From the NCBI RefSeq assembly GCF_010993735.1, contig NZ_WQNI01000003.1, positions 124,001 through 188,000 on the forward strand: 64,000 nucleotides of DNA, in the 5' to 3' direction. This DNA comes from Chelativorans alearensis (GTDB taxonomy: Bacteria > Pseudomonadota > Alphaproteobacteria > Rhizobiales > Rhizobiaceae). The notes below the pieces were generated by a model. It worked only from the letters and a program-made list of their open reading frames with translations, had not been told where the DNA came from and made no database searches. Numbering within the stretch: position 1 is the stretch's first letter; each line of letters opens with the position of its first letter. Of this stretch, positions 1-64,000 are shown in pieces. Position numbers and translations under genes: made by a program.

Positions 1-416
1 ACGCTCTGCACCCCAAAGTCTGGATTCAGCAGCCACTGCCAGATGAGCCCTGTAACAATGAAGGAGAGCGCGAAGGGGTAGAGGAAAATCGTCCTGAAGG
101 TGTCTTCGAAGCGGATCTTCTGATCGAGCAGCGCCGCCAGAAGGAAACCGATGACCATGCTGAAGATCAGCGACAGAACGCCGAAGATCGCCAGATTTTC
201 TATCGAGATCAGCCAGCGGTTGGTATCCCAAAGTCGCTCGTATTGATCGAAGCCCACCCAGCGCATGCGTGGCAAGAGCTTGGAGTTGGTGAAGGAGTAA
301 ACGACGGTCCAGATCGTGCCGCCGAGGAAGACCACGACGGCAGTTAGGATCATCGGGATCGATGCGATCTTCGCGTTGAGGTTCCGAAAAAGTTGGCTCG
401 GACGTGCGGACGGCAT
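1..416 (-). CDS. Sugar ABC transporter permease (MalF/UgpA type), 3' end outside window
   Basis: The 138 residues present are the N-terminal part of an inner-membrane permease of a carbohydrate ABC importer. The start is the ATG at 416; a short basic cytoplasmic stretch (MPSARPSQLFRNLNAKIAS) precedes a first hydrophobic helix at about residues 20-42. A periplasmic segment with the family-typical WVGFDQYERLW follows, then two more helices to the window edge. It lies 81 bp downstream of, and on the same strand as, the sugar-binding protein gene, the usual binding protein-permease order. The rest of the gene, and probably the second permease and ATPase, lie before base 1. Substrate inferred only from the neighbour: a glucose/mannose-like monosaccharide. 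Confidence 0.85.
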   Translation of the reverse strand, partial: MPSARPSQLFRNLNAKIASIPMILTAVVVFLGGTIWTVVYSFTNSKLLPRMRWVGFDQYERLWDTNRWLISIENLAIFGVLSLIFSMVIGFLLAALLDQKIRFEDTFRTIFLYPFALSFIVTGLIWQWLLNPDFGVQS

Positions 417-497
417 GCGACGTCTCCCCCGGTGTGCCGATTGTATTTGAAGGGCCGCCGGAGCGAGTGTCCGGCGGCCAATCCGATCACCGCGTCT

Positions 498-1730
498 TCA
501 CTCGGCGCTGGCGATGATCTCGGCGAAACGCGCCTGCGCGTCCTCGGGGGTGATGTTCTTGTCGCTGAAGAACTCGGTCATCAGCCCTTCGATCTGCGTG
601 TTGGTGTCGGGGGTGATGAGCTGGTTGACCGAGGTGACGACGCCCCCTTCGAGCAGGATATCCAGCCCCTTCTTCATGCAGTCGTTGGCCGCGTTGAGGT
701 CGACATCCTTGCGGATCGGCAGCGAACCTTTCTTGAGGTTGAACGCAACCTGCGTCGTGGCGTTGAACATGACGGAGGCCAGGTCCTCCTGCGCCTTGCT
801 CTGCTCCTCGTCGTCGAGAACGGGGAAGTAGAACGCATCGCCGTCGGTCGAGATGATCTCGTTGACCCCGAGCCCCGGCAGGCAGGTGTAGTCTTCGCCC
901 GCGACCTCGCCGGCGACCTGGAACTCGCCCTGCGCCCAGTCACCCATGATCTGCCCGCCTGCCTGGTCGGTGATCACCATGTTCGTGGCCTGGTTCCAGT
1001 CTTGCACGTTGGAGCCCTCGGCCATCTCCCGGGCATCGGCGGCGGCGGCGAATATCTTGGCCACTTCCGGCCCCGCGGCGACCTCGGCATCCTTGTCCTG
1101 GTAGACCTTGAGGGTCAGATCCTTGCCGCCCAACGCGTTCATGAGCACGTCGAAGGCGCCCTTCCGTTGCCAGGGCTGTCCGCCCATCGCCAGCGGGACC
1201 TTGCCCGCCTCGCGCAGCTTCGGCGCAGCGGCGACGAACTCGTCCCAGTTGGTCGGAACCGGGATGCCTGCGTCCTCGAACGCCTTGTTCGACAGCCAGA
1301 GCCACTGCCAGGAGTGGATGTTGATCGGCACGCAATAGATCTTGCCGTCGAGCGTGCAGCTCTCGAGCAGCGACGGCGCGGCGATCACGTCCCTCCAGCC
1401 CTCGGCTTCGGCAAGGTCGGTCAGGTCGCGCACGAGTCCCGCCTCGACCAGTTCCTCGGCCTGCCGGCCATGGTTGAACTGCGTCGCCCCCATCGGATCG
1501 CCGCCGGTGATGCGGCTGATCATGATCGGCCGGGCCGTGCTGCCGCCGCCCGCGATGGCGCCGTCGACCCATTTGTGGCCGCTGGCATCGAATGCCTTGG
1601 CGAATTCGGCCACGGCCGCGGCCTCGCCGCCGGATGTCCACCAGTGGGTGACTTCAAGATCGGTGGCGGACGCGGCGGTGGCGGCGCCCAGGAATGTGGA
1701 TGCGGTCAGCAATGCTTTGAAAGGCTTCAT
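498..1730 (-). CDS. Periplasmic sugar-binding protein of ABC importer (glucose/mannose-binding type)
   Basis: A 410-residue family 1 extracellular solute-binding protein. The ATG at 1730 has a good ribosome site (GGAGG about 7 bases upstream) and begins a Sec signal peptide ending near ATAASATDLEVTHWW. The VTHWWTSGGE start of the mature protein, SWQWLWLSNKAF and PTNWDEF are typical of GtsA-like glucose/mannose binders. It captures a monosaccharide in the periplasm and hands it to the permease encoded just downstream. An upstream in-frame start would add 20 residues before the signal peptide, so was not used. Two near-identical palindromes at 1796-1842 lie between this gene and the divergent LacI gene and probably control it. 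Confidence 0.9.
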   Translation of the reverse strand: MKPFKALLTASTFLGAATAASATDLEVTHWWTSGGEAAAVAEFAKAFDASGHKWVDGAIAGGGSTARPIMISRITGGDPMGATQFNHGRQAEELVEAGLVRDLTDLAEAEGWRDVIAAPSLLESCTLDGKIYCVPINIHSWQWLWLSNKAFEDAGIPVPTNWDEFVAAAPKLREAGKVPLAMGGQPWQRKGAFDVLMNALGGKDLTLKVYQDKDAEVAAGPEVAKIFAAAADAREMAEGSNVQDWNQATNMVITDQAGGQIMGDWAQGEFQVAGEVAGEDYTCLPGLGVNEIISTDGDAFYFPVLDDEEQSKAQEDLASVMFNATTQVAFNLKKGSLPIRKDVDLNAANDCMKKGLDILLEGGVVTSVNQLITPDTNTQIEGLMTEFFSDKNITPEDAQARFAEIIASAE

Positions 1731-1795
1731 TTCTTTTCCTCCCGTTCGGGTGTCCAGGGCGGACCCGAAACCAAACACATCGGCCTCCACGCCGA

Positions 1796-1842
1796 TGTAA
1801 TCGATTGAAACCGCTTGATCCTGCGCTTTGTAATCGATTACA
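1796..1842. promoter_or_regulatory. Two LacI-type operators between binding protein and regulator
   Basis: A perfect 14-base palindrome TGTAATCGATTACA lies at 1829-1842, and a second copy with the same left half, TGTAATCGATTGAA, at 1796-1809. The CG-centred palindrome and TGTAA...TTACA form are typical of LacI-family operators; centre-to-centre distance is 33 bp, about three helical turns. They sit 65-110 bp upstream of the binding-protein start and about 90 bp upstream of the divergent LacI gene, so autoregulation plus repression of the transporter is the simple reading. Confidence 0.7.
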
Positions 1843-1931
1843 TGCTAGCTTGATTTGCAGCGGCAGGGGTGTCAACCCTTTTTCCCATGTGAACAGATTA
1901 TTTTTTTCGTGATTCGGATGAAATAGGGAAA

Positions 1932-2963
1932 TTGGAAAGAAAAACACCAAATATCCAAGATGTGGCCCGGCTTGCGGGCGTGTCGACCGCGACCGTCAGC
2001 CGGGCGATCAGCACCCCTTCCGTGGTCTCCGAGGCGACGCGCGAGGCGGTCTTCGATGCCGTTCGCCGCACCGGCTACCAGATCAACATGACGGCGCGGA
2101 ATCTGAGGCGGCGGCGCACCGGCGCCATCGTCGTCATGGTGCCAGATCTCGGCAATCCCTTCTTCTCGCGTATCCTGGCCGGCATCGAGCACGTGGCGGC
2201 TCCGGCCGGCTTCTCCGTACTGATCGTCGACACCAAGCAACCGCATGCCGAGGAAGGGCAGCTCTTCACCTACCTCCATAACACGCGCGCCGACGGCCTG
2301 ATCTCGCTCGACGGCTCGCTGCCGCGCGCGCTTCTGGAGCGGCTGGACGGCTCCAACGGCCTGCCGCCAATCGTCTTCGCCTGCGAATGGATGGCCGGCG
2401 GCCTTTTCTCCAAGGTGGTGATCGACAACGCCGCCGGCGCGGCTATGGCCGTCCGCCATCTCCACCGCCTCGGCCACCGCCGCATCGGCCATGTGCGGGG
2501 GCCGCAGGGCAATGTGCTGACGAGCGCCCGGCTCAAGGGCACGCGCGCGGCCCTCAAGGAACTCGGCCTTCGGATCGTTCCTGAATGGTTCTTCGATGGC
2601 GATTTTTCGCTTCAGTCGGGGGCCGAGGCGGCACGGGCATGGCTGGCGCTTCAAGAGCGGCCGACAGCCGTCTTCTGCGCCAGCGACCAGATGGCCTGCG
2701 GCTTCATCTCGGAGCTGAGCATGGAGGGCTATTCGGTGCCGCGGGACGTCTCGGTGGTCGGCTTCGACGACATCGACATCGCCCGCCGCTTCATCCCGTC
2801 GCTGACGACGATCCACCAGCCGCGCAACGATATCGGCGCCGAGGCCGCCAAGCTGCTCATCGAGCGCATCGGCAACGGTAAGGCCGCCGCGCCCGCCGTG
2901 GAGGAGGTGCTGCCGGTGGAGCTGGTGGCCCGCGAGAGTTCCGGACCGGTCGTGCCGCACTAG
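1932..2963 (+). CDS. LacI-family transcriptional regulator of the sugar transport locus
   Basis: A 343-residue repressor: N-terminal HTH (IQDVARLAGVSTATVSRAIS, residues about 7-26) with hinge helix, then a periplasmic-binding-protein-like effector domain (VVMVPDLGNPFFSRILAGIE; GFDDIDIARRFIPSLTTIHQP near the end). The start is TTG at 1932, because the only later ATG falls after the HTH and the reading frame offers no upstream ATG or GTG; AGGGAA lies just before it. Divergent from the sugar-binding protein gene with matching operators between them, so it most likely represses that transporter in the absence of sugar, and perhaps the downstream epimerase gene. Confidence 0.9.
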   Translation: MERKTPNIQDVARLAGVSTATVSRAISTPSVVSEATREAVFDAVRRTGYQINMTARNLRRRRTGAIVVMVPDLGNPFFSRILAGIEHVAAPAGFSVLIVDTKQPHAEEGQLFTYLHNTRADGLISLDGSLPRALLERLDGSNGLPPIVFACEWMAGGLFSKVVIDNAAGAAMAVRHLHRLGHRRIGHVRGPQGNVLTSARLKGTRAALKELGLRIVPEWFFDGDFSLQSGAEAARAWLALQERPTAVFCASDQMACGFISELSMEGYSVPRDVSVVGFDDIDIARRFIPSLTTIHQPRNDIGAEAAKLLIERIGNGKAAAPAVEEVLPVELVARESSGPVVPH

Positions 2964-2964
2964 G

Positions 2965-3061
2965 GCAATTCCAGGAAGTGGAAACCGGTTTTCCGTCCGG
3001 AATTGCGACAAGACAAGGAGTTAGACCAGTTCATCGATTCCCTGAAACGATGAACTGGTCT
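2965..3061. repeat. Intergenic palindromic repeats: GGCAATTCC element and 14-bp hairpin
   Basis: Directly after the LacI stop, 2965-3007 reads as an imperfect palindrome (GCAATTCC...GGAATTGC with central GTGGAAACCGGTTTTCC), a repeat style common between rhizobial genes and resembling the one at 13125-13169. It is followed by a perfect 14-bp inverted repeat (AGACCAGTTCATCG at 3023-3036, its complement at 3048-3061, 11-base loop). No T-run follows the hairpin, so it may be a transcript-processing or repeat structure and not a classic terminator. Confidence 0.6.
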
Positions 3062-3086
3062 GAAAATTCACTGGAGTAGAGGGATC

Positions 3087-4097
3087 ATGACGGACGAATT
3101 GAAGAAGATCGGCACGTTCGAGGGGCGCGACGTGTTTGAGGCGACGCTTGAAAGCGAGACGGGGGTCAGCATCGCCGTCATCGGCTATGGCGCGGTGATC
3201 CGCGACTGGCGGGTGCCGGTCGAGGGCGGCATGCGTTCCGTGGTGCTGGGGTTCGACCGTTTCGAGGATTATCCCGCCCACAGCCCCCATTTCGGTTCGA
3301 TAGCCGGCCGCGTGGCGAACCGCATCGGCGGTGCGCGCTTCATCCTGAACGGCAGGGAATACAGGCTGCCGGCGAACGAGGGGCCGAACCATCTGCACGG
3401 CGGGCCGAAGGGGCTTGGCAGGCAGGTCTGGGATATGGCGCTTCTGCCCGATGAAGGGGGGGTGCGCCTTTCGCTGTCGAGCCCTGACGGCGAGATGGGC
3501 TATCCCGGCAAGCTCGACATCTCCGTCACCTACAGGCTTGCCGGTAACCGCCTGCGCATCGATTTTGCGGCAGATACCGACGCACCGACGCCGGTCAACA
3601 TCGTCCAGCACAATTATTTCAACCTGATGGGTGAGGGCGATGTGCGTGACCATTTGCTCCAGGTCGCAGCCAACGCCTATACGGTGCCGGGAGACGACCT
3701 GATTCCCACCGGCGAGATCAGGCCTGTCGCCGACACGCATCTTGACCTTCGCAAGCCGCGCCCTCTGAAAGACGAGGCGGGAGAACCGGTCGCCTACGAT
3801 AACAATCTGGTGCTCGACACCGGTCGCGATCTTTCCGCCCCGGTGGCAGTCGCCACCGCGCCGGACGGCTCGCTCACGCTGGCCTTGAAGACGGATCAGC
3901 CGGGCCTGCAGGTTTATACGGGTGGCATGATGAACATCCCTGTTCCGGGGCTCGGCGGGCGGCGCTACCCGCGCTTCGGCGGGCTCTGCCTGGAAGACCA
4001 GAATTTTCCCGATGCCATCAACAATCCGCATTTTCCGAGCCCGGTGGTAACGCCGGAGCGGCCGTATCGGCACTGGTGCGAGATCGAGATTGGGTGA
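3087..4097 (+). CDS. galM: Aldose 1-epimerase (galactose mutarotase)
   Basis: A 336-residue cytosolic mutarotase that interconverts alpha and beta anomers of aldoses. Family landmarks: a NHLHGG motif near residue 95, QHNYFNL near 171 (the two catalytic histidines) and LCLEDQNFPD near 302, holding the catalytic glutamate. Length is normal for the family. The ATG at 3087 follows GGAGTAGAGGGATC. It lies downstream of the LacI gene on the same strand, separated by repeats, and probably equilibrates the sugar imported by the upstream transporter. Confidence 0.93.
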   Translation: MTDELKKIGTFEGRDVFEATLESETGVSIAVIGYGAVIRDWRVPVEGGMRSVVLGFDRFEDYPAHSPHFGSIAGRVANRIGGARFILNGREYRLPANEGPNHLHGGPKGLGRQVWDMALLPDEGGVRLSLSSPDGEMGYPGKLDISVTYRLAGNRLRIDFAADTDAPTPVNIVQHNYFNLMGEGDVRDHLLQVAANAYTVPGDDLIPTGEIRPVADTHLDLRKPRPLKDEAGEPVAYDNNLVLDTGRDLSAPVAVATAPDGSLTLALKTDQPGLQVYTGGMMNIPVPGLGGRRYPRFGGLCLEDQNFPDAINNPHFPSPVVTPERPYRHWCEIEIG

Positions 4098-4144
4098 AAA
4101 GTTTAGAACGATGAATTAATTCAGGTGGAGTCAGGTGCGTGCCT

Positions 4145-4263
4145 TCACCCTCGTCCGTCGACAGGCTCAGGATGAGGGTGAAGGCAAGGCGACGTTGCTG
4201 CAACCTTCGGCCTAGACGGATCGGTGCAAGCACCAGCCCTCATCCTGAGCTTGTCGAAGGACG
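4145..4263. repeat. Pair of inverted dispersed repeats (CCCTCATCCTGAGC... type)
   Basis: Bases 4236-4262 (CCCTCATCCTGAGCTTGTCGAAGGACG when read in two halves) match the reverse complement of 4150-4180 at about 25 of 27 positions, and the first copy is itself flanked by a short inverted TTCACCCTC/GAGGGTGAA. This is the well-known alphaproteobacterial intergenic repeat. It fills the gap between the converging galM and purU genes and may act as a bidirectional terminator. Confidence 0.6.
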
Positions 4264-4295
4264 GGGGCGCCCCGCCATCCACCCATCCGGCCCAC

Positions 4296-5156
4296 TCAAC
4301 CCTTCGAAAACACCACCGTCTTGTGCCCGTTGAGCATCACCCGGCTTTCCAGGTGCAGCTTCACCGCCCGCGCCAGCACCCGGCTTTCGATATCCCGCCC
4401 CGCCGCCACGAAGTCCTCCGCGCTCATGGCATGCGTGACCCTTTCCGTCTCCTGCTCGATGATCGGCCCCTCGTCGAGGTCCGGCGTCACGTAGTGCGCC
4501 GTGGCGCCGATGAGCTTCACCCCGCGCTCGTACGCCTGGTGGTAGGGCTTCGCCCCCTTGAAGCTCGGCAGGAAGGAGTGGTGGATGTTGATGATCTTGC
4601 CGAAGAGCCGGTTCGACAGCGCGTTGGAGAGCACCTGCATATAGCGGGCGAGGATGACGAGGTCGGCGCCCGTCTCCTTTACCAGCGCAAGCAGTCTCTC
4701 CTCCTGCTCGGCCTTGTTCTCCCTGGTCACGGGCCAGTGGTGATAGGGGATGCCCTCCGCCTCCGCCGTCGCCCGCGAATCCTCGTGGTTGGAGACGATG
4801 GCAACCACCTCGGCATCGAGCCAGCCGACGCGGATCTGATAGAGGAGGTGGAGAAGCGCGTGGTCGAACTTCGAGACCATGATGACGATCTTCGGCCGCC
4901 GCGAGCGGTTGGCGAGCGCCGTCTTCATGTCGAAGCGGGCGACGGCCGGCTCCAGCGCGCGGGCAATCGCATCGCGGTCCACGCCATCGGGCGCGGTAAA
5001 CGAGATGCGCATGAAGAAGCGGTTGGTCTGCCGGTCCCAGAACTGGTTGGACTCGGCGATGTTGGCGCCGAGGGCGGCAAGCTCCGTGGTCACCGCGGCG
5101 ACGATGCCCGGACGGTCCTCGCAGGAGAGATTGATGTCGAAGGTATTTTCGCTCAT
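4296..5156 (-). CDS. purU: Formyltetrahydrofolate deformylase
   Basis: A 286-residue cytosolic enzyme that hydrolyses 10-formyl-THF to formate and THF. Residues 1-80 form an ACT regulatory domain (SCEDRPGIVAAVTTELA), and 85-286 the formyltransferase-fold catalytic domain with INIHHSFLPSFKG and the LDEGPII aspartate. The start at 5156 (MSENTFDIN) gives the family's normal length; the frame is open upstream but not homologous there. It is the last gene of a minus-strand run mocD-mocE-mocF-panB-like-purU. Rhizobial genomes keep PurU next to oxidative demethylases, where it recycles THF and vents one-carbon units as formate; that role is inferred here. Confidence 0.93.
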   Translation of the reverse strand: MSENTFDINLSCEDRPGIVAAVTTELAALGANIAESNQFWDRQTNRFFMRISFTAPDGVDRDAIARALEPAVARFDMKTALANRSRRPKIVIMVSKFDHALLHLLYQIRVGWLDAEVVAIVSNHEDSRATAEAEGIPYHHWPVTRENKAEQEERLLALVKETGADLVILARYMQVLSNALSNRLFGKIINIHHSFLPSFKGAKPYHQAYERGVKLIGATAHYVTPDLDEGPIIEQETERVTHAMSAEDFVAAGRDIESRVLARAVKLHLESRVMLNGHKTVVFSKG

Positions 5157-5206
5157 GGGCTGGTCTCGGCAGGTGCTGGAAGATGAGGGTTCAGGGTATT
5201 TATCCC

Positions 5207-6010
5207 CTATTGCGCCTCCAGCCAATCGCGGAAGCGGGAAACCGTCTCCCCGTCCGCCTCGACCTTGTGCCCGGCCTGCGGATAAGCGCCCGAGCGCACA
5301 TCGTCGGCGAACTCGCGATAGGCGCCGATGCGCTCCGCCTGCAGGCGGGCGTACTCGGCAGCGAAGTTCCGGTAGGTCTTGGCATGCCGCGGCACGTGGC
5401 CCGTATTGGCGCCCAGCACGTCGTCGGAGAAGAGGTACTGCGCATGGCAGCCGGCGCCGGCGCCCATGGAGATCATGAAGAGGCCGGTGCGCCTGGAAAT
5501 CTCGCTGGCGATCGCCTCCGGCACCACCTCGATCTCCGCCGCAAACGCCCCAGCCTCCTCCAGCGCCCTGACCTGCTTCCAGACGAGCTGCGCCGTCTCG
5601 AACGTCTTGCCCACGGCCTTGAAGCCGCCCGTCCACGTGGCCTTGGAGGGAATGAGGCCGACATGGCCGCACACGGGAATGCCTTCCCCGGCGAGCCGGC
5701 GGACGGTCTCCGTGCCTGCCGAGCAGTAGACCGCGTCCGCCCCTGCCTTATAGAGGCGGAAGGCCCAGCGGATGAAATCCTCTGCCGTGCCGATCTCGAA
5801 GAAGTTGTCACCGGGGACGGCGAAGACCGTGGGCGCGGCATCCCGAAAGGTGGGGTCGAGCATCAGGGAAGGTGGCACCGACACCATGTCGATCTCCGCC
5901 CGCTCGGCGGCCTCTGCTTCTTCCAGCGTTTCCACACGCAGCATGGCGAGCTGGCGCCGGCCGCGCAGCGCGCGCAGGTCGGCGACGGTCTTCCTGTTCG
6001 GCCTTTTCAT
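5207..6010 (-). CDS. Divergent PanB-fold protein (ketopantoate hydroxymethyltransferase-like)
   Basis: A 267-residue TIM-barrel protein of the PEP mutase/PanB superfamily. Similarity to PanB is clear in the second half (GIPVCGHVGLIPSKATWTGGFKAVGK, EIEVVPEAIA with the catalytic glutamate, GHVPRHAKTYRN). The metal-binding GDS aspartate of PanB is replaced by SVP, the LADLPF aspartate region is rearranged (AVPGDNFF), and the active-site lysine (VKIEGG) is missing (VYCSAG). It is therefore unlikely to be the housekeeping pantothenate enzyme. It overlaps mocF by 4 bp and precedes purU by 50 bp, so a role in handling the one-carbon unit from MocDEF demethylation is plausible but unproven. Confidence 0.8.
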   Translation of the reverse strand: MKRPNRKTVADLRALRGRRQLAMLRVETLEEAEAAERAEIDMVSVPPSLMLDPTFRDAAPTVFAVPGDNFFEIGTAEDFIRWAFRLYKAGADAVYCSAGTETVRRLAGEGIPVCGHVGLIPSKATWTGGFKAVGKTFETAQLVWKQVRALEEAGAFAAEIEVVPEAIASEISRRTGLFMISMGAGAGCHAQYLFSDDVLGANTGHVPRHAKTYRNFAAEYARLQAERIGAYREFADDVRSGAYPQAGHKVEADGETVSRFRDWLEAQ

Positions 6011-7200
6011 GCCGGCACCCCTTTCAAAACCGTTTTCAGATTGACCGCCGGGTCCTTCAGCAGCGCGGGGTCCGGCCTGAGCCTCTTTTCCATGATCATC
6101 TCGGCGAGCCTGATGTCCTTGGCGACGGCATTGCCGCTCCCCACCCCGCTGGCCGAGACGAGGCGGCCGGCATCGTCGCGCTGGAACAGGATGAAGGCGC
6201 CGCCACCGAGATCGCGGCGGACATGGCCGAGCGACGGATCGGGCAGGCCCGCCACCTGCAAAGTGAGGTCGTACTGATCGGACCAGAACCAGGGCACGCG
6301 GGCATAAGCCTCCTCGCAGCCCAGCATGGCGCGGGCGGCATGCGCGCCCTGGTCCTGCGCACAGCGCCAGCTTTCCAGCCGCACACGCGCGCCGTTGAAC
6401 GGGAAGGAGCAGCAGTCGCCGGCGGCGAAGATGTGAGGATCGCCGGTGGCGAGCCGACCGTCGACGACGATGCCGTTGGTGACCTCGAGCCCGGCCTCGG
6501 CGGCAAGCCGCGTCTCGGGTTCGGCGCCGACGCCGGCCACCACCATATCGGCCCCGATCGTGCGCCCGTCGGCAAGGGTGATGCCGTTGGTGCGCACTTC
6601 GGCCACACCCGTACCGAGGATCAGTTGGACGCCCTCCGCCAGGTGCCGCTCGGCCATCGCTTCGGCGATCTCCGCCGGCACGATGCGCGCCATCAGCCGC
6701 TCCGCCGCCTCCACCACGGTGACCTTCGCCCCAAGCTTGCGCGCGGTGGCGGCAAGCTCGAGGCCGATGAAGCCGCCGCCGATGATGGCGAGCCTGAGGC
6801 CCGGTCCGAGCGCGTCGAGAATGCCGCGCGCGTCATCGAGGCTGCGCAGGGTGAGTGCCGCCTCCATGCCGGGGAAGCGGCGGGCCCGCGCCCCGGTGGC
6901 GATCAGAAGCTTTTCATAGGGCAGGGCGCTGCCGTCCGAAAGCCGCACACGCCGTTCCGCGCGGTTGATGCTCTCCACACGGCTGCCGCGCATCAGTGCG
7001 ATTTCGGCCTCCGCGTAGCGCGCCTCCTCGGCGATGATCTTCGGTGCCGTCGGCGCCGTCTTGGAAAGGGGCGGGCGCTCGTAGGGCAGGTGGGGCTCCG
7101 CGCCGATGAGCGCTATACCGCCTTCGTGCCCTGCCTCGCGCAGCGCGAAGGCGGCGCGCACGCCGCATTCGCCGGCGCCGATGATGAGGATGTCGCCCAT
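6007..7200 (-). CDS. mocF: MocF-like ferredoxin reductase (FAD/NAD(P)H oxidoreductase)
   Basis: A 397-residue flavoprotein of the rubredoxin/ferredoxin reductase type. It has an FAD-binding GAGECGVRAAF at residues 7-17, HLPYERPPLSK typical of BphA4-like reductases, a second dinucleotide site IIGGGFIGLELA near 145, and the FAD-contacting FAAGDCCSF near 275. It passes electrons from NAD(P)H to the Rieske ferredoxin encoded 6 bp upstream, which feeds the MocD oxygenase. Start ATG at 7200; its end overlaps the PanB-like gene by 4 bp, indicating translational coupling in one operon. Confidence 0.88.
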   Translation of the reverse strand: MGDILIIGAGECGVRAAFALREAGHEGGIALIGAEPHLPYERPPLSKTAPTAPKIIAEEARYAEAEIALMRGSRVESINRAERRVRLSDGSALPYEKLLIATGARARRFPGMEAALTLRSLDDARGILDALGPGLRLAIIGGGFIGLELAATARKLGAKVTVVEAAERLMARIVPAEIAEAMAERHLAEGVQLILGTGVAEVRTNGITLADGRTIGADMVVAGVGAEPETRLAAEAGLEVTNGIVVDGRLATGDPHIFAAGDCCSFPFNGARVRLESWRCAQDQGAHAARAMLGCEEAYARVPWFWSDQYDLTLQVAGLPDPSLGHVRRDLGGGAFILFQRDDAGRLVSASGVGSGNAVAKDIRLAEMIMEKRLRPDPALLKDPAVNLKTVLKGVPA

Positions 7201-7206
7201 GGCGCT

Positions 7207-7521
7207 TCAGCCCACGTCGATGAAGACGCGGCCGTCCTCGACCTTGACGGGATAGGTCTTCAGGTTGACGCAGACCGGGGCGCCCTTGGCCTCCCCCGTG
7301 CGGTAGTCGAAGCGGCCGTTATGCTTCGGGCACTCGATGATGTAGTCCATCACCAGCCCGTCCGCGAGAAGTGCGTGCTCGTGCGTGCAGATCCCGTCCG
7401 TGGCGAAGAAATCGTCATCCGGGCTGCGATAGATGGCGAAGGTCTTTCCGTCGTGGTCGAAGCGGATCAGGTCTTCCTCTTCCACATCGTCGACGGCACA
7501 CGCGTCCACCCATTCGGACAT
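7207..7521 (-). CDS. mocE: MocE-family Rieske 2Fe-2S ferredoxin
   Basis: A 104-residue soluble Rieske protein. The cluster ligands are visible as C-T-H (ICTHEHALL, about residue 42) and C-P-K-H (ECPKHNGRF, about residue 64), i.e. CxH and CxxH. The sequence (VDACAVDDVEEEDLIRF, FAIYRSPDDDFFATDG) is characteristic of the MocE family, defined by the ferredoxin of rhizopine degradation. It carries electrons from MocF to MocD. Placed between the two partner genes with gaps of 6 and 23 bp. Confidence 0.93.
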   Translation of the reverse strand: MSEWVDACAVDDVEEEDLIRFDHDGKTFAIYRSPDDDFFATDGICTHEHALLADGLVMDYIIECPKHNGRFDYRTGEAKGAPVCVNLKTYPVKVEDGRVFIDVG

Positions 7522-7544
7522 GTCTTGCCTCCCTTGGTTGCGGG

Positions 7545-8621
7545 TTATTCGGCGGCCTGCGGCGCCACGTCGTGGAATTCGGCCCGGTAGGGCTTCGCCG
7601 TCGGCGGCAGCTCGCGCTTGATGAAGTAGTCCTCGTAGCGCAGCTGCCGCAGAAACGCCGGGAACATCTCGCGGTAGCCGTCGAGGATCGATGTGTTCGG
7701 CGCCGGCAGGTCGTGCTTGATCATTTCATGCAGCTTCGGCAGCGCGTGATAGGGCACCATGGGGAACATGTGGTGCTCCACGTGGTAGTTCATGTTCCAG
7801 TAGATGAAGCGGCTGACCGGGTTCATATGGACCGTGCGGCTGTTGAGCCGATGGTCGGTCACGTCCTCCGCGAGCCCGCCATGCTGCAGAAGCCCCGTCA
7901 TCACATGGTGCCAGGCGCCATAAAGGCGCGGACCGCCAATGAGGAGGAACGGCAGGATTGAGCCGGTATAGACCGCGACTGCGGCGGTGGCGGCGTAGAT
8001 CGCCACCCAGATACGGGCCACGAAGATCGCCTTCGGCTGCTCCTGTTCCGGAACGAAGGTCTTCTCCTCGGCGCTGATGATGCCGGCGGCGTTGCGCGCC
8101 ATGTCGATGACGGCGTGCCAAACGTCGAGAATGCCGAAGAAATTGAGCGCCAGGCGCAGAAGGTCAGGCGGCCGCATGGCGACGATCTCCGGATCGCGGC
8201 CGACGATGATGGTGTCGGTGTGGTGCCGTGCGTGGCTCCAGCGCCACGTCACCGGGTTGCGCATCATGGTGAAGGAGGCGATTTGGTAGACGGCGTCGTT
8301 CATCCAGCGCGTCTTGAACGCGGTGCCGTGGCCGCATTCGTGCCAGCGGGAATCGCCGGCCGAGCCGTAGAGCACGCCATAGGCGAGGAAGAGGGGGATC
8401 GACCAGAGGGACGGCCACAGCCATGCGGCCGCGCCGGCAAAGACCGCCATGCCGCCGAGCCAGATGATGGTATCGCGTATGGCCGGCCCGTCGCTGCGCT
8501 TCATCAGCGCCTTCATCTCCTTGCGGGAGATGTCCGTGTGATACCATTCGGCCGAAGCAAGGCCGGTCTCGACGGCGCGGCTGGCATTCGGCCCGATAAG
8601 GCTGTAATCGCGTTTGGCCAT
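7545..8621 (-). CDS. mocD: MocD-like membrane di-iron oxygenase (fatty-acid desaturase fold)
   Basis: A 358-residue membrane protein with the three histidine boxes of the AlkB/desaturase family: HECGH (in SRWHECGHGTAF), HARHH (in WSHARHHTDT) and HVEHH (in NYHVEHHMFP). It has several hydrophobic segments (for example LGGMAVFAGAAAWLWPSLWSIPLFLAYGVLYG). The start chosen at 8621 has GGAGGAGGT about 8 bases upstream; an upstream in-frame start adds a non-homologous stretch. In rhizopine degradation MocD with MocE and MocF removes the O-methyl group of 3-O-methyl-scyllo-inosamine. Here the next genes are inositol catabolic, so an O-methyl-inositol-type substrate is the best guess. Divergent from a LacI gene. 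Confidence 0.87.
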   Translation of the reverse strand: MAKRDYSLIGPNASRAVETGLASAEWYHTDISRKEMKALMKRSDGPAIRDTIIWLGGMAVFAGAAAWLWPSLWSIPLFLAYGVLYGSAGDSRWHECGHGTAFKTRWMNDAVYQIASFTMMRNPVTWRWSHARHHTDTIIVGRDPEIVAMRPPDLLRLALNFFGILDVWHAVIDMARNAAGIISAEEKTFVPEQEQPKAIFVARIWVAIYAATAAVAVYTGSILPFLLIGGPRLYGAWHHVMTGLLQHGGLAEDVTDHRLNSRTVHMNPVSRFIYWNMNYHVEHHMFPMVPYHALPKLHEMIKHDLPAPNTSILDGYREMFPAFLRQLRYEDYFIKRELPPTAKPYRAEFHDVAPQAAE

Positions 8622-8729
8622 CTCTCTGGCACCTCCTCCGATGGCCTTGATGCTACGCATAGGCTTGAGAGTCCTCAAGCGGCATGCAATTTTTTCTATC
8701 ATTTTCTATCAAATAATGATTAGATTTCC

Positions 8730-8745
8730 TGATAGATCCTTATCA
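8730..8745. promoter_or_regulatory. Operator TGATAGATCCTTATCA in the mocD/LacI divergent region
   Basis: This 16-base near-palindrome lies 14 bp before the LacI start and about 110 bp upstream of mocD. Its reverse complement recurs, with 14 of 16 matches, at 9846-9861 in front of the TIM-barrel gene. Half-site-like CTATCA words also occur at 8695-8712. The shared site suggests the LacI protein at 8759 controls both the moc operon and the following plus-strand operon. Confidence 0.6.
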
Positions 8746-8758
8746 AGGGGAGGTTTCG

Positions 8759-9790
8759 ATGGGGCGGCGTCCGACCATCGCCGATCTGGCAAGGAAGGCC
8801 GGCGTCAGCGTCGCCACCGTCGACCGGGTCCTGAACGGCCGCCACCGCGTCCGCGAGGAGACGGCGCGCCGTGTCTACGAGGCGGCGAGCGAGATCGGCT
8901 ATCACGCCGCCGCCCTTATCCACCAGCGCATCACCGCCGACCTGCCGAGGATGAACTTCGCCTTCCTTCTGCAAAAGGAGGCGCAACCTTTCTACCAGGC
9001 ATTCGGCAAGGCCCTGCAGGAGGCGGCCGAGGCGACGACCGGCGTGCGCGTCAACGCGCATATCGAGTATGTGAAAAACCAGACGCCGGCGGAGGTGGCG
9101 GAGCGGCTGGAGGCGCTCGGCCAGCGCGCTCAGGCGGTCGCCGCCACCAGTCTTGACCATCACACTGTGACGCAGGCCGTTGAGGCATTGAAGACCGAGG
9201 GCAAGCCCGTCTTCTCGCTGCTGTCGGATTTCGCCCAGGGCGTGCGCGAAAGCTATGTGGGCTTGAACAATCTCAAGGTCGGGCGCATGGCCGCCTGGCT
9301 CATCTCGCGCACCGCGCCGCGCCCCGGCAAGGTGGCGGTTTTCGTCGGCAGTCACCGCTGGCATGGGCACGAACTGCGTGAAACCGGCTTCCGCAGCTAC
9401 TTTCGTGAATACGCGCCGCAATTCGATATCCTGGAGACGCTGGTCAATCTGGAGACGCGGCAAGTCACCTACGAGGCGACGCTGAACCTTATGGACCGGT
9501 ACCCCGACATCGTCGGCTTCTACGTCGCCGGCGGCGGCATGGAAGGCGCCATCGCGGCGCTCCGCGACGAGCCGCCGGATCCGTTGCCCTCGGTCGTCGT
9601 CAACGAACTGACGCAGGATTCGGCCGCCGCCCTTCAGGATCACCAGATCGTCGCCGCCATCGCCACGCCGCTTCCCGCCCTTTGCCGTGCGCTGCTGGAC
9701 CACATGGCAAGCGCGGTGCGCGAAGGGCCGTCGGAGACCCCGGGCCAGCTTTTCCTGACGCCGGCGCTACATGTGCCGGAAAGCATATGA
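8759..9790 (+). CDS. LacI-family regulator of the moc/inositol-ether locus
   Basis: A 343-residue regulator: HTH at residues about 5-24 (TIADLARKAGVSVATVDRVLN), hinge, then a type 1 periplasmic-binding-like effector domain (QKEAQPFYQAFGKALQEAAE; VGFYVAGGGMEGAIAALRDE). It belongs to the DNA-binding branch whose effector domains resemble ribose/inositol-binding proteins. The ATG at 8759 follows GGGGAGG. The gene is divergent from mocD and precedes the TIM-barrel isomerase gene; copies of the same operator flank it, so it likely senses the imported substrate or an intermediate. Confidence 0.9.
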   Translation: MGRRPTIADLARKAGVSVATVDRVLNGRHRVREETARRVYEAASEIGYHAAALIHQRITADLPRMNFAFLLQKEAQPFYQAFGKALQEAAEATTGVRVNAHIEYVKNQTPAEVAERLEALGQRAQAVAATSLDHHTVTQAVEALKTEGKPVFSLLSDFAQGVRESYVGLNNLKVGRMAAWLISRTAPRPGKVAVFVGSHRWHGHELRETGFRSYFREYAPQFDILETLVNLETRQVTYEATLNLMDRYPDIVGFYVAGGGMEGAIAALRDEPPDPLPSVVVNELTQDSAAALQDHQIVAAIATPLPALCRALLDHMASAVREGPSETPGQLFLTPALHVPESI

Positions 9791-9845
9791 TCCCCACTGC
9801 CTCTGTCGCCCATTGCTGGGCGCATGATGCCTAATGAGATGTTGT

Positions 9846-9861
9846 AGATAAGAATCTATCA
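9846..9861. promoter_or_regulatory. Second copy of the LacI operator before the TIM-barrel gene
   Basis: AGATAAGAATCTATCA here is the reverse complement of the site at 8730-8745 with two mismatches. It lies about 110 bp before the gene at 9970 in a 179-bp AT-richer gap, where a promoter would be expected. The remainder of the gap shows nothing else recognisable. Confidence 0.55.
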
Positions 9862-9969
9862 TAAATGATGGATTTTCCCGCAGGATTGCGTTGACCGCCT
9901 GTGGGCGGCTATTCATCCTCTTGCTCCAAGGCGGCCGCCTTCCCTTCGGCCCGCCAAGGAGGACCGATC

Positions 9970-10803
9970 ATGACGGCAGAAAGCCCCGCTTTCGCGCTCA
10001 ACCACATGTGCGCACCTGGCCTTTCCATTTCCGACTTCTTCGATCTGGCGAGGGCAATCGGTGCGGTGGGCGTCGAAATCCGCAACGATATCGACGGCAA
10101 TGCCATTGCCGACGGCACGGAGCCGGCGGCGATTGCCGAGGCCGCCGCCGCCCGTGGCCTGCGCGTCATCTCCATCAATGCGCTGCAGCGCTTCAACGCC
10201 TGGGATGATGCGCGCGAGGAAGAGGCCCGCGCGCTCGTCGCTTATGCGAAGGCATGCGGGGCCGAGGCCCTGGTGCTGGTGCCCGCCAATGACGGCACGG
10301 GCCGGGCAAACGGCGAGCGTCAGGCAAACCTGCGCATCGCGTTGAAGGCGCTGCGGCCGATCCTCGCCGAAGCCGGGATCGTCGGCCTGGTGGAGCCGCT
10401 CGGCTTCGAAACCTCCTCCTTGCGCTACAAGTCCGAGGCGGTGCAGGCGATCGAGGCGCTTGGCGCCAGCGGCACCTTCCGTATTGTCCATGATACGTTC
10501 CATCACCATTTGGCGGGCGAGACGGCGCTTTTTGCGGCCCATACCGGCCTCGTGCACATCTCCGGTGTCACCGACGGCGCCATCGCCACGGCGCAGATGC
10601 GCGATGGTCACCGCGTCCTCGTCGACGAGCATGACCGGCTCGACAATACCGGCCAGATCGCGAGGCTTCTCTCAGCCGGGTATGATGGGCCGCTGTCCTT
10701 CGAGCCCTTTTCGGAGGCTGTGCACGGGCTGCCCGACCTTGGCGCCGCGCTTGCCCGCAGCATGGCCCATGTCTCGGCGCATTCGCGCCGCCAGGCGGCA
10801 TGA
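9970..10803 (+). CDS. TIM-barrel sugar isomerase/epimerase (IolI/MocC-like AP endonuclease-2 family)
   Basis: A 277-residue xylose-isomerase-like TIM barrel. The ATG at 9970 (MTAESPAFALNHM) follows AAGGAGGA and was preferred to a GTG 69 bp upstream. Recognisable elements: the GAVGVEIRNDID strand, LVLVPANDG, GLVEPLGFETSS (metal-binding Glu), IVHDTFHHHLAG (Asp/His ligands), LVHISGVTD and PLSFEPFSE at the end. Such enzymes act in inositol catabolism as inosose isomerases (IolI) or in rhizopine use (MocC). It is the first gene of the plus-strand transporter run; its exact substrate is unknown. Confidence 0.85.
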   Translation: MTAESPAFALNHMCAPGLSISDFFDLARAIGAVGVEIRNDIDGNAIADGTEPAAIAEAAAARGLRVISINALQRFNAWDDAREEEARALVAYAKACGAEALVLVPANDGTGRANGERQANLRIALKALRPILAEAGIVGLVEPLGFETSSLRYKSEAVQAIEALGASGTFRIVHDTFHHHLAGETALFAAHTGLVHISGVTDGAIATAQMRDGHRVLVDEHDRLDNTGQIARLLSAGYDGPLSFEPFSEAVHGLPDLGAALARSMAHVSAHSRRQAA

Positions 10804-10843
10804 AACGAACGAGGAGACCGAATACGCCTTGACGTGGCGGCAG

Positions 10844-10901
10844 AAAATGGAATAAATATTTTATATCGAGAAAAGAACGGTGGCGATGTTCCATTTTTTC
10901 C
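10844..10901. promoter_or_regulatory. IolR-like boxes upstream of the inositol-type binding protein
   Basis: AAAATGGAATAAATATTTTAT at 10844-10864 (read as GGAA-N6-TTTT) and, on the other strand, AAAATGGAACAT at 10886-10897. The same AAAATGGAAY word occurs twice before iolC (16804, 16835), and a full GGAA-N6-TTCC palindrome stands before iolR (15930). The 231-bp gap upstream of 11035 is long enough for a regulated promoter. Assignment to the RpiR protein at 15987 is inference. Confidence 0.5.
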
Positions 10902-11034
10902 GGGAGGGAGGAGGCGCGGAATGCCCCGCGTTCCCGGTTGAAGCCACCGGAAATGATCGCAAGGATTCCCGCTAAGGGGATTTCCGGCCAAAAAGGGGTG
11001 CTACCGGACACCCATCGTGTGGAGGAGCAATCTG

Positions 11035-11979
11035 ATGAAAAAGCTTTTGCTGGGCGTTGCCGTTTCAGCGCTGATGACGACGTCGGCCTTTGCCGAAACG
11101 ATCGGTGTCACCATGGCGCTGTTCGACGACAACTTCCTCACCGTGCTGCGCAACGGCATGCAGGACTACGCCGACGAGCTCGGTGATGTGGAATTGCAGG
11201 TCGAGGACGCGCAGAACGACGTGGGCAAGCAGCTCAACCAGATCCAGAACTTCATCGCCTCCGGCGTCGACGCGGTGATCGTCAACCCGGTCGACACCGA
11301 CGCCACGGTCGCCATGACCAAGGCGGCGGCCGATGCCGGCGTGGTGCTGGTCTACGTCAACCGCGAGCCGGTGAATGTCGACGATCTGCCAGAGAACCAG
11401 GCCTTCGTGGCCTCCGACGAGCGCGAGTCCGGCACCCTGGAGACGCAGGAGATCTGCCGCCTCCTTAAGGAGCAGGGCAAGGGCGACGGCGCCAAGATCG
11501 TCGTCATGATGGGCGAATTGTCCAATCAGGCCGCCCGCCAGCGCACCCAGGACGTCCACGATGTCATCGCCACGGAGGAGTGTTCCTTCATGGAGATCGT
11601 CGAGGAGCAGACGGCCAATTGGCAGCGCACGGAAGCTGCCGACCTTATGACCAACTGGCTGTCGGCCGGGCTCGAGTTCGACGCCCTCGTCTCCAACAAT
11701 GACGAGATGGCCATCGGCGCCATCCAGGCCATGAAGACGGCCGGCATTTCCATGGACGAGATGCTGGTCGGCGGCGTCGATGCCACCCAGGACGCGCTGG
11801 CCGCCATGGCCGCCGGCGATCTCGATGTGACCGTGTTCCAGGACGCGGCGGGCCAGGGCAAGGGCGCGGTCGACACGGCGCTGAAGCTTGTGCGCGGTGA
11901 AGAGGTCGACCAGAAGGTGTATATTCCCTTCCAGCTCGTCACGCCCGAGAACATGGAAAAGTTCACGAGCATGAACTGA
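11035..11979 (+). CDS. Inositol/ribose-type periplasmic binding protein of ABC importer
   Basis: A 314-residue type 1 (ribose-cluster) binding protein. The ATG at 11035 lies 7 bases after GGAGGAG; the signal peptide MKKLLLGVAVSALMTTSAFA is textbook. The mature protein starts ETIGVTMALFDDNFLTVLRNGM; QIQNFIASGVDAVIVNPVDTDA, VYVNREP and SNNDEMAIGAIQAMK are typical of IbpA/MocB-like myo-inositol or rhizopine binders. With the next two genes (permease, ATPase) it forms a complete high-affinity importer. Context argues for an inositol or O-methyl/amino-inositol. Confidence 0.92.
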   Translation: MKKLLLGVAVSALMTTSAFAETIGVTMALFDDNFLTVLRNGMQDYADELGDVELQVEDAQNDVGKQLNQIQNFIASGVDAVIVNPVDTDATVAMTKAAADAGVVLVYVNREPVNVDDLPENQAFVASDERESGTLETQEICRLLKEQGKGDGAKIVVMMGELSNQAARQRTQDVHDVIATEECSFMEIVEEQTANWQRTEAADLMTNWLSAGLEFDALVSNNDEMAIGAIQAMKTAGISMDEMLVGGVDATQDALAAMAAGDLDVTVFQDAAGQGKGAVDTALKLVRGEEVDQKVYIPFQLVTPENMEKFTSMN

Positions 11980-12079
11980 CACACATGGGCTTGAGCCGTC
12001 GGGCGGGCCTGACCCCGCCCGACGACCAGACGGCGGCCGGCATAAGGCCGGTACGCCCGCCAAGGGAGGTATGGCCGTC

Positions 12080-13123
12080 ATGGCGGAAAGAACGGTGACA
12101 AATCAGGCGGAACCGGTTGCCGCGGTGGCGACCGTCGAAGGCGGAAAGCGGCAGCGCTCTCATGAGCTGAATGCGCTCATCGGGCTTGTCGGCATCGCGC
12201 TCATCTTCGAGATTCTCGGCTGGATCTTCCAGGGGCAGAGCTTCCTGTTCAACACCCAGCGTCTCAGCATCATCATTCTCCAGGTCGCGGTGGTGGGCAT
12301 TATCGCCATCGGGGTGACGCAGGTGATCATAACCGGCGGCATCGACCTTTCATCGGGCTCCATCGTCGGCCTGACGGCCATGGTCGCCATGAGTTTTGCC
12401 CAGGTCGGCACCTATCCGCGCGCCGTCTATCCCAACCTGACGGACCTGCCGGTCGTCATTCCCGTGCTTATCGGCTTAAGTGTCGGGCTAGCGGCGGGGT
12501 TCATCAACGGCGCGTTGATCGCCTATACGCGGATCCCGCCCTTCATCGCCACACTCGGCATGATGGTCACCGCGCGCGGCGCCGCCAAGTGGTACACGCG
12601 GGGCCAGCCGGTCTCCTTCCCCACCGACAGCTTCGCCGCCATCGGCCAGGGTATGACGCCGGTCATCATTTTCCTGGCGATTGCCGCGCTCTTCCACGTG
12701 GCGCTGAAATACACCGTCTACGGCAAGCATACCTATGCCATCGGCTCCAACGAGAGCGCGGCAAGGGTTTCCGGCATCAGCGTGGAGCGGCACCTGATCC
12801 TGGTCTATTCCATCGCGGGCGTTCTGGCCGCGCTCGCCGGCATCGTGATCGCTTCCCGCGGCCTCACGGCACAGGCCGGCATGGGCGTCATGTACGAATT
12901 GCAGGCGATTGCCATGGCCGTCATCGGTGGCGTCTCGCTCTCGGGCGGCCGCGGTTCGATCGTCGGCACGGTCATCGGCGCGGCAATCTTCGGCGTCATC
13001 ATCTCCGGCTTCACCTTCCTGAGGCTGAGCGCCTACTACCAGGAGATGATCATGGGCGCGATCATCGTCGCCGCCGTGGTGGCCGACGTGTACCGCCAGA
13101 GATACCGCACCAGTGCGCGCTAG
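12080..13123 (+). CDS. ABC transporter permease, RbsC/IatP type
   Basis: A 347-residue inner-membrane permease with about nine to ten hydrophobic helices and the family signatures VIITGGIDLSSGSIVGLTA, FINGALIAYTRIPPFIATLG, YAIGSNESAARVSGI and VIGGVSLSGGRGSIVG. Start at 12080 is preferred to the ATG at 12071 because the latter abuts the AGGGAGGT ribosome site, while 12080 has normal spacing. It pairs with the binding protein before it and the ATPase after it; the ATPase is a single-cassette protein, so the permease probably works as a homodimer. Confidence 0.92.
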   Translation: MAERTVTNQAEPVAAVATVEGGKRQRSHELNALIGLVGIALIFEILGWIFQGQSFLFNTQRLSIIILQVAVVGIIAIGVTQVIITGGIDLSSGSIVGLTAMVAMSFAQVGTYPRAVYPNLTDLPVVIPVLIGLSVGLAAGFINGALIAYTRIPPFIATLGMMVTARGAAKWYTRGQPVSFPTDSFAAIGQGMTPVIIFLAIAALFHVALKYTVYGKHTYAIGSNESAARVSGISVERHLILVYSIAGVLAALAGIVIASRGLTAQAGMGVMYELQAIAMAVIGGVSLSGGRGSIVGTVIGAAIFGVIISGFTFLRLSAYYQEMIMGAIIVAAVVADVYRQRYRTSAR

Positions 13124-13124
13124 G

Positions 13125-13169
13125 GCATGATCCCGAAAAGTGGATGCCGGTTTTCGGAAAAGATCATGC
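13125..13169. repeat. Rhizobial intergenic palindrome (GCATGATCCCGAAAAG element)
   Basis: Immediately after the permease stop, GCATGATCCCGAAAAG (13125-13140) is mirrored by TTTTCGGAAAAGATCATGC (13151-13169) around a TGGATGCCGG centre. This is a widespread short palindromic repeat of Rhizobiales. A partial ATCATG copy follows at 13188. It separates permease and ATPase genes inside an apparent operon and could modulate their relative expression through mRNA structure. Confidence 0.7.
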
Positions 13170-13235
13170 TCAAACAAAGAGATAGATCATGATGCCGATT
13201 CAACGAAAGGCACCGGATCTAGGCAGGAGGATAAA

Positions 13236-14015
13236 ATGGCGAGTGACGGCATTGTCCTGAAGACCGAAGGTCTGACCAAATATTACGGCGGCGTGCACGC
13301 GCTCGAGGATGCCGACTTCACCCTCCAGGAGGGCGAGCACGTGGCCATCGTCGGCGACAATGGCGCCGGCAAGTCCACCTTCGTGCGCCAGATCACCGGC
13401 GTCGAGCAGCCGACGGCGGGCAAGATCTTCTTCGACGGCAAGGAGGTGACCTTCGGCAGCCCCATCGACGCCCGCGACGTCGGCATCGAGGCGGTGTTCC
13501 AGAACCTGGCGCTCGCAGATGATCTCGACGTGCCGTCCAACATCTTCCTTGGCCGCGAGGAGACCTATTTCAACCTCGGGCCCTTCAGCTTCCTGAACGA
13601 AAAGAAGATGTACAAAAGATCGATGGAGGCGCTGGAGCGGACGGGCGTGAAGATCCCCAACCTGCGCAACAACATCGCCAACATGTCGGGTGGCCAGCGC
13701 CAGTGCGTTGCCATCTCGCGCGCCGCCAGCTTCGCCTCCAAGCTCATCATCATGGACGAGCCGACGGCCGCACTCGGCGTGCAGGAGACGACACAGGTAG
13801 AGAACATCATCCGCGGCCTGAAGAAACAGGGCATCCCGTTGATCCTCGTCAGCCACAATCTGCGTCAGGTCTTCAACCTGGTCGACAAGATCTGGGTCTT
13901 CCGCCGCGGCAAGATCGCCGGCATGCTGGAGGCCGACAAGACCGACGGCAACGAGGTCGTCTCGCTGATCACCGGCGTGAAGACCGGCGTGCACGAGAAC
14001 GCCAGCTATATCTGA
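13236..14015 (+). CDS. ABC transporter ATP-binding protein, IatA type (single cassette)
   Basis: A 259-residue ATPase: Walker A GDNGAGKST near residue 38, Q-loop FQNLALADDLDV, signature MSGGQRQ, Walker B LIIMDEPTAALG, switch LVSHNLRQVF. The ATG at 13236 follows GGCAGGAGG. It has only one nucleotide-binding cassette, unlike the duplicated RbsA/XylG type, matching the short IatA/FrcA-type proteins. Energises the inositol-type importer with the two preceding genes. Confidence 0.93.
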   Translation: MASDGIVLKTEGLTKYYGGVHALEDADFTLQEGEHVAIVGDNGAGKSTFVRQITGVEQPTAGKIFFDGKEVTFGSPIDARDVGIEAVFQNLALADDLDVPSNIFLGREETYFNLGPFSFLNEKKMYKRSMEALERTGVKIPNLRNNIANMSGGQRQCVAISRAASFASKLIIMDEPTAALGVQETTQVENIIRGLKKQGIPLILVSHNLRQVFNLVDKIWVFRRGKIAGMLEADKTDGNEVVSLITGVKTGVHENASYI

Positions 14016-14079
14016 CTTTCGCTCCCCCCGTCGGCGCAGGCCGGCGGGCAGGGGCAAGCGCAATCGTTCCGGACCGGCC

Positions 14080-14859
14080 ATGCAGAACAAAGATACACGC
14101 GCCGTCATCGTCGGTGGCACACAAGGGCTCGGCTTCGCCATTGCCCGGCAACTTCTGGAAGAGGGATGCCAGCGGCTCGTTCTGTCCGGGCGCGATCGCG
14201 AAAAGGGCCGGGCCGCGGCGGCGGAGCTTGCAGCCCTTGGCTGTGAGGCGCATTTCGTGGCCGCCGACCTTGGCAATATCGAGGATTGCCACGCGGTAAT
14301 CGCCGAGGCAGGCCGGCTGATCGGGCCGCCTAATGCCCTTGTGAACGCCGCCGCCAGTTGCGACCGGGGCTCGCTGCTCGACACCACGCCCGAGGTCTGG
14401 ACAAAACTCATGGACGTCAACGCGCGGGGTCCCTTCTTCACCATGCAGGCTTTCGTCAGGCAGGCGTTAGAGCATCGTCTGCCGGCCTCCATCGTCAATA
14501 TTGTGTCTATGGTCATCCATTGTGGGCAGTCCTATCTGGCGCCCTATTCCGCCTCCAAGGCGGCGCTCGCCAACATCACCAGGAACACCGCCCAGGCACA
14601 CCGCCGCGACCGCATCCGCTGCAACGCGATCGCCTGCGGCTGGATGGACACGCCCGGCGAGGACGCCACCCAGAAACGGTTTCACGGAGCCTCGGACGAC
14701 TGGCTGACCGAGGCCGAGGCCAAACAGCCCTTCGGCCAGCTCGTCAAGCCGGCCGAGGTCGCGCCGCTTGCGAGCTATCTTCTGTCGCCGCGGTCGGGTG
14801 TCATGACGGGGGCCATCATCGACTGCGACCAGAACGTGGCCGGGGCCTATCCCGAGTAG
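14080..14859 (+). CDS. Short-chain dehydrogenase/reductase in the inositol locus
   Basis: A 259-residue classical SDR: cofactor-binding GGTQGLGFAIA near residue 10, NAAASCD, and a YxxxK catalytic pair in LAPYSASKAAL with the preceding serine in IVNIVSMV. The end (GVMTGAIIDCDQNVAGAYPE) is typical for sugar-oxidising SDRs. It lies between the importer and iolG. An oxidoreductase acting on inositol, inosose or an inosamine is likely by context, but the sequence does not define the substrate. Only a weak ribosome site precedes the ATG. Confidence 0.87.
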   Translation: MQNKDTRAVIVGGTQGLGFAIARQLLEEGCQRLVLSGRDREKGRAAAAELAALGCEAHFVAADLGNIEDCHAVIAEAGRLIGPPNALVNAAASCDRGSLLDTTPEVWTKLMDVNARGPFFTMQAFVRQALEHRLPASIVNIVSMVIHCGQSYLAPYSASKAALANITRNTAQAHRRDRIRCNAIACGWMDTPGEDATQKRFHGASDDWLTEAEAKQPFGQLVKPAEVAPLASYLLSPRSGVMTGAIIDCDQNVAGAYPE

Positions 14860-14911
14860 CCCGTTGCGGAACCGAAAACAGCAACCTTCCAAACAGCGAA
14901 AGACAACGGAA

Positions 14912-15916
14912 ATGACAGTGAAATTCGGTCTTCTCGGCGCCGGGCGCATCGGCAAGGTCCACGCCCGCGCCATCTCCGGCAATGCGGATGCACAACTTGT
15001 GGCGGTGGCCGACGCCTTTGCCGAGGCGGCCAACGCCGTAGCCGGCGCCTATGGCTGCGCGGTGCGCACGGTGGAGGAGGTCGAGGCGGCTTCCGATGTC
15101 GACGCGGTGGTGATCTGCACGCCCACCGACACCCACGCCGACCTGATCGAGCGCTTCGCGCGCGCCGGCAAGGCGGTCTTTTGCGAAAAGCCCATCGACC
15201 TCGATCTTGGCCGCGTGAAGGCCTGCCTGAAAGTGGTGGAGGAGACCGGCACCACCCTCATGGTCGGCTTTAACCGCCGCTTCGACCCGCATTTTTCAGC
15301 CGTGCGCGCGGCGATCGACGAGGGCAGGATCGGCAAGGTCGAGATGGTGCAGATCACATCGCGCGACCCCGGCCCGCCGCCGGCCACATATATCCGTTCC
15401 TCGGGCGGCATCCTGCGCGACATGACGATCCACGATTTCGACATGGCGCGGTTCCTCCTGGGCGAGGAGCCGGAGACGGTCTTCGCCGTCGGCTCCGTTC
15501 TGGTCGACCCGGAGATCGGTGAACTGGGCGACCATGACAGCGTGTCGGTGGTGCTCACCACGGCGTCGGGCCGGCAATGCTCCATCTCCAACTCGCGCCG
15601 TGCAACCTACGGCTACGACCAGCGCATCGAGGTGCTGGGTGAAAAAGGCGCGGTCTCGGCGGAGAACCAACGACCGGTGTCGATAGAGATCGCCACGGGC
15701 GAAGGCTTCACGAGGCCGCCGCTGCACGACTTCTTCATGACCCGCTATACCGAGGCCTATGCGGCCGAGATGGCGGCGTTCATCGATGCGATAGGGGGCG
15801 GTCGGGCGGCATCTCCCTCGGGCGAAGACGGGTTGAAGGCGCTGGCGCTGGCCGACGCGGCCTACCGCTCGCTGAAGGAGGGACGGAGCGTGAAGGTTTC
15901 GGAGGTTCTGGGGTAG
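14912..15916 (+). CDS. iolG: Inositol 2-dehydrogenase, Gfo/Idh/MocA family
   Basis: A 334-residue NAD-dependent dehydrogenase. Start at 14912 gives MTVKFGLLGAGRIGKVHARAI, the N-terminal Rossmann motif of IolG proteins. FCEKPIDLDL contains the family EKP lysine; GGILRDMTIHDFDMARFLLG contains the catalytic Asp and His. It oxidises myo-inositol (or a related inositol) to 2-keto-myo-inositol, the entry reaction of the pathway whose later steps are encoded at 17-22.8 kb. MocA of rhizopine use belongs to the same family, so an inosamine substrate cannot be excluded. Confidence 0.92.
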   Translation: MTVKFGLLGAGRIGKVHARAISGNADAQLVAVADAFAEAANAVAGAYGCAVRTVEEVEAASDVDAVVICTPTDTHADLIERFARAGKAVFCEKPIDLDLGRVKACLKVVEETGTTLMVGFNRRFDPHFSAVRAAIDEGRIGKVEMVQITSRDPGPPPATYIRSSGGILRDMTIHDFDMARFLLGEEPETVFAVGSVLVDPEIGELGDHDSVSVVLTTASGRQCSISNSRRATYGYDQRIEVLGEKGAVSAENQRPVSIEIATGEGFTRPPLHDFFMTRYTEAYAAEMAAFIDAIGGGRAASPSGEDGLKALALADAAYRSLKEGRSVKVSEVLG

Positions 15917-15928
15917 CGTTGCCAAGAG

Positions 15929-15944
15929 TGGAATTTTTATTCCA
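15929..15944. promoter_or_regulatory. IolR palindrome TGGAATTTTTATTCCA
   Basis: A palindrome containing GGAA-N6-TTCC, the form I recall for the binding site of RpiR-type IolR in rhizobia. It sits 43 bp before the iolR start and just after iolG, so autoregulation is expected. The core recurs in degenerate form before iolC and before the binding-protein gene. Confidence 0.65.
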
Positions 15945-15986
15945 AGCGCGATAGCGTTGGGAGAATAGTCTCTAGGGCGGAAAGAC

Positions 15987-16820
15987 ATGGATGCACGTTC
16001 GGCACCGGCAAGTATAGAGGAGTTGCTCGACCGCATCCTCGAGGTCTCTGACGGCTTGCCGAAGCGGCTCAAACAGTGCGCCGACTACGTGGCGGCCAAT
16101 CCCGACCGCGTCGCCGTCTCGACCGTGGCCGAGATGTCCGAGGCGGCCGGCGTGCAGCCATCCGCCTTCATGCGTTTCTGCCAGGTTTTGGGCTTCTCCG
16201 GCTTCTCGCAGATGCAGCGCCTGTTCCGCGACTCCTATGCGCAGAACTGGCCGGACTATGCGACCCGCCTGGAGAAGCTGCGCGAGAGCGGGGCCGGCAG
16301 TCCCTCTGCGCTTCTCGCCGAGTTCGTCGAGGCGGGGCGGTTGTCGCTCGAAAATCTCGCCAAGACGCTCGACCCGCGCACGCTCGACGCGGCCATCAAG
16401 GCACTGTCGGAAGCGAACATGGTGCACATTGTCGGCATGCGCCGCGCATTCTCCGTCGCCTCCTACCTCGCCTACGCCTTCGAGAAGATGAACGTGCCGA
16501 CCATGCTGCATGACAGCGTCGGCAAGCTCGACAGCCGCCATGCCATCCGCGCCGGCGATGCCGTGATCGCCATCACTTTCGCCCCCTATTCGCCCGAGAC
16601 GGTGGCGCTGGCGGAGGCCGGCGCGCGCGCCGGCGCCAGGGTGGTGGCCATCACCGACGCGCTGGCAAGCCCCTTGCGGCCGGTCACGCCGCTCCTGCTT
16701 ACCGTCTCTGAAGCCGATTTCGGCGATTTCCGCTCGCTTTCGGCAACACTTTCGCTCGCCGTGGCGCTGGTCGTCGCCGTGGGCACGGCCAATCGTGCCC
16801 GGAAAAATGGAATTTCATGA
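15987..16820 (+). CDS. iolR: RpiR-family regulator of inositol catabolism
   Basis: A 277-residue regulator with an N-terminal HTH_6 domain (LKQCADYVAANPDRVAVSTVAEMSEAAGVQPSAFMRF, residues about 30-66) and a C-terminal SIS sugar-phosphate-binding domain (VHIVGMRRAFSVASYLAYAFEKM; ITFAPYSPETVALAEAGARAGARVVAITD). In rhizobia the gene of this type between iolG-like and iolC genes represses the iol operon and senses a phosphorylated intermediate such as the product of IolC. A matching palindrome precedes it. Confidence 0.92.
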   Translation: MDARSAPASIEELLDRILEVSDGLPKRLKQCADYVAANPDRVAVSTVAEMSEAAGVQPSAFMRFCQVLGFSGFSQMQRLFRDSYAQNWPDYATRLEKLRESGAGSPSALLAEFVEAGRLSLENLAKTLDPRTLDAAIKALSEANMVHIVGMRRAFSVASYLAYAFEKMNVPTMLHDSVGKLDSRHAIRAGDAVIAITFAPYSPETVALAEAGARAGARVVAITDALASPLRPVTPLLLTVSEADFGDFRSLSATLSLAVALVVAVGTANRARKNGIS

Positions 16821-16853
16821 TTGATCTTGCGTGCAAAATGGAACATATCTTCT
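16804..16853. promoter_or_regulatory. IolR-like half-sites in the iolC promoter region
   Basis: AAAATGGAAT at 16804-16813 (overlapping the iolR end) and AAAATGGAACAT at 16835-16846; the latter extends to GGAACATATCTTCT, one mismatch from GGAA-N6-TTCC. The 12-base AAAATGGAACAT is identical to a word before the binding-protein gene at 10886-10897 (other strand). Together they suggest common control of transport and catabolism. Confidence 0.5.
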
Positions 16854-16865
16854 ATATTCGGATAG

Positions 16866-16976
16866 GGCGTCATCCCGAAAGCCGAAGGCTGTCCGGGACC
16901 CGTTCCGGAGCGTGAACGACACGGAATAGATCCCGGACAAGCCTTCGCTTCGCTCAAGCTTTCCGGGATGACAGCG
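16866..16976. repeat. Inverted repeat element in the iolC leader
   Basis: GCGTCATCCCGAAAGC near 16867 faces its inverted relative GCTTTCCGGGATGACAGC near 16959-16976; inner arms GTCCGGGACCC and GGATCCCGGAC pair as well, giving a long imperfect hairpin of about 110 bases. CCGGGATGACAGC-type repeats are dispersed in many alphaproteobacteria. It stands between the putative IolR sites and the iolC start, so it would be in the mRNA leader. Confidence 0.65.
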
Positions 16977-17036
16977 GGTATGTTGCGGCGCCCGGAAATC
17001 CGCTGGAACGCGCATCGATCAGGGAGGAGTGATTTG

Positions 17037-18953
17037 ATGAAGCCCCTCGACGTCATCACCATTGGCCGTTCGTCGGTCGATCTCTACGGCGCGCAGGTCG
17101 GCGGGCGGCTGGAGGACATGGCCTCCTTCAACAAATATATCGGCGGCTCGCCCACCAACATCGCCGCGGGCGCGGCGCGCCTGGGGCTGAAGTCGGCGCT
17201 GATCACGCGCGTCGGCGACGAGCACATGGGCCGCTTTATCCGCGAGGAGCTGGAGCGCGAGGGCGTCGACGTGCGCGGCGTGAAGACCGATCCCGAGCGG
17301 CTGACCGCGCTGGTGCTCTTGGGAATCCGTGACCAGGAGCAGTTCCCGCTCATCTTCTACCGCGAGAACTGCGCCGACATGGCGCTCGACGAGGACGACA
17401 TCGACGCCGCCTTCATCGCCGAGGCGGGCTGCGTGTGCGCTACCGGCACACACCTGTCGCACCCGCGCACGGAGGCCGCGGTCCTGAAGGCATTGAAGCT
17501 GGCGCGGGAGAGTGGCGCCAGAACGGCGCTCGACATCGATTACCGCCCCAATCTCTGGGGCCTCGCCGGCCATGGCGCGGGCGAAAGCCGCTTCATCGAA
17601 TCCGAGCGGGTGACCGCCAAGCTCCAGAAGACGCTCCCGCTCTTCGACCTGATCGTCGGCACGGAGGAAGAGTTCCACATCGCCGGCGGCTCCACCGGCA
17701 CCATCGAAGCCCTGCGCGCCGTGCGCCGCCTCACCGATGCCGTGCTGGTGTGCAAGCGCGGGCCGATGGGCGCTTCCGCCTTCGCTGGCGACATTCCCGA
17801 CATGCTCGACGAGGGCGAGGCGGGCGAGGGCTTCCCCATCGAGGTCTTCAACGTTCTGGGCGCCGGCGACGGCTTCATGGCCGGGCTCTTGAAGGGCTGG
17901 CTCACCGGCGAGGATTGGCCGACGACGCTGAAGATAGCCAACGCCTGCGGCGCCTTCGCCGTTTCGCGCCACGGCTGCACGCCGGCCTACCCCTCCTGGG
18001 AGGAGCTGCAATATTTCTTCCGCACCGGCATAAAGGACCGCGCCCTGCGCAAGGATGCGGCCTTGGAGCAGGTCCACTGGTCGACCAACCGCAAGGGCAA
18101 CTGGCAGGACATGCGCGTCTTCGCCTTCGACCACCGCATGCAGCTCGAGGAAATGGCCGACAGCGCCGGCGCACCACATGAGCGTATCGGAGCGTTCAAG
18201 GTGCTATGCCTGGAGGCCGCGCGACAGGTATCCGGCGGCAAGCACGGCTACGGCATCCTCTGCGATGGCCGGCACGGCCGAGAGGCGCTCTACCGGGCGG
18301 CCGGCAGCGGCCTGTGGATCGGCCGGCCAGTCGAATGGCCGGGCTCCCGGCCGCTCAGGCTGGAGCCGGAGATCGGGCCGGATTTCGGCGGCGTCGTTGA
18401 ATGGCCGCTGGAGCACGTGGTCAAGGTCCTGTGTTTCTACCATCCCGACGACGACGCCGAGATGAAGGCGCGCCAGGAGGACGTGGTCAAGAGGCTCTTT
18501 GCCGCCAGCCGCCGCAGCAGGTTGGAGATGCTTCTGGAGGTCATCCCCTCCAAGGTACGCCCCGTCGACGATAAGACCGCCGCCGCCGTCATCGATCGCT
18601 TCTACGAGATCGGCGTTTATCCCGACTGGTGGAAGCTGGAGCCGATGATTTCCGGGAAGGCGTGGGAAAACGCCTGCGGCGCCATCAACCGCAACGACCC
18701 CTATACGCGCGGCATCGTCGTCCTGGGGCTCGACGCGCCGGCCGCCGAGCTTGAGGAGAGTTTTGCGGTTGCGGCCGGCTTCGATCTTGTGAAAGGCTTC
18801 GCCGTCGGCCGCACCATCTTCGCCGACGCCGCGCGCCAGTGGCTCGCCGGCGAGATCAGCGACCGGGAGGCCGTCGCCACGATGACAGAGAAATATCGGG
18901 CCCTATGCGAGGTCTGGGACCGCGCACGGGCCAGACAAGGGAGGGCCGCATGA
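17037..18953 (+). CDS. iolC: 5-dehydro-2-deoxygluconokinase fused to DUF2090 domain
   Basis: A 638-residue protein. Residues 1-320 are a PfkB-type kinase (DVITIGRSSVDLYG, IGGSPTNIAAGAARLG, and the catalytic NVLGAGDGFMAGLLKGW) that phosphorylates 2-deoxy-5-keto-gluconate. The C-terminal half (from about 330, QDMRVFAFDHRMQLEEM) is the DUF2090 aldolase-like domain usual in alphaproteobacterial IolC. The start at 17037 follows GGGAGGAG. The stop overlaps the iolD ATG (ATGA). An upstream start would reach into the repeat and was rejected. Confidence 0.95.
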   Translation: MKPLDVITIGRSSVDLYGAQVGGRLEDMASFNKYIGGSPTNIAAGAARLGLKSALITRVGDEHMGRFIREELEREGVDVRGVKTDPERLTALVLLGIRDQEQFPLIFYRENCADMALDEDDIDAAFIAEAGCVCATGTHLSHPRTEAAVLKALKLARESGARTALDIDYRPNLWGLAGHGAGESRFIESERVTAKLQKTLPLFDLIVGTEEEFHIAGGSTGTIEALRAVRRLTDAVLVCKRGPMGASAFAGDIPDMLDEGEAGEGFPIEVFNVLGAGDGFMAGLLKGWLTGEDWPTTLKIANACGAFAVSRHGCTPAYPSWEELQYFFRTGIKDRALRKDAALEQVHWSTNRKGNWQDMRVFAFDHRMQLEEMADSAGAPHERIGAFKVLCLEAARQVSGGKHGYGILCDGRHGREALYRAAGSGLWIGRPVEWPGSRPLRLEPEIGPDFGGVVEWPLEHVVKVLCFYHPDDDAEMKARQEDVVKRLFAASRRSRLEMLLEVIPSKVRPVDDKTAAAVIDRFYEIGVYPDWWKLEPMISGKAWENACGAINRNDPYTRGIVVLGLDAPAAELEESFAVAAGFDLVKGFAVGRTIFADAARQWLAGEISDREAVATMTEKYRALCEVWDRARARQGRAA

Positions 18954-20773
18954 AGACGGTTAGACTGACCGCCGCCCAGGCCGCGACACGCTATCTGGCG
19001 GCACAGATGAACGAGGACGGCGAACCCTTCATCGCCGGCGTGTGGGCGATCTTCGGCCACGGCAATGTCGCAGCCCTCGGCGAGGCGCTTTATGCCGTGC
19101 GCGAGACGTTGCCCACCTATCGCGGCCACAACGAGCAGTCGATGGCGCACGCGGCCATCGCCTATGCCAAGCAGCTTCGCCGCCGGCGCGCCATGGCCGT
19201 CACCTCCTCCATCGGCCCCGGCGCCACCAACATGGTGACGGCCGCCGCCCTTGCCCACGTCAACCGCCTGCCGGTGCTCTTCATGCCCGGCGATGTCTTC
19301 GCAAACCGCGGTCCGGACCCGGTCTTGCAGCAGGTGGAGGACTTTTCCGACGGCACCGTCAGCGTCAACGACTGTTTCCGCCCCGTCTCGCGCTATTTCG
19401 ACCGCATTACGCGGCCGGAGCAGCTTCTGACGGCCCTGCCGCGGGCCTTCCGCACCATGACGGACCCGGCCGACTGCGGCCCCGTCACGCTCGCCTTCTG
19501 CCAAGATGTGCAGGCCGAGGCCTACGACTGGCCGGAGAATTTCTTCGCGCGACAAGTCTGGCGGCAGCGCCGCATCCAGCCCGACCCGGTCGAGGTCGAG
19601 GAAGCGGCAAAGCTCATTGCCGCCGCCAAGGCGCCCGTCATCGTCGCCGGCGGCGGCGTCCATTATTCCCACGCCCACGATGCGTTCAAATTCTTCGTCG
19701 AGGCCCATCGGATCCCGGTGGTGGAGACCCAGGCCGGCAAATCGGTGCTGCCCTGGGACCACCCGTATAACCTTGGCCCGGTCGGCGTGACCGGCTCGTC
19801 CAGCGCCAATCAGCGCTGCGCCGAGGCCGACGTGGTCATCGGCGTCGGCACCCGGTTCCAGGATTTCACCACCGGTTCGTGGTCGCTCTTCTCAAGGCCT
19901 GGGCGCAAGCTCATCAGCCTGAACGTCAACGCCTATGACGCGGTCAAGCATGGCGCCACGCCCCTTTGTGCGGATGCCCGCGTGGGGCTCGAAGCCCTTT
20001 CGCGTGCCCTGGGCGACATGCGGTTCGATCCGCCGGACCCGAAGCTGAAGGCGGACTGGTTCGCCGCCGCCGACGCCGTGACCGCGGCGCCCGAGGACAC
20101 CAACGCGCTGCCCACCGACATGCAGGTGATCGGCGCCGTGCAGCGCGCGGCGACCGAGAACACGGTGGTCATGTGCGCCGCCGGCACCATGCCGGGCGAG
20201 CTTCACAAGCTGTGGAAGGCAGGCCGCCCCGGCTCCTACCACATGGAATACGGCTATTCCTGCATGGGCTATGAGATCGCCGGCGGTATGGGCATCAAGA
20301 TGGCCGAACCCGACCTCGACGTGGTCGTCATGGTGGGTGACGGCTCTTATATGATGATGAACTCGGAGCTGGCGACGGCGGCGATGATGGGCGTCAAGAT
20401 CACCGTCGTCATCACCGACAACCGCGGCTACGGCTGCATCAACCGGCTGCAGATGGCGACCGGCGGCGCCGAGTTCAACAACCTCTTGGACCACGCGCAG
20501 CACGTGAACCCTTCTGAGATCGACTTCGTCGCCCACGCCGCCTCCATGGGCGCCCATGCGGAGAAGGCAGGCTCGATTGCGGAGCTGGAGGACGCGCTGG
20601 CGCGCGCGCGGGCGGCCGATGGTCCCTTCGTCGTCGTCATCGACACCGACCCCTATCCCTCCACCGAGGCCGGCGGCCACTGGTGGGATGTGGCCGTGCC
20701 CGAGGTATCGGAACGCGACGAGGTGAAAAAAGCCCGCGCCGGCTACGAAGCCGCGCTCAAGGAGAGGCTCTGA
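18950..20773 (+). CDS. iolD: 3D-(3,5/4)-trihydroxycyclohexane-1,2-dione hydrolase
   Basis: A 607-residue thiamine-diphosphate enzyme that opens the ring of trihydroxycyclohexanedione to 5-deoxy-glucuronate. Visible: the YRGHNEQSMAH catalytic glutamate near residue 65, a central FAD/DHS-like domain (PVIVAGGGVHYSHAHDAF) and the ThDP site MVGDGSYMMMNSELAT. The start at 18950 overlaps the iolC stop by 4 bp, indicating translational coupling, and it is followed without gap by iolE. Confidence 0.95.
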   Translation: MKTVRLTAAQAATRYLAAQMNEDGEPFIAGVWAIFGHGNVAALGEALYAVRETLPTYRGHNEQSMAHAAIAYAKQLRRRRAMAVTSSIGPGATNMVTAAALAHVNRLPVLFMPGDVFANRGPDPVLQQVEDFSDGTVSVNDCFRPVSRYFDRITRPEQLLTALPRAFRTMTDPADCGPVTLAFCQDVQAEAYDWPENFFARQVWRQRRIQPDPVEVEEAAKLIAAAKAPVIVAGGGVHYSHAHDAFKFFVEAHRIPVVETQAGKSVLPWDHPYNLGPVGVTGSSSANQRCAEADVVIGVGTRFQDFTTGSWSLFSRPGRKLISLNVNAYDAVKHGATPLCADARVGLEALSRALGDMRFDPPDPKLKADWFAAADAVTAAPEDTNALPTDMQVIGAVQRAATENTVVMCAAGTMPGELHKLWKAGRPGSYHMEYGYSCMGYEIAGGMGIKMAEPDLDVVVMVGDGSYMMMNSELATAAMMGVKITVVITDNRGYGCINRLQMATGGAEFNNLLDHAQHVNPSEIDFVAHAASMGAHAEKAGSIAELEDALARARAADGPFVVVIDTDPYPSTEAGGHWWDVAVPEVSERDEVKKARAGYEAALKERL

Positions 20774-21673
20774 ATGATCCGCTACGGCACCAATCCCATC
20801 GCCTGGTCCAACGACGACGACCAGCAAATAGGCGCCCACATCCCGCTGGAGCAGTGCCTTCGCGAGGCCGCCGCGATCGGCTTTTCCGGCATCGAGAAAG
20901 GCCACAAGATGCCCTCCGACGGCGAGGCGCTGAGACAAGTGCTGGCCGCCCACGGCCTCGTCTTCATCTCCGGCTGGCACTCGCTGAACCTGCTTGTCAA
21001 CGACGTGGAGACGGAAAAGCGCGCGATCCAGCCGCATCTCGACATGCTGAAGGCGAACGCTTGCCAAGTCTGCATCGTCTGCGAGACCTCCAACGCCATC
21101 CATGGCAATGATACGGTCGCTCTCAAGGACAAGCCGGTGCTGGCCGAGGAGGATTGGCCGGAATTCTGCGCCGGTGTCGAGGCCGTCGCCGAATATTGCC
21201 TGAGCCAGGGGATCGACCTCGTCTACCATCATCACATAGGGACGATCGTTGAGACCCGCCAGGAGATCGGCCGCCTGATGGCCGGTACGGGGCCGGCAAC
21301 GAAGCTCCTCCTAGACGTCGGCCACGCCTGGTTCGGCGGCTCGGACCCCGTCGAGCTCGCTCGCGCCTATATGGACCGGGTACGTCACTTCCACGCCAAG
21401 AACGTCCGCCCCGCGATCAAGAAGCAGGTGGAGGAGGAGGGGCTTTCCTTCCTCGAAGGCGTACGCCGCGGCGTCTTCACCGTGCCCGGCGACCCGGAAG
21501 GCGCGCTCGACTTCGAACCGGTACTGAAGGTCGCCGCCGAGCACGGCTATGACGGCTGGCTCGTCATCGAGGCCGAGCAGGATCCACTGAAGGCCGACCC
21601 GGTCAAGTACCAGTCGATGGGGCTGAAGGCGCTCAAGGAGGCGGCCAGGGCCGCCGGGTTGGACCGAACCTGA
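20774..21673 (+). CDS. iolE: Myo-inosose-2 dehydratase
   Basis: A 299-residue TIM-barrel dehydratase converting 2-keto-myo-inositol to trihydroxycyclohexanedione. It begins [16 protein letters not shown], the IolE signature; [35 protein letters not shown] and [14 protein letters not shown] carry the metal ligands. The ATG directly follows the iolD TGA with GGAGAGG upstream. Second step of the pathway after IolG. Confidence 0.95.
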
Positions 21674-21732
21674 GGACGACGTGGATCGATCCCCTCATTC
21701 ATCTTGCCCCATAGACCATCTATAGTCCCCCG

Positions 21733-21945
21733 ATGCACAAGCTCCTCGACCTTCATCATCCATTCTTCGCCCCGCTCTGGCGGCGGGTGGCTATCATCGT
21801 GGTCTGCCTCGGCTGGGGCATCTTCGAGTTCATCATGGGCGCGCCCTTCTGGGGCATGCTCTTCGTGGGTCTCGGCATCTATTGCGCCTGGGTGTTCCTA
21901 TATGACTACGAGCCCCGCACCGAGACCGACAACAAGACGGAATAG
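21733..21945 (+). CDS. Small two-helix membrane protein between iolE and iolB
   Basis: A 70-residue protein with two clear transmembrane helices (about residues 18-36 and 38-58: VAIIVVCLGWGIFEFIM and FWGMLFVGLGIYCAWVFLY) and a charged tail YEPRTETDNKTE. It lies 59 bp after iolE and 10 bp before iolB in the same direction, so it is very probably expressed with them. No function is known to me; such small proteins occur in related rhizobial genomes. A ribosome site is not obvious before the ATG. Confidence 0.75.
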   Translation: MHKLLDLHHPFFAPLWRRVAIIVVCLGWGIFEFIMGAPFWGMLFVGLGIYCAWVFLYDYEPRTETDNKTE

Positions 21946-21955
21946 GGAGAGATAG

Positions 21956-22771
21956 ATGTCGAAACTCCTGGTCAGGCCCAGTGGCACCGCCGGCAAGGTG
22001 CATGACATCACGCCGCGCTCGGCCGGCTGGAGCTATGTCGGTTTCGGCCTCTATCGCCTGAAGGCGGGCGAGACCGCCCAGGAGGAGACCGGAGACACCG
22101 AGGTCATCCTTGTGCTGGTCGAGGGCAAAGCCGAGATTTCGGCCGCCGGAAAGGATTTCGGCGAACTGGGCGAGCGCATGGACGTCTTCGAGCGCCTGCC
22201 GCCCCATGCCGCCTATGTGCCCAATGCTTCGCACTGGATGGCGAAAGCCACGACCGATTGCACGCTCGCCGTCTGCACGGCGCCAGGCAAGGGTGGCCAC
22301 GAGGCCCAGGTGATCGGCCCGGCCGGAATCTCCCTCGCCGAGCGCGGCAAGGGTGCCAACACCCGCTACATCCACGCCATCGCCATGGAAGAGCGCGACG
22401 TCGCCGACAGCCTGCTGGTGACAGAGGTCTACACACCCCAGGGCAACTGGTCGTCGTACCCGCCACACCGGCACGACGAGGACAACTGGCCCGAGATGAC
22501 CTATCTGGAGGAGACCTACTACCACCGCCTGAACCCCGCTAAAGGATTCGGCTTTCAGCGCGTCTTCACCGAGAACGGCGAACTCGACGAGGCGATCGCC
22601 GTCGAAAATCACGACGTCGTCCTCGTCCCGCGTGGCCACCACCCCTGCGGCGCGCCTTATGGCTACGAGATGTACTATCTTAACGTCATGGCCGGCCCCC
22701 GCCGCGCCTGGCGCTTCAAGAACCACCCCGACCACGACTGGATCTTCCAGCGGGACAGCGCAAGCGGCTAA
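21956..22771 (+). CDS. iolB: 5-deoxy-glucuronate isomerase
   Basis: A 271-residue double-cupin isomerase converting 5-deoxy-glucuronate to 2-deoxy-5-keto-gluconate, the substrate of IolC. Motifs WSYVGFGLYRLKAGE, NWSSYPPHRHDEDN (metal-binding histidines), EETYYHRLNPAKGFGFQRVF and HHPCGAPYGYEMYYLNVMAGP are diagnostic. Starts at ATG 21956 after GGGAGAG. Last gene of the iolC-D-E-(small)-B operon. The later step (IolJ aldolase or its equivalent) is not separately encoded here; the DUF2090 half of IolC may supply it. Confidence 0.95.
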   Translation: MSKLLVRPSGTAGKVHDITPRSAGWSYVGFGLYRLKAGETAQEETGDTEVILVLVEGKAEISAAGKDFGELGERMDVFERLPPHAAYVPNASHWMAKATTDCTLAVCTAPGKGGHEAQVIGPAGISLAERGKGANTRYIHAIAMEERDVADSLLVTEVYTPQGNWSSYPPHRHDEDNWPEMTYLEETYYHRLNPAKGFGFQRVFTENGELDEAIAVENHDVVLVPRGHHPCGAPYGYEMYYLNVMAGPRRAWRFKNHPDHDWIFQRDSASG

Positions 22772-22797
22772 AGCAACTCCAGGAAAACCGGGACCCA

Positions 22798-23448
22798 CTA
22801 AAAACGATAGCGAAGGCCGATGGTGTTGGCGTTGGACCCCTCGCCGAGATCGCCGAATATCCCGTTGGCGCCGGACCTGTGGTGAAGCTGATAGACGAGT
22901 TCGACATTCGGAGCCTGCCGCAACCGGAACGCAATCTCCGGCCCGACATAGCCCAGCAACGTAGCGTCGCCGCCATGCGCGATCTCGCGTCTCCGTTCGA
23001 TCTCCGTCGCGGCGGTGACCGCGCTGAAGCCCAGTGTCAGCCCCGGCGCGATCGCCAGATTGCCAATGACCAGACCGTGGTGGCGGATCCTTAGTCCCGC
23101 CCAAATCTCGCCGCTGGTATCGTCGTCCTCGCCGAAGCGGAGCGCTGCGCCCGCCACCCCGCCAAGAACGAAACCCGCCCCGAGCTCACGAAAATCGCGG
23201 CCGTAGGCCCCGCCGATCATATAGTTGTCGGTATAGTCGGCATCCCAGAACCGGATGACGCCGCCGAGCGACTTTTCGGCAAAGATACCGCCGAACACGT
23301 GGATATCGTTCTTCGCGGTCGGCGTTTCGGGGCTGATAAAGGGGTCTTCGGTTGCGAAATACAAAAACGGCTCACCGTCAGCCGCATGGCCAACACCAAC
23401 CGATACCGCCAGCAAAACCGCAGCGAGAAAGGGCCTGATTCCGCTCAT
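22798..23448 (-). CDS. Outer-membrane beta-barrel protein, possibly PagL-like lipid A deacylase
   Basis: A 216-residue exported protein with signal peptide MSGIRPFLAAVLLAVSVGVGHA, alternating amphipathic strands and a C-terminal phenylalanine (TIGLRYRF), all typical of a small outer-membrane barrel. The segment LVYQLHHRSGANGIF contains an H-x-S pair like the catalytic motif of PagL/acyloxyacyl hydrolases near the C-terminus, as in that family. The assignment is tentative; it could simply be a barrel of unknown function. A strong GGGGGGAG site precedes the ATG. Transcribed toward iolB, not part of the iol operon. Confidence 0.55.
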   Translation of the reverse strand: MSGIRPFLAAVLLAVSVGVGHAADGEPFLYFATEDPFISPETPTAKNDIHVFGGIFAEKSLGGVIRFWDADYTDNYMIGGAYGRDFRELGAGFVLGGVAGAALRFGEDDDTSGEIWAGLRIRHHGLVIGNLAIAPGLTLGFSAVTAATEIERRREIAHGGDATLLGYVGPEIAFRLRQAPNVELVYQLHHRSGANGIFGDLGEGSNANTIGLRYRF

Positions 23449-23634
23449 GGAACTCCCCCCGAATCACGACGCCGGCGCTTATCCTAGAGCCGATAGCAGC
23501 GACTGTCCAAAGGTCTTCCGCTCCGCTCAGCCCCATATCGTCACGGTGCTTTCGTACTGTCATCCACGATATTCCCGCCGTGCGAGGGATACAAAGCGGT
23601 AAGCGATAGTTATGCGGATGGCCGCTGGATGGTT

Positions 23635-25215
23635 TCAGCTACGGCAATTCAGCCTTGTCGTTTTGCGATATCTTGCCTCGTGGATCGACGCTTCGATCCG
23701 CGGCTTGGAAATTTCGTGCTCTGGCCAGAAACACGCTCTTTTCCAGCTAAGTTGCCCGCGCATATAGTATCCAATTCCGGGAGAGGCCACGTTGAGCGGC
23801 GTCGCGATTTCGCCGAAGTTGAGCTTGAAGTGATACCCGGATTTCACGACCACGAAGTCCTGCGCCGCAAGCTCGATCCCTTGGCTCGTAAAGGCAGCGG
23901 GATCATGCGTGAAGCCGGGTTTGCTCGTTAGAAGAACGCTAAGCCGATCCTCCACGAGGAGGACGGCGGCGCGGCCGAGGTTCGTCTCTTCACCGCCCCG
24001 GAATGGCCCTGTCATGACGAAGCGGCCATCGCCGGTTGCCACGACCTTGCCGGTGATCCTTAAGGGCCTGAAGCCGGGCGTTAACCGTCCGCCCACCTCC
24101 ATTGTGATGCGGGCGCCTACCCCGGCCGCAGTGGCGGCCTCTACGCTGTCTGGATCGGTCACCGGGATGGCTCCGCGCAGCCCGTCAGCGCGAGATAGGG
24201 CGCGCATAAGAATCGCGGTGCTGTCGCCTGGCGCGCCTGCCAAGACCCGATCCCCCATGTCCGCCAGCACGTAGGGGCGGCCACCCTTGTCCTTGACCAC
24301 GACATCCAGAGCTTGGTCGATTGTCATAAGATCGTCACGGAAGCGTTCACGCCATTCCCAGAATAGGCCAGCCAGTTCCTCGGCCACGCCGGTGGCGCAC
24401 TTACTCGTCCCGTTGGAGATCACGACGGCTGCTTGGCCAATATCCTCGTCGTCGAGATAGCGAAAGACGTTATAAAGAGAGATGTCCCAGATTTCGGGAC
24501 ACACCGCCTGCATGGAGCGAGCCCTTGCATGCACTTCCGCAAGCGGACCTTCAGCGGTTTCGGCGGCTCCGGGCAAGATCATCGGCGCCTTCGCTATCGT
24601 GATGACGGGATTGAGCGTGCCGTCAAGCATGGCCAGAAGACCTTCTATGACCCGCTCTCCGCATGCAACGACATCCGAATGTGGGTTTTCTTTGCAGGCG
24701 ATGCAGATGTCGGCTGCATCGAGCATAGCGGGCGTCACATGAGCATGCAGGTCGAGGCCGACGCCGATTGGAATGCCCGATCCCAAGGCCTCACGCAGGT
24801 CTGTGAGCAGAGCGCCCTCTGCATCCGCAAGCTCGGTCGTGCCCATAGCGCCATGCAGCTCGAGCGCGACAGCGTCACATTTCTCGCGCCGTGCCAAGGT
24901 GACGAACTCATCGCGTGTCTTGGTATAGAACACATGGTCGACGCGTCCGCTGGGTGGGGCGCTGACACAGATCGATGGAACGACCTCATGACCCAGCGCT
25001 TCCGTCTTGCGCACGATGCCGCCTAGGGTGGTCTGGGAGCGGCGTGCCAGCTCAAGCAACGCCATGCCCCTATGGACCTCAAATTGATCGGCTCCGGTCA
25101 CATGGGGACTGAACCCGTGCGATTCGTGGAATACGCAACCGACAAGAATTCTTCGCGTTCTCGGGAGAGCCGTGGGTCGGACCAATCCTGCCTCCCGTGA
25201 CATACCCATATTCAT
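23635..25215 (-). CDS. M81-family metallopeptidase (MlrC-like hydrolase)
   Basis: A 526-residue protein of the MlrC family, named after the enzyme that cleaves linearised microcystin. The N-terminal domain has RILVGCVFHESHGFSPHVT, ALELHGAMGT, GVGLDLHAHVT and ACKENPHSDV, whose Asp/His residues form the metal site; the C-terminal MlrC_C domain starts near residue 310. Start at ATG 25215 with GGAGG five bases upstream. It is the last gene of a transporter operon (ATPase-permease-permease-hydrolase), so it likely cleaves the imported compound, whose identity is unknown. Confidence 0.85.
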   Translation of the reverse strand: MNMGMSREAGLVRPTALPRTRRILVGCVFHESHGFSPHVTGADQFEVHRGMALLELARRSQTTLGGIVRKTEALGHEVVPSICVSAPPSGRVDHVFYTKTRDEFVTLARREKCDAVALELHGAMGTTELADAEGALLTDLREALGSGIPIGVGLDLHAHVTPAMLDAADICIACKENPHSDVVACGERVIEGLLAMLDGTLNPVITIAKAPMILPGAAETAEGPLAEVHARARSMQAVCPEIWDISLYNVFRYLDDEDIGQAAVVISNGTSKCATGVAEELAGLFWEWRERFRDDLMTIDQALDVVVKDKGGRPYVLADMGDRVLAGAPGDSTAILMRALSRADGLRGAIPVTDPDSVEAATAAGVGARITMEVGGRLTPGFRPLRITGKVVATGDGRFVMTGPFRGGEETNLGRAAVLLVEDRLSVLLTSKPGFTHDPAAFTSQGIELAAQDFVVVKSGYHFKLNFGEIATPLNVASPGIGYYMRGQLSWKRACFWPEHEISKPRIEASIHEARYRKTTRLNCRS

Positions 25216-25253
25216 GCGAACCTCCAATCACTCTATCATTCACAACAAGTCGG

Positions 25254-26105
25254 TCAGTGATCCGAGCCGGCACCGCTTCTGCGCCGCGCGATTTCGATGG
25301 TGCCCATCAGGGTCAGCGAAATCAGGGTCAGGACCGTCGAAACCGCGGCGATGACCGGGGTGAGGTTGAAATCGATGTCCTCGAACATCTTGCGCGTGAT
25401 TGTCTTGCCTTCGATGCCAGATATGAAGAAGGCGACAGTCGCCTCGTCGAAGGACGCGAGGAAAGCAAAGACCGCACCGGCCGCTACACCGGGTAGGATG
25501 TTGGGCAATACGACGTGGAAGAACGCCTGCAAACGGGTCGCTCCGCAATTGAGCGCCGCAAGCTCCAACGCGGGATCAAAGCGCTGCAGCGCCGCCCCCA
25601 CGGTGATCACCACATAGGGGACGGCAAGCATCGTGTGGGCGATCGCGAAGCCATAAAAATTGCCCGTCAAGCCGAGGGGCGCAAAGGTGAGGTAGAATGC
25701 GACCGCGATCACGATGTGCGGAACGACGAGCGGGGCAATTGTGAAGGCCTGAAGAAGCTCCTTTCCCGGAAGTCGTCCACGGACAAGCGCGATCGCCGCC
25801 AGCGTTCCGATCACTGTTGCCGCCAATGTGGTGACACCTGCGATGCGAAGGCTGAACCAGGTGGCGGACATCCAACTGGGATCCCGGAAGTAGGCGATAT
25901 ACCACCTGAGCGTGAAGCCCTCAGGTGGAAAGGAAATGTAGGATGCCGTGCCCACTGACATCGGGACGACGATGAGGGTGGGCAGTATGAGAAAGAATAG
26001 CACGAGACCAAGCCCAAGGATCACCAGGATACGGGCCACGTCCAGTCCAGCGCGGCTGCGTACATTCGCGACGCGCTCGGCAAGTGCAAGGTCGGCCTCA
26101 GCCAT
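25254..26105 (-). CDS. ABC transporter permease, PotC type
   Basis: A 283-residue inner-membrane permease with six predicted helices and the EAA loop ELAALNCGATRLQAFFHVVLPNILPG. Start ATG 26105 overlaps the end of the other permease gene by 8 bp. It belongs to the polyamine/opine/thiamine class (PotC/YdcV). Works with the PotB-like permease and the ATPase upstream; the binding protein is not in this operon. Confidence 0.9.
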   Translation of the reverse strand: MAEADLALAERVANVRSRAGLDVARILVILGLGLVLFFLILPTLIVVPMSVGTASYISFPPEGFTLRWYIAYFRDPSWMSATWFSLRIAGVTTLAATVIGTLAAIALVRGRLPGKELLQAFTIAPLVVPHIVIAVAFYLTFAPLGLTGNFYGFAIAHTMLAVPYVVITVGAALQRFDPALELAALNCGATRLQAFFHVVLPNILPGVAAGAVFAFLASFDEATVAFFISGIEGKTITRKMFEDIDFNLTPVIAAVSTVLTLISLTLMGTIEIARRRSGAGSDH

Positions 26106-26985
26106 TCGAAAATCCTTTGCTGAACGAAAGCGCCCGGCGATAGAGAGCGGCAAGCAGCAGCGTTGAGGTGAGTAGAACTGCCGACAGCGCCCCGGCGAAA
26201 GGCCAGTCGAGTAGCTCTGTCGTTTGCTGCGCAATCAGGGTCGACATCATGAGCGTGCGCGGGCCGCCCACCAGTGCGGGCGTGATGTAGAAGCCGAGCG
26301 CCAGGATGAAGGTTATCAGCGTGCCGGCCGCCGCGCCTGGCAGGCTGAGCGGCAAGGTGATCCGGATAAACGCTTGCGGTGCACCTGCCCCAAGATTGCG
26401 GGCCGCTTTTGCCAGGTCATCGGGAATGTTCCGTAGCGTCGAGTATATCGGCAGCACCATGAAGGGCAGCAGGACGTGTGTCATCGCCAGGATGACCGCG
26501 CCCTGGGTGTAGAGGAGTTGGAGCGGCGTCTCAGTCAGCCCCGTCTCTTGCAGGACAGTGTTGACGATCCCGTTGCGCTGCAAGAGCACGATCCAGGCAT
26601 ATGTACGCACCAGAATGCTCGTCCACAGGGGAACGAGGACACAGGCTGCAATAAGCATTGCGCGTCGGCCCGGGATGCGCGCCATCGCATAGGCAACCGG
26701 ATAGCCAAACAGAAACGCCAGAACAGTGACGATGAAGGCAATCTGGAACGTGCGCCACAGGACAACCAGATAGAGCGGCTCCGCCACGATGCGTGTGTAG
26801 TGGGCTAACGTCGGTTCCGGGGCAAAGACGCTGTTCCAAAGCAGCCGGCCCACGGGATAGGCAAAAGCGATGCCAAGCAAAAGGATAAGAGGTGAGACGA
26901 GGACGAGGGATGTCATCGTTCCATATCGACCGGCTGAGGAAGGGCTCCCGTGGATCCGGGGCTGCGCAAGTGAACTTTCCGGCAT
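26098..26985 (-). CDS. ABC transporter permease, PotB type
   Basis: A 295-residue permease with six hydrophobic helices and an EAA loop KAARNLGAGAPQAFIRITLPLSLPG. It lies 3 bp after the ATPase gene and overlaps the PotC-type gene, giving the classic PotA-B-C order. A 50-residue helix-rich start (MTSLVLVSPLILLLGIAFAYPVG) follows a short cytoplasmic N-terminus. Confidence 0.9.
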   Translation of the reverse strand: MPESSLAQPRIHGSPSSAGRYGTMTSLVLVSPLILLLGIAFAYPVGRLLWNSVFAPEPTLAHYTRIVAEPLYLVVLWRTFQIAFIVTVLAFLFGYPVAYAMARIPGRRAMLIAACVLVPLWTSILVRTYAWIVLLQRNGIVNTVLQETGLTETPLQLLYTQGAVILAMTHVLLPFMVLPIYSTLRNIPDDLAKAARNLGAGAPQAFIRITLPLSLPGAAAGTLITFILALGFYITPALVGGPRTLMMSTLIAQQTTELLDWPFAGALSAVLLTSTLLLAALYRRALSFSKGFSNG

Positions 26986-26988
26986 CGC

Positions 26989-28110
26989 TTAGCACTCCGC
27001 CTGCGGGAAGACGTGCACGCAGTCGCTCGGGATGGAAAGCCCGACACGCTCGCCCTGGCTTGGTGAATAGCTCTCGCGTGTCGTCTGACTTTGGACGTGG
27101 AGGAGTTCTCCGCCGGCAAGCCGGACGAGAAAGGTGCGGGAGGAGCCGACGAAGATCACGGATTCAACGATGCCGCTGAGCTTCTGGTTCTTGTGCGGCG
27201 TAAGCTCGATACGCTCCGGTCGCACGGCTAAGCGCACCCGCTCGCCACGCTGAGGCAAAGCCTCATGCGATGCCAGGTGCCGATCCACAACAATGGTGCT
27301 GCTCCGTCCGATGGTAATCTCGAAACATCGGGCGTCCTGGCCCAGGCATTCTCCCTCTAGGAAGTTCATCTTACCAATGAAGTCCGCGACAAAGGAGGTG
27401 GCCGGAGCGTCGTAGAGTTCGGCAGGAGAACCAATTTGCTCAAGGCGGCCGTCACGCATCACCGCGATGCGGTCGGACATGGTGAGTGCCTCTTCCTGGT
27501 CATGCGTGACGTAGAGCACTGTGATGCCGAGGCTCTGCTGCAGACGCTTGATCTCAATCTGCATCTGCTCGCGCAACTTCTTGTCGAGGGCGCCAAGCGG
27601 CTCGTCCATGAGGAGGACGGGCGGTTCGAACACGAGTGCGCGGGCAACCGCCACGCGCTGCTGCTGCCCACCGGATAATTGGGCTGGCAGCCGAGCTTCA
27701 AACCCACCTAGCTGGACGAGCGCCAGGGCGTCAGCCACGGCCTGCATTGTCTTCTTCTTCGAAAATCTGCGCATGCGCAGCGGAAAAGCGATGTTCTCAG
27801 CAACCGTCATGTGCGGGAAGAGCGCGTAGCGCTGGAATACCATTCCGATGTCGCGCCTGTTCGGAGCGACAAGTGTGATGTCGCGATCGCCGACCCATAT
27901 TGCACCCGAATCCGGTAGTTCGAACCCCGCTACCATCATGAGCAGGGTGGTCTTGCCTGACCCGGACGGGCCGAGAAGGGAGAGGAACTCGCCGGGTCGG
28001 ATGTCGATTGCCACGCGATCGACCGCACGCACACAGCCGTACCGTTTACCCAATTCTCGCAGAGAAACGCTTGCTCCATGCACTGTTCGACCCACCTTTC
28101 GTTTCACCAT
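26989..28110 (-). CDS. ABC transporter ATPase, PotA type
   Basis: A 373-residue ATPase: Walker A GPSGSGKTT near residue 48, Q-loop FQRYALFPHMTV, signature LSGGQQQR, Walker B VLLMDEPLGALD, H-loop VLYVTHDQEEA, then a C-terminal TOBE domain (VRPERIELTPHK). The start at ATG 28110 gives the normal N-terminus; an in-frame frame extends upstream to 28266 but would cross the GntR operator at 28254-28268, so it is less likely. First gene of the transporter-M81 operon. Confidence 0.9.
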   Translation of the reverse strand: MVKRKVGRTVHGASVSLRELGKRYGCVRAVDRVAIDIRPGEFLSLLGPSGSGKTTLLMMVAGFELPDSGAIWVGDRDITLVAPNRRDIGMVFQRYALFPHMTVAENIAFPLRMRRFSKKKTMQAVADALALVQLGGFEARLPAQLSGGQQQRVAVARALVFEPPVLLMDEPLGALDKKLREQMQIEIKRLQQSLGITVLYVTHDQEEALTMSDRIAVMRDGRLEQIGSPAELYDAPATSFVADFIGKMNFLEGECLGQDARCFEITIGRSSTIVVDRHLASHEALPQRGERVRLAVRPERIELTPHKNQKLSGIVESVIFVGSSRTFLVRLAGGELLHVQSQTTRESYSPSQGERVGLSIPSDCVHVFPQAEC

Positions 28111-28253
28111 GCCGGGCACCGACCAGATCGGCTTCCGCTGTTCCCATTTTGTGTTTCTGCGCCAAGCGACCGGTGTCAGAGGGACAAAATCGCCAAGCGA
28201 TGCCGCCTTGCCTCGGCCTGGCGTGAATATGACACCCAGGTTAATATTTGAAA

Positions 28254-28268
28254 TTTGATGCAACAAAA
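28254..28268. promoter_or_regulatory. GntR-regulon operator, copy 1 (TTTGATGCAACAAAA)
   Basis: Located in the divergent gap between the PotA-type gene and the GntR gene. It is the exact 15-base reverse complement of the site at 29123-29137, and related sites occur at 40865, 40916, 43306 and 43526. Position is suited to control both the transporter operon and the regulator gene. Confidence 0.7.
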
Positions 28269-28390
28269 TGATGGTGCTGTCAAGCCACCTTCGCGTAACG
28301 AGCTAGCGAAGTCGCGCTTCCACGAATACGATGGGTGCAGGCCGAATCGGCGCAGCGGGAGGATGCCCACCCGCCAACAAGGATAGTGTC

Positions 28391-29104
28391 ATGGATGATG
28401 CGTCAAAGCGAAGGAGAGTGGATATCTCCACCGGAGAGATCGTGCCCATTGAAAGGCACGAGAGCCTTGGGGAACGGGCCTATGCCAGCCTGAAGGACTC
28501 CCTCATCCGTGGCGCGTTGCGGCCCGGCATGAAACTAACCGTGCGGTCCGTCGCCCAAGCGCTCCATGTGAGCACCACACCGGCTCGCGACGCCATCACT
28601 CGGCTGATTGGGGAGGGAGCGCTTGTAAACCTCGGGCCGAAAACTGTGGTCGTGCCGGAACTGACGCTTGCCGCGCTGGACGAGATCACGGCCATCCGCC
28701 TGGCGCTCGAGGGCCTCGCGGCCGAGAAGGCGGCAACAAAGGTGGCCCCGGAGGATATCGAGGAACTGGAACGCCTTCAGGAGCGCATCAATCGCGGGCT
28801 CGACGAGGCGCGCTACACCGATGTGCTGGACGCCAACAAGGATTTCCACTTTCTCATCTACCGACGTAGCGGCATGTCTCGGTTGGTTGCAATCGTCGAA
28901 ACGCTGTGGCTGCAGATTGGCCCGGCCTTCAATGACCTTTATCCGGAATTCGCACAGTCGCGGACGGGCGTATCTAATCATCTGTTTGCATTGCGTGGCC
29001 TGCAGGACCACGACAGCGCCGCCGTGCGGGCGGCAATAGAGAACGACATCCGCAGCGGTTATCGGCGCCTTTCCTCGCTTGTTTCTGCTCGGCAGGAGCG
29101 CTGA
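28391..29104 (+). CDS. GntR/FadR-family regulator with FCD domain
   Basis: A 237-residue regulator. Winged HTH at about residues 22-90 (LGERAYASLKDSLIRGALRPGMKLTVRSVAQALHVSTTPARDAI) and an all-helical FCD effector domain behind it (ITAIRLALEGLAAEKAATK; DANKDFHFLIYRRSG, with the D/H metal-binding pattern of this class). ATG at 28391 follows AAGGATAG. It stands at the centre of a regulon marked by TTTTGTTGCATCAAA-like sites that also precede the flanking catabolic operons, so it is probably their regulator. Confidence 0.9.
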   Translation: MDDASKRRRVDISTGEIVPIERHESLGERAYASLKDSLIRGALRPGMKLTVRSVAQALHVSTTPARDAITRLIGEGALVNLGPKTVVVPELTLAALDEITAIRLALEGLAAEKAATKVAPEDIEELERLQERINRGLDEARYTDVLDANKDFHFLIYRRSGMSRLVAIVETLWLQIGPAFNDLYPEFAQSRTGVSNHLFALRGLQDHDSAAVRAAIENDIRSGYRRLSSLVSARQER

Positions 29105-29122
29105 TTTCGCGCACCAAAAGAA

Positions 29123-29137
29123 TTTTGTTGCATCAAA
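29123..29137. promoter_or_regulatory. GntR-regulon operator, copy 2 (TTTTGTTGCATCAAA)
   Basis: Lies between the GntR stop and the aminotransferase start, 74 bp before the latter. Identical over 15 bases to the reverse complement of copy 1. Likely operator of the aminotransferase-ThDP enzyme-SDR operon. Confidence 0.7.
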
Positions 29138-29210
29138 CGTCAAAATCCGCTCTCATCTGGTGAGCGCGAGGTCGCGTGTGTGATGGCAGCAAACAGGAGG
29201 CAGGAACGCC

Positions 29211-30578
29211 ATGCCAGCCCCTTCCAATCAGTTCGAAACCAGCTTGAAAGATCCGCCGCCCGAATCCCGCTCGTCGGGACTGTTTGAACGTGCCCGCGTC
29301 GTCTTTCCTGACGGGACGACGCGGGTAACGATCGAGCGCGATCCCACACCCTGTTATGCCGCGGAGGGGGAGGGGGCCTACCTTCTCGACGTGGAGGGAA
29401 CCAGGTATCTTGATCTCAACGCAAACTTCACCACCCTCATACACGGTCATGGCTACGCGCCGGTGATGGCGGCGGTGGAGCGGCAACTGCGCAGCGGTAC
29501 CTGTTTTGCAAACCCGACCGAGGCCGAAATCGCACTCGGCACGCTTCTGTGCGAGCGTGTGCCGCAGCTCGAACGCATCCGCTTCGTCAACACCGGCACC
29601 GAAGCCGTAATGTTCGCAATCAAGGCTGCCCGCGCGTTTACTGGCCGCAGCGCGATTGCGAAAATCGAAGGTGCCTATCACGGCGCCTATGATTGGGTTG
29701 AAGTGGCGCAGGCGAGCGCGCCGGACAATTGGGGACCCGCAGACACTCCCGCGGCGGTGCCGTTCTATCGCGGCATGCCGGCTTCCGTGCTTGAGGAAAC
29801 GGTCGTCCTGCGCTTCAACGATGCGGATGGCGCCGTCCGGCTGTTGAAGGACAACGCCTATCGCCTTGCCGCCGTCATCATCGATCCGATGCCGAGCCGC
29901 GCCGGCCTCGTGACGCCCGAGCCTGCATTCATCTCTGCTCTCCAGGAGGTCGCGCGGACGCTCGGAATACTTATCATTAGCGACGAGGTGCTCTCCTTCC
30001 GGCAGGGCTTCCACGGTGCTGCCCTTCGCTACCAACTCGAGCCGGATCTCTTCGCCCTCGGAAAGATCATCGGAGGCGGATTCCCAATCGGCGCGGTCGG
30101 TGGCCGTGCGGAAGTCATGTCCGTGTTTGACGCCAGCCTTGGCCGCCCGCTGCTTCCACAGGGCGGGACCTTTTCCGCAAACCCGATCTCGATGGTTGCC
30201 GGACGTGCGGCCATGGAGGCTCTAGATCAGGAGGCCTTCGATCGCCTTGAGACCCTTGGTGACAGGTTACGTGCGGGGCTGGAAATGGCGGCCAAGCGTG
30301 CACGCGCGCCCTTCAGCATCACTGGCGCCGCGTCGCTATTTCGCATTCATCCAAAGCCGACACCACCAAGGGATTTCCGGGAAGCCTACTGGAGCATGGC
30401 CGAGGCAAAAATGATGAAAACGATGTCCCGCTTCTTCAGGCATCACGGCATCATTCTTCCGGAGGGAGCGGCGGCATGCCTCTCCACGCCGATGGGTGGG
30501 GCCGAGATCGAGACCATTGTGCGCGTATTCGAGGCCTTTCTAGCCACTAGAGACGGGCGTGAAGGGGAGGTGCTGTGA
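29211..30578 (+). CDS. Class III aminotransferase (glutamate-1-semialdehyde aminomutase-like)
   Basis: A 455-residue PLP enzyme. The FVNTGTEAVMFAIKAARAFTGR segment binds the cofactor phosphate, GAYHGAYDWVEV is a family motif, IISDEVLSFRQGFHGA carries the PLP-pyridine aspartate, and LFALGKIIGGGFPIGA carries the Schiff-base lysine. ATG at 29211 with CAGGAGG upstream. It probably removes or moves an amino group from the imported compound. Its stop overlaps the next start (TGATG). It is too far from any haem genes to be the housekeeping HemL. Confidence 0.9.
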   Translation: MPAPSNQFETSLKDPPPESRSSGLFERARVVFPDGTTRVTIERDPTPCYAAEGEGAYLLDVEGTRYLDLNANFTTLIHGHGYAPVMAAVERQLRSGTCFANPTEAEIALGTLLCERVPQLERIRFVNTGTEAVMFAIKAARAFTGRSAIAKIEGAYHGAYDWVEVAQASAPDNWGPADTPAAVPFYRGMPASVLEETVVLRFNDADGAVRLLKDNAYRLAAVIIDPMPSRAGLVTPEPAFISALQEVARTLGILIISDEVLSFRQGFHGAALRYQLEPDLFALGKIIGGGFPIGAVGGRAEVMSVFDASLGRPLLPQGGTFSANPISMVAGRAAMEALDQEAFDRLETLGDRLRAGLEMAAKRARAPFSITGAASLFRIHPKPTPPRDFREAYWSMAEAKMMKTMSRFFRHHGIILPEGAAACLSTPMGGAEIETIVRVFEAFLATRDGREGEVL

Positions 30579-32323
30579 TGTCGCAGAAAGGAGGAGAGAC
30601 CGTGGCCATGCGCGTTGCGCGCTCGTTGAAGCGCCACGGCGTCGAGATCATCTTTGCACAAAGTCTGCCCACGGCCGTGATCCTGGCCGCGGAAGCGGTG
30701 GGAATCCGGCAGATCGCGTATCGCCAGGAAAACATGGGCGGAGCGATGGCAGACGGCTACGCCCGCCGATCTAGCCGCATTGCCGTCGTCGCTGCACAGA
30801 ACGGCCCTGCCGCCACATTGCTGGTTGCGCCTCTTGCCGAGGCGCTAAAGGCGAGCATACCACTTGTTGCCCTGGTCCAGGAGGTGGAGCGGCCGCAGTT
30901 CGACCGCAACGCATTTCAGGAGATCGACCAGGTTGGCCTTTTCCACCCTTGCGCCAAATGGGTGGGGCGCATCCTCAACGCCGATAGGATCGACGACTAT
31001 GTGGATGCGGCCTTTGCGGCGGCCGGCAGCGGGCGCCCGGGCCCGGCCGTGCTCCTTCTGCCTGCAGATCTCTTGCGCGAGCCCGTCTTGACGCCGCTCG
31101 TTGAACGCAAGGCCTCGTTAGGCACTTGGCCATTGGACCGGTGCCGGCCGGACGATCAGGCGATTGCAGCTGCAGCCGACGGCATTGTCAAAGCGCGCAG
31201 TCCGGTTGTGATGGCTGGCGGCGGAGCAATGTCGCTCGGCGCGCCGGAGGCGCTTTCGCGTTTGCAGAATACCGCACACCTGCCAGTGGCGACAACCAAT
31301 ATGGGCAAGGGGGCCGTGGATGAAACCCACCCTCTGTCGCTCGGTGTTATAGGATCCCTTACCGGGCCAGGATCCCTGGGGCGCCATTCGAAACAACTTC
31401 TTCGTGAGGCGGATGTGGTGCTTCTCGCCGGTACCCGCACCAACCAAAACGGCACGGACAGCTGGCGCTCGATTCCTCGATCTGCTCGGATCATTCATAT
31501 TGACATCGATCCCCTTGAGCTCGGCCGCAACTACGAGGCATTGCGTCTCGTTGGCGATGCCGCCGAGACCCTGAATGCACTCACCAGCGCCTTGGAATGC
31601 CGCGACCTCTCGCTGCGCCGGGCCGGACGTAATGCACTGGAGCGCCGCATTGCACGCTTCCGGAGTACCTTCGAAGCCGAGCGGAGCAAGGTCGCCGCCG
31701 GCGATGCCAAGCCGCTTCGGCCGGAGCAAATAATGGCGGAGCTTCAGCGCTGCCTGACGCCACGCACGACGGTTGTTGCGGACGCGAGCTATTCCTCCAT
31801 GTGGGTTGTCGGCCAGCTCACAGCCCACGCCGCGGGTCAACGGTTCCTGACCCCGCGCGGTCTCGCAGGCCTCGGTTGGGGGCTGCCTTTGGCCATGGGT
31901 GCCAAGCTTGCGGCACCCAGTGATCCCGTCATCGCCCTTGTTGGAGATGGCGGCTTCGCCCATTCCTGGGCGGAGTTGGAGACCATGGTTCGCCTCGACA
32001 TTGCAGTGACTGTGATCGTCCTCAACAACGGCGTGCTCGGCTACCAGAAGGATGCGGAGACCGTGAAGTTCGGAAAGCACACCACGGCCTGCCATTTTGC
32101 GCCCGTCGATCACGCGGCCCTTGCGCAGGCCTGCGGCTGCAATGCTGTTACGGTCCGCGAGCCCAGTGAGGTCCTTCCGGCACTGCGAACGGCGATCGCG
32201 TCGGGAAAGCCCTGGCTCATCGAAGCCATTACCGATCCTGACGCACACCCACCTCTATCGCTCTACGAAGGAACCCTTGACCGCTTGGAACGCACCACGT
32301 CCATTTCGGAGCCAGCCCAATGA
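30578..32323 (+). CDS. Thiamine-diphosphate enzyme (acetolactate synthase/decarboxylase-like)
   Basis: A 581-residue ThDP enzyme with all three domains: N-terminal pyrimidine-binding domain with the catalytic Glu in IAYRQENMGGAMADGYAR (about residue 50), a central domain (KARSPVVMAGGGAMSLG) and the C-terminal ThDP site ALVGDGGFAHSWAELETMV...LNNGVLGYQ. ATG at 30578 is preferred to the GTG three bases upstream because of spacing from GGGGAGG. It follows the aminotransferase, so decarboxylation or carboligation of the keto acid produced by that enzyme is a reasonable inference. Exact reaction unknown. Confidence 0.88.
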   Translation: MSQKGGETVAMRVARSLKRHGVEIIFAQSLPTAVILAAEAVGIRQIAYRQENMGGAMADGYARRSSRIAVVAAQNGPAATLLVAPLAEALKASIPLVALVQEVERPQFDRNAFQEIDQVGLFHPCAKWVGRILNADRIDDYVDAAFAAAGSGRPGPAVLLLPADLLREPVLTPLVERKASLGTWPLDRCRPDDQAIAAAADGIVKARSPVVMAGGGAMSLGAPEALSRLQNTAHLPVATTNMGKGAVDETHPLSLGVIGSLTGPGSLGRHSKQLLREADVVLLAGTRTNQNGTDSWRSIPRSARIIHIDIDPLELGRNYEALRLVGDAAETLNALTSALECRDLSLRRAGRNALERRIARFRSTFEAERSKVAAGDAKPLRPEQIMAELQRCLTPRTTVVADASYSSMWVVGQLTAHAAGQRFLTPRGLAGLGWGLPLAMGAKLAAPSDPVIALVGDGGFAHSWAELETMVRLDIAVTVIVLNNGVLGYQKDAETVKFGKHTTACHFAPVDHAALAQACGCNAVTVREPSEVLPALRTAIASGKPWLIEAITDPDAHPPLSLYEGTLDRLERTTSISEPAQ

Positions 32324-33099
32324 ATTCTTCGCATGATCAAGCTCAGATTGCCGTGGTGACTGGTGGGTCGAGCGGAATCGGTTACGCCATTGCCGATAGG
32401 CTTTTACAGGCGGGCTATCGCGTGGCTTTCTTTAGCCATCAGGAAGACCGCGTCGCAGCGGCGACAGCTACACTTGCGGGCCGCCATGGATCCGAGCGCG
32501 TACTTTCTGAGGCAGTGGATTTGCGCGATGCTGAAGCGGTACGCCGCTTCTTTATGCGTGTCGACACGGAATGGGCTGCGCCTTCCGTTCTTGTTTGCAA
32601 TGCGGGACACTCTCCCAAAAGGAATGGCGGCCGAGTCCCGGTCGAACATGTCGACCTAGCCGAGTGGCAGGAAGTTCTGGCCGTGAACCTCACAGGCGCC
32701 CTTCTATGTTGCAAGTGCGCCCTGCCGGGTATGGTCGCGCGGTCCAGTGGCAGAATCATTTTTATCGGCTCCCTTGCCGGCAGGACCATGCCGCGCATCG
32801 CCGGCAGCGCTTATGCGGCCTCCAAGAGTGCCTTGCTTGGTCTTTCGCGGTCAATCGTCAGCGAGTACTCACGCTTCGGCATCACCGCAAACACCGTCGC
32901 ACCGGGGCGCATCGCGACCGACATGGCCGGCCCCACCGACTCGCCGGCAAATAGGGAGGCGCTTGCTCGCATTCCCGTTGCGCGCCTCGGCCTGCCGGAG
33001 GACATCGCCCATGTCGTTCTGTTTCTGGTAGCTCCAGAGGCCAGCTTCATAAACGGTGCGGTGATTGACGTGAATGGCGGTGAATTCACGGCGCCCTGA
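32320..33099 (+). CDS. SDR-family oxidoreductase
   Basis: A 259-residue classical SDR (FabG-like): GGSSGIGYAIADRLLQ cofactor motif near residue 13, NAGHSPKRN, catalytic serine in IIFIGSLAG and the Y-x3-K pair in AYAASKSALLGLSR. Overlaps the ThDP gene by 4 bp. Last gene of the operon; it may reduce the aldehyde or ketone made by the ThDP enzyme. Confidence 0.9.
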   Translation: MNSSHDQAQIAVVTGGSSGIGYAIADRLLQAGYRVAFFSHQEDRVAAATATLAGRHGSERVLSEAVDLRDAEAVRRFFMRVDTEWAAPSVLVCNAGHSPKRNGGRVPVEHVDLAEWQEVLAVNLTGALLCCKCALPGMVARSSGRIIFIGSLAGRTMPRIAGSAYAASKSALLGLSRSIVSEYSRFGITANTVAPGRIATDMAGPTDSPANREALARIPVARLGLPEDIAHVVLFLVAPEASFINGAVIDVNGGEFTAP

Positions 33100-33310
33100 C
33101 CTGCAGTTGACTAGTTAGCCAGCGATCGATCAAAACTCTTAGTCGCTCCGGAATCACGGCTTAATCGACAGCCTTCGAGCACACCTCCGAGCAATTTCTC
33201 AACCGCCATTTGCGACCGCTCTCGGCTCTTGCCTTCACTGCCGCATACGGGAAATTCTGACCTTTGCAGTCGCTCATTCCCGCCGTGCCATGCCGTATTA
33301 CAAGGCTTAT

Positions 33311-34486
33311 TCAGTCTTTCCGCGGCAAGCAAGTTTCAACCAGCCGGGCCCAGTAGCTTGCCCCGACCGGCAGAATCTCGTCGTTGAAGTCGTACCGCGG
33401 ATGGTGCAGGCCGAAGTCCTTGCCCTCGGTCCCCTGGCCGATCCAGATGAAGGCGCCCGGCCGCTCCTGCAGCATGAAGGCGAAATCCTCGCTGCCCATG
33501 GCGGCGATGCCGTTGCGGTCTACAGCCGCGCTGCCGACCACCTCCTCCGCCACGGCTGCGGCGAGTTCGGTTTCCCGCTCGTGGTTGATCAGCGTGGGGT
33601 ACCCCTCCTCGTATTTCAGCTCGATGGTGCAGCCGTGCGCGGCCGCCACGCCCTCGCAAAGCGCCCGCACGCGCTGTTCGACCAGCTTGCCCACATCGGG
33701 ATCGAAGGTGCGGATGGAGATGGACATGCTCGCGGTGTCCGCGATCACGTTCAACGCCGTCCCGGCATTGAACTCGCAGACGCTGACCACGGCCGACTGA
33801 AGCGGATCGACATTGCGGGAAATGATAAGCTGCAGCCCCTGGTAAAGCTGAAAGCCGACGGCAATCGGATCGACGCCGTCATGCGGCCGGGCCGCATGGG
33901 CGCCGCGCCCCCTTATGGTGATGAACGCCTTGTTTGCCGCAGCAAGCGACGGGCCCGGCCGTGTCGTGATGGTGCCCGCCGGATGGTGCGGGGCGTTGTG
34001 CATGCCCCAGACCGTGTCGCAGGGGAAGCGTTCGAATAGGCCTTCCTCGATCATCATCTTGGCGCCCGCGCCGCCTTCCTCGGCTGGCTGAAAGATGAAA
34101 TGCACGGTACCGTCGAAATTGCGCGTTTCGGCCAGATATCTGGCCGCTCCCAGCAGCATCACCGTGTGGCCGTCGTGACCGCAGGCGTGCATCTTTCCTT
34201 CGGCGGTCGACTTGTAGGGCAGGCCCGTCTGCTCCAGGATCGGGAGAGCATCCATGTCGGCACGCAGGCCGATCGTTAGCTCGCTTGTGCCCCGGCCCCG
34301 CAGCACACCGACCACTCCTGTCTTGGCGATGTCGCGGTGCACCTCGATGCCCCAGTCTTCCAGCCTGCGGGAGACCTGTTCTGCCGTTCGTGTCTCCTCG
34401 TACCGCAGTTCGGGGTGGGCATGGATGTCGCGCCGCCACTCCGTCAAATCCTCGTGAAATTCAGCGATGCTATTATAGATTGGCAT
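33311..34486 (-). CDS. M20D-family amidohydrolase (hippurate hydrolase/IAA-amino acid hydrolase-like)
   Basis: A 391-residue zinc amidohydrolase. GLRADMDALPI and HACGHDGHTVMLLGAARYL contain metal ligands, FIFQPAEEGGAGAKMMIEEG the catalytic glutamate pair, GMHNAPHHPAGTI and MGSEDFAFML the remaining ligands. Start at ATG 34486; a TTG one codon earlier is also possible. It hydrolyses N-acyl amino acids or similar amides. Divergent from the Dpp-type importer at 34.9 kb, which may bring in its substrate; 212 bp of non-coding sequence separates it from the SDR gene. Confidence 0.92.
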   Translation of the reverse strand: MPIYNSIAEFHEDLTEWRRDIHAHPELRYEETRTAEQVSRRLEDWGIEVHRDIAKTGVVGVLRGRGTSELTIGLRADMDALPILEQTGLPYKSTAEGKMHACGHDGHTVMLLGAARYLAETRNFDGTVHFIFQPAEEGGAGAKMMIEEGLFERFPCDTVWGMHNAPHHPAGTITTRPGPSLAAANKAFITIRGRGAHAARPHDGVDPIAVGFQLYQGLQLIISRNVDPLQSAVVSVCEFNAGTALNVIADTASMSISIRTFDPDVGKLVEQRVRALCEGVAAAHGCTIELKYEEGYPTLINHERETELAAAVAEEVVGSAAVDRNGIAAMGSEDFAFMLQERPGAFIWIGQGTEGKDFGLHHPRYDFNDEILPVGASYWARLVETCLPRKD

Positions 34487-34913
34487 CAAATCCGGCTCCG
34501 GTTGTTGAAACAGGGCGAACCGAGGAGAGACGCATGCCGGCCCGCCAGTTGAGGCTACTTCTCAGATCAGTCAAGTGGGTGGTCCACCCGAACCAATGGG
34601 GAACCTCTGTTCAGACCGCAATTAGTATTTGTTGGTGGAACGATACTATAGGCAAGTTACGGCGTCTAGCGGAGGAAAGAAACGGTCTTCAAGGCACGCG
34701 CCTCGCGCCTAAAATATAGACATTCTGCTCAAATCGGCAGCACCCGATTGTATTTTTTTGATGGTTAATCAACAAGGGCGCAATCGCAACAGTGATAAAG
34801 GGGGTGCACCCCATGTCAGCTCATGATAGCGTTTCTGTTCTAGCGTCCCTGGTACAACAAGTGTCTCGATAAAATCACCAGGGTGGGAGTCTTGGTTAGA
34901 GGGGAATGATCCA
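34487..34913. other. Intergenic region, M20 amidohydrolase / peptide-binding protein
   Basis: No convincing gene in 427 bp. It holds a perfect short palindrome GGGTGGTCCACCC (34577-34589) and, about 140 bp before the binding-protein gene, TTGATGGTTAATCAACAA (34758-34775), which loosely resembles the GntR-regulon sites (TTGAT-N5-ATCAA). Probably divergent promoters. Confidence 0.5.
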
Positions 34914-36704
34914 ATGAAAGAACGTGAGTTGCGAGGCCTGATCGAGGACGTGCGGGTCGGCAAACTGTCCCGTCGCGATTTCGTAAGAAGGATGCTCGCG
35001 GTCGGCTTGACCGCACCGTTTGCGACCCAAATGCTATCCTACTCAGGCATTGCAATGGCTGCCTCGCTGCCCGAGTACAAACCGACCCAGCGCGGCGGCG
35101 GCGGTCACCTCCGGCTCTTGTGGTGGCAGGGCCCGACACTACTCAATCCCCATTTCGCCGTCGGGACGAAGGACCAGGACGGCTCCCGGCTTTTCTACGA
35201 GCCGCTGGCAGCATGGGATGCCGATGGGAACCTCGTGCCGATCCTTGCGGCCGAAATCCCGAGTCTGGAAAATGGCGGACTGGCAGAAGACGGCATGTCG
35301 GTCACCTGGAAGCTCAAACAGGGCGTGCAATGGCATGACGGCGAGCCGTTCACCGCTGACGACTGTGTTTTCAACTGGGAATACGCGACCGATCCCGAGA
35401 CCGCTGCCGTGACCATCGGCAGCTATCAGGACTCGAAGGCCGTCAAGGTCGATGATCACACCGTGAGAGTCGAGTTCGAGAAGCCAACGCCCTTTTGGGC
35501 CGATGCCTTCGTGGGCACGCGCGGCATGCTGATCCCGAAGCATCTCTTCGAGGAATTCAAGGGAGCCGCCTCACGCGACGCGCCGGCAAACCTGGCGCCC
35601 GTGGGCACAGGCCCCTATCTGTTCGAGGAGTTCAACCCCGGCGATCTGGTGAGGGGCAAGCTCAATCCCAACTACCACGAGGAGAACAGGCCGCATTTCG
35701 ATTCGATCGAGATGAAAGGCGGCGGCGACGCGGTGTCGGCGGCGCGCGCCGTGCTGCAGACCGGTGAATTCGACTACGCGTGGAACATGCAGGTCGAGGA
35801 CGAATTGCTGTCGCGGCTGGAGGAAGCCGGCAAGGGCAAGATCGTGATCGCCGAAACGGGTCACATCGAACATATCCAGGTCAACAACACCGATCCTCGC
35901 AAGGAAGTGGACGGTGAAAGGTCGAGCACCGAGACGCAGCATCCTTTCCTCACCGATCCCGCTGTCCGCCAGGCGCTCAACCTCCTGGTCGACCGGGGTT
36001 CGGTGGAACAGCACATCTACGGCCGCACCGGCCCCGCCACCGCCAACTTCCTCAACAATCCGGAGAAGTTCCGGTCGGAGAAAACCTCGTACGAGTTCGA
36101 CGTCCAGAAGGCCGTCGCACTCCTGGAGGAGGGCGGCTGGGTGCCCGGTGCCGACGGCATCCGTGAAAAGGACGGCGTGAGGCTCAGCCTTGTCTATCAG
36201 ACGTCAATCAATGCGCCGCGCCAGAAGACGCAGGCCATCGTCAAGCAGGCCTGCCAGAAGGCGGGAATCGAGGTCGAACTGAAGTCCGTCACCGCGTCGG
36301 TCTTCTTCTCGTCGGATGTGGGCAACCCGGACACCTATACGAAGTTCTACAGCGACATCCAGATGTACACGACGACGATGACGCAGCCGGATCCGGGCAT
36401 CTTCATGAATCAGTTCGTCTCGTGGGAGATCGCGACCAAGGCAAATAAATGGCAGGGCCGCAACATCACACGCTGGAACAGTTCCGAGTATGACGAGCTG
36501 TACCGGGAAGCCCAGGGTGAGCTCGATCCCGTCAAGCGGGCGGCGCTGTTCATCCGCATGAACGAACTGTTGGTCGAGAATGTGGTTGTCATCCCCATCG
36601 TCTCGCGTCCCAACGTGGCGGCCGTGGCGAGCAACTTGTCCGCGCCACTCAGCGGATGGGACAACTACACCTGGGCCCTGAAGGACTGGTACCGCGACGC
36701 CTGA
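34914..36704 (+). CDS. Peptide/opine-type ABC transporter substrate-binding protein (Tat-exported)
   Basis: A 596-residue family 5 extracellular solute-binding protein. The N-terminus has a twin-arginine signal (LSRRDFVRRMLAVGLTAPFATQ). The mature region has LWWQGPTLLNPHFAVGTKDQ, EPLAAWDADGNLVPILAAEIP, KLKQGVQWHDGEPFTADD and other DppA/OppA family features. It is followed by two permease and two ATPase genes in one direction, a complete Dpp/Opp importer. Substrate unknown; the divergent M20 amidohydrolase suggests a peptide or N-acylated compound. Confidence 0.92.
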   Translation: MKERELRGLIEDVRVGKLSRRDFVRRMLAVGLTAPFATQMLSYSGIAMAASLPEYKPTQRGGGGHLRLLWWQGPTLLNPHFAVGTKDQDGSRLFYEPLAAWDADGNLVPILAAEIPSLENGGLAEDGMSVTWKLKQGVQWHDGEPFTADDCVFNWEYATDPETAAVTIGSYQDSKAVKVDDHTVRVEFEKPTPFWADAFVGTRGMLIPKHLFEEFKGAASRDAPANLAPVGTGPYLFEEFNPGDLVRGKLNPNYHEENRPHFDSIEMKGGGDAVSAARAVLQTGEFDYAWNMQVEDELLSRLEEAGKGKIVIAETGHIEHIQVNNTDPRKEVDGERSSTETQHPFLTDPAVRQALNLLVDRGSVEQHIYGRTGPATANFLNNPEKFRSEKTSYEFDVQKAVALLEEGGWVPGADGIREKDGVRLSLVYQTSINAPRQKTQAIVKQACQKAGIEVELKSVTASVFFSSDVGNPDTYTKFYSDIQMYTTTMTQPDPGIFMNQFVSWEIATKANKWQGRNITRWNSSEYDELYREAQGELDPVKRAALFIRMNELLVENVVVIPIVSRPNVAAVASNLSAPLSGWDNYTWALKDWYRDA

Positions 36705-36770
36705 GACCGTCCGAAACACGGGTGGAGGCTCGGTCACGAGCCTCCATGACTTTCGGGAAAGGTGTTGTCC

Positions 36771-37730
36771 ATGAGCCAGTATCTCATCAGACGATTGCTG
36801 ATCGCGGTGCCGAGCCTGCTCGGCATTAGCATCGTTCTGTTCACCATCCTGGCGCTTGCCCCCGGCGATCCGTTCGGCGAGCTTGCCATGAACCCCGCCG
36901 TCCCCCCGGAGGTGCGGGCCGCGCTGCGCGAGAAGTTTGGCCTCGACGATCCGGTCATGGTTCGCTACCTGCGCTGGCTGACCGCGATGTTCCAGGGGGA
37001 CTGGGGCTTTTCGTTCGTCAGCCGCATGGATGTCGACACGCTGATCCTGCAGCGCCTGCCGGCCACGCTGATCGTGATCGGCGCCTCCCAGGTATTGGCG
37101 TTGCTGATCGCACTTCCGGTCGGCATCTATGCGGCCACGCGGCCATATTCGATCTTCGATCAGGTCGCCAATACCCTGGCCTTCATCGGCTTCTCGTTGC
37201 CGACATTCTTTACCGGCATCGTCTTCATCCTGATCTTCAGCATTACGCTGGACTGGCTGCCGTTCGTGTATCAGTCGAACATCAACGCTACCGGGCTGGC
37301 CTGGTACTGGGGGCACATCAAGCAGATGATCATGCCGGTGGCGGTGCTCGGCCTGTTCCAGGGAGCGTCATGGACACGCTTCGTGCGTTCGGCCGTGCTC
37401 GACGTGATCCGCCTCGACTATGTCACCACCGCTCGTGCGAAGGGGCTGGCGGAGCGCGTCGTGGTGATGAAGCATATCGTGCGCAATGCGTTGATCCCCG
37501 TGGTGACACTGGTGGCGTTGCAGATGCCGGCGGTTTTCGGCGGCGCCATCATCACCGAGCAGATATTTCGTGTCCCGGGCATCGGATCGCTGCTGATCAG
37601 CTCTATCCTGGCCAATGACACGCCGGTGATCATGGCGGTCACCTTCGTCTTCGCTTGCCTGGTCATCCTCTTCAACCTTATCGCGGATATTCTCTATGGC
37701 TGGCTCGACCCCCGCATCTCTTACCGTTGA
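36771..37730 (+). CDS. Dpp/Opp ABC transporter permease, DppB type
   Basis: A 319-residue permease with six helices, RRLLIAVPSLLGISIVLFTILALAPGDPF at the start, and the EAA loop ARAKGLAERVVVMKHIVRNALIPV. Start ATG 36771 (MSQYLIRR) after GGGAAAGG; a start three codons upstream lacks a ribosome site. Its end overlaps the next permease gene by 35 bp. Confidence 0.93.
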   Translation: MSQYLIRRLLIAVPSLLGISIVLFTILALAPGDPFGELAMNPAVPPEVRAALREKFGLDDPVMVRYLRWLTAMFQGDWGFSFVSRMDVDTLILQRLPATLIVIGASQVLALLIALPVGIYAATRPYSIFDQVANTLAFIGFSLPTFFTGIVFILIFSITLDWLPFVYQSNINATGLAWYWGHIKQMIMPVAVLGLFQGASWTRFVRSAVLDVIRLDYVTTARAKGLAERVVVMKHIVRNALIPVVTLVALQMPAVFGGAIITEQIFRVPGIGSLLISSILANDTPVIMAVTFVFACLVILFNLIADILYGWLDPRISYR

Positions 37731-38648
37731 TCCCGCCACCGGCGTTCCGGTTGCCGTCAAGGCGAAGCCCAAGCGCGTCACACCCGGGAGGGAAGCGTGG
37801 CGGCGCTTCCGGCGCCACCGGCTGGCGGTGGCGAGCGCGGTGATCCTGAGCGTGATGATTCTGGCCGTCCTTTTCGGCCCCCTAGTTTGGCGTGTGCAAA
37901 TCAACGAGATCGACTTTTCCGCAATGCTCGAAGGGCCGAGCCTAGCGCATCCGCTCGGAACCGACGACCTTGGCCAGGACCTGCTCGCACGCATGCTCTA
38001 TGGCGGGCGGATTTCGCTTGCGGTCGGGCTAACCGCCATGGCTGTGGCGGTCATCGTCGGCACTATCGTCGGGGCGATAGCCGGCGTTTCGCGCGGCAGT
38101 GTCGATGCCGGCCTTATGTGGCTGACGGATCTGTTTCTTTCCCTGCCGCAGGTTCCGCTCCTGCTGCTGATCATCTACCTGTTTCGCGACAGCCTGAAGG
38201 AAATAGCGGGGCCTGAAGTCGGCATGTTCATCCTGATCGTCGTCGTCATCGGCGGTTTCCGCTGGATGCCGGTCGCCCGGCTGGTGCGCGCCCAGTTCTT
38301 CTCCTTGCGCGAGAAGGAATTCGTGGAAGCCGCGCGAGCGCTCGGCGCTTCAACCCCGCGCCAGGTCATTCGCCACATCCTGCCGAATGCGCTCGGACCG
38401 GTTATCGTTGCCGGCACGATCGACGTGGCCGCGGCGATCATCACGGAATCGACCCTTTCCTTTCTCGGTCTTGGCTTTCCACCGGACATCCCCACCTGGG
38501 GCCGCATCCTCTACGATGCCAAGGACTATCTCGACATTGCACCCCATTGGGCAATGTTCGCGGGCGGTGCGATCTTCCTTGCCGTGCTCACCATCAATTA
38601 CATCGGCGACGGGCTGCGCGACGCGCTGGACCCGCGTAGGGTGCTGTG

Positions 38649-38649
<1 letters not shown>
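37696..38649 (+). CDS. Dpp/Opp ABC transporter permease, DppC type
   Basis: A 317-residue permease of the DppC/OppC kind: cytoplasmic N-terminus with RREAWRRF-like [47 protein letters not shown], and the loop [23 protein letters not shown]. It starts inside the DppB-type gene (35-bp overlap), which implies translational coupling. Partner of the preceding permease. Confidence 0.93.
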
Positions 38650-39638
<989 letters not shown>

Positions 39639-39657
39639 CCGAGAGGATAGCCTCCAA

Positions 39658-40632
39658 ATGCCACAGCCCCTCCTGCAGGTAAAAGACCTGGTGAAGAACT
39701 TCGGCCTGAAAGGCGGCATTCTTGGGCGCACGGTCAGCGAAGTGCATGCGGTGGACGAGGTGAGCTTTTATCTCAATGTCGGCGAGACCTTGGGCTTGGT
39801 CGGAGAGTCCGGGAGCGGCAAGTCGACGACGGGGCGTTGTGTCCTGAGATTGATCGAGCCGACCGCCGGAGAAATCTGGTTCGAGGGCAAGAACGTTACC
39901 GAACTCAGCGGGAAGGAACTCGCGGCGCTACGCCGCGATATGCAGATCATCTTTCAAGATCCATATGCTTCCTTGAACCCACGGATGACAGTCGGTGCGA
40001 TAATCGGCGAGGCCCTTGTCATCCATAATCTCGCGAAGAACCGTCGCGAACTCCACGACCGCGTCGTTGAACTCCTGGAAACCGTCGGCCTCGGTGCTGA
40101 CCATATGCGACGTTATCCGCACGAGTTCTCGGGCGGTCAGCGCCAGCGTATCGGCATCGCCCGGGCGCTGGCGGTCTCCCCGAAACTCATTGTGTGCGAC
40201 GAGCCCGTATCTGCGCTCGACGTGTCGATCCAGGCGCAGGTCATCAACCTGCTGGAGGATCTGCAGGAGCAGTTCGACCTGACCTATCTTTTCATCGCGC
40301 ATGACCTGTCAGTGGTGGAGCACATCAGCACGCGCGTCGCGGTCATGTATCTCGGCCGGATCGTCGAGATCGCATCTGCCCGTGATCTGTATGCGCGGCC
40401 GCTGCACCCATACACGGAAGCGCTCCTCTCGGCTGTGCCAATCCCAGCGCCGCGGGCAAAACGCGAGCGCATTCGGCTTCAGGGCGAGGTGCCAAACCCT
40501 ATCCATCCGCCGACCGGATGTCATTTCCACACCCGCTGCCCGATCCGGCAGCTGCCGCTTTGCAGCACCGAAAAGCCCGAACTGAGGAAGACCGCCGAGG
40601 GCCACTCGGTGGCATGCCACTTGCGTGGCTGA
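39658..40632 (+). CDS. Dpp/Opp ABC transporter ATPase, DppF type
   Basis: A 324-residue ATPase: Walker [27 protein letters not shown], signature [16 protein letters not shown], Walker [14 protein letters not shown], and the C-terminal [16 protein letters not shown] cluster. Start ATG 39658 after GAGAGGATAG, 19 bp behind DppD. Completes the five-gene importer. Confidence 0.93.
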
Positions 40633-40951
40633 TTGCGGGCGATTGACAGCGACATACTCCTCTACGGGGATCCGGCGGAGTGGGAGTGTCGTTTAAGAAA
40701 TGCAATGCCCGTTTTGGCTGCGAAATCTAGAGCGCATCAGGTTTTGCGGAAGCATAACCTGCATTGAGGATGCAGTTGGCCCACTTTTCGGATGAGAATC
40801 GGTCGAGGATGTCTCCGATTGTGCGCCAGAGGGTTTCGCGAGATCGAATCCAGGTATCCGCGAATTTGATGCATCATTTATAGATTGACTATAATGTTTG
40901 TTGGCGAAATGATATATTTGTTGCATCATATCCAGTATGGAAGGAGGGGCC
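40633..40951. promoter_or_regulatory. Gap with two GntR-regulon-like sites before binding protein 1
   Basis: The 319-bp gap has no gene. TTTGATGCATCATTT at 40865-40879 and ATTTGTTGCATCATA at 40916-40930 match the core TTGATGCA/TGCATCA of the GntR-regulon operator; the second lies 21 bp before the binding-protein start. An imperfect repeat with AGGTTTTGCGG/CATAACCTGC occurs near 40738-40762. Confidence 0.6.
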
Positions 40952-42046
40952 ATGAGCAGGTGGATCGGGCTTATTGCTAGGCGTGGTGTAGGCATCTTCA
41001 TCTGCGTTCTTGCGGGCGCACTGTTCGCGACCGCATCCTCCCGCGCTGAAGCAGGTGAGGGCGGCCAGCTCGTCATGGCTGCAACCGGTGGGGACTACGA
41101 GCGCAAGCTCAGGGAAATCGTCTTCGAGCCCTTTTCGCGGGAGACCGGCATTGAGGTCGTCCTTGTTGGCGGCACGGCCAGCGAGTTTTGGGCGAAAGCT
41201 AAGGCGATGTCTGAAATAGGGCGCCTGGAATGGGATATGCTGGAGGCGGGCTCCGGTGACGTCTATGTCCCTGAGCGCAGCAGCCTGCTCCTCGACCTGG
41301 GCGAGGATTGCGCACTGGTTCCCAGGGCAAAGTCCGATGGGGCTGGCCAAGTGTGCCATCGCTTTGGCGTAGTGCCGATCTACGGCGCGACACTCCTGAC
41401 CGCAAACCGTGACTTGTTTAACGGCGACGTGCCCGACGACTGGAATGACTTCTTCAACGTCGAGGACTTTCCGGGGCCGCGGTCACTCCCCAACTTCGGC
41501 ACGCCCTGGCGCGTACTGATCGGCGCCCTTCTCGCCGATGGCGTTCGGCCGGATGAGCTGTTTCCGCTCGATCTGGATCGAGCATTCGAAAAGCTGGAGG
41601 AAATTCGGCCACATATCTCGCTCTGGTGGAGAACGGGCGACCAGATTCAGCGCACACTGCGCGATCAGGAGATCGCCATGACGCTCGTATGGAACACCCG
41701 GATCGACTTTCTTCTCAATGAAGATCTGCCTCTGCAACGGGTCTGGGAAGGTGCCACTCTTAATGAGGCGCATTGGGTCGTATTCGAGGCCGCTCCGAAC
41801 AGACAGAACGCGTTACGCTTTCTAAACTGGTACTTCGATCATCCTGAGGTACAGGCGGCCTTCGCGCGTGCGGTCGCGGCATCGCCGACAACCAATTCGG
41901 CACTGGCGTTGCTGCCGGTCAAAGAGCAGAAGAACAGCCCGATCTTTCCCGACAATCTCAAAGGTGTAATCAAGGTCGACTATGTATGGCTCGCAGAGCA
42001 TCACGGAGTGATCGCAGAGCGCTGGAATAGCTGGATAGCGCGGTAA
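40952..42046 (+). CDS. Polyamine/opine-type periplasmic binding protein 1
   Basis: A 364-residue PotD/PotF-class binding protein with signal peptide (MSRWIGLIARRGVGIFICVLAGALFATASSRAEA in two halves). Mature start QLVMAATGGDYERKLREIVFEPFSRETGIEV. Features FPGPRSLPNFGTPWRVLIGALLADG and PHISLWWRTGDQIQRTLRDQEIAM are shared almost word for word with the next gene. ATG at 40952 follows AAGGAGG. No permease is adjacent; a GntR-type site links it to the PotABC-like operon at 25-28 kb that has no binding protein. Confidence 0.9.
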   Translation: MSRWIGLIARRGVGIFICVLAGALFATASSRAEAGEGGQLVMAATGGDYERKLREIVFEPFSRETGIEVVLVGGTASEFWAKAKAMSEIGRLEWDMLEAGSGDVYVPERSSLLLDLGEDCALVPRAKSDGAGQVCHRFGVVPIYGATLLTANRDLFNGDVPDDWNDFFNVEDFPGPRSLPNFGTPWRVLIGALLADGVRPDELFPLDLDRAFEKLEEIRPHISLWWRTGDQIQRTLRDQEIAMTLVWNTRIDFLLNEDLPLQRVWEGATLNEAHWVVFEAAPNRQNALRFLNWYFDHPEVQAAFARAVAASPTTNSALALLPVKEQKNSPIFPDNLKGVIKVDYVWLAEHHGVIAERWNSWIAR

Positions 42047-42123
42047 GCTTCCCCTTGCGGCCACCCACTGCCGGTATCTTCCCCCTTGCTTGTGCTCGCA
42101 GGTGGCATGGCCCCCAAAATGCG

Positions 42124-43266
42124 TCAGCTTGCGAGCCACACGTTCCAGCGTTGCACCACAGTCTCGCGATTAACTGCCAGCCAGTCACGGTCCACGCCTA
42201 CGACCTGTGACCAGTTGGCGGGATTGATCACGCTTGCCTGGCGGGCCTCCGAAGGGAGGAAGTCTAAGGCTTCACGTTGTGCCGTGGCGCCAAAGGATTC
42301 CGCCGCAAAGGCGGCATGCGCCTTGGGTCTAGTGTAGATGAAATCTAGAAGGGCTAGGCCGGCGTTCGGATGAGGAGCACCTTGCGTGAGCGCCCAAAGG
42401 GCTGCATCCAGCACGGCTCCGCGCCATGTGGACCCGAGCGGCAACCCCTCTGCGCGCAGTCTGAAGGCGCGACCCGAAAAGAGCATGGCCATCACGACCT
42501 CGCCCGTGCGGAAGATCTGTTGGCTCTGATCACCGCTTCTCCACCACACGGTGACGTGCGGCTTGATCTCGTCCAGCTTGGCAAAGGCCCTATCGAGGTC
42601 AAGCGGAAACAGCTCTTCGCTGCTCACGCCGTCTGCCTGCAAGGCCGCCATCAGCGGCCACCATGGAGCACCGATATTCGGCAGCGCCCGCGGCCCGGGA
42701 AACGCTTCCACATCCCATAAGTCCGCCCAGTCAGAGGGCTGGCGCTGGCCGTCAGGAAAGCTGCGCCTGTCAAACGCGAGGAGCCCGCCACCGATGTCGA
42801 ACAGGACACCATGGCCCACGCAGGCGCCATCCACGCCGTGTCGCCCGACGTCGGGAAGAGACGCACAATCGCCGAGGCCGCGGAGCAAGTCCGTGACATC
42901 GGGCGCCAGCATGTCCGCCGAAAGGGTGATCACGTCCCATTCGACACGCCCAATGCTCGCCATGGCTTTCAGCTTCGCGAGCTTTTCCCCGTAGCTCCCG
43001 CCCATTGCAACGACGTCTATGCCAGTCGCCTTGGTGAAGGGATCAAAAAAATGCTCCTTGACGAGCTCGCCATAAGCGCCAGTCCCGCCCGCGACAGTAA
43101 CCCTGTGCTCGCCGGCCGCTCGAGCGCGCTCGGCAAGTTGGTCAAATCCGGACGCGGCACGCGCCCCGGGTAAGCCGATTCCGAATCCCATGGCGAGGAG
43201 AGCGTTGGCGGACAACCCCAGGACTCGACGTCGGGGCAGGTCTCTTCCCACTTTCCCTTGGCGCAT
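42124..43266 (-). CDS. Polyamine/opine-type periplasmic binding protein 2 (paralogue, Tat-like signal)
   Basis: A 380-residue binding protein paralogous to the converging gene at 40952: FPGPRALPNIGAPWWPLMAALQADGVSSEELFPLDLDRAF and PHVTVWWRSGDQSQQIFRTGEVVMAML correspond to segments of the first. The N-terminus has paired arginines before a hydrophobic stretch (RDLPRRRVLGLSANALLAMGFG), suggesting Tat export. A GntR-type palindrome lies 40 bp upstream. Two binding proteins may widen the ligand range of one transporter. Confidence 0.9.
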   Translation of the reverse strand: MRQGKVGRDLPRRRVLGLSANALLAMGFGIGLPGARAASGFDQLAERARAAGEHRVTVAGGTGAYGELVKEHFFDPFTKATGIDVVAMGGSYGEKLAKLKAMASIGRVEWDVITLSADMLAPDVTDLLRGLGDCASLPDVGRHGVDGACVGHGVLFDIGGGLLAFDRRSFPDGQRQPSDWADLWDVEAFPGPRALPNIGAPWWPLMAALQADGVSSEELFPLDLDRAFAKLDEIKPHVTVWWRSGDQSQQIFRTGEVVMAMLFSGRAFRLRAEGLPLGSTWRGAVLDAALWALTQGAPHPNAGLALLDFIYTRPKAHAAFAAESFGATAQREALDFLPSEARQASVINPANWSQVVGVDRDWLAVNRETVVQRWNVWLAS

Positions 43267-43674
43267 AGTTGTCCTCCTCCAAAGCTGTCGGCCGCATTTT
43301 TGAAATTTGATGTAACATCAATGATAATTTCTTTCAAGCTCGCAGCGGCTGCAAGTATCTTGATAGCCTCAGACCGGACTTTGCCTTCGTTGCGGCTCCC
43401 GGTTCACGAGCGTGCTAACCAGTACCTTGTGGGCATATTTTGAATGTCTCAAGGCGATCTACCGCGGTGCTGACGCCCCTCAGCCCAGCCCGGATCTACG
43501 TGGTGAACAGCATAGCCATCACGCTTTTTGTTGCATCATGCGGCAAAATGGAGATAGTGACATCGGTGGTTCCAATGCGCTCTTCAAATCCGTTGCGGCG
43601 CGGCATTGTTCATTGTCCGGCACGTTTCGCGACCGGCAGCCCCCGACAGGGCAAACTTTTTTCACGGAGAGCTC
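43267..43674. promoter_or_regulatory. Divergent gap with two GntR-regulon-like sites
   Basis: TTTGATGTAACATCAA at 43306-43321 is the most symmetrical copy (TTGAT-N5-ATCAA) and stands before binding protein 2; TTTTGTTGCATCATG at 43526-43540 stands before the amidohydrolase gene and shares 13 of 15 bases with the sites at 28 and 29 kb. Short open frames here lack ribosome sites and were not accepted as genes. Confidence 0.65.
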
Positions 43675-45093
43675 ATGCAGCACGACATAAATTCGACCCA
43701 CCAGTCCTCCCCCAGGAACACCCCCGAACCATGTGACCTTATTGTCCGTAACGCCACAATCTTCACAATGGACGCCGACGACTTGGTCATCAGGGGCGGA
43801 GCACTGGCGGTGTGCAATGGGCGCATTGTCGCCACGGGATCCGATAAAGCGGTCGTTTCCCGGTACGCGGCCGCCGATGTGTTCGACGCCCGCGGCGCTG
43901 TCGTCCACCCCGGCTTCATCGACGCTCATGTGCATGTCTCTCAATACACGGCGCGGACCGTGCTGCCGCTGATGGAGAGTACATCCATCACAATGGGAGA
44001 TTGGAAGGGAGCGTTGACGCCGGAGGATGAACATGCGAGCGCGCTGCTGGCGGCGTTGGACTATCTCAAATGCGGTTACACCGGCTTTGTCGACCCCGGG
44101 ACCATTTTTTCTCCTGATGCGGTCGCCACGGCTGCTGAACAAGCCCAAATCCGAATCTGGCTGACGGATCCCTACGTCGCGGACCGTGCGGCATCGCTCG
44201 CTGCTAATCTACCTGAGCTGGCCAGCGAAAGCTTTCTGGCCCGCTGGCCGTCCAGCCTGGATGAAGCACTCGGTCGCTTGGGCTCGCAGCTCTTCCGCAA
44301 CAAGCAAGAAGACAGCCTGGTAAAGGCCTTTATCGGGCTCTACGGCGAAGCAACGGACTCCCCGGAGCTCTTTCGCGCGGCGCTCGATCTAGCGCACGCC
44401 AGCGATGTTCGCTTCCAGGAACATCTCGGCTATCTGCCGGCCTCACAACTCATCCGCGAAGACGCACTGGGTCAACCGCTCCTCGCCTACCTCGATGAGC
44501 TTGGGCTGCTTGATCCCAACGTGACATTCGTCCACATGAACCTGGTGCGCGAGAACGAGATCGGGCTGCTGGCCGACCACGGCATTCGGGTGGTCTGGTG
44601 TCCTTATGGGCAACTGCAGATGCTCGGCCGTCGCGGAACACAGTCGCGCATGGCCGCACTTGCACGGTCCGGAATTCCGGTCGGGATCGCAAGCGATATT
44701 CCCCGCGCCTGCGACTTTGATGGCCTTGGCACATTGGCCATCTGTGCATCGGCCGCTGTGGCGGATTCCATTCACCCGAATCAAGTGCTGCGGATGCGGA
44801 CGATTGGCGCGGCAGCGACTATCGGCGCCGAGGGCGAAGTCGGCAGTCTGGAGGTGGGAAAGCGCGCCGACTTTGTCGTACGCCAGCCGCAAGAATCGGT
44901 CAACTTCGGCTTTGATATGCCCCTTGAACTGGCTGTCATCGGCGGCCGACACACGATCCGCAGCGTCTTTGTTGCGGGCCGCAAGACCGTCAATGCCGGG
45001 CGCGTCGTCACCGGTTTGGACGAAGCCGCCGTGGTTGCCTGGGCGCATCGCTCCGCACGTGCGATCGCTTCGCGAATCGGGCTTTGCGCCTAG
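43675..45093 (+). CDS. TRZ/ATZ-type amidohydrolase (aminohydrolase/deaminase family)
   Basis: A 472-residue metal-dependent hydrolase. LIVRNATIFTMDADD is the usual N-terminal beta-sandwich start; HPGFIDAHVHVSQY holds the HxH metal site, FQEHLGY and FVHMNLVRENE the further histidines, and GIASDIPRACDFDG the catalytic aspartate. The EVGSLEVGKRADFVV tail motif is universal in the family. ATG at 43675 has GGAG 6 bases upstream. Members deaminate or dechlorinate N-heterocycles or guanidino compounds. A GntR-regulon site upstream places it in the unknown catabolic regulon. Confidence 0.9.
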   Translation: MQHDINSTHQSSPRNTPEPCDLIVRNATIFTMDADDLVIRGGALAVCNGRIVATGSDKAVVSRYAAADVFDARGAVVHPGFIDAHVHVSQYTARTVLPLMESTSITMGDWKGALTPEDEHASALLAALDYLKCGYTGFVDPGTIFSPDAVATAAEQAQIRIWLTDPYVADRAASLAANLPELASESFLARWPSSLDEALGRLGSQLFRNKQEDSLVKAFIGLYGEATDSPELFRAALDLAHASDVRFQEHLGYLPASQLIREDALGQPLLAYLDELGLLDPNVTFVHMNLVRENEIGLLADHGIRVVWCPYGQLQMLGRRGTQSRMAALARSGIPVGIASDIPRACDFDGLGTLAICASAAVADSIHPNQVLRMRTIGAAATIGAEGEVGSLEVGKRADFVVRQPQESVNFGFDMPLELAVIGGRHTIRSVFVAGRKTVNAGRVVTGLDEAAVVAWAHRSARAIASRIGLCA

Positions 45094-45099
45094 ATCGTC

Positions 45100-45930
45100 C
45101 TACGGCGATCGGTAGGGGACCAGCCGGGCGTGGAAGATGCGGCCGTCGGTTATGAAGTGGGTTCCCACCGGTTCGCCAGCTTCGATATAGTGTTCCTCCG
45201 TAATGCACTCGGCGTCGCGAAGTGCCCCGACGATATGCTCGCGCTCAGAATCGGCATGGCGGTCCACCCGATGAGAGATCTGCCAAGTCATGGATTGCAG
45301 GCCGAAGCCGGTATCGGTTGTGCCAGCGCCGACCCAGACTTGCGATAGCGACGGATCGATGTGCCGCCTCCGAGTCCAGTACGTGAGATCTCCGATTCCA
45401 GATTCGGGATCCATATCCGCAGCCCAAAAACGGATGTGATGTCGCTTCCTCGGGCTGTCGCCCACGTCTTCCTGGAAGCCGATGTCCTGCTTGCGGGCGA
45501 ACAGATAGAGCGCGCTGAACGGGGCGGTTGGATAGGAACGGTTGAGAACGAAGCTGACGACCATTTTTGCAGCAGAACGAAATGTTAGGGAATCTGCGAC
45601 GTGCCAGTCTGCGGCCATGAAAGCTGAGCGGAGCTGCTCCTGAGAACCGATCAGGACAACATTGACGGGATCAGCAGGAAGGCCGTCCGCCGCGCGCGTG
45701 ACCCTGGGGATACGGTTGCGGCGCAGGACCGCTACGCTCGCATGGATGACGAGCGGCAAGATCACATAGGCTGCGAGGATGTAGGTGAGCAGCAACGCAG
45801 CGAAGACAGGAACCCGCTGTTCAAATCGATTGAAGATCTGGGTGACGATGAACCATAAGGTCGCCGAGGCAATCAGGAAGATAAGGGCGCGTTCGATCCA
45901 TCGGGCGAGGCGTGTCATGGGGTGCATCAT
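45100..45930 (-). CDS. Membrane protein with LssY C-terminal domain
   Basis: A 276-residue protein with two N-terminal transmembrane helices (about 8-28 and 36-60) and a soluble LssY_C domain (PADPVNVVLIGSQEQLRSAFMAADWHVADSLTFRSAAKM; RFWAADMDPESGIGDLTYWTRRRHIDP). LssY domains occur in membrane proteins of unclear function near PAP2 or secretion genes. The start is uncertain: two adjacent ATGs at 45930 and 45927, and another at 45918, all lack a clear ribosome site. It converges on the amidohydrolase gene with 6 bp between stops. Confidence 0.75.
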   Translation of the reverse strand: MMHPMTRLARWIERALIFLIASATLWFIVTQIFNRFEQRVPVFAALLLTYILAAYVILPLVIHASVAVLRRNRIPRVTRAADGLPADPVNVVLIGSQEQLRSAFMAADWHVADSLTFRSAAKMVVSFVLNRSYPTAPFSALYLFARKQDIGFQEDVGDSPRKRHHIRFWAADMDPESGIGDLTYWTRRRHIDPSLSQVWVGAGTTDTGFGLQSMTWQISHRVDRHADSEREHIVGALRDAECITEEHYIEAGEPVGTHFITDGRIFHARLVPYRSP

Positions 45931-45997
45931 GAATGGATAGCATGAACAGGCGTCTCGGGAGCTGGAACGGCTTACCGCGAGGCGCGTTTGAAATCCC

Positions 45998-46585
45998 TCA
46001 TCGGAGCAATTCGTAGTGGGAAGGGTCAGTGGGGCAGATTCCGATCGAGCATTCAAGAAGGGTCGAGAGCGCGTTCAAGCCGACCAGCAGGCCAAAGACT
46101 GCGATCGGAAACAATGTGATCATTGTCCGAGGCACGGCAACTGACCGTGCCGTCGGCCCGAGTTCTTCGCCTCCCGGCGAAGCTTCTCCTTGCGGCAGGA
46201 GTCGACGGTCGATTGCCAGCAGCAATGCACACCAGATGAGGATCATCACGAAGGCGATGAACGCCCATGTATAGAAATGCAGCCCGAACAACGGCTGCCC
46301 GTAAGTGCCGCTTCCCGGAACGATATGCAGGAGAGCTTGCCTCGCAGCCGCGGTGGCACCCGCAATCGAGGCAACGATAGTGAGCGAATAATGACTGGCA
46401 TACGACCCCCACAGAAGATTTAGAGCAAAACCAAATCCGGCTACCGCGAAACCCAGGCGTTGCAGGATGCATAACGGGCATGGCAGGTCGAAGAAGGCGA
46501 CTTGGTCGACAAACGCAAATGTCAACAAGGCGCTGATGCCGAGAAGTGCCAATGCGTTTAAAAACCTGGTGCTATCGTCCAGCAT
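45998..46585 (-). CDS. dsbB: Disulfide bond formation protein B
   Basis: A 195-residue inner-membrane quinone reductase that reoxidises DsbA. The first helix is followed by FDLPCPLCILQRLGF, containing the CxxC pair near residues 35-38; four hydrophobic helices and an extra C-terminal one are seen. ECSIGICP near the C-terminus provides two more cysteines, unlike the usual second periplasmic pair position, so the second active site may be displaced. Start ATG 46585, 7 bp behind the DUF5993 gene; the two belong together. Confidence 0.85.
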   Translation of the reverse strand: MLDDSTRFLNALALLGISALLTFAFVDQVAFFDLPCPLCILQRLGFAVAGFGFALNLLWGSYASHYSLTIVASIAGATAAARQALLHIVPGSGTYGQPLFGLHFYTWAFIAFVMILIWCALLLAIDRRLLPQGEASPGGEELGPTARSVAVPRTMITLFPIAVFGLLVGLNALSTLLECSIGICPTDPSHYELLR

Positions 46586-46592
46586 TGATATC

Positions 46593-46748
46593 TCAGAATT
46601 GCAGGCCCAAGGGGTCGGTTGCGTGAAGCAGGAAAAGCGCGATCATTAAAATAAGCGTTACTGCCCACAGGCCGATCGCCCAGAAACGATGGCCTTGCCA
46701 TGCGCATATGAGGCCAAGGAAGAGAGTTGCGAAGGGTAATGCCATCAT
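46593..46748 (-). CDS. DUF5993-family small membrane protein
   Basis: A 51-residue protein, MMALPFATLFLGLICAWQGH..., with two short hydrophobic helices and the ending HATDPLGLQF. This is the small membrane protein commonly found directly upstream of a DsbB-like gene, as here (7 bp). Function unknown; an accessory role to DsbB is inferred from the conserved pairing. Two ATGs (46748, 46745) are possible. Confidence 0.7.
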   Translation of the reverse strand: MMALPFATLFLGLICAWQGHRFWAIGLWAVTLILMIALFLLHATDPLGLQF

Positions 46749-46818
46749 TTCGGTTTCACGCGCCAATAGTGGACTCGGACATCAGAGCTCATGCTCCTTT
46801 GGAACTGTGATTGTCATT

Positions 46819-47370
46819 TCAGCACTCGCCCTCGTGAATGATGCGGTACCAGGCCACCTCGGCCTCACAGGCATTGCCGAATGTGCGCCGCTCTCCACGC
46901 CCGATCGCGCAGACCGGGCTGTATTCGCGCGTACAGGCCTGGGTCGGTGGCGGCTGTGGTGGACGTGGCAGGCCCGCGCCCCGGCATTCACCCTCATGGA
47001 TGATACGGGCGCGTTCGGCCTCTGCCACGCAAGCGTTTGGGAAGGATTGCCGTTCTTCACCGCGCTTTACAGCACACACTGGCTGATACTCGCGCGTGCA
47101 GGCTTGTGTCGGGCCTGATGGCGGCAGGGGTCCTGCGCCTTCGGATCGGCATTCTCCGCCATGAACGATCTGTGCGCCCTCAGCTCGTGCCATGCAGGCG
47201 TTTCCGTAGGTTTCGCGTCGGCCTCTCCGCTCGCCGCACACTGGCGCGTATTCGAACGTGCAAGCGGCGGGCCGGTCAGCTTGCGGAGGTGCAGGTCGCG
47301 GACCTTCCTCCATCACGCATCCAGCCACCATTCCCGCAAGTGCTAAGATCGGCAAACCTGTGAGTCTCAT
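46819..47370 (-). CDS. Lipoprotein with three Kazal-type protease inhibitor domains
   Basis: A 183-residue exported protein: signal peptide with lipobox (LAGMVAGC, Cys near residue 18), a proline-rich linker, then three tandem repeats of about 38 residues (about 37-74, 90-128, 146-183). Each has the pattern CT-x-EY-x-PVC ... T/S-Y/F-x-NAC-x-AE ... I-x-H-x-GEC, joined by Pro-rich linkers. Each repeat has four cysteines, not the six of classical Kazal domains. The protein ends exactly at the last cysteine. GGAAGGA precedes the ATG. Predicted to inhibit serine proteases at the cell surface; targets unknown. Confidence 0.85.
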   Translation of the reverse strand: MRLTGLPILALAGMVAGCVMEEGPRPAPPQADRPAACTFEYAPVCGERRGRRETYGNACMARAEGAQIVHGGECRSEGAGPLPPSGPTQACTREYQPVCAVKRGEERQSFPNACVAEAERARIIHEGECRGAGLPRPPQPPPTQACTREYSPVCAIGRGERRTFGNACEAEVAWYRIIHEGEC

Positions 47371-47459
47371 GACTTGTCCTTCCCCTGCCTCACCGCCACT
47401 TAAGGAGACATCTAGCTATATCCCCTCTCCACGAAAGCGGCATAGAATCTCCTGGTCGA

Positions 47460-47765
47460 TCATCCAGGCATCCCGAGATAGGCCTAGTAGTCTGGCGGGC
47501 TATACGAGTACGTGACGATGACGTTGAGGGAGTCCGGGCTGATCTCATTGAAGAAGACGCGCAGCGGCTGATCGGGGCGATCGTTCGCTTCATTCGGATT
47601 GCGCGCAGATGTAACTTGCTCATCACGCAATTCCCTTTGCGATGATGGTTGTGGATGGATTCGGCCAACGCCAATCTCCTCGTATCGTCTATCAACGAGA
47701 TGGCTGGCTAGCCCAAGCTGCTCGCAACACTCCTGTCGGAAGCGATACCTCTCTAGGGCATTCTT
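47460..47765 (-). pseudogene. Remnant of an MscS-type mechanosensitive channel (C-terminal part)
   Basis: Reading 47765 down to 47484 on the minus strand gives about 93 open codons ending PLRVFFNEISPDSL, NVIVTYSYSPPDY and then TAG. The motif is that of the cytoplasmic C-terminal domain of large MscS-family channels, where W follows PPDY; here TGG has become TAG. Translation beyond the stop continues AYLGMPG to a TGA at 47460-47462. No start codon and no membrane part are present, so this is a dead fragment. Identification rests on about 30 residues. Confidence 0.5.
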
Positions 47766-48135
47766 TTAACAGTTGTATTCAAATGCGACTCTGTTCCGCC
47801 ATCATATAGCTAAAAAATCGCCATGAACACGGAGTTCATCACAAAATTTTTCAAACTATTTCGATCGCAGGCGGCAATTATTTAATTGAATCCACGAAGC
47901 GTCTATCAAGATTCTATCATTTTTCACATATCTGCCATTTTATTTATCGTGATCGATGAAACTTTATTGTTTCTGTGCTTCACCCTTCCTGTGGCACGTT
48001 CGACCAAATCCCCTGCGATCTGGGGGGCAAGCGAGATACGAATGGAGGCGATGACGACGAGGAAGGTGGCGCCGACGAGGACGACTGGGACGACGATGGT
48101 CGACAAACAATTGAACCAAACGGATGGAGAATTGA
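47766..48135. other. AT-rich intergenic stretch
   Basis: About 370 bp without a credible gene; 47800-47960 is clearly AT-richer than the surroundings (runs such as TTTATTTATCGTGATCGATG) and probably includes the promoter of the small glycine-rich gene at 48136. Nothing else is recognised. Confidence 0.5.
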
Positions 48136-48423
48136 ATGGAACAATTGATTGCGCAGCTTATCGGTGGGCTGGCTGGCGGTGCCGCGGGCGGCAAGGCAGT
48201 TAAGGGCGCTGACCTTGGCAACATCGGAAATCTGATCGCTGGTGCCGTTGGTGGTGTTGGTGGCGGAACGTTGCTCGGCCCGCTGCTGGGAGCATCCGGT
48301 GCGGCGGCCGGCGGTATGGACATTGCTAATCTTGCGGGCCAGTTCGTGGGCGGCGGCGTTGCCGGCGCGGTCGTCCAAATCATCGTTGGCCTGATCGTGA
48401 ACAAGATGCTCAAGAAAGCCTAA
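48136..48423 (+). CDS. Small glycine-rich hydrophobic protein
   Basis: A 95-residue protein rich in Gly and Ala with repeating GG spacing (LIGGLAGGAAGGKAVKG; GAVGGVGGGTLLGPLLGASG; GQFVGGGVAGAVVQIIVG) and the end NKMLKKA. GGAGA lies 5 bases before the ATG. The pattern resembles glycine-zipper membrane-active peptides or small membrane proteins. I do not recognise a family function. Confidence 0.6.
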   Translation: MEQLIAQLIGGLAGGAAGGKAVKGADLGNIGNLIAGAVGGVGGGTLLGPLLGASGAAAGGMDIANLAGQFVGGGVAGAVVQIIVGLIVNKMLKKA

Positions 48424-48478
48424 AGTGGAGTAGGGTGACCTTCACCGGCCGGTCATTGCCAAACAGAGGAGGCACCTG

Positions 48479-48857
48479 ATGAAATCGCCGTTTCTTGCCG
48501 TCATCCTTGCAGCCGGATGCATCGCGTCATCTGCTTTTGCACAAGATAAGGAATTCAAGCAGGCGGATAAGAACTGAACGCCGAATACAAGAAGGTCTAA
48601 GAGCGCTCGGTGGCGACCCGGATACGAAGAAGCTTATGATAGAAGCGCAGCGCAAATGGATCGCCTTCCGGGACGCGGAATGCAAGTTCCAGGCATCGGG
48701 CGTCGAAGGCGGCAGCATCTACCCGGAAATTCTTACTGCTTGTGGAGCCGGCCTAGTCGAGGCGCGCGTGCGGGACTTCAATCACTACCTCTCTTGCATG
48801 GAAGGGGCCTGCCCAGTTCCGGCGGCGGACAAACCAGTTCCGGCGGCGGACAAATAA
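48479..48857 (+). pseudogene. Frameshifted LprI-type (DUF1311) secreted protein
   Basis: Starts with ATG 48479 after GAGGAGG and a good signal peptide (MKSPFLAVILAAGCIASSAFA), but stops after QADKN at 48576. The expected continuation LNAEYKKV is in the next frame and ends at a TAA, and GGDPDTKKLMIEAQRKWIAFRD AECKFQ (split here) is in the third frame, reading to 48857. The C-terminal half matches the DUF1311 lysozyme-inhibitor LprI fold with its conserved W-x-R-x-C pattern. At least two frameshifts make it a pseudogene, unless sequencing errors are responsible. It ends with a duplicated PVPAADK. Confidence 0.7.
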
Positions 48858-49150
48858 GTCAGGTCACCGGTCTCGGATCGGCGCCGCCAATTTGGCGAGG
48901 CGAACGTCATTGGATGAAGACACGGACGAGGGCTTCATGACGCGCTTGACCCGTCCTGGTTCGACGCGTCCATTTCGAAACAAGGCCTAGCCCTGAGGGA
49001 GGAAATGGCCAACAGGCGCTTGCCAAAAATGCGAAAGACGCATGCGATCATGACGCCAAGATGGATTTTACCATGCGGTTCTGATCCGCACCCGCGCCGT
49101 GCGCGGCCTATGGATAGTGACCGCATCAGCGACGAGCTACGGAGGATATG
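48858..49150. other. Intergenic stretch with no gene seen
   Basis: About 290 bp. No frame with a ribosome site or recognisable protein; it contains GGAGG just before the next start (49141-49145). No repeat or operator was recognised. Confidence 0.4.
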
Positions 49151-49696
49151 ATGTTACGGCGCTCCATCGGTATTGGCCTGGCTTTGTTCCTGAATTCTGG
49201 TGCGAGCGCTGCATCACCGGCGCTGTCGGAGAACGAAGCAGCGGATTTCGTAAGCCGGTTCTGTTCGACGCTGATTCCGGCTGTCGCCGACTACGATCCG
49301 AACGCCGCCGGCAACTGGCCGCCTGATGACCCTGCGGTCTTCGGTCCCCTTGTGACGCCCGAGCTAAAAACCACGATCGAGAAGGCGTTGGCCGGCAATG
49401 CCGGGTTTGAAGCGGAAACAGGTGGCAAGGGGCGGCTCGGAGATGGCGTGCCATGGAAGGCCTATCAGGATGCTGCGTTGGACTGCAGGGCAGGAGAAAT
49501 TTCGGGCACGGCTGATCATCCCGAAGTCGAAATCCACTACCGCTACTATGACGATCCTGATGAGGGTTGGACGGACACCCTCATCCTTACTCAGAATGAC
49601 GGAGAATGGCGCATTGACGACATTCTCTATGGGAACCCGAATTTCGGCAGCCTGAAATCCGTGCTCGCCACATCCGTTGATGAACAGACGCCCTAA
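49151..49696 (+). CDS. Secreted protein, DUF3828-like
   Basis: A 181-residue protein with a signal peptide (MLRRSIGIGLALFLNSGASAAS) and a mature domain with FVSRFCSTLIPAVADYD, DCRAGEISGTADHPEVEIHYRYYDDPDEGWTDTLIL and EWRIDDILYGN. The last motif, where a Trp-Arg-Ile-Asp-Asp strand ends the fold, is typical of DUF3828/NTF2-like secreted proteins. Two ATGs follow each other; 49151 has the better distance to GGAGG. Function unknown. Confidence 0.7.
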   Translation: MLRRSIGIGLALFLNSGASAASPALSENEAADFVSRFCSTLIPAVADYDPNAAGNWPPDDPAVFGPLVTPELKTTIEKALAGNAGFEAETGGKGRLGDGVPWKAYQDAALDCRAGEISGTADHPEVEIHYRYYDDPDEGWTDTLILTQNDGEWRIDDILYGNPNFGSLKSVLATSVDEQTP

Positions 49697-49834
49697 ACAC
49701 GTTGAAAAAGGCATAAGGGGAAATTCGCAGGTTGAATAGCCGGCGAGCCGAGGAAGGCGGTACTTCGAACTGTTCTGTTCATCGGCACGTCAAATTTGAC
49801 GCGTATCGTCTTTCCTTTCGAGGAGGCGAGCCTG

Positions 49835-50014
49835 ATGACAACGAAATACTGGCCGCGGGGCGTTCTGAGTGTCGCTCTGGCGGCGACCTTATCGGAGTGC
49901 CAGGTGTTTGGGGCGGCGAAAGCGGTGCGCATCACCGGCGGGACCTTCGACAAGGCCGAATGTTTGGCGCGAGAATTCAAGGACGCAGGACCGTGCCCAA
50001 TGGCCACGCGGTAG
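49835..50014 (+). CDS. Possible small secreted protein
   Basis: A 59-residue frame preceded by CGAGGAGG 8 bases before the ATG. It has a hydrophobic N-terminus (RGVLSVALAATLSEC) that could be a signal or lipoprotein signal and two more cysteines (KAECLAREF, GPCPM). No family recognised; it may be a real small gene or a degraded one. Confidence 0.35.
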   Translation: MTTKYWPRGVLSVALAATLSECQVFGAAKAVRITGGTFDKAECLAREFKDAGPCPMATR

Positions 50015-50384
50015 CTTGCGCAGACAGGTCACCATGCACCCATCGGATGGTGTTCCGCGCAACTTAAGACTATGGTCGTCAGCGGTGGCGGGCGGTGGGC
50101 ACTTCAGGCAACATCATTCGGCGCGCTGGCTGCCACCGCCTACTCAAAAATGGTCCCAAGATTGCGCTGCGATAATCCGGCTCGCGTCCCGTCACCACCG
50201 TCACTGCCCTGTCTATCGCTTCGGCTAGCTGGTTGCGCGTCTGGGCCGGGACAGTGGGAGGCCACAGGGTCAGGGCCGTTGCCTTGATCGGGGCCGCTTT
50301 GACAGCATGATCGCGCCAGGGCGCGCTTGAGTTGTTCCGAACCACTATGGCGATGTTACCTGGATAGGCGATGCTCGTCATCGA
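50015..50384. other. Intergenic stretch, no supported gene
   Basis: 370 bp; open frames on both strands (for example 50079-50381 minus) lack ribosome sites and recognisable content. Possibly decayed coding sequence. Confidence 0.4.
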
Positions 50385-50906
50385 TCAGAATGAGCTGGCG
50401 TGGATCTCATAAAAGCCTTTTGTGCAATCGCCATATACGCGATCTTCTACATACCTGAAGCCGATCTTCTCCACGGCGCGTATCCCGCGCCCGTTCTCCG
50501 GTCGGACAACGGCGACGATTCGGTCCAATTCAAGCCGCTGAAAGGCAAACCGCAACACAGCCTTGCCCGCCTCCGGGCCAAGCCCTTCGCCGGCTGCATG
50601 GCCGAAGAAGCAGTGACCGTATTCAACGTTGGTCGTAGCCTCGAAATAGCGTAGACCCGCTCGCCCGATGAATTCATCCTGGGAGGATATGTCGCTTTTG
50701 AGAAACACCGAGAAAAAGCCAAAGCCGTGGCACCGCCAATCCCGTAGATAGTATTGCATGCGTCTATACGTGTCTTTGCGGGAAGGGGTCGTTCCGCCGA
50801 AGAGGGCGTGCACCACGAAAGGGTCCGTGTGCAGCCGGTGAACGCTGGCAAAATCCGATGCCGTCAAAGGCCTGAGGGACAGCCGGGGAGTCTCGAGGTC
50901 GATCAT
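50385..50906 (-). CDS. GNAT-family N-acetyltransferase (RimJ/RimL type)
   Basis: A 173-residue acetyltransferase_3 domain: begins MIDLETPRLSLRPLTASDFASVHRLHTD, with IGRAGLRYFEATTNVEYGHCFFG and the acetyl-CoA-binding region LGPEAGKAVLRFAFQRL...RPENGRGIRAVEKIGFRY. The ATG at 50906 overlaps the end of the EamA gene by 4 bp. It could acetylate the product of the upstream alpha-oxoamine synthase or protect the cell from it; that is inference. Confidence 0.87.
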   Translation of the reverse strand: MIDLETPRLSLRPLTASDFASVHRLHTDPFVVHALFGGTTPSRKDTYRRMQYYLRDWRCHGFGFFSVFLKSDISSQDEFIGRAGLRYFEATTNVEYGHCFFGHAAGEGLGPEAGKAVLRFAFQRLELDRIVAVVRPENGRGIRAVEKIGFRYVEDRVYGDCTKGFYEIHASSF

Positions 50907-51856
50907 GGTTGCTGACTTGGTCGAGACAGTCCACGCAGGAGATAAACGCCAAGGGCGATCGCGACAGCGGATAGGATGTGCCGCGCTTGCGGAAATTCGC
51001 CGAGACACGATGCGGCAAATAACGCGCTCAGGACCGGAACAAGATAGTGGTGGAGACTCGCGAAGGCGGGTCCCCCGAGGCTGATCAGGCGATAGTAGGC
51101 AACGTAGGCGACTGCCGTCGAGGCAATGCCAAGCAGCACGACAGCGGCGATCGTGCCACGCGTTGGAAGGATCGTCCACGGACGTTCCAGGACGAGGCCG
51201 ACCGGAACGAGCATCGAGACCGCGCACAGGGTGACTGCGGCCCCGGTAGCGACCGAATCGGCGGCGGGCAATTTGGCTACCGCACGGCCGGACACGGCGT
51301 AGCTGAAAGCGGCGCAGAGCAGGGCGAGCCGTGCCAGCCAGTCCGCACGCGGCGCCTCCGCCTCGGGCACTCCAAAAAAGGCAAGCAGCCCGAGAAGGCC
51401 CGTCAGCAGGCCGAGGATGGTTGATCTGGCTGGAAGGGTCGGCGGAAACAGATGCGACAAAGCGACGGCGAAGAAGGGTGTCGTCGCAACAAGTACGGCC
51501 ATTTCGCCTGCGGGTACTTTCATCGATGCCGCCGCGATGAGAACAAGCGGCAGGGCGTGTCCGAACAATGCCGCCTGAAGGTAGGATGCCCAATGGGTCA
51601 GCGTGGTGCTCGGCTGACCGGCGGCCTTCAGTCTCAGCCAGATTCTCAGGACGATATAGGCGATGAATAGTCTGCCAATGGCCATCGTGGCGGGCGGAAC
51701 GTCGGCCGCAGCGATCCTTGTGAGAACGTAAGAGCTCGCCCAACACACCGAAACGCATACAAGAAGGATGGACGGGACACGCGATCGATCAGCCAAGGTA
51801 CTCCGGGCCTTTATGCCACTGTTGCGCGTATTTCTCGTAGGCGGGTCTCCCGCCAC
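50903..51856 (-). CDS. EamA/DMT-superfamily transporter
   Basis: A 317-residue inner-membrane protein with about ten hydrophobic helices in two EamA repeats (SILLVCVSVCWASSYVLTRIAAADVPPATMAIGRLF; LARLALLCAAFSYAVSGRAVAKLPA). Such proteins export amino acids or small metabolites. The start is uncertain: GTG at 51856 without ribosome site, or TTG at 51796 behind CGGAG, just before the first helix. Between the synthase gene (78 bp gap) and the GNAT gene (4-bp overlap), so probably co-transcribed. Confidence 0.87.
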   Translation of the reverse strand: MAGDPPTRNTRNSGIKARSTLADRSRVPSILLVCVSVCWASSYVLTRIAAADVPPATMAIGRLFIAYIVLRIWLRLKAAGQPSTTLTHWASYLQAALFGHALPLVLIAAASMKVPAGEMAVLVATTPFFAVALSHLFPPTLPARSTILGLLTGLLGLLAFFGVPEAEAPRADWLARLALLCAAFSYAVSGRAVAKLPAADSVATGAAVTLCAVSMLVPVGLVLERPWTILPTRGTIAAVVLLGIASTAVAYVAYYRLISLGGPAFASLHHYLVPVLSALFAASCLGEFPQARHILSAVAIALGVYLLRGLSRPSQQP

Positions 51857-51934
51857 AGCCGGAAGGCGGTCCGACCAGCTGTTGCAGGTTTGCCCGCCCG
51901 AATTGACCGAGGCTTGCTTCCTCCCGGCCGGTTG

Positions 51935-53200
51935 TCAGCCATCGCCCATGTACCGGCTGATCCTCTGACAAAGCCGGTCCAGGTCGTTGGTATCATGCGA
52001 TGCCGTAAGACAGATGCGAATGCCGGCCTGTCCGCGCGCGACCGTTGGAAAGAAGGTGGCCGATGTATAGAATCCGTCGTCCAGGAGGTGCTCCGCCACG
52101 CTGATCGCCTCGAGTTCATTGCCGATTCTGAACATGCGGATAGGCAGCGGTGCGCCGTGCTGGCCCGTCCTGACCCTCTCGTCGAAGAACGTGATGCGTT
52201 CCGCCAATTGATGCTGTCGGGCAGCGAGCTCGCCGCTTGCGTGAATCTCGGCCGAGGCAATAGCAGCTCCCACGGCCGCGACATTGGGCGAGGCGGAAAA
52301 GGCATGCGGAATGGAATAGCGCCGGAATAGCGCTTCCTGGCGGGACGTGCCGAACATCAGCATGCCGCCCGATGCGCCAAATCCCTTACCAAGCGATGCA
52401 GCGATGATGGTGCGTTCACCAAGTACATCGGGCATTTGCGAACGCGCAAACCCTTCGCCGCGGTCGCCGAAGATCGAAATCCCATGGGCGTCGTCGATAT
52501 AAAGGAAAAGGCCATACCTTTCTTGCAAATGCAGGAGCTCAGGGATCGGCGCGCATCCGCCCATTGAATAGACGCCATCGCAGACATAGGCGACGAGAGG
52601 ATGCTTGCGGCAGATCCGCTCCAGAGCGTCAAGGTCGTTGTGGGAGATTGTCTCTACCTTCGTTTCGTCCGCCACTACGGGCTTATGGAATGCAAGCGAC
52701 GCATGTGCGAGCCGGTCGAAGACCATGACCGGCTTTTGCGCGCCGGTCAGATGCCCGGAAGCGATGAGTGGCAGGGCCCCCATATTGGCGATCATAACGG
52801 TCGAATAGGTGATGATGTGGGCTCTGAAGAGCTGCGACAGTCGTTCTTCGAGAGCACCGATCAGTGCAAAGTTCAGCCGCGTGCGCGCGCACGACCAGTG
52901 GAGCGCGCCATATTCCTCAATGGCCACAATGGCGCCGTCGACAATGTGCGGATGGTTGTCCAGGCCGAGATAGGAGCAACGAACGTAGTCGATAGCCACC
53001 ATTCCTTGCCGCCTACCGTTGGCCAGCGAGATCGTTCGTCCGTCCGCCGAACGGCAATAGACGGCCATCAGGCCGCGCCGGTGGGCCTCATCGAAGTGGG
53101 GCCATGTCCCCTCGATTACTGAGGCGGTGTTTCGGTAGCGGTGGGGTCGCTTGCTGCCTTGCACGGCATCTTCGGGTGACAGGGGCGCCTTCACCAGCAT
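51935..53200 (-). CDS. PLP-dependent alpha-oxoamine synthase family protein
   Basis: A 421-residue fold-type I enzyme related to 8-amino-7-oxononanoate synthase, glycine C-acetyltransferase and the CqsA/LqsA autoinducer synthases. DYVRCSYLGLDNHPHIVDGAIVAIEEYGALHWSCARTRLNF replaces the usual N-L-G-L and G-S-G-x-S-R core; LVAYVCDGVYSMGGCAPIPELLHL, LYIDDAHGISIFGDRGEG bind PLP; SLGKGFGASGGML carries the Schiff-base lysine. ATG 53200 abuts its AGGGAGG site, so the GTG at 53194 may be the true start. No biotin genes lie nearby. Co-directional with an exporter and an acetyltransferase, suggesting a secreted amino-ketone metabolite. Confidence 0.8.
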   Translation of the reverse strand: MLVKAPLSPEDAVQGSKRPHRYRNTASVIEGTWPHFDEAHRRGLMAVYCRSADGRTISLANGRRQGMVAIDYVRCSYLGLDNHPHIVDGAIVAIEEYGALHWSCARTRLNFALIGALEERLSQLFRAHIITYSTVMIANMGALPLIASGHLTGAQKPVMVFDRLAHASLAFHKPVVADETKVETISHNDLDALERICRKHPLVAYVCDGVYSMGGCAPIPELLHLQERYGLFLYIDDAHGISIFGDRGEGFARSQMPDVLGERTIIAASLGKGFGASGGMLMFGTSRQEALFRRYSIPHAFSASPNVAAVGAAIASAEIHASGELAARQHQLAERITFFDERVRTGQHGAPLPIRMFRIGNELEAISVAEHLLDDGFYTSATFFPTVARGQAGIRICLTASHDTNDLDRLCQRISRYMGDG

Positions 53201-53469
53201 CCTCCCTTGCGCTGCATCTTCTGGAAGTCGCGCCCATTCTATCGGTATCGATTTGTAATATTATTATATTTACAATAAATATTGATAGTTGTTCGTTTAT
53301 ATATTTCATTACGAAGTAATATTATGCGCGTATGCAATAATTATTGTTCCATTTGCGAATGGCTGCATCGATTGGTGCTGCTTGCGCATGCAGATGAGAA
53401 GCTTCCGATATCCGCGGCTCTTCGTGGTGGTCAGGCGTGGCCGTCATCACCGGCGCGCTACCAGTCGTA
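53201..53469. promoter_or_regulatory. Very AT-rich upstream region of the oxoamine synthase gene
   Basis: Bases 53240-53350 are strongly AT-rich (for example AATATTATTATATTTACAAT, TTTATATATTTCATTACG) in an otherwise GC-rich window. It separates the synthase gene from the response-regulator gene on the same strand, and probably holds the synthase promoter. No specific operator is recognised. Confidence 0.45.
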
Positions 53470-54171
53470 TCAGTACCCGTTTTCCTCATCGATGCGGTAT
53501 CCTCCTGAACGCTCAGTGCGGATAATGTCGCGGCAGCCGATCTTCCGCAGCGCCTTACGCAGCCGGCTGATGTGCACGTCAACAGTACGCGCGCTGACAT
53601 GGACATTGCGCGGCCAGGCGGCGGCGATCAAATCGTTGCGGCTGAGAACCCGGCCCGATTTCTCGATCAGGTAACGCAAGATTCGGAACTCGATCGCCCT
53701 TAACTGGACTTCTTTGCCTTTTCGTCTCACCCGATTTCCTTCTGGCCACAATTCAAGATTGCCCATGGCCAATGCATTTCCGCCGCCGTGCGAAAAGGTT
53801 CGTCGCAGTTGCGGCACCAATACGCGCAGAGATGCCACCAGCTTGGCCGGAACCAGTGGACGCACGAGGCTATCGTTTACACCGGCCTTCAAAAGTGAAA
53901 TGTGCAAGCTCTCCGCGCCCGGGGCGATTAGCACCACGACTGGAATGTTGCGGGCGGTCTCTTCCTGTCTTAGCGCGGTGTACAAGGTAAGCGCATCCAG
54001 ACCGTTCGGCTGGCAGTCAAGGATGACGGCAGCGGCCCGCTCGTTTGCCGCTGAGACCGCTTCCTCCAAATCGTTCGCAAGCCTGCTGTTGAGGCCCTCC
54101 CCTTCCAGGATATGCTCAAGGATGAGGTAGAACTCCGCGTCCCGCGAGCAGATGACTACAGTCGGCTTCAT
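53470..54171 (-). CDS. OmpR/PhoB-type response regulator with atypical receiver
   Basis: A 233-residue two-domain protein. Receiver at 1-118: MKPTVVICSRDAEFYLILEHIL, possible phospho-Asp in VILDCQPNGLDAL, and GVNDSLVRPLVPAKL. The usual N-terminal acidic pair is weak and the conserved Lys before Pro is Arg, so phospho-signalling may be altered or absent. The C-terminal winged helix (LELWPEGNRVRRKGKEVQLRAIEFRILRYLIEKSGRVLSRNDLIAAAWP...RTVDVHISRLRKAL) is complete. No histidine kinase is adjacent. The start at 54171 is the family's normal N-terminus. Confidence 0.85.
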   Translation of the reverse strand: MKPTVVICSRDAEFYLILEHILEGEGLNSRLANDLEEAVSAANERAAAVILDCQPNGLDALTLYTALRQEETARNIPVVVLIAPGAESLHISLLKAGVNDSLVRPLVPAKLVASLRVLVPQLRRTFSHGGGNALAMGNLELWPEGNRVRRKGKEVQLRAIEFRILRYLIEKSGRVLSRNDLIAAAWPRNVHVSARTVDVHISRLRKALRKIGCRDIIRTERSGGYRIDEENGY

Positions 54172-54556
54172 AAGCAATCCCGCTGCGGCGGAAGATCGGG
54201 CAGGTCTACCCCGCCCGTTGTAAACTGGGCCGTCGTCCCTCACCGAAGTAATCGCCGCTGTGAGGCATGGATTTAGTGCACACGCGAACAAAACTCGATG
54301 ACTATCGTATTCGGCAACAACCGGGAAGGTAGCAGAATCTACACCTCCAGGGGCCTGCCCTTATGAGGCGCGAAATCGTATTCTGGCTCAGGTACTCTCT
54401 TGCGCCGGCGCAAAGGTACCACCGGCAGGCCGCCAACGCCCCCCAAGCCTGGCCTGCCAGACTCCGGCGCGAAGCTGCCGCCACGACCCTTTGCGACAGG
54501 ACAAACGCTGTTGTAAGGGTCGGGCGGCAGCAACCGGCGTCAAGCAAAAGGGTTCG
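54172..54556. other. Intergenic stretch, no supported gene
   Basis: 385 bp between divergent response-regulator and MNT-HEPN genes. Open frames on the minus strand (54302-54892) are antisense to the MNT-HEPN gene and have no recognisable content. No ribosome site stands well before 54557; the promoter is presumably within 54300-54550. Confidence 0.4.
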
Positions 54557-55471
54557 ATGAAGACAAGCCTCGACCATCTCCCGGAGAAGAAGCAGCGGCA
54601 GCTTGCCCATATTGTCGATATCATCCTTGAGGAATTTGAGGATGCGCTCGTGGGGGGAACAGCTGAGTTCAAGAAGAAGGGACGGATCCTCAAGATCATC
54701 CTGTTCGGTTCCTATGCGCGCGGCGACTGGGTGGACGAACCGCACACCAAGAAGGGCTATCGCTCGGATTATGATCTGCTGATCGTCGTGAACAACCGGA
54801 AGCTTGCCGATTTCGCAGCCTATTGGGCCAAGGCCAAGGACCGGCTGCTGCGCGATCGCGGCGTGAAGACCGTCGTAAGCTTCATCGTTCATTCACGGCG
54901 CGAAGTGAACACTGCCCTGCGCGAAGGGCAGTATTTCTTCACCGATATCCGCCGAGAAGGCATTGTGCTCTACGAGTTGGATGACGAACCGCTCGCCGAG
55001 CCGAGGCCGCTTACGCCCAAGGATGCTTGGAAAGTGGCGAAGGCGAATTTCAAAGACCGCTTTCCTTTTGCGCAAGGGCTGATGGAGAGCGTCCGCATGC
55101 ATGTCGAGAAGGGCAGGTACAAGATTGCGGCCTTCGAGCTACATCAGGCCATCGAGCATGCATATTCGACCGTATTGCTCACCCTAACCAACTACGGTCC
55201 ACCGTCGCACAATCTCTCCTTTCTCCGCTCTCTAGCCGAAGATCAGGATCGCCGGCTGGCTGACGTCTGGCCGCGAGATCAGCACCGATACACAGCTTGG
55301 TTCAATACGCTGAACGAGGCCTATGTGAAGGCCCGCTATTCAAAATACTACGAAATCAGCGAGGAAGCGCTCGTCTGGCTCGGTGAGCGCACCGCGAAGC
55401 TGCACGAGATTGTCGAGCAGGTCTGTCGCGAGCACCTTGCACGGCGGAAGGAGGAGGCCGGCGAGGGCTGA
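54557..55471 (+). CDS. Fused MNT nucleotidyltransferase-HEPN domain protein
   Basis: A 304-residue protein. The N-terminal half is a minimal nucleotidyltransferase: IILFGSYARGDWVDE (GS-x10-type motif) followed by YRSDYDLLIVV with the metal-binding aspartates. The C-terminal half is a HEPN domain (DAWKVAKANFKDRFPFAQGLMESVRMHVEKGRYKIAAFELHQAIEHAYSTVLLTLTNY), an all-helical domain often acting as an RNase. In two-gene systems MNT is the antitoxin and HEPN the toxin; here they are one chain, as in many Rhizobiales. Role in stress or defence is inferred. Confidence 0.85.
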   Translation: MKTSLDHLPEKKQRQLAHIVDIILEEFEDALVGGTAEFKKKGRILKIILFGSYARGDWVDEPHTKKGYRSDYDLLIVVNNRKLADFAAYWAKAKDRLLRDRGVKTVVSFIVHSRREVNTALREGQYFFTDIRREGIVLYELDDEPLAEPRPLTPKDAWKVAKANFKDRFPFAQGLMESVRMHVEKGRYKIAAFELHQAIEHAYSTVLLTLTNYGPPSHNLSFLRSLAEDQDRRLADVWPRDQHRYTAWFNTLNEAYVKARYSKYYEISEEALVWLGERTAKLHEIVEQVCREHLARRKEEAGEG

Positions 55472-55955
55472 GCCGGAACGACAACACGGCTTCCAGTATC
55501 CTTGGCCAGGCATGTGGCGCAAGGCGGCGCTATAGCGACAACTCACGCGCCGAGCTGCAAGGTGATTGCCCCACAAATCTGGTTGGGCCCGAGATGAAGC
55601 GATGGAACACGTCGAAAAACACTGAGCTCAACTCTCCCGACATTCTGCTGAGACCGCTCTTTGCGGGGCATTTCGTTCCTCGACGTGTCCATCCCAAAGA
55701 TCGGGAATGAAATAAGCGCCGCACAAAACGGTCGAGTGACAAGCTGGGCGGAAGAGAGTCGATTGCGTTTACGGTCGTGCCCTGTAATATTCGCGTTGTA
55801 CGCATACCGTACCATTGCTGCCGCCTGCACGGCCAGGGACGACACGATAAGGTCGAGGGCTGAGGCCCGAAGACCGTGGCTCACATCCGTGGGTTATCAA
55901 CGTCCGGCCCGTGGCATCGCATTCCCGCGTCGGACGCATCCGCGGGAGATTTGGT
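55472..55955. other. Intergenic stretch, no supported gene
   Basis: 484 bp. Overlapping open frames on both strands have no ribosome site or family match. Possibly decayed island DNA. Confidence 0.4.
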
Positions 55956-56255
55956 ATGGCTGAACACAACAAGGGCGAAGAAGCAAGCGCCGCTGAGCCT
56001 GGCGGCGAGATGTCTCTGTGGGATCTTACGGATCCTATAGAGGCGATGGATTCGGTGATCGCTCTATACGGCTCAAAGGCATCGCTCGCCGCCGCGTCGG
56101 CGGCCTTCACTGCCAGATATGCAGGGCGTGAGGCGGATTTCCGCTTCTGGTATACCGTGTTCACGCATTTGCGGCACGGAGGAACAGAAGCATGTCCTTT
56201 TGGAGACGATGATCCAATTGGCGACCGGCGAGCGTCTCGTAAGGTAGTGGATTGA
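55956..56255 (+). CDS. Small conserved hypothetical protein
   Basis: A 99-residue acidic protein starting MAEHNKGEEAS at 55956, with GGGAG 8 bases before the ATG. The centre (WDLTDPIEAMDSVIALYGSKASLAAASAAFTARYAGREADFRFWYTVFTHLR) is helical and is reminiscent of small proteins found on rhizobial plasmids and ICEs. Function unknown; no motif recognised. Confidence 0.55.
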   Translation: MAEHNKGEEASAAEPGGEMSLWDLTDPIEAMDSVIALYGSKASLAAASAAFTARYAGREADFRFWYTVFTHLRHGGTEACPFGDDDPIGDRRASRKVVD

Positions 56256-56809
56256 TCAACTCAAAGACTCCGATCAATGTCAGGCTTCGCCTCCAGGCGC
56301 ATAGCCGATGGCGGCGCCGAATCGGAAGCGCTCGGTCGAGACTGATGGCCAGGAGCCAAATGCACGCGGCGATCAGTGCTGCTCCGACCACCAGGGCACG
56401 CGAAAAGGTGCGTAGGACACCGCCATGAAAAGCTATGAATAAAATCAGGCTGGGATATGATTTTTGATTTCCAGAATCAAAATATGCTTTGATCAAGAAC
56501 ATGAGAAAATGTTCAGGATGAAGCTTTCTCACACTTCAGAAAACATGGTCCTCAACAGCTTCCATCAGATCGTAGGAACTGGCTAATCCTCGTCGTCCTC
56601 TTACAGTTGCGAAGACTAAGGGTGGACCGTTGCTCAGACCGCGGTCATGACGTCAAGACCTTCCCGGCTGGTATAGCCCTTCGATTGTGTAGGCTTGCAC
56701 AACGGTTTGTTCGCGCTCAAAATCGTTTACGGTGCCCGAGCTCGAAGCTGGCGGCGCAGGACCCGCAGGGCTCGTTGCGGCAGACACTGGGTAGTTTAGG
56801 AGCGGGGCA
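56256..56809. other. Intergenic region before luxR
   Basis: 554 bp. A minus-strand frame at 56161-56532 with a hydrophobic patch and GC-poor start is not convincing. No clear tra/lux-box palindrome was found by eye, though a degenerate one could be missed. The luxR ribosome site TAGGAG stands at its end. Confidence 0.4.
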
Positions 56810-57532
56810 ATGGATGCGAAGCAGATCCTTCAGCACACACTGTTGCTGGCAAACGCGACCGCCATCGATGCGCTTGTCGAAAAATTTCGCCTGGCCATCC
56901 AGATGTTCGGTTGCAAATACTTTATCCTCACTGGTCTACCCTTTGGGCGGCAGCGGTTCGAAAACCTCGTACTCAAGCGCTTCTGGCCCGAGGAGTGGAT
57001 GTCGCATTACCTTTCGAGCGACTATATCAAGCAGGATCCAGTCGTCCGTACCTGCGTTACCAGCAAGATCCCGTTTACCTGGAAAGAAGCCGCAGTACAG
57101 ACGAGCCTGTACAGTCCAGCAGCCGACAGGATCATGATGGAGGCAGCGGATGCCGGTCTCCGGGATGGTTGCTGCGTGCCGATCGTGGTTCGCAATGCTC
57201 CAACCGGATGCATTTCCCTTGCGGCAGAGGCGCCCATCGCAAGGACCGATGCACTCTCTTCGCTAAACATGCTCTCCCTCGCCTTCGCGAGCAGGTTGCA
57301 ACTCCTCGCGGAACATGCGTGCCGAAAAGGCCGCCCCAGGCTTTCGGAGCGCGAGCGGGAGGTGCTGAGTTGGGTCGCGGAGGGTAAGACCACTTGGGCA
57401 ATCTCGTGCATCATGACCATCTCCGAGTCCACCGTTAACAAGCACATCACCAATGCCATGAGGAAGCTTGACTGTGTCACTCGCGCCCAGGTGGTCGTGA
57501 AGGCGCTGATTGTCGGGGAGATCGCCGCCTGA
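56810..57532 (+). CDS. LuxR-family quorum-sensing regulator
   Basis: A 240-residue regulator. The autoinducer-binding domain (residues about 15-160) keeps the signature residues: W and Y in EEWMSHYLSSDY, D-P in IKQDPVV, W in PFTWKEA. The HTH is at 175-235 (RLSEREREVLSWVAEGKTTWAISCIMTISESTVNKHITNAMRKL). TAGGAG precedes the ATG. Directly upstream of a luxI homologue in the same direction; it resembles TraR-type regulators of conjugative elements by context, though which genes it activates cannot be read. Confidence 0.92.
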   Translation: MDAKQILQHTLLLANATAIDALVEKFRLAIQMFGCKYFILTGLPFGRQRFENLVLKRFWPEEWMSHYLSSDYIKQDPVVRTCVTSKIPFTWKEAAVQTSLYSPAADRIMMEAADAGLRDGCCVPIVVRNAPTGCISLAAEAPIARTDALSSLNMLSLAFASRLQLLAEHACRKGRPRLSEREREVLSWVAEGKTTWAISCIMTISESTVNKHITNAMRKLDCVTRAQVVVKALIVGEIAA

Positions 57533-57615
57533 AAAGGAACGTCAATAGTCAGCTTTGACAATGGCGTGCGGCCGGACTGCCCGAGAATGTCACTCTGAAG
57601 GGAGTGGCAATCTCA

Positions 57616-58203
57616 ATGATGCATCTTATCAAGGGAACCGAGGACGCGCGGTACCAGGACCTGCTCGAAGAGCACTTTCTGCTCCGCCATGACATCTTTG
57701 TCCGCGAGCGTGGCTGGACTGATCTTCGCAAGCCCGACGGCCGTGAGATCGATGACTACGACAACCCGGATACCGTCTATTTACTGGCGACAGAACGAAA
57801 CGAAGTGGTTGGCGGATATAGATTCATTCCCACCATCAAGCGCCATTTGCTCCTTGATCATTTTTCATACCTCGTGGAAGGCGCGGTTCCGCGCGGCCGC
57901 GACATCTGGGAATGGTCACGGTTCTTCATAAGACGGGATCATCGGGATGGTCTGCTCTTCCGGCATCTGATCGAGGCCGTTGCTCCCACGTGCAAGCTGC
58001 TTAGCGTTAACACCCTTACCTGTGTAATCGAGCCCGACTGGATCGCCCGATTTGAGGCGGCTGCCCTTCCATACCACATGCTCGGGCCTTTCGTCGAAAC
58101 CGGCCGCATGCGGGTGGCTGCGGCTAGGCTGAATATCAATCTGACTTTCGCGCGCACCTCCGCGCACCAGGGCCGCGAAATGGGGTGGAACCAAGATTGC
58201 TGA
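57616..58203 (+). CDS. Acyl-homoserine-lactone synthase (LuxI/TraI family)
   Basis: A 195-residue enzyme that makes AHL signals from SAM and acyl-ACP. Conserved: R and F/W in LLRHDIFVRERGWTDL, EIDDYDNPDTVYLL, GGYRFIPT, WEWSRFFI (Glu and Arg), all in the positions of the family active site. Two ATGs (57616, 57619) are possible; an upstream GTG adds four residues. It is 83 bp behind the LuxR gene. Acyl chain length cannot be predicted by eye. Confidence 0.92.
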   Translation: MMHLIKGTEDARYQDLLEEHFLLRHDIFVRERGWTDLRKPDGREIDDYDNPDTVYLLATERNEVVGGYRFIPTIKRHLLLDHFSYLVEGAVPRGRDIWEWSRFFIRRDHRDGLLFRHLIEAVAPTCKLLSVNTLTCVIEPDWIARFEAAALPYHMLGPFVETGRMRVAAARLNINLTFARTSAHQGREMGWNQDC

Positions 58204-58340
58204 CGCCCCTGCAGGCGTTCAGCCTGGAAAGGCAGTGCCTTGGCTCTCGGCCATGAACGGAAGCCATGGGCGCGGCGCGAGTTCTCTAGAACGGAGCCAC
58301 GCATACTGACTGGCACGACTCCTCCCGCTACAACCGTGCA

Positions 58341-59105
58341 GTGGACCTCGACCTGTTTGGCTGGACAGGACAGTGGCTCATCCGCAATCGCCAGTTCCAG
58401 TTAGACATGCAACGGGTGCCATGCCGGGTTTCCACGGGAGAATACGCGCCAATAATCGAATGCGCTGACATAGGGCTTGTCAGACGTTGGGGTGCGTGCT
58501 GCTTCGAAATTAACGGCAGTCCGCTCCTGTGTTGGCTCCCGGAGCGCAACCCGCTGGTGTTGAAGGTAGAGGCACAGCCCACCCATACCCGTGGCAAGGG
58601 CTTCGACTTTCGTGAGTGCCCTTTGTTGAAGGCCGTTGTGCGCATTGGGATGGGGGAGCACTATATCCTGTTTTCCGACGGCGTACGGCACCTGCAGCTG
58701 GCCATTTCAGGAGTCGATCTTTTTGCGGGGCCGCTCACTCTGCATTGTACCCTTTGCGGCCTGGCGGAATTCGAGATCAAGTCGGTTCTTTTGCGCCGGT
58801 TGAGCAGCCTCTACCGCGACCGGCGATTTCTAAGGCGCCTCTATCCCGTTGAGCGTCGTGCCCAGCGGTGGACGGCGATGCTGCGCTCCTGGGACGGGAT
58901 GGAGGCTGGGGCGACCCAGCGCGACATCGCCGCGGTTTTATTCGGACAAAAAGCTGCGACGAAGGATTGGGATGCGGGATACCGCACACGCGTTCAGCGC
59001 CTGGTTCGGGGAGCGAGGAAAATGGTGGAAGGTGGCTACCTGAAGCTCCTGGCGAAGGATGGAGGGGGAGAGGGCAACGGGACCGGGTGGTCAGGGGACG
59101 ACTGA
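58341..59105 (+). CDS. DUF6499-DUF2285 protein (FseA-like ICE excision activator)
   Basis: A 254-residue protein from the GTG at 58341. The N-terminus (LDLFGWTGQWLIRNRQFQ) is the DUF6499 motif, and the C-terminal two-thirds is DUF2285 (SLYRDRRFLRRLYPVERRAQRWTAMLRSWDGMEAGATQRDIAAVLFG). In Mesorhizobium ICEs the pair msi172/msi171 behind traI encodes these two domains and, fused by ribosomal frameshifting, forms the excision activator FseA. Here they are in one frame. The conserved DUF6499 start (TDWHDSSRYN) is encoded upstream of the GTG, open back to a TAG at 58287, without ATG; so the true start is unclear or the gene is damaged. Confidence 0.75.
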   Translation: MDLDLFGWTGQWLIRNRQFQLDMQRVPCRVSTGEYAPIIECADIGLVRRWGACCFEINGSPLLCWLPERNPLVLKVEAQPTHTRGKGFDFRECPLLKAVVRIGMGEHYILFSDGVRHLQLAISGVDLFAGPLTLHCTLCGLAEFEIKSVLLRRLSSLYRDRRFLRRLYPVERRAQRWTAMLRSWDGMEAGATQRDIAAVLFGQKAATKDWDAGYRTRVQRLVRGARKMVEGGYLKLLAKDGGGEGNGTGWSGDD

Positions 59106-60138
59106 GAGAGAGTCGGTAGCCTGGACCGGAATGATGTGGTGGGAGCGCCGCCACCCCCGGGAGGCCAAACGCCTCAACTGCGATTATTGTGGCGCCGTGA
59201 ATGTCGCTCCAATCAACATTCTCCGGATCGTTCACGTAGGCCATAATCAACCTGCGGCGGGCCAGGCACGGTTCGGATGGCGAGAGAGCACAGCATCCAA
59301 AACGAACAGAAGGCTCGCCAGCCAAGACGGGCCAAGGCTGTTCCCGAGCGCCTGCAGAACGACGCCTGTACATGCTTCGTGCCCGTCAGCGGAAGCTGAT
59401 CTCGAGCGCGTATCGTGGAGGAAATGCGCGAGGAGGGGGCGAAATGACGCGACCCGTTGATGGAAATGCGAGACGAGGCCTTTCATGAGCGCTGAAATTG
59501 ACCCCGGGCAGTCATCGAACCACAATACTCAGCGGATTGGTTCATCGCATATGCGCGGTGATGGGGCGCTGGCGGTCGGTGTAAGTAAAGCTGCTCCTCG
59601 AAAGAGTAGCGCTCGAATTCGCGTCCCGGAGGATGGCGACCGGGAGGGGACAGCACAAATTGTCAAACGGCATCACCAGCGGACATTTTTCTCCGATATT
59701 CCGTTCTCTGAGGCCATAAGCCGGTAGGACGTGGCCGAACGCGTTGCTTGGCTGGTTCAGGAGGTGGTCGCCGGCTTTCCAGGTTAACAGGGTGCGACTT
59801 TCCCGCTGGTCGGGGCGGGCTGCACTCCGGTTGCATGCGCTGGATATCGCGCGTGGTCCGAAAGTGGATGGCTCGCGATAGCTTTGGCCTGAAATGGTTA
59901 GCCTGAAGGGCCGCAGGTCGATTACGAGCTCGCTCGAGATTGAATATTCACCCGTTGAAGTCGATCTTTGATGTCGATCGGGGTATCGACCGCTCTGATT
60001 TGTACCATGGACTGCCATCGTATCCGGCATCAGGTATCGGCAAATCAGATCGGCAGCCAATATCGACAATGTTGCTGATATTTGATCGAAAGTGCCTTAC
60101 ATTACAGGCAATTGAAACGTTAAAGAGATCGGCAAAGA
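59106..60138. other. Long region without supported gene
   Basis: About 1 kb behind the DUF2285 gene with only antisense or composition-driven open frames, none with a ribosome site plus recognisable protein. The lack of coding signal in a dense genome suggests decayed island DNA. An AT-richer patch with GATATTTGATCGAAAGTG near 60070-60120 is probably the promoter of the Fic remnant. Confidence 0.45.
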
Positions 60139-60270
60139 ATGCTCGAAACCCCTGCACGAATTGAGCCGCTTTTCTTCAACGATGCCGTACCAACTGTCTT
60201 AGCTGATTTCGCGATCGAGGTGCAGAAGGCGGCCGATGAACTTGGCCGCAGTCGTGAAAGATGTTGTTGA
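60139..60270 (+). pseudogene. N-terminal remnant of a Fic-family protein
   Basis: An ATG at 60139 after AAAGAGATCGGC starts 43 codons: LETPARIEPLFFNDAVPTVL, ADFAIEVQKAADELGRS and then ERCC-stop. The first part is the typical start of Fic proteins (ARIEP-x-FF...LADLA-x-EI-x-A-A-x-LG), which normally continue for more than 300 residues with the HPFxxGNGR motif. None of that follows. A frameshift or deletion after GRS has destroyed the gene. Confidence 0.55.
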
Positions 60271-60382
60271 TGACAAGCGGGCACCTGATCTGGTGTTGGC
60301 CGTGCTACGACATGGCAGCCTTCCCCGGGCAATGCCGCCTTTCTTGGTACGAATGGCAGCTTAAATCTGTCCCCAGGTCGGA

Positions 60383-61054
60383 TCAGGCGTTCAGCTTCGA
60401 TGCCTCGATGCCGTGTGAATCACGGCGGACCGAAATCCTGTAGTGCTCTGTCTGGACAACGGAAGTGACTAGCCGAGGCCTGAAGGCCGCGGCATTCAGC
60501 GCACCCGCATAGCGGACACTGTCGTAAAGGATACCGTCAGCACCGTTTGCCCGCAGTGTCTCCCCGAAAGCCTGCGAGGCAGTGTAACCGTTCGGGGCAT
60601 AAACGTCCGGCAAGTCGGCCATCCTGCCGGAGACATCCGCATATCGCCCCTCCAGCACCGCCTTGTAGGTCCGAAAGTCGCGCGTCAGGTCCAACCTCCC
60701 CGTCGCTACTGTTTCTCGACGCATGTGGTGGCCGACCTCGGCGACGGCCGCTTCAATCCTGTCGGATGCATACCATGCGCCGAAATCGGCGGCATTGAAT
60801 CTGGCTCCCGACAGCGGAACGTGCAGGAACGACGCCATGATGACGCTTGAATTTGGCTTCCCGAAAGCGCGGTCGGCCACGGGGATGCGTGCGATCCGTT
60901 CGGAGACAAGGCGGTCGTTCGTCCAGCCGACGAGGTCCATGACAGCATCGAGATCGGCCGCGGTTGCCACTGTGTCAAACAGCCCGATGGGCGGAAACTT
61001 CGAGGGAATCAATCTGAAGGTCGGCCTCGGAGCGCTGCTCCGCGGGATCTTCAT
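60383..61054 (-). CDS. RES-domain toxin
   Basis: A 223-residue RES-family protein: TFRLIPSKFPPIGLFDTV at the start, GARFNAADFGAWYASDRIEAAVAEVGHHM in the centre with the Arg, Tyr/Trp and Glu residues of the fold, and a C-terminal GADGILYDSVRYAGA serine region. RES toxins degrade NAD+ (ADP-ribosyltransferase-like fold). The ATG at 61054 overlaps the antitoxin stop by 4 bp, the classical antitoxin-first order. Confidence 0.88.
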   Translation of the reverse strand: MKIPRSSAPRPTFRLIPSKFPPIGLFDTVATAADLDAVMDLVGWTNDRLVSERIARIPVADRAFGKPNSSVIMASFLHVPLSGARFNAADFGAWYASDRIEAAVAEVGHHMRRETVATGRLDLTRDFRTYKAVLEGRYADVSGRMADLPDVYAPNGYTASQAFGETLRANGADGILYDSVRYAGALNAAAFRPRLVTSVVQTEHYRISVRRDSHGIEASKLNA

Positions 61055-61575
61055 ATGACAACCACGTCGTCTTCGCCGTACGGACTGGGATCGAAATCCG
61101 CTTCGTTGGGGGCCATGTAGATTCCACCCCTCGCCGCGTCGAGGAACCGCCTAACAGTCATGAGCCCGTCGATGGTGCCTCCAGTGACAATGTCGAGCGG
61201 GCGCTGACCTCCGAACGTCCTGTCTGCGTTCGGGCGCTTCAACCAATCCCAACCCTCCGCCTCGTCCGTGTAGAGGACCAGGAGCGCCTGGTAGATACCG
61301 AGGACGGCGGAAATCCGGGTCAAGGTATCGACGCCTAGCGTGATGTCTTTGTGCTCGCGCGCAAGCTTGCGCCAGTTCTGGTAGGTGGATTTCGACGGGT
61401 AGCCAAGGACGAGCCTGCGCTGGGTCTCATTCAAACCCCAGAGGTCGGCAATGGTCAGGAAGGTGCGCATTCCCGGGCCGGAGAGCATCCTCCGGTTCGC
61501 GGGCTCGAACCGATCCGGGGATAGCATCGTCGTTCCCTGCCCGTAGCCGGCCGAGATCGCTGCGTTGGCGGGCAT
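61051..61575 (-). CDS. Xre/MbcA/ParS-type antitoxin of the RES toxin
   Basis: A 174-residue antitoxin. An N-terminal Xre-like HTH region (FLTIADLWGLNETQRRLVLGYPSKSTYQNWRKLA) and a C-terminal MbcA/ParS/Xre toxin-binding domain (GIYQALLVLYTDEAEGWDWLKRPNADRTFGGQRPLDIVTGG). The W-x-x-x-P-N-x-x-F-x-G-x-x-P-L motif is diagnostic. Start at ATG 61575 with GGAGGA upstream; the frame is open further upstream but without homology. Confidence 0.9.
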   Translation of the reverse strand: MPANAAISAGYGQGTTMLSPDRFEPANRRMLSGPGMRTFLTIADLWGLNETQRRLVLGYPSKSTYQNWRKLAREHKDITLGVDTLTRISAVLGIYQALLVLYTDEAEGWDWLKRPNADRTFGGQRPLDIVTGGTIDGLMTVRRFLDAARGGIYMAPNEADFDPSPYGEDDVVVI

Positions 61576-61594
61576 TGTGTTCCTCCTTGCGCAT

Positions 61595-61615
61595 ATTTGG
61601 ATATAGTCCATATAT
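61595..61615. promoter_or_regulatory. Palindromic promoter/operator of the RES-Xre operon
   Basis: TTGGATATAGTCCATA at 61597-61612 (reverse complement contains TGGACTATATCCA) lies 20-40 bp before the antitoxin start in an AT-rich patch. Xre-type antitoxins bind such TGGACTA-like sites to autoregulate. Assignment inferred. Confidence 0.5.
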
Positions 61616-62000
61616 GTACTCATCGCAAGCCCTGCCTGATGATGTGGATATCCGGAATGAAGATGTCCCGCGTGGTGGACGTTTGTTGGCACACTGACTT
61701 CTTAAAGAAGTTGATTTCAGACTCGGAACGCTCAACGCCATGATCATCCGCTCGTCCTTGAGATGGCGCCATCTGGGGTTTCCGATTGAGTTTGTCCCAA
61801 ATGACGCATTTTTGGTCCGAATGACAGAAGGCCCGTCAGTCGCCCAGGTGCGCGGCCTGCCGCATAGCATCTAATACAAGCACGGAAGGATGACGGAATG
61901 CAGTGCGGCATAGCGCAAACAACTGGTCTTGTTTTGTCTGTGAACGCGAAACTGCGTGGCTTGATGCCGGGTATCCATTCGGCGTGGGCCGCAGCGGGGG
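61616..62000. other. Intergenic stretch between TA operon and IS66 remnant
   Basis: About 385 bp; no supported gene. Open frames here have no recognisable content. It contains the boundary between the TA module and the IS66-derived DNA, but no clear terminal inverted repeat was identified. Confidence 0.4.
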
Positions 62001-62225
62001 CTATTTCATTTCGTCGCGATGGATGGCGATGAAGTTGCGGAGGCTTTCGACGCCGAATTCGGTGAAGGCCATGATGCCGTCTTCCTGTTCGACGCTGTAG
62101 ACCCAGATCAAGCCGTCCTCCGGCTCCATTTCGGCCGCGATATCGGCGAGCCAGTCCTCGTCTTCCCCGAGTTCCCGGGCGACGAGCGCGATGGTCTGCA
62201 CCGAATGGATCTTGTTGATGTGCAC
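62001..62225 (-). CDS. Small acidic conserved hypothetical protein
   Basis: A frame reading VHINKIHSVQTIALVARELG, EDEDWLADIAAEMEPEDGLI, WVYSVEQEDGIMAFTEFGVE, SLRNFIAIHRDEMK to a TAG at 62001, starting at GTG 62225 (74 residues). It looks like a real globular acidic protein in base composition and residue use, continuous in frame with the damaged transposase C-terminal frame upstream, so its own start is uncertain and it may have been cut at its 5' end by the IS. Confidence 0.5.
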   Translation of the reverse strand: MHINKIHSVQTIALVARELGEDEDWLADIAAEMEPEDGLIWVYSVEQEDGIMAFTEFGVESLRNFIAIHRDEMK

Positions 62226-62227
62226 CG

Positions 62228-63752
62228 TCAGGCCACGATTGCAGCGGGCCTGGGTCGCCAGTTCCAGGGCAGTAGCTCGTCGAGGCTGTGGGCGGGATGC
62301 CCGGCAATGCGTGCAAGCACATCGGCAAGCCAGGCCTGCGGATCGACATCGCTTGGCGGAACCGATGAGGGAATAGATGATGGCAGCGCGCTGGCCGCCG
62401 CGATCCGACCCGCAGAACAGCCATGCCTTTCGGCCAAGCGGGACACAGCGCAGGGCCCGTTCCGCCGCATTGTTCGTGATACAGACCCTGCCATCGTCGA
62501 GGAAGCGGGAGAAGGCTGGCCAACGGCGCAGCATGTAGTTGATGGCCTTGGCCAGATCGTGGTTGCGCGAGAGGCTGGAAAGCTGCGCGATCAGCCAGTC
62601 GTGAAGCGCCTCCATCAGGGCCGCGCTGCGCTCCTGGCGGATGGAATGGCGCGCCTCGGCGCTCAGCCCGTTGATCTCGCGCTCGATGTCGAACAGGGCG
62701 TCGAGGCGCTGCACCGCTTCCAAGGCGATCGGATAGATCGTCCCTGACCGCTCGCCGCGGCTCTTCCTGCGTGCTGCTGCCTCGATATCGGCGAGCTCAA
62801 AAAACTTGCGGCGCGCATGAGCAAAACAACCTGCTTCGAGCACAGGCGCTGGGCGACGGCCGGCGGCGTAGAGCTCGCCGTAGCCGCCATAGGCGTCGGC
62901 CTGCAGGATTCCGGCCAGCTATCGAGATGGGCTCGCGGATGTTCACCGCGCCGGTCGCGCGAATAGTGGAACAGCGCGGCGGGCGGATCGGCACCACCGA
63001 ATGGCCGATCGTCGCGGACATAGACCCACAGCCTGCCGGTGTCGGTCTTGCCCTTGGCGAGGACCGGCACTGTCGTGTCGTCGCTGTGCAATCGCTCGCC
63101 GGCAAGAACATGGGCCTCGATCCGGCGATAGAGGGGCATGAGTGCGAAAGTGGCCGCGCCAACCTGGTCTGCGAGCGTCGACAGGCTCAGCGGTACGCCC
63201 TCGCGCGCGAAGCGCTCGGCCTGGCGGTTCAGTGGCTGGTGTTGGCCGTACTTGTCGAACAGCAGCATGGCGAGAAAGCCGGGACCTGCCCAGCCACGCG
63301 GCACGACATGGAACGGTGCTGGCGGCTGTGTGATCTTCTCGCAGTCCCTGCACGAGAACCTCTCGCGCACGGCCTGAATGACCTTCCACCGGCGCGGGAT
63401 CACCTCCACCGTCTCGGTGATGTCCTCGCCGAGCTTCGACAGCCGCGTTCCGCCGCAGGCCGGGCAAGAACAGGGCGCGGGCATGACAATGCGCTCGCGC
63501 GGCAGATGCTCGGGAAACGGCTTCTTTGACGGGCGTCTGCGCTCGAAGGCGCTGACGTTGGTCGTCCCGGCGCTCGCCACTGGGGCCGTACTGCTCGCGC
63601 CTGAGCTTGGCGATCTGGAGTTTGAGGTGCGCGATTATGGCATCCGTTGCCGATGCACGGGCCTGCGCGGCAGCGAGATCGGCGCCCATCGAAACCACCA
63701 GCGCCTTGAGCGCTTTGACGTCGTCCGGGAGAGGCGAACCGGCAGCTTCCAT
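62228..63752 (-). pseudogene. tnpC: IS66-family transposase TnpC, multiply frameshifted
   Basis: Recognisable IS66 transposase segments are spread over frames. Residues 1-60 (MEAAGSPLPDDVKALKALV ... LRREQYGPSGER) read from 63752; ASAGTTNVSAFERRRPSKKPFPEHLPRERIV with the zinc-finger CSCPACGG and SCRDC lies in a second frame from about 63575 to 62930; LEAGCFAHARRKFFELADIE and FLDDGRVCITNNAAERALRC (the DDE end) in a third; and DVDPQAWLADVLARIAGHPAHSLDELLPWNW in a fourth. About 80 residues between the N-terminus and the SAFERRRP part are missing, so there is an internal deletion plus at least three frame changes. It is inactive. Confidence 0.9.
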
Positions 63753-63823
63753 GGCCGAAGTGAGTCAGCACCCGCCCCCCTTTGCAACTGGAAAATGCTG
63801 CTTTGGCGGAGGAAATCCGCGTC

Positions 63824-64000
63824 CTATCCCGCCCTTGCCGGACGCCAGGAATATTGCGGGTTGCGCCAGTCGATTCCATCGAGCAAACACGCAAACTGGG
63901 CGCTCGTCAGCGAGACCGTGCCGTCCTTCGCCTGAGGCCAGATGAAGCGACCCTTCTCAAGCCGCTTGGCGTAGAGCGACATACCGATCCCGTCATGCCG
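63824..64000 (-). CDS. tnpB: IS66 Orf2/TnpB accessory protein, partial
   Basis: The visible 58 C-terminal residues (MSLYAKRLEKGRFIWPQAKD, GTVSLTSAQFACLLDGIDWR, NPQYSWRPARAG) are the end of the IS66 TnpB protein, ending at TAG 63824-63826. The 5' part lies beyond the window. In IS66 elements tnpA-tnpB-tnpC are consecutive, which fits the position 71 bp upstream of tnpC. Its frame is intact in the part seen. Confidence 0.88.
   Translation of the reverse strand, partial: RHDGIGMSLYAKRLEKGRFIWPQAKDGTVSLTSAQFACLLDGIDWRNPQYSWRPARAG

Follow-up and report, generated by a model that had tools for sequence, protein, structure and literature searches.

A putative demethylation block faces a set of inositol genes

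Which methylated compound is served by a locus that joins demethylation genes of the rhizopine type to inositol genes, and where would the methyl carbon go? Such a locus lies at 4296 to 22771 of the window, a 64,000-nucleotide stretch of contig NZ_WQNI01000003.1 from Chelativorans alearensis. There, mocD, mocE, mocF, a panB-like gene (PanBL) and purU face, on the opposite strand, genes for a LacI regulator, a putative IolI-like isomerase, a CUT2-type importer and an SDR oxidoreductase, followed by iolG, iolR and iolCDEB. Family profile scores located every gene that an earlier note on this DNA had named; two further genes, for the divergently read LacI regulator (8759-9790) and the IolI-like TIM barrel (9970-10803), had gone unmentioned there. 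The features are as follows.

4296..5156, minus: purU, 10-formyl-THF deformylase (TIGR00655, 335.5 bits, cutoff 285.95; ATG start)
5207..6010, minus: PanBL (panB-like), PanB-fold protein, proposed formaldehyde-to-THF transfer
6007..7200, minus: mocF, ferredoxin reductase (Pyr_redox_2 and Reductase_C)
7207..7521, minus: mocE, Rieske ferredoxin (TIGR02377, 180.5, cutoff 136.15)
7545..8621, minus: mocD, membrane di-iron oxygenase, proposed O-demethylase (PF00487)
8695..8736, no strand: three TGATAGA words in the mocD-lacI2 interval, proposed operator
8759..9790, plus: lacI2, FixV-type LacI regulator (PF00356 and PF13407)
9855..9872, no strand: imperfect palindrome TCTATCATAAATGATGGA 5' of the TIM-barrel gene, proposed operator
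9970..10803, plus: AP_endonuc_2 TIM barrel, proposed IolI-like inosose isomerase (PF01261)
11035..11979, plus: periplasmic binding protein, MocB-like (PF13407)
12071..13123, plus: ABC permease (PF02653)
13140..14015, plus: ABC ATPase, single domain (PF00005)
14080..14859, plus: SDR oxidoreductase (NF004847, 359.5, cutoff 240)
14864..15916, plus: iolG, inositol 2-dehydrogenase (TIGR04380, 429.4, cutoff 355)
15987..16820, plus: iolR, RpiR-type regulator (HTH_6 and SIS)
16968..18953, plus: iolC fused to DUF2090, kinase-aldolase (NF047869, 735.5, cutoff 600)
18950..20773, plus: iolD, start uncertain (18839, 18905 or 18950; TIGR04377, 925.8, cutoff 715, the match beginning at residue 42 of the longest frame)
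20774..21673, plus: iolE (TIGR04379, 353.5, cutoff 290)
21956..22771, plus: iolB (TIGR04378, 330.9, cutoff 205)

The minus-strand genes are densely packed, with gaps of 23 (mocD/mocE), 6 (mocE/mocF) and 50 (PanBL/purU) bases and an overlap of 4 between mocF and PanBL. Because the block recurs across many genomes, we regard the grouping as more than chance. As in the Iol pathway for myo-inositol, IolG, IolC, IolD, IolE and IolB are encoded here and IolA elsewhere in the genome (657.1 against a cutoff of 448.5), a complete set that scores above the model cutoffs throughout; the difference is that here it is joined to a demethylation block. The nearest solved chains are 4hgx and 2q02 for the TIM-barrel protein (E about 1e-39) and 4yo7 for the binding protein, a member of the Peripla_BP_4 family. 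Direct reading showed the three histidine boxes of MocD (HECGH, HARHH, HVEHH) and the Rieske ligands of MocE (CTH-x16-CPKH), both of which had earlier been described as intact. Our preferred reading, to which we give a probability of roughly 0.68, is that the locus serves to break down an O-methyl-inositol, with D-pinitol the likeliest; in this reading, PanBL would handle the one-carbon unit and LacI2 would exert control.

Relation to the rhizopine genes and the likely substrate

The rhizopine moc genes (mocDEF, mocR, mocBA, mocC) are among the closest known systems, sharing with the window the mocDEF block and a MocB-like binding protein. For comparison, we used the Rhizobium leguminosarum pRLa11 locus (L111), which looks like a genuine rhizopine locus since it has MocR and the published moc-box pair. 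L111 carries the same mocDEF-PanBL-purU block, with PanBL and purU 3' of mocF and the moc-box pair 5' of mocD, and the window proteins are 77% (MocD), 74% (MocE), 54% (MocF), 68% (binding protein), 66% (PanBL) and 51% (PurU) identical to their counterparts there. In the available text of PMC10107442, the rhizopine unit is described as ending at mocF, and the PanBL-purU block would extend the rhizopine pathway beyond that point.

The two loci differ in what surrounds the block. Among the 20 proteins scanned at the locus (19 genes and one spurious frame), there was no MocR (GntR-aminotransferase), as the earlier note had remarked, and no separate MocA-type Gfo/Idh enzyme, the sole Gfo/Idh protein being IolG, above its equivalog cutoff. 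The published moc-box pair had no match in the window with up to 3 mismatches allowed, and a FixV-type LacI regulator stands in place of MocR. The window also adds the IolI-like isomerase gene, its own permease and ATPase and the complete iolG-R-C-D-E-B run. Because L111 has the same block while the window has neither MocR nor the moc-box pair, we read the window locus as a sister system to the rhizopine genes that is tied to inositol instead. Pinitol fits best as its substrate, in view of the exudate response described below. The NCBIfam model NF052284 proved misleading as a marker of rhizopine binding proteins: the window protein scored 37.1 and the L111 protein beside mocR 39.8, against a cutoff of 420. 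That cutoff was exceeded in 6 of 247 genomes, and the five of those six loci that were inspected (L089, L104-L107; stretches of 12.9-19.5 kb) showed no mocD or mocE.

The earlier note had also suggested a co-occurrence search. Loci with lacI2, TIM-barrel, binding-protein (SBP2) and iolG genes, here called A-type, are recurrent, and L090, L099, L100 and L185 are joined to iol genes; mocDEF adjoins them in L090, L099 and L100, and the iolG-C-D-E-B series of L099, L100 and L185 ends with PanBL. In RNA-seq, Mimosa root exudate, whose richest component is pinitol, switches on mocDEF and iol genes along with a mocB-like importer; as given in the accessible part of PMC5789663, its authors interpret the response as rhizopine catabolism, and exudate rather than pinitol by itself was applied. 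Both pinitol and ononitol occur widely among the cyclitols of legumes, and ononitol is found in legume nodules too (PMC8730688, consulted in part). Pinitol- or ononitol-type methyl-inositols had been held as likely as rhizopine; a methyl-inositol indeed fits, but the two no longer stand level, a plain methyl-inositol, and best of all pinitol, now seeming more likely than rhizopine. We prefer pinitol among the methyl-inositols because an IolI-like isomerase gene is present. Genes for the use of pinitol or ononitol would shape competition in the rhizosphere.

Three other readings bear on the substrate. True rhizopine (3-O-methyl-scyllo-inosamine) would require the importer to take an inosamine, MocDEF to demethylate it and the Iol enzymes to complete its breakdown, and both the closeness of MocD, MocE and the binding protein to L111 and the adjoining inositol genes would suit it. 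We nevertheless consider it improbable, given the lack of MocR among the scanned proteins and of the moc-box pair in the window, the LacI regulator in their place and a lone Gfo/Idh enzyme that passes the IolG cutoff; it would also make most A-type loci rhizopine users, of which there is no sign. That MocD is a lipid desaturase or hydroxylase lying near iol genes incidentally is less probable still. Its single Pfam match is indeed FA_desaturase (123.1 bits), and weak NCBIfam matches point to a desaturase and an arginine hydroxylase, but its linkage to an importer, IolG and iol operons recurs across loci, and it is 77% identical to the MocD of the rhizopine locus L111. A methyl-inositol other than pinitol (ononitol, sequoyitol, bornesitol or quebrachitol), which would leave the mechanism unchanged, is a more serious alternative, though still an unlikely one: the sequence does not fix the isomer and ononitol occurs in legume nodules, whereas myo-inositol-type products would need no IolI-like isomerase gene beside mocDEF, and pinitol dominates the inducing exudate (PMC5789663, in its accessible part).

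PanBL is distinct from PanB

The PanB-fold gene had been left without interpretation in the earlier note, and we judge it the most novel part of the locus. PanBL has the PanB fold (PF02548, 141.7 bits) but falls below the TIGR00222 equivalog cutoff (102.6 / 101.9 against 207.55), while a bona fide PanB above that cutoff is encoded elsewhere in the same genome. D84, K112 and E114 of PanB, which we take to be metal/substrate-site residues, were replaced in all 34 aligned PanBLs and kept in 21 of 21 PanBs. The metal-site residue D45 fell in a gap in 34/34 PanBLs, in a column that is not reliably aligned, and E181 and H136 were retained in every one of the 34. Conservation within the PanBLs was high (23 invariant columns among 34 rows), and PanBL and PanB formed separate branches with support of 100/100. 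The Rhizobium etli ortholog of PanBL, RHE_PE00443, fails to complement panB, according to the part of PMC3082293 that was available, which further sets PanBL apart from ketopantoate hydroxymethyltransferase. A role as a second pantothenate enzyme was rejected on the grounds of the other PanB in the genome, the sub-cutoff score and the replaced metal-site residues, and the non-complementation contradicts it as well.

Gene neighbourhoods of PanBL

A search returned 506 PanBL relatives, and in the best 80, which are the closest to the query and hence biased to MocD-type loci, MocD was encoded in 74, MocE in 73 and at least one of MocD, MocE and MocF in 77. PurU was found in 12 of these 80 loci, 10 of them with an identity of at least 50%, several of the contigs ending early; FolD was found in 1. 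In 39 PanBL loci from 40 hand-chosen regions, a non-random sample, 37 encoded a MocD, FA_hydroxylase or PhyH oxygenase, three families that are unrelated to one another (39 of 41 if L099 and L100, fetched for their MocD and for that reason excluded, are added; L073 is counted through a 25% PhyH match, and L074, which matched true PanB, was left out). The sugar genes beside PanBL varied, comprising inositol, Gfo/DUF4432, GH31 and ribokinase sets, and the oxygenase family varied too; in four of the ribokinase-RbsD loci, PanBL adjoins DeoC. The operon order in L116 is mocDEF-PanBL-purU-folD. PanBL was missing within 20 kb in 9 of 67 A-type rows, several of the nine having been fetched because they are PanBL-less, and Nitratireductor locus L115 has purU and no PanBL. 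Because such mocDEF loci exist, PanBL is not indispensable to them. An apparent association of PanBL with a C1-oxidising complex in L191 was dropped, as the following frames resemble a hydrogenase cluster by eye. Among the titles and abstract openings covered, with subscription papers largely outside, no PanB-like or purU gene was tied to mocDEF or O-demethylation.

A proposed route for the methyl group and the ring

In the pathway that we propose, the CUT2-type ABC importer would take up the methylated cyclitol, and MocD would hydroxylate its O-methyl group with electrons passed from NAD(P)H through MocF and MocE, giving a hemiacetal that releases, or transfers, formaldehyde. PanBL, without the PanB metal-site residues, may move this C1 unit onto tetrahydrofolate (THF) to give 5,10-methylene-THF; FolD, a domain encoded elsewhere in this genome, would oxidise that product to 10-formyl-THF, and PurU would split the latter into formate and THF. 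IolG and/or the SDR enzyme would oxidise the freed inositol, the IolI-like TIM barrel would isomerise the product where required, and IolE, IolD, IolB, IolC and the off-locus IolA would degrade the ring. LacI2 would sense the methyl-inositol or a product of it through TGATAGA sites in the mocD-lacI2 interval and 5' of the isomerase gene. Import, demethylation, folate disposal and entry into the Iol pathway had been put forward before, and the comparative evidence appears to favour each of these steps; for folate disposal, it consists of purU near mocDEF in several loci and the purU-folD pair of L116.

The spontaneous reaction of formaldehyde with THF was found too slow in PMC7073904, available to us in part, in which PanB was weighed as a catalyst. 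Deleting panB and ltaE in Escherichia coli left formaldehyde-dependent growth unchanged, so E. coli PanB itself is no such catalyst, and an uncharacterised formaldehyde-THF enzyme is described there as still possible. PanBL is a concrete candidate for this enzymatic loading of THF. We tentatively suggest, at somewhat less than even odds, that it is the founder of a new family of dedicated formaldehyde (hydroxymethyl)-to-THF transferases, evolved from the PanB fold through loss of the alpha-keto-acid/metal site and recruited beside MocD, FA_hydroxylase and PhyH in loci that free cyclitols and sugars, among them rhizopine, of their O-methyl groups. If so, PanBL would in effect do for folate what the formaldehyde-activating enzyme Fae does for tetrahydromethanopterin; the analogy, drawn from the same part of PMC7073904, is one of proposed role in loading a C1 carrier, and the carrier differs.

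Alternatively, PanBL could be a retro-aldolase or lyase acting on a ring or sugar intermediate, or a non-catalytic partner, with formaldehyde meeting THF or glutathione unaided. The retention of E181 and H136 in 34/34 PanBLs is compatible with a retained aldol-type reaction, and the mocDEF loci without PanBL and the four in which DeoC is its neighbour point the same way. We find this rather unlikely, since PanBL stays constant while the sugar gene sets and oxygenase families around it change and since PurU and FolD come after it in L116; the 23 invariant columns argue against an inert partner in particular.

The LacI2 regulator and its candidate sites

In the mocD-lacI2 regions, the half-site TGATAGA was enriched; the enrichment is post hoc, the word having been chosen from and then tested in the same regions, and the further set of regions used for TGATAGA differs from these. 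A full palindromic operator, TCTATCATNNNTGATNGA, was rejected: with as many as 3 mismatches allowed, it matches the window 5 times, a number that 16 of 100 shuffles reach, and the half-site alone is enriched. Among 22 genomes picked for possessing a LacI2 homolog, four had a relative of LacI2 directly 5' of nifA, and in three of these four loci TGATAGA lies just after the regulator. This arrangement resembles FixV-nifA2 of Mesorhizobium loti as presented in the available part of PMC3538637, with a shared LacI2-type regulator, an epimerase-like gene downstream and TGATAGA after the regulator; the likeness is drawn from these four loci and not from the sequence of R7A FixV, and in the window LacI2 stands opposite mocD instead of nifA. 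An inositol-derivative signal has been proposed for M. loti nifA2 in the same source (PMC3538637), and the FixV link suggests that this signal could be a methyl-inositol.

Gene layout of the locus

The earlier note had described mocDEF, a PanB-fold gene (PanBL) and purU lying opposite an importer, SDR, iolG, iolR and iolCDEB, and domain and family matches bore this out at 4296-22771 of the window (G000:C23:124001-188000, genome size 5.70 Mb). The MocD histidine boxes and MocE Rieske ligands are intact, as it had also stated.

Features of the locus (window positions)
7545-8621, minus strand: mocD, three histidine boxes read from sequence
7207-7521, minus strand: mocE, Rieske ligands read from sequence; over curated cutoff
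6007-7200, minus strand: mocF
5207-6010, minus strand: PanBL, PanB-fold gene
4296-5156, minus strand: purU, over curated cutoff
8759-9790, plus strand: lacI2
9970-10803, plus strand: AP_endonuc_2 TIM barrel gene
11035-14015, plus strand: CUT2-type importer
After the importer, ending at 22771, plus strand: SDR, iolG, RpiR-type iolR, iolC-DUF2090, iolD, iolE, iolB

The co-directional mocD, mocE, mocF, PanBL and purU are separated by gaps of 23, 6 and 50 bases, with a four-base overlap of mocF and PanBL. Curated cutoffs were also passed by IolG, IolC, IolD, IolE and IolB. The genes for IolA and a FolD domain lie in other parts of the genome. Adjoining sugar genes (498-4097) encode an SBP_bac_1 binding protein, a second LacI regulator and an aldose epimerase; an epimerase 67-69% identical to the latter adjoins purU in two compared loci, L038 and L039.

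Inositol link and likely substrate

The proposed union of the demethylation module with iol genes recurred in the co-occurrence search: iolR/iolC adjoin mocDEF in L090, and facing mocDEF in L099 and L100 is an operon TIM-SBP2-ATP-Perm-iolG-iolC-iolD-iolE-iolB-PanBL, whose iol-PanBL end is shared by L185 of Aminobacter aganoensis. The LacI2-TIM-SBP2-Perm-ATP set of the window recurs in A-type loci (mocDEF with LacI2, TIM and SBP2), some of which add IolG and SDR. Full iol runs were rare with PanBL (IolC plus IolD in 1 and IolG in 13 of the best 80 of at least 506 PanBL loci). The best solved relatives of the TIM barrel were 4hgx and 2q02, the latter of which we take to come from the Salmonella inositol island, and that of the binding protein was, by a wide margin (212 versus 132 bits), 4yo7, presumably deposited with myo-inositol. 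The reaction of IolI turns the ketone of D-chiro-inositol into 2-keto-myo-inositol. Growth on pinitol, which yields D-chiro-inositol, calls for such an inosose isomerase, and growth on ononitol, which yields myo-inositol, does not; pinitol is therefore the favoured candidate substrate, and the locus is best read as one for pinitol-type methyl-inositol catabolism, with a probability of about two in three.

Comparison with the rhizopine moc system

The accessible text of PMC10107442 gives the rhizopine genes as mocDEF, mocR, mocBA and mocC, and proposes as the MocR box two copies of AAAGYGGYTCT spaced by 13 bases. Among the 287 plasmid records matched by MocD (tblastn) was pRLa11 of R. leguminosarum A1 (L111), which carries IolE-like and Gfo/Idh genes, a binding protein, a GntR-aminotransferase regulator (Pfam) and mocDEF, followed by a gene annotated as 3-methyl-2-oxobutanoate hydroxymethyltransferase and then purU, with DegT aminotransferase, MFS and GMC oxidoreductase genes further on. 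The only box pair found in L111 lies just upstream of mocD (11902-11936, 2 mismatches; 0/100 shuffles), whereas the 64-kb window, searched throughout, has none. With its mocR-type regulator, mocDEF and box pair, L111 was taken as a genuine rhizopine locus. Its products are 68% (binding protein), 77% (MocD), 74% (MocE), 54% (MocF), 66% (PanBL) and 51% (PurU) identical to those of the window, and thus the rhizopine locus, too, would have the PanBL-purU tail after mocDEF. None of the terms purU, panB, hydroxymethyltransferase and formaldehyde appears in the main text of PMC10107442. In a 108-row tree of MocD, the window sequence fell with that of Chelativorans sp. YIM 93263, to which it is 90% identical, and with further A-type loci; rhizopine MocD fell in a poorly separated part that also holds A types, and most B-type rows (DUF4432/Gfo neighbours) clustered together. 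We read the locus as a sister system to rhizopine moc that is coupled to the Iol pathway.

Published expression bears on the same choice. According to the portion of PMC5789663 available, pinitol is the most concentrated component of Mimosa pudica exudate (145 uM), which in R. mesoamericanum induces idhA and iol genes, mocDEF by 1.53-2.11x and a mocB-like importer operon by 4-4.7x. Its authors infer rhizopine catabolism, but since the exudate is richest in pinitol, methyl-inositol use would be the simpler reading of this response to whole exudate.

NCBIfam NF052284, named for a rhizopine catabolism binding protein, scored 39.8 bits (cutoff 420) against the L111 protein beside mocR; in five of six loci over the cutoff, no mocD or mocE was seen within the fetched stretch.

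The LacI2 regulator and its putative operator

In the accessible text of PMC3538637, nifA2 of M. loti is activated by FixV, a LacI-family regulator that may respond to an inositol derivative. FixV homologs are noted there that are transcribed divergently from mocD and followed by an epimerase gene, as in the window. Among 22 genomes, all with LacI2 homologs, four (G226, G064, G147 and G165) had one (55-61% identity) 0.3-0.7 kb upstream of an over-cutoff NifA. TGATAGA, a half-site picked from word counts in mocD-lacI2 regions, occurred in 23 of 41 such regions (randomly drawn pieces of these loci: mean 0.88, maximum 4), in 9 of 33 lacI2-TIM regions (1.0) and in 3 of 4 FixV-NifA regions (0.17 in shuffles), there each time 15-17 bases after the regulator match. 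Within the 41 regions searched, it was missing from most of those of Rhodobacteraceae. The window holds 12 copies against 2.5 expected: four near lacI2 (8695, 8705, 8730 and 9855) and eight outside the lacI2-mocD and lacI2-TIM regions. We infer that TGATAGA may be the LacI2 operator. Four of the eight outlying copies lie at 47688-48643, where the listed frames of at least 150 aa include neither iol nor moc genes; this cluster probably reflects base composition.

A proposed function for PanBL

PanBL relatives were found in at least 506 stretches of 84,980 species genomes. In the best 80, with companions counted at ≥35% identity, MocD was present in 74, MocE in 73, MocF in 37, LacI2 in 43, SBP2 in 33, PurU in 12 and FolD in 1; L135 (with purU), L166 and L185 (with an iol run) had none of MocD, MocE and MocF. 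In a second sample of hand-chosen regions from the window's family, 39 carried PanBL (41 with L099 and L100, fetched for MocD and left out), and the oxygenase was MocD only in 22, FA_hydroxylase (PF04116) in 7, PhyH (PF05721) in 7, MocD plus PhyH in 1 and none in 2. The sugar genes varied (inositol genes, a Gfo/DUF4432 set, GH31 or alpha-amylase, or ribokinase-RbsD-DeoC with PhyH), and oxygenase plus PanBL stayed constant.

Because of this constancy, and because the mocDEF-PanBL-purU-folD operon of L116, encoding FolD and PurU, leaves the step from formaldehyde to methylene-THF to be supplied, the company of PanBL fits C1 transfer better than action on a particular sugar. PanBL would then act between demethylation and FolD/PurU. 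According to the accessible text of PMC7073904, the spontaneous condensation was found to be too slow in vivo, and PanB was considered as a possible catalyst; deletion of panB (with ltaE) in E. coli had no effect, which rules out the E. coli PanB itself. Against a C1-transfer role, several mocDEF loci lack PanBL and must therefore get by with the spontaneous reaction or with other routes for formaldehyde. In PanBL we see a strong candidate for a new enzyme linking formaldehyde to folate, though at odds somewhat short of even.

Several loci had other gene sets around PanBL. L059 and L062 carry FA_hydroxylase (PF04116), MocE, MocF, PurU, an IolG-like gene and PanBL without MocD, the hydroxylase being a putative second membrane di-iron oxygenase in MocD's role. 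Seven loci (L066, L067, L069-L072 and L076) combine a PhyH dioxygenase, a CUT2-type importer, ribokinase, RbsD, PanBL and an AraC regulator, with DeoC in four and mocDEF added in L067; judged by gene content, the set looks like one for O-methylated pentose catabolism. In L058 and L063, mocDE-PanBL lies beside GH31, in L063 also beside alpha-amylase genes, making use of an O-methylated glucan possible. In a Rhodobacteraceae MAG (L191:10790-15511), the genes after PanBL resemble, by eye alone, an NAD-linked hydrogenase.
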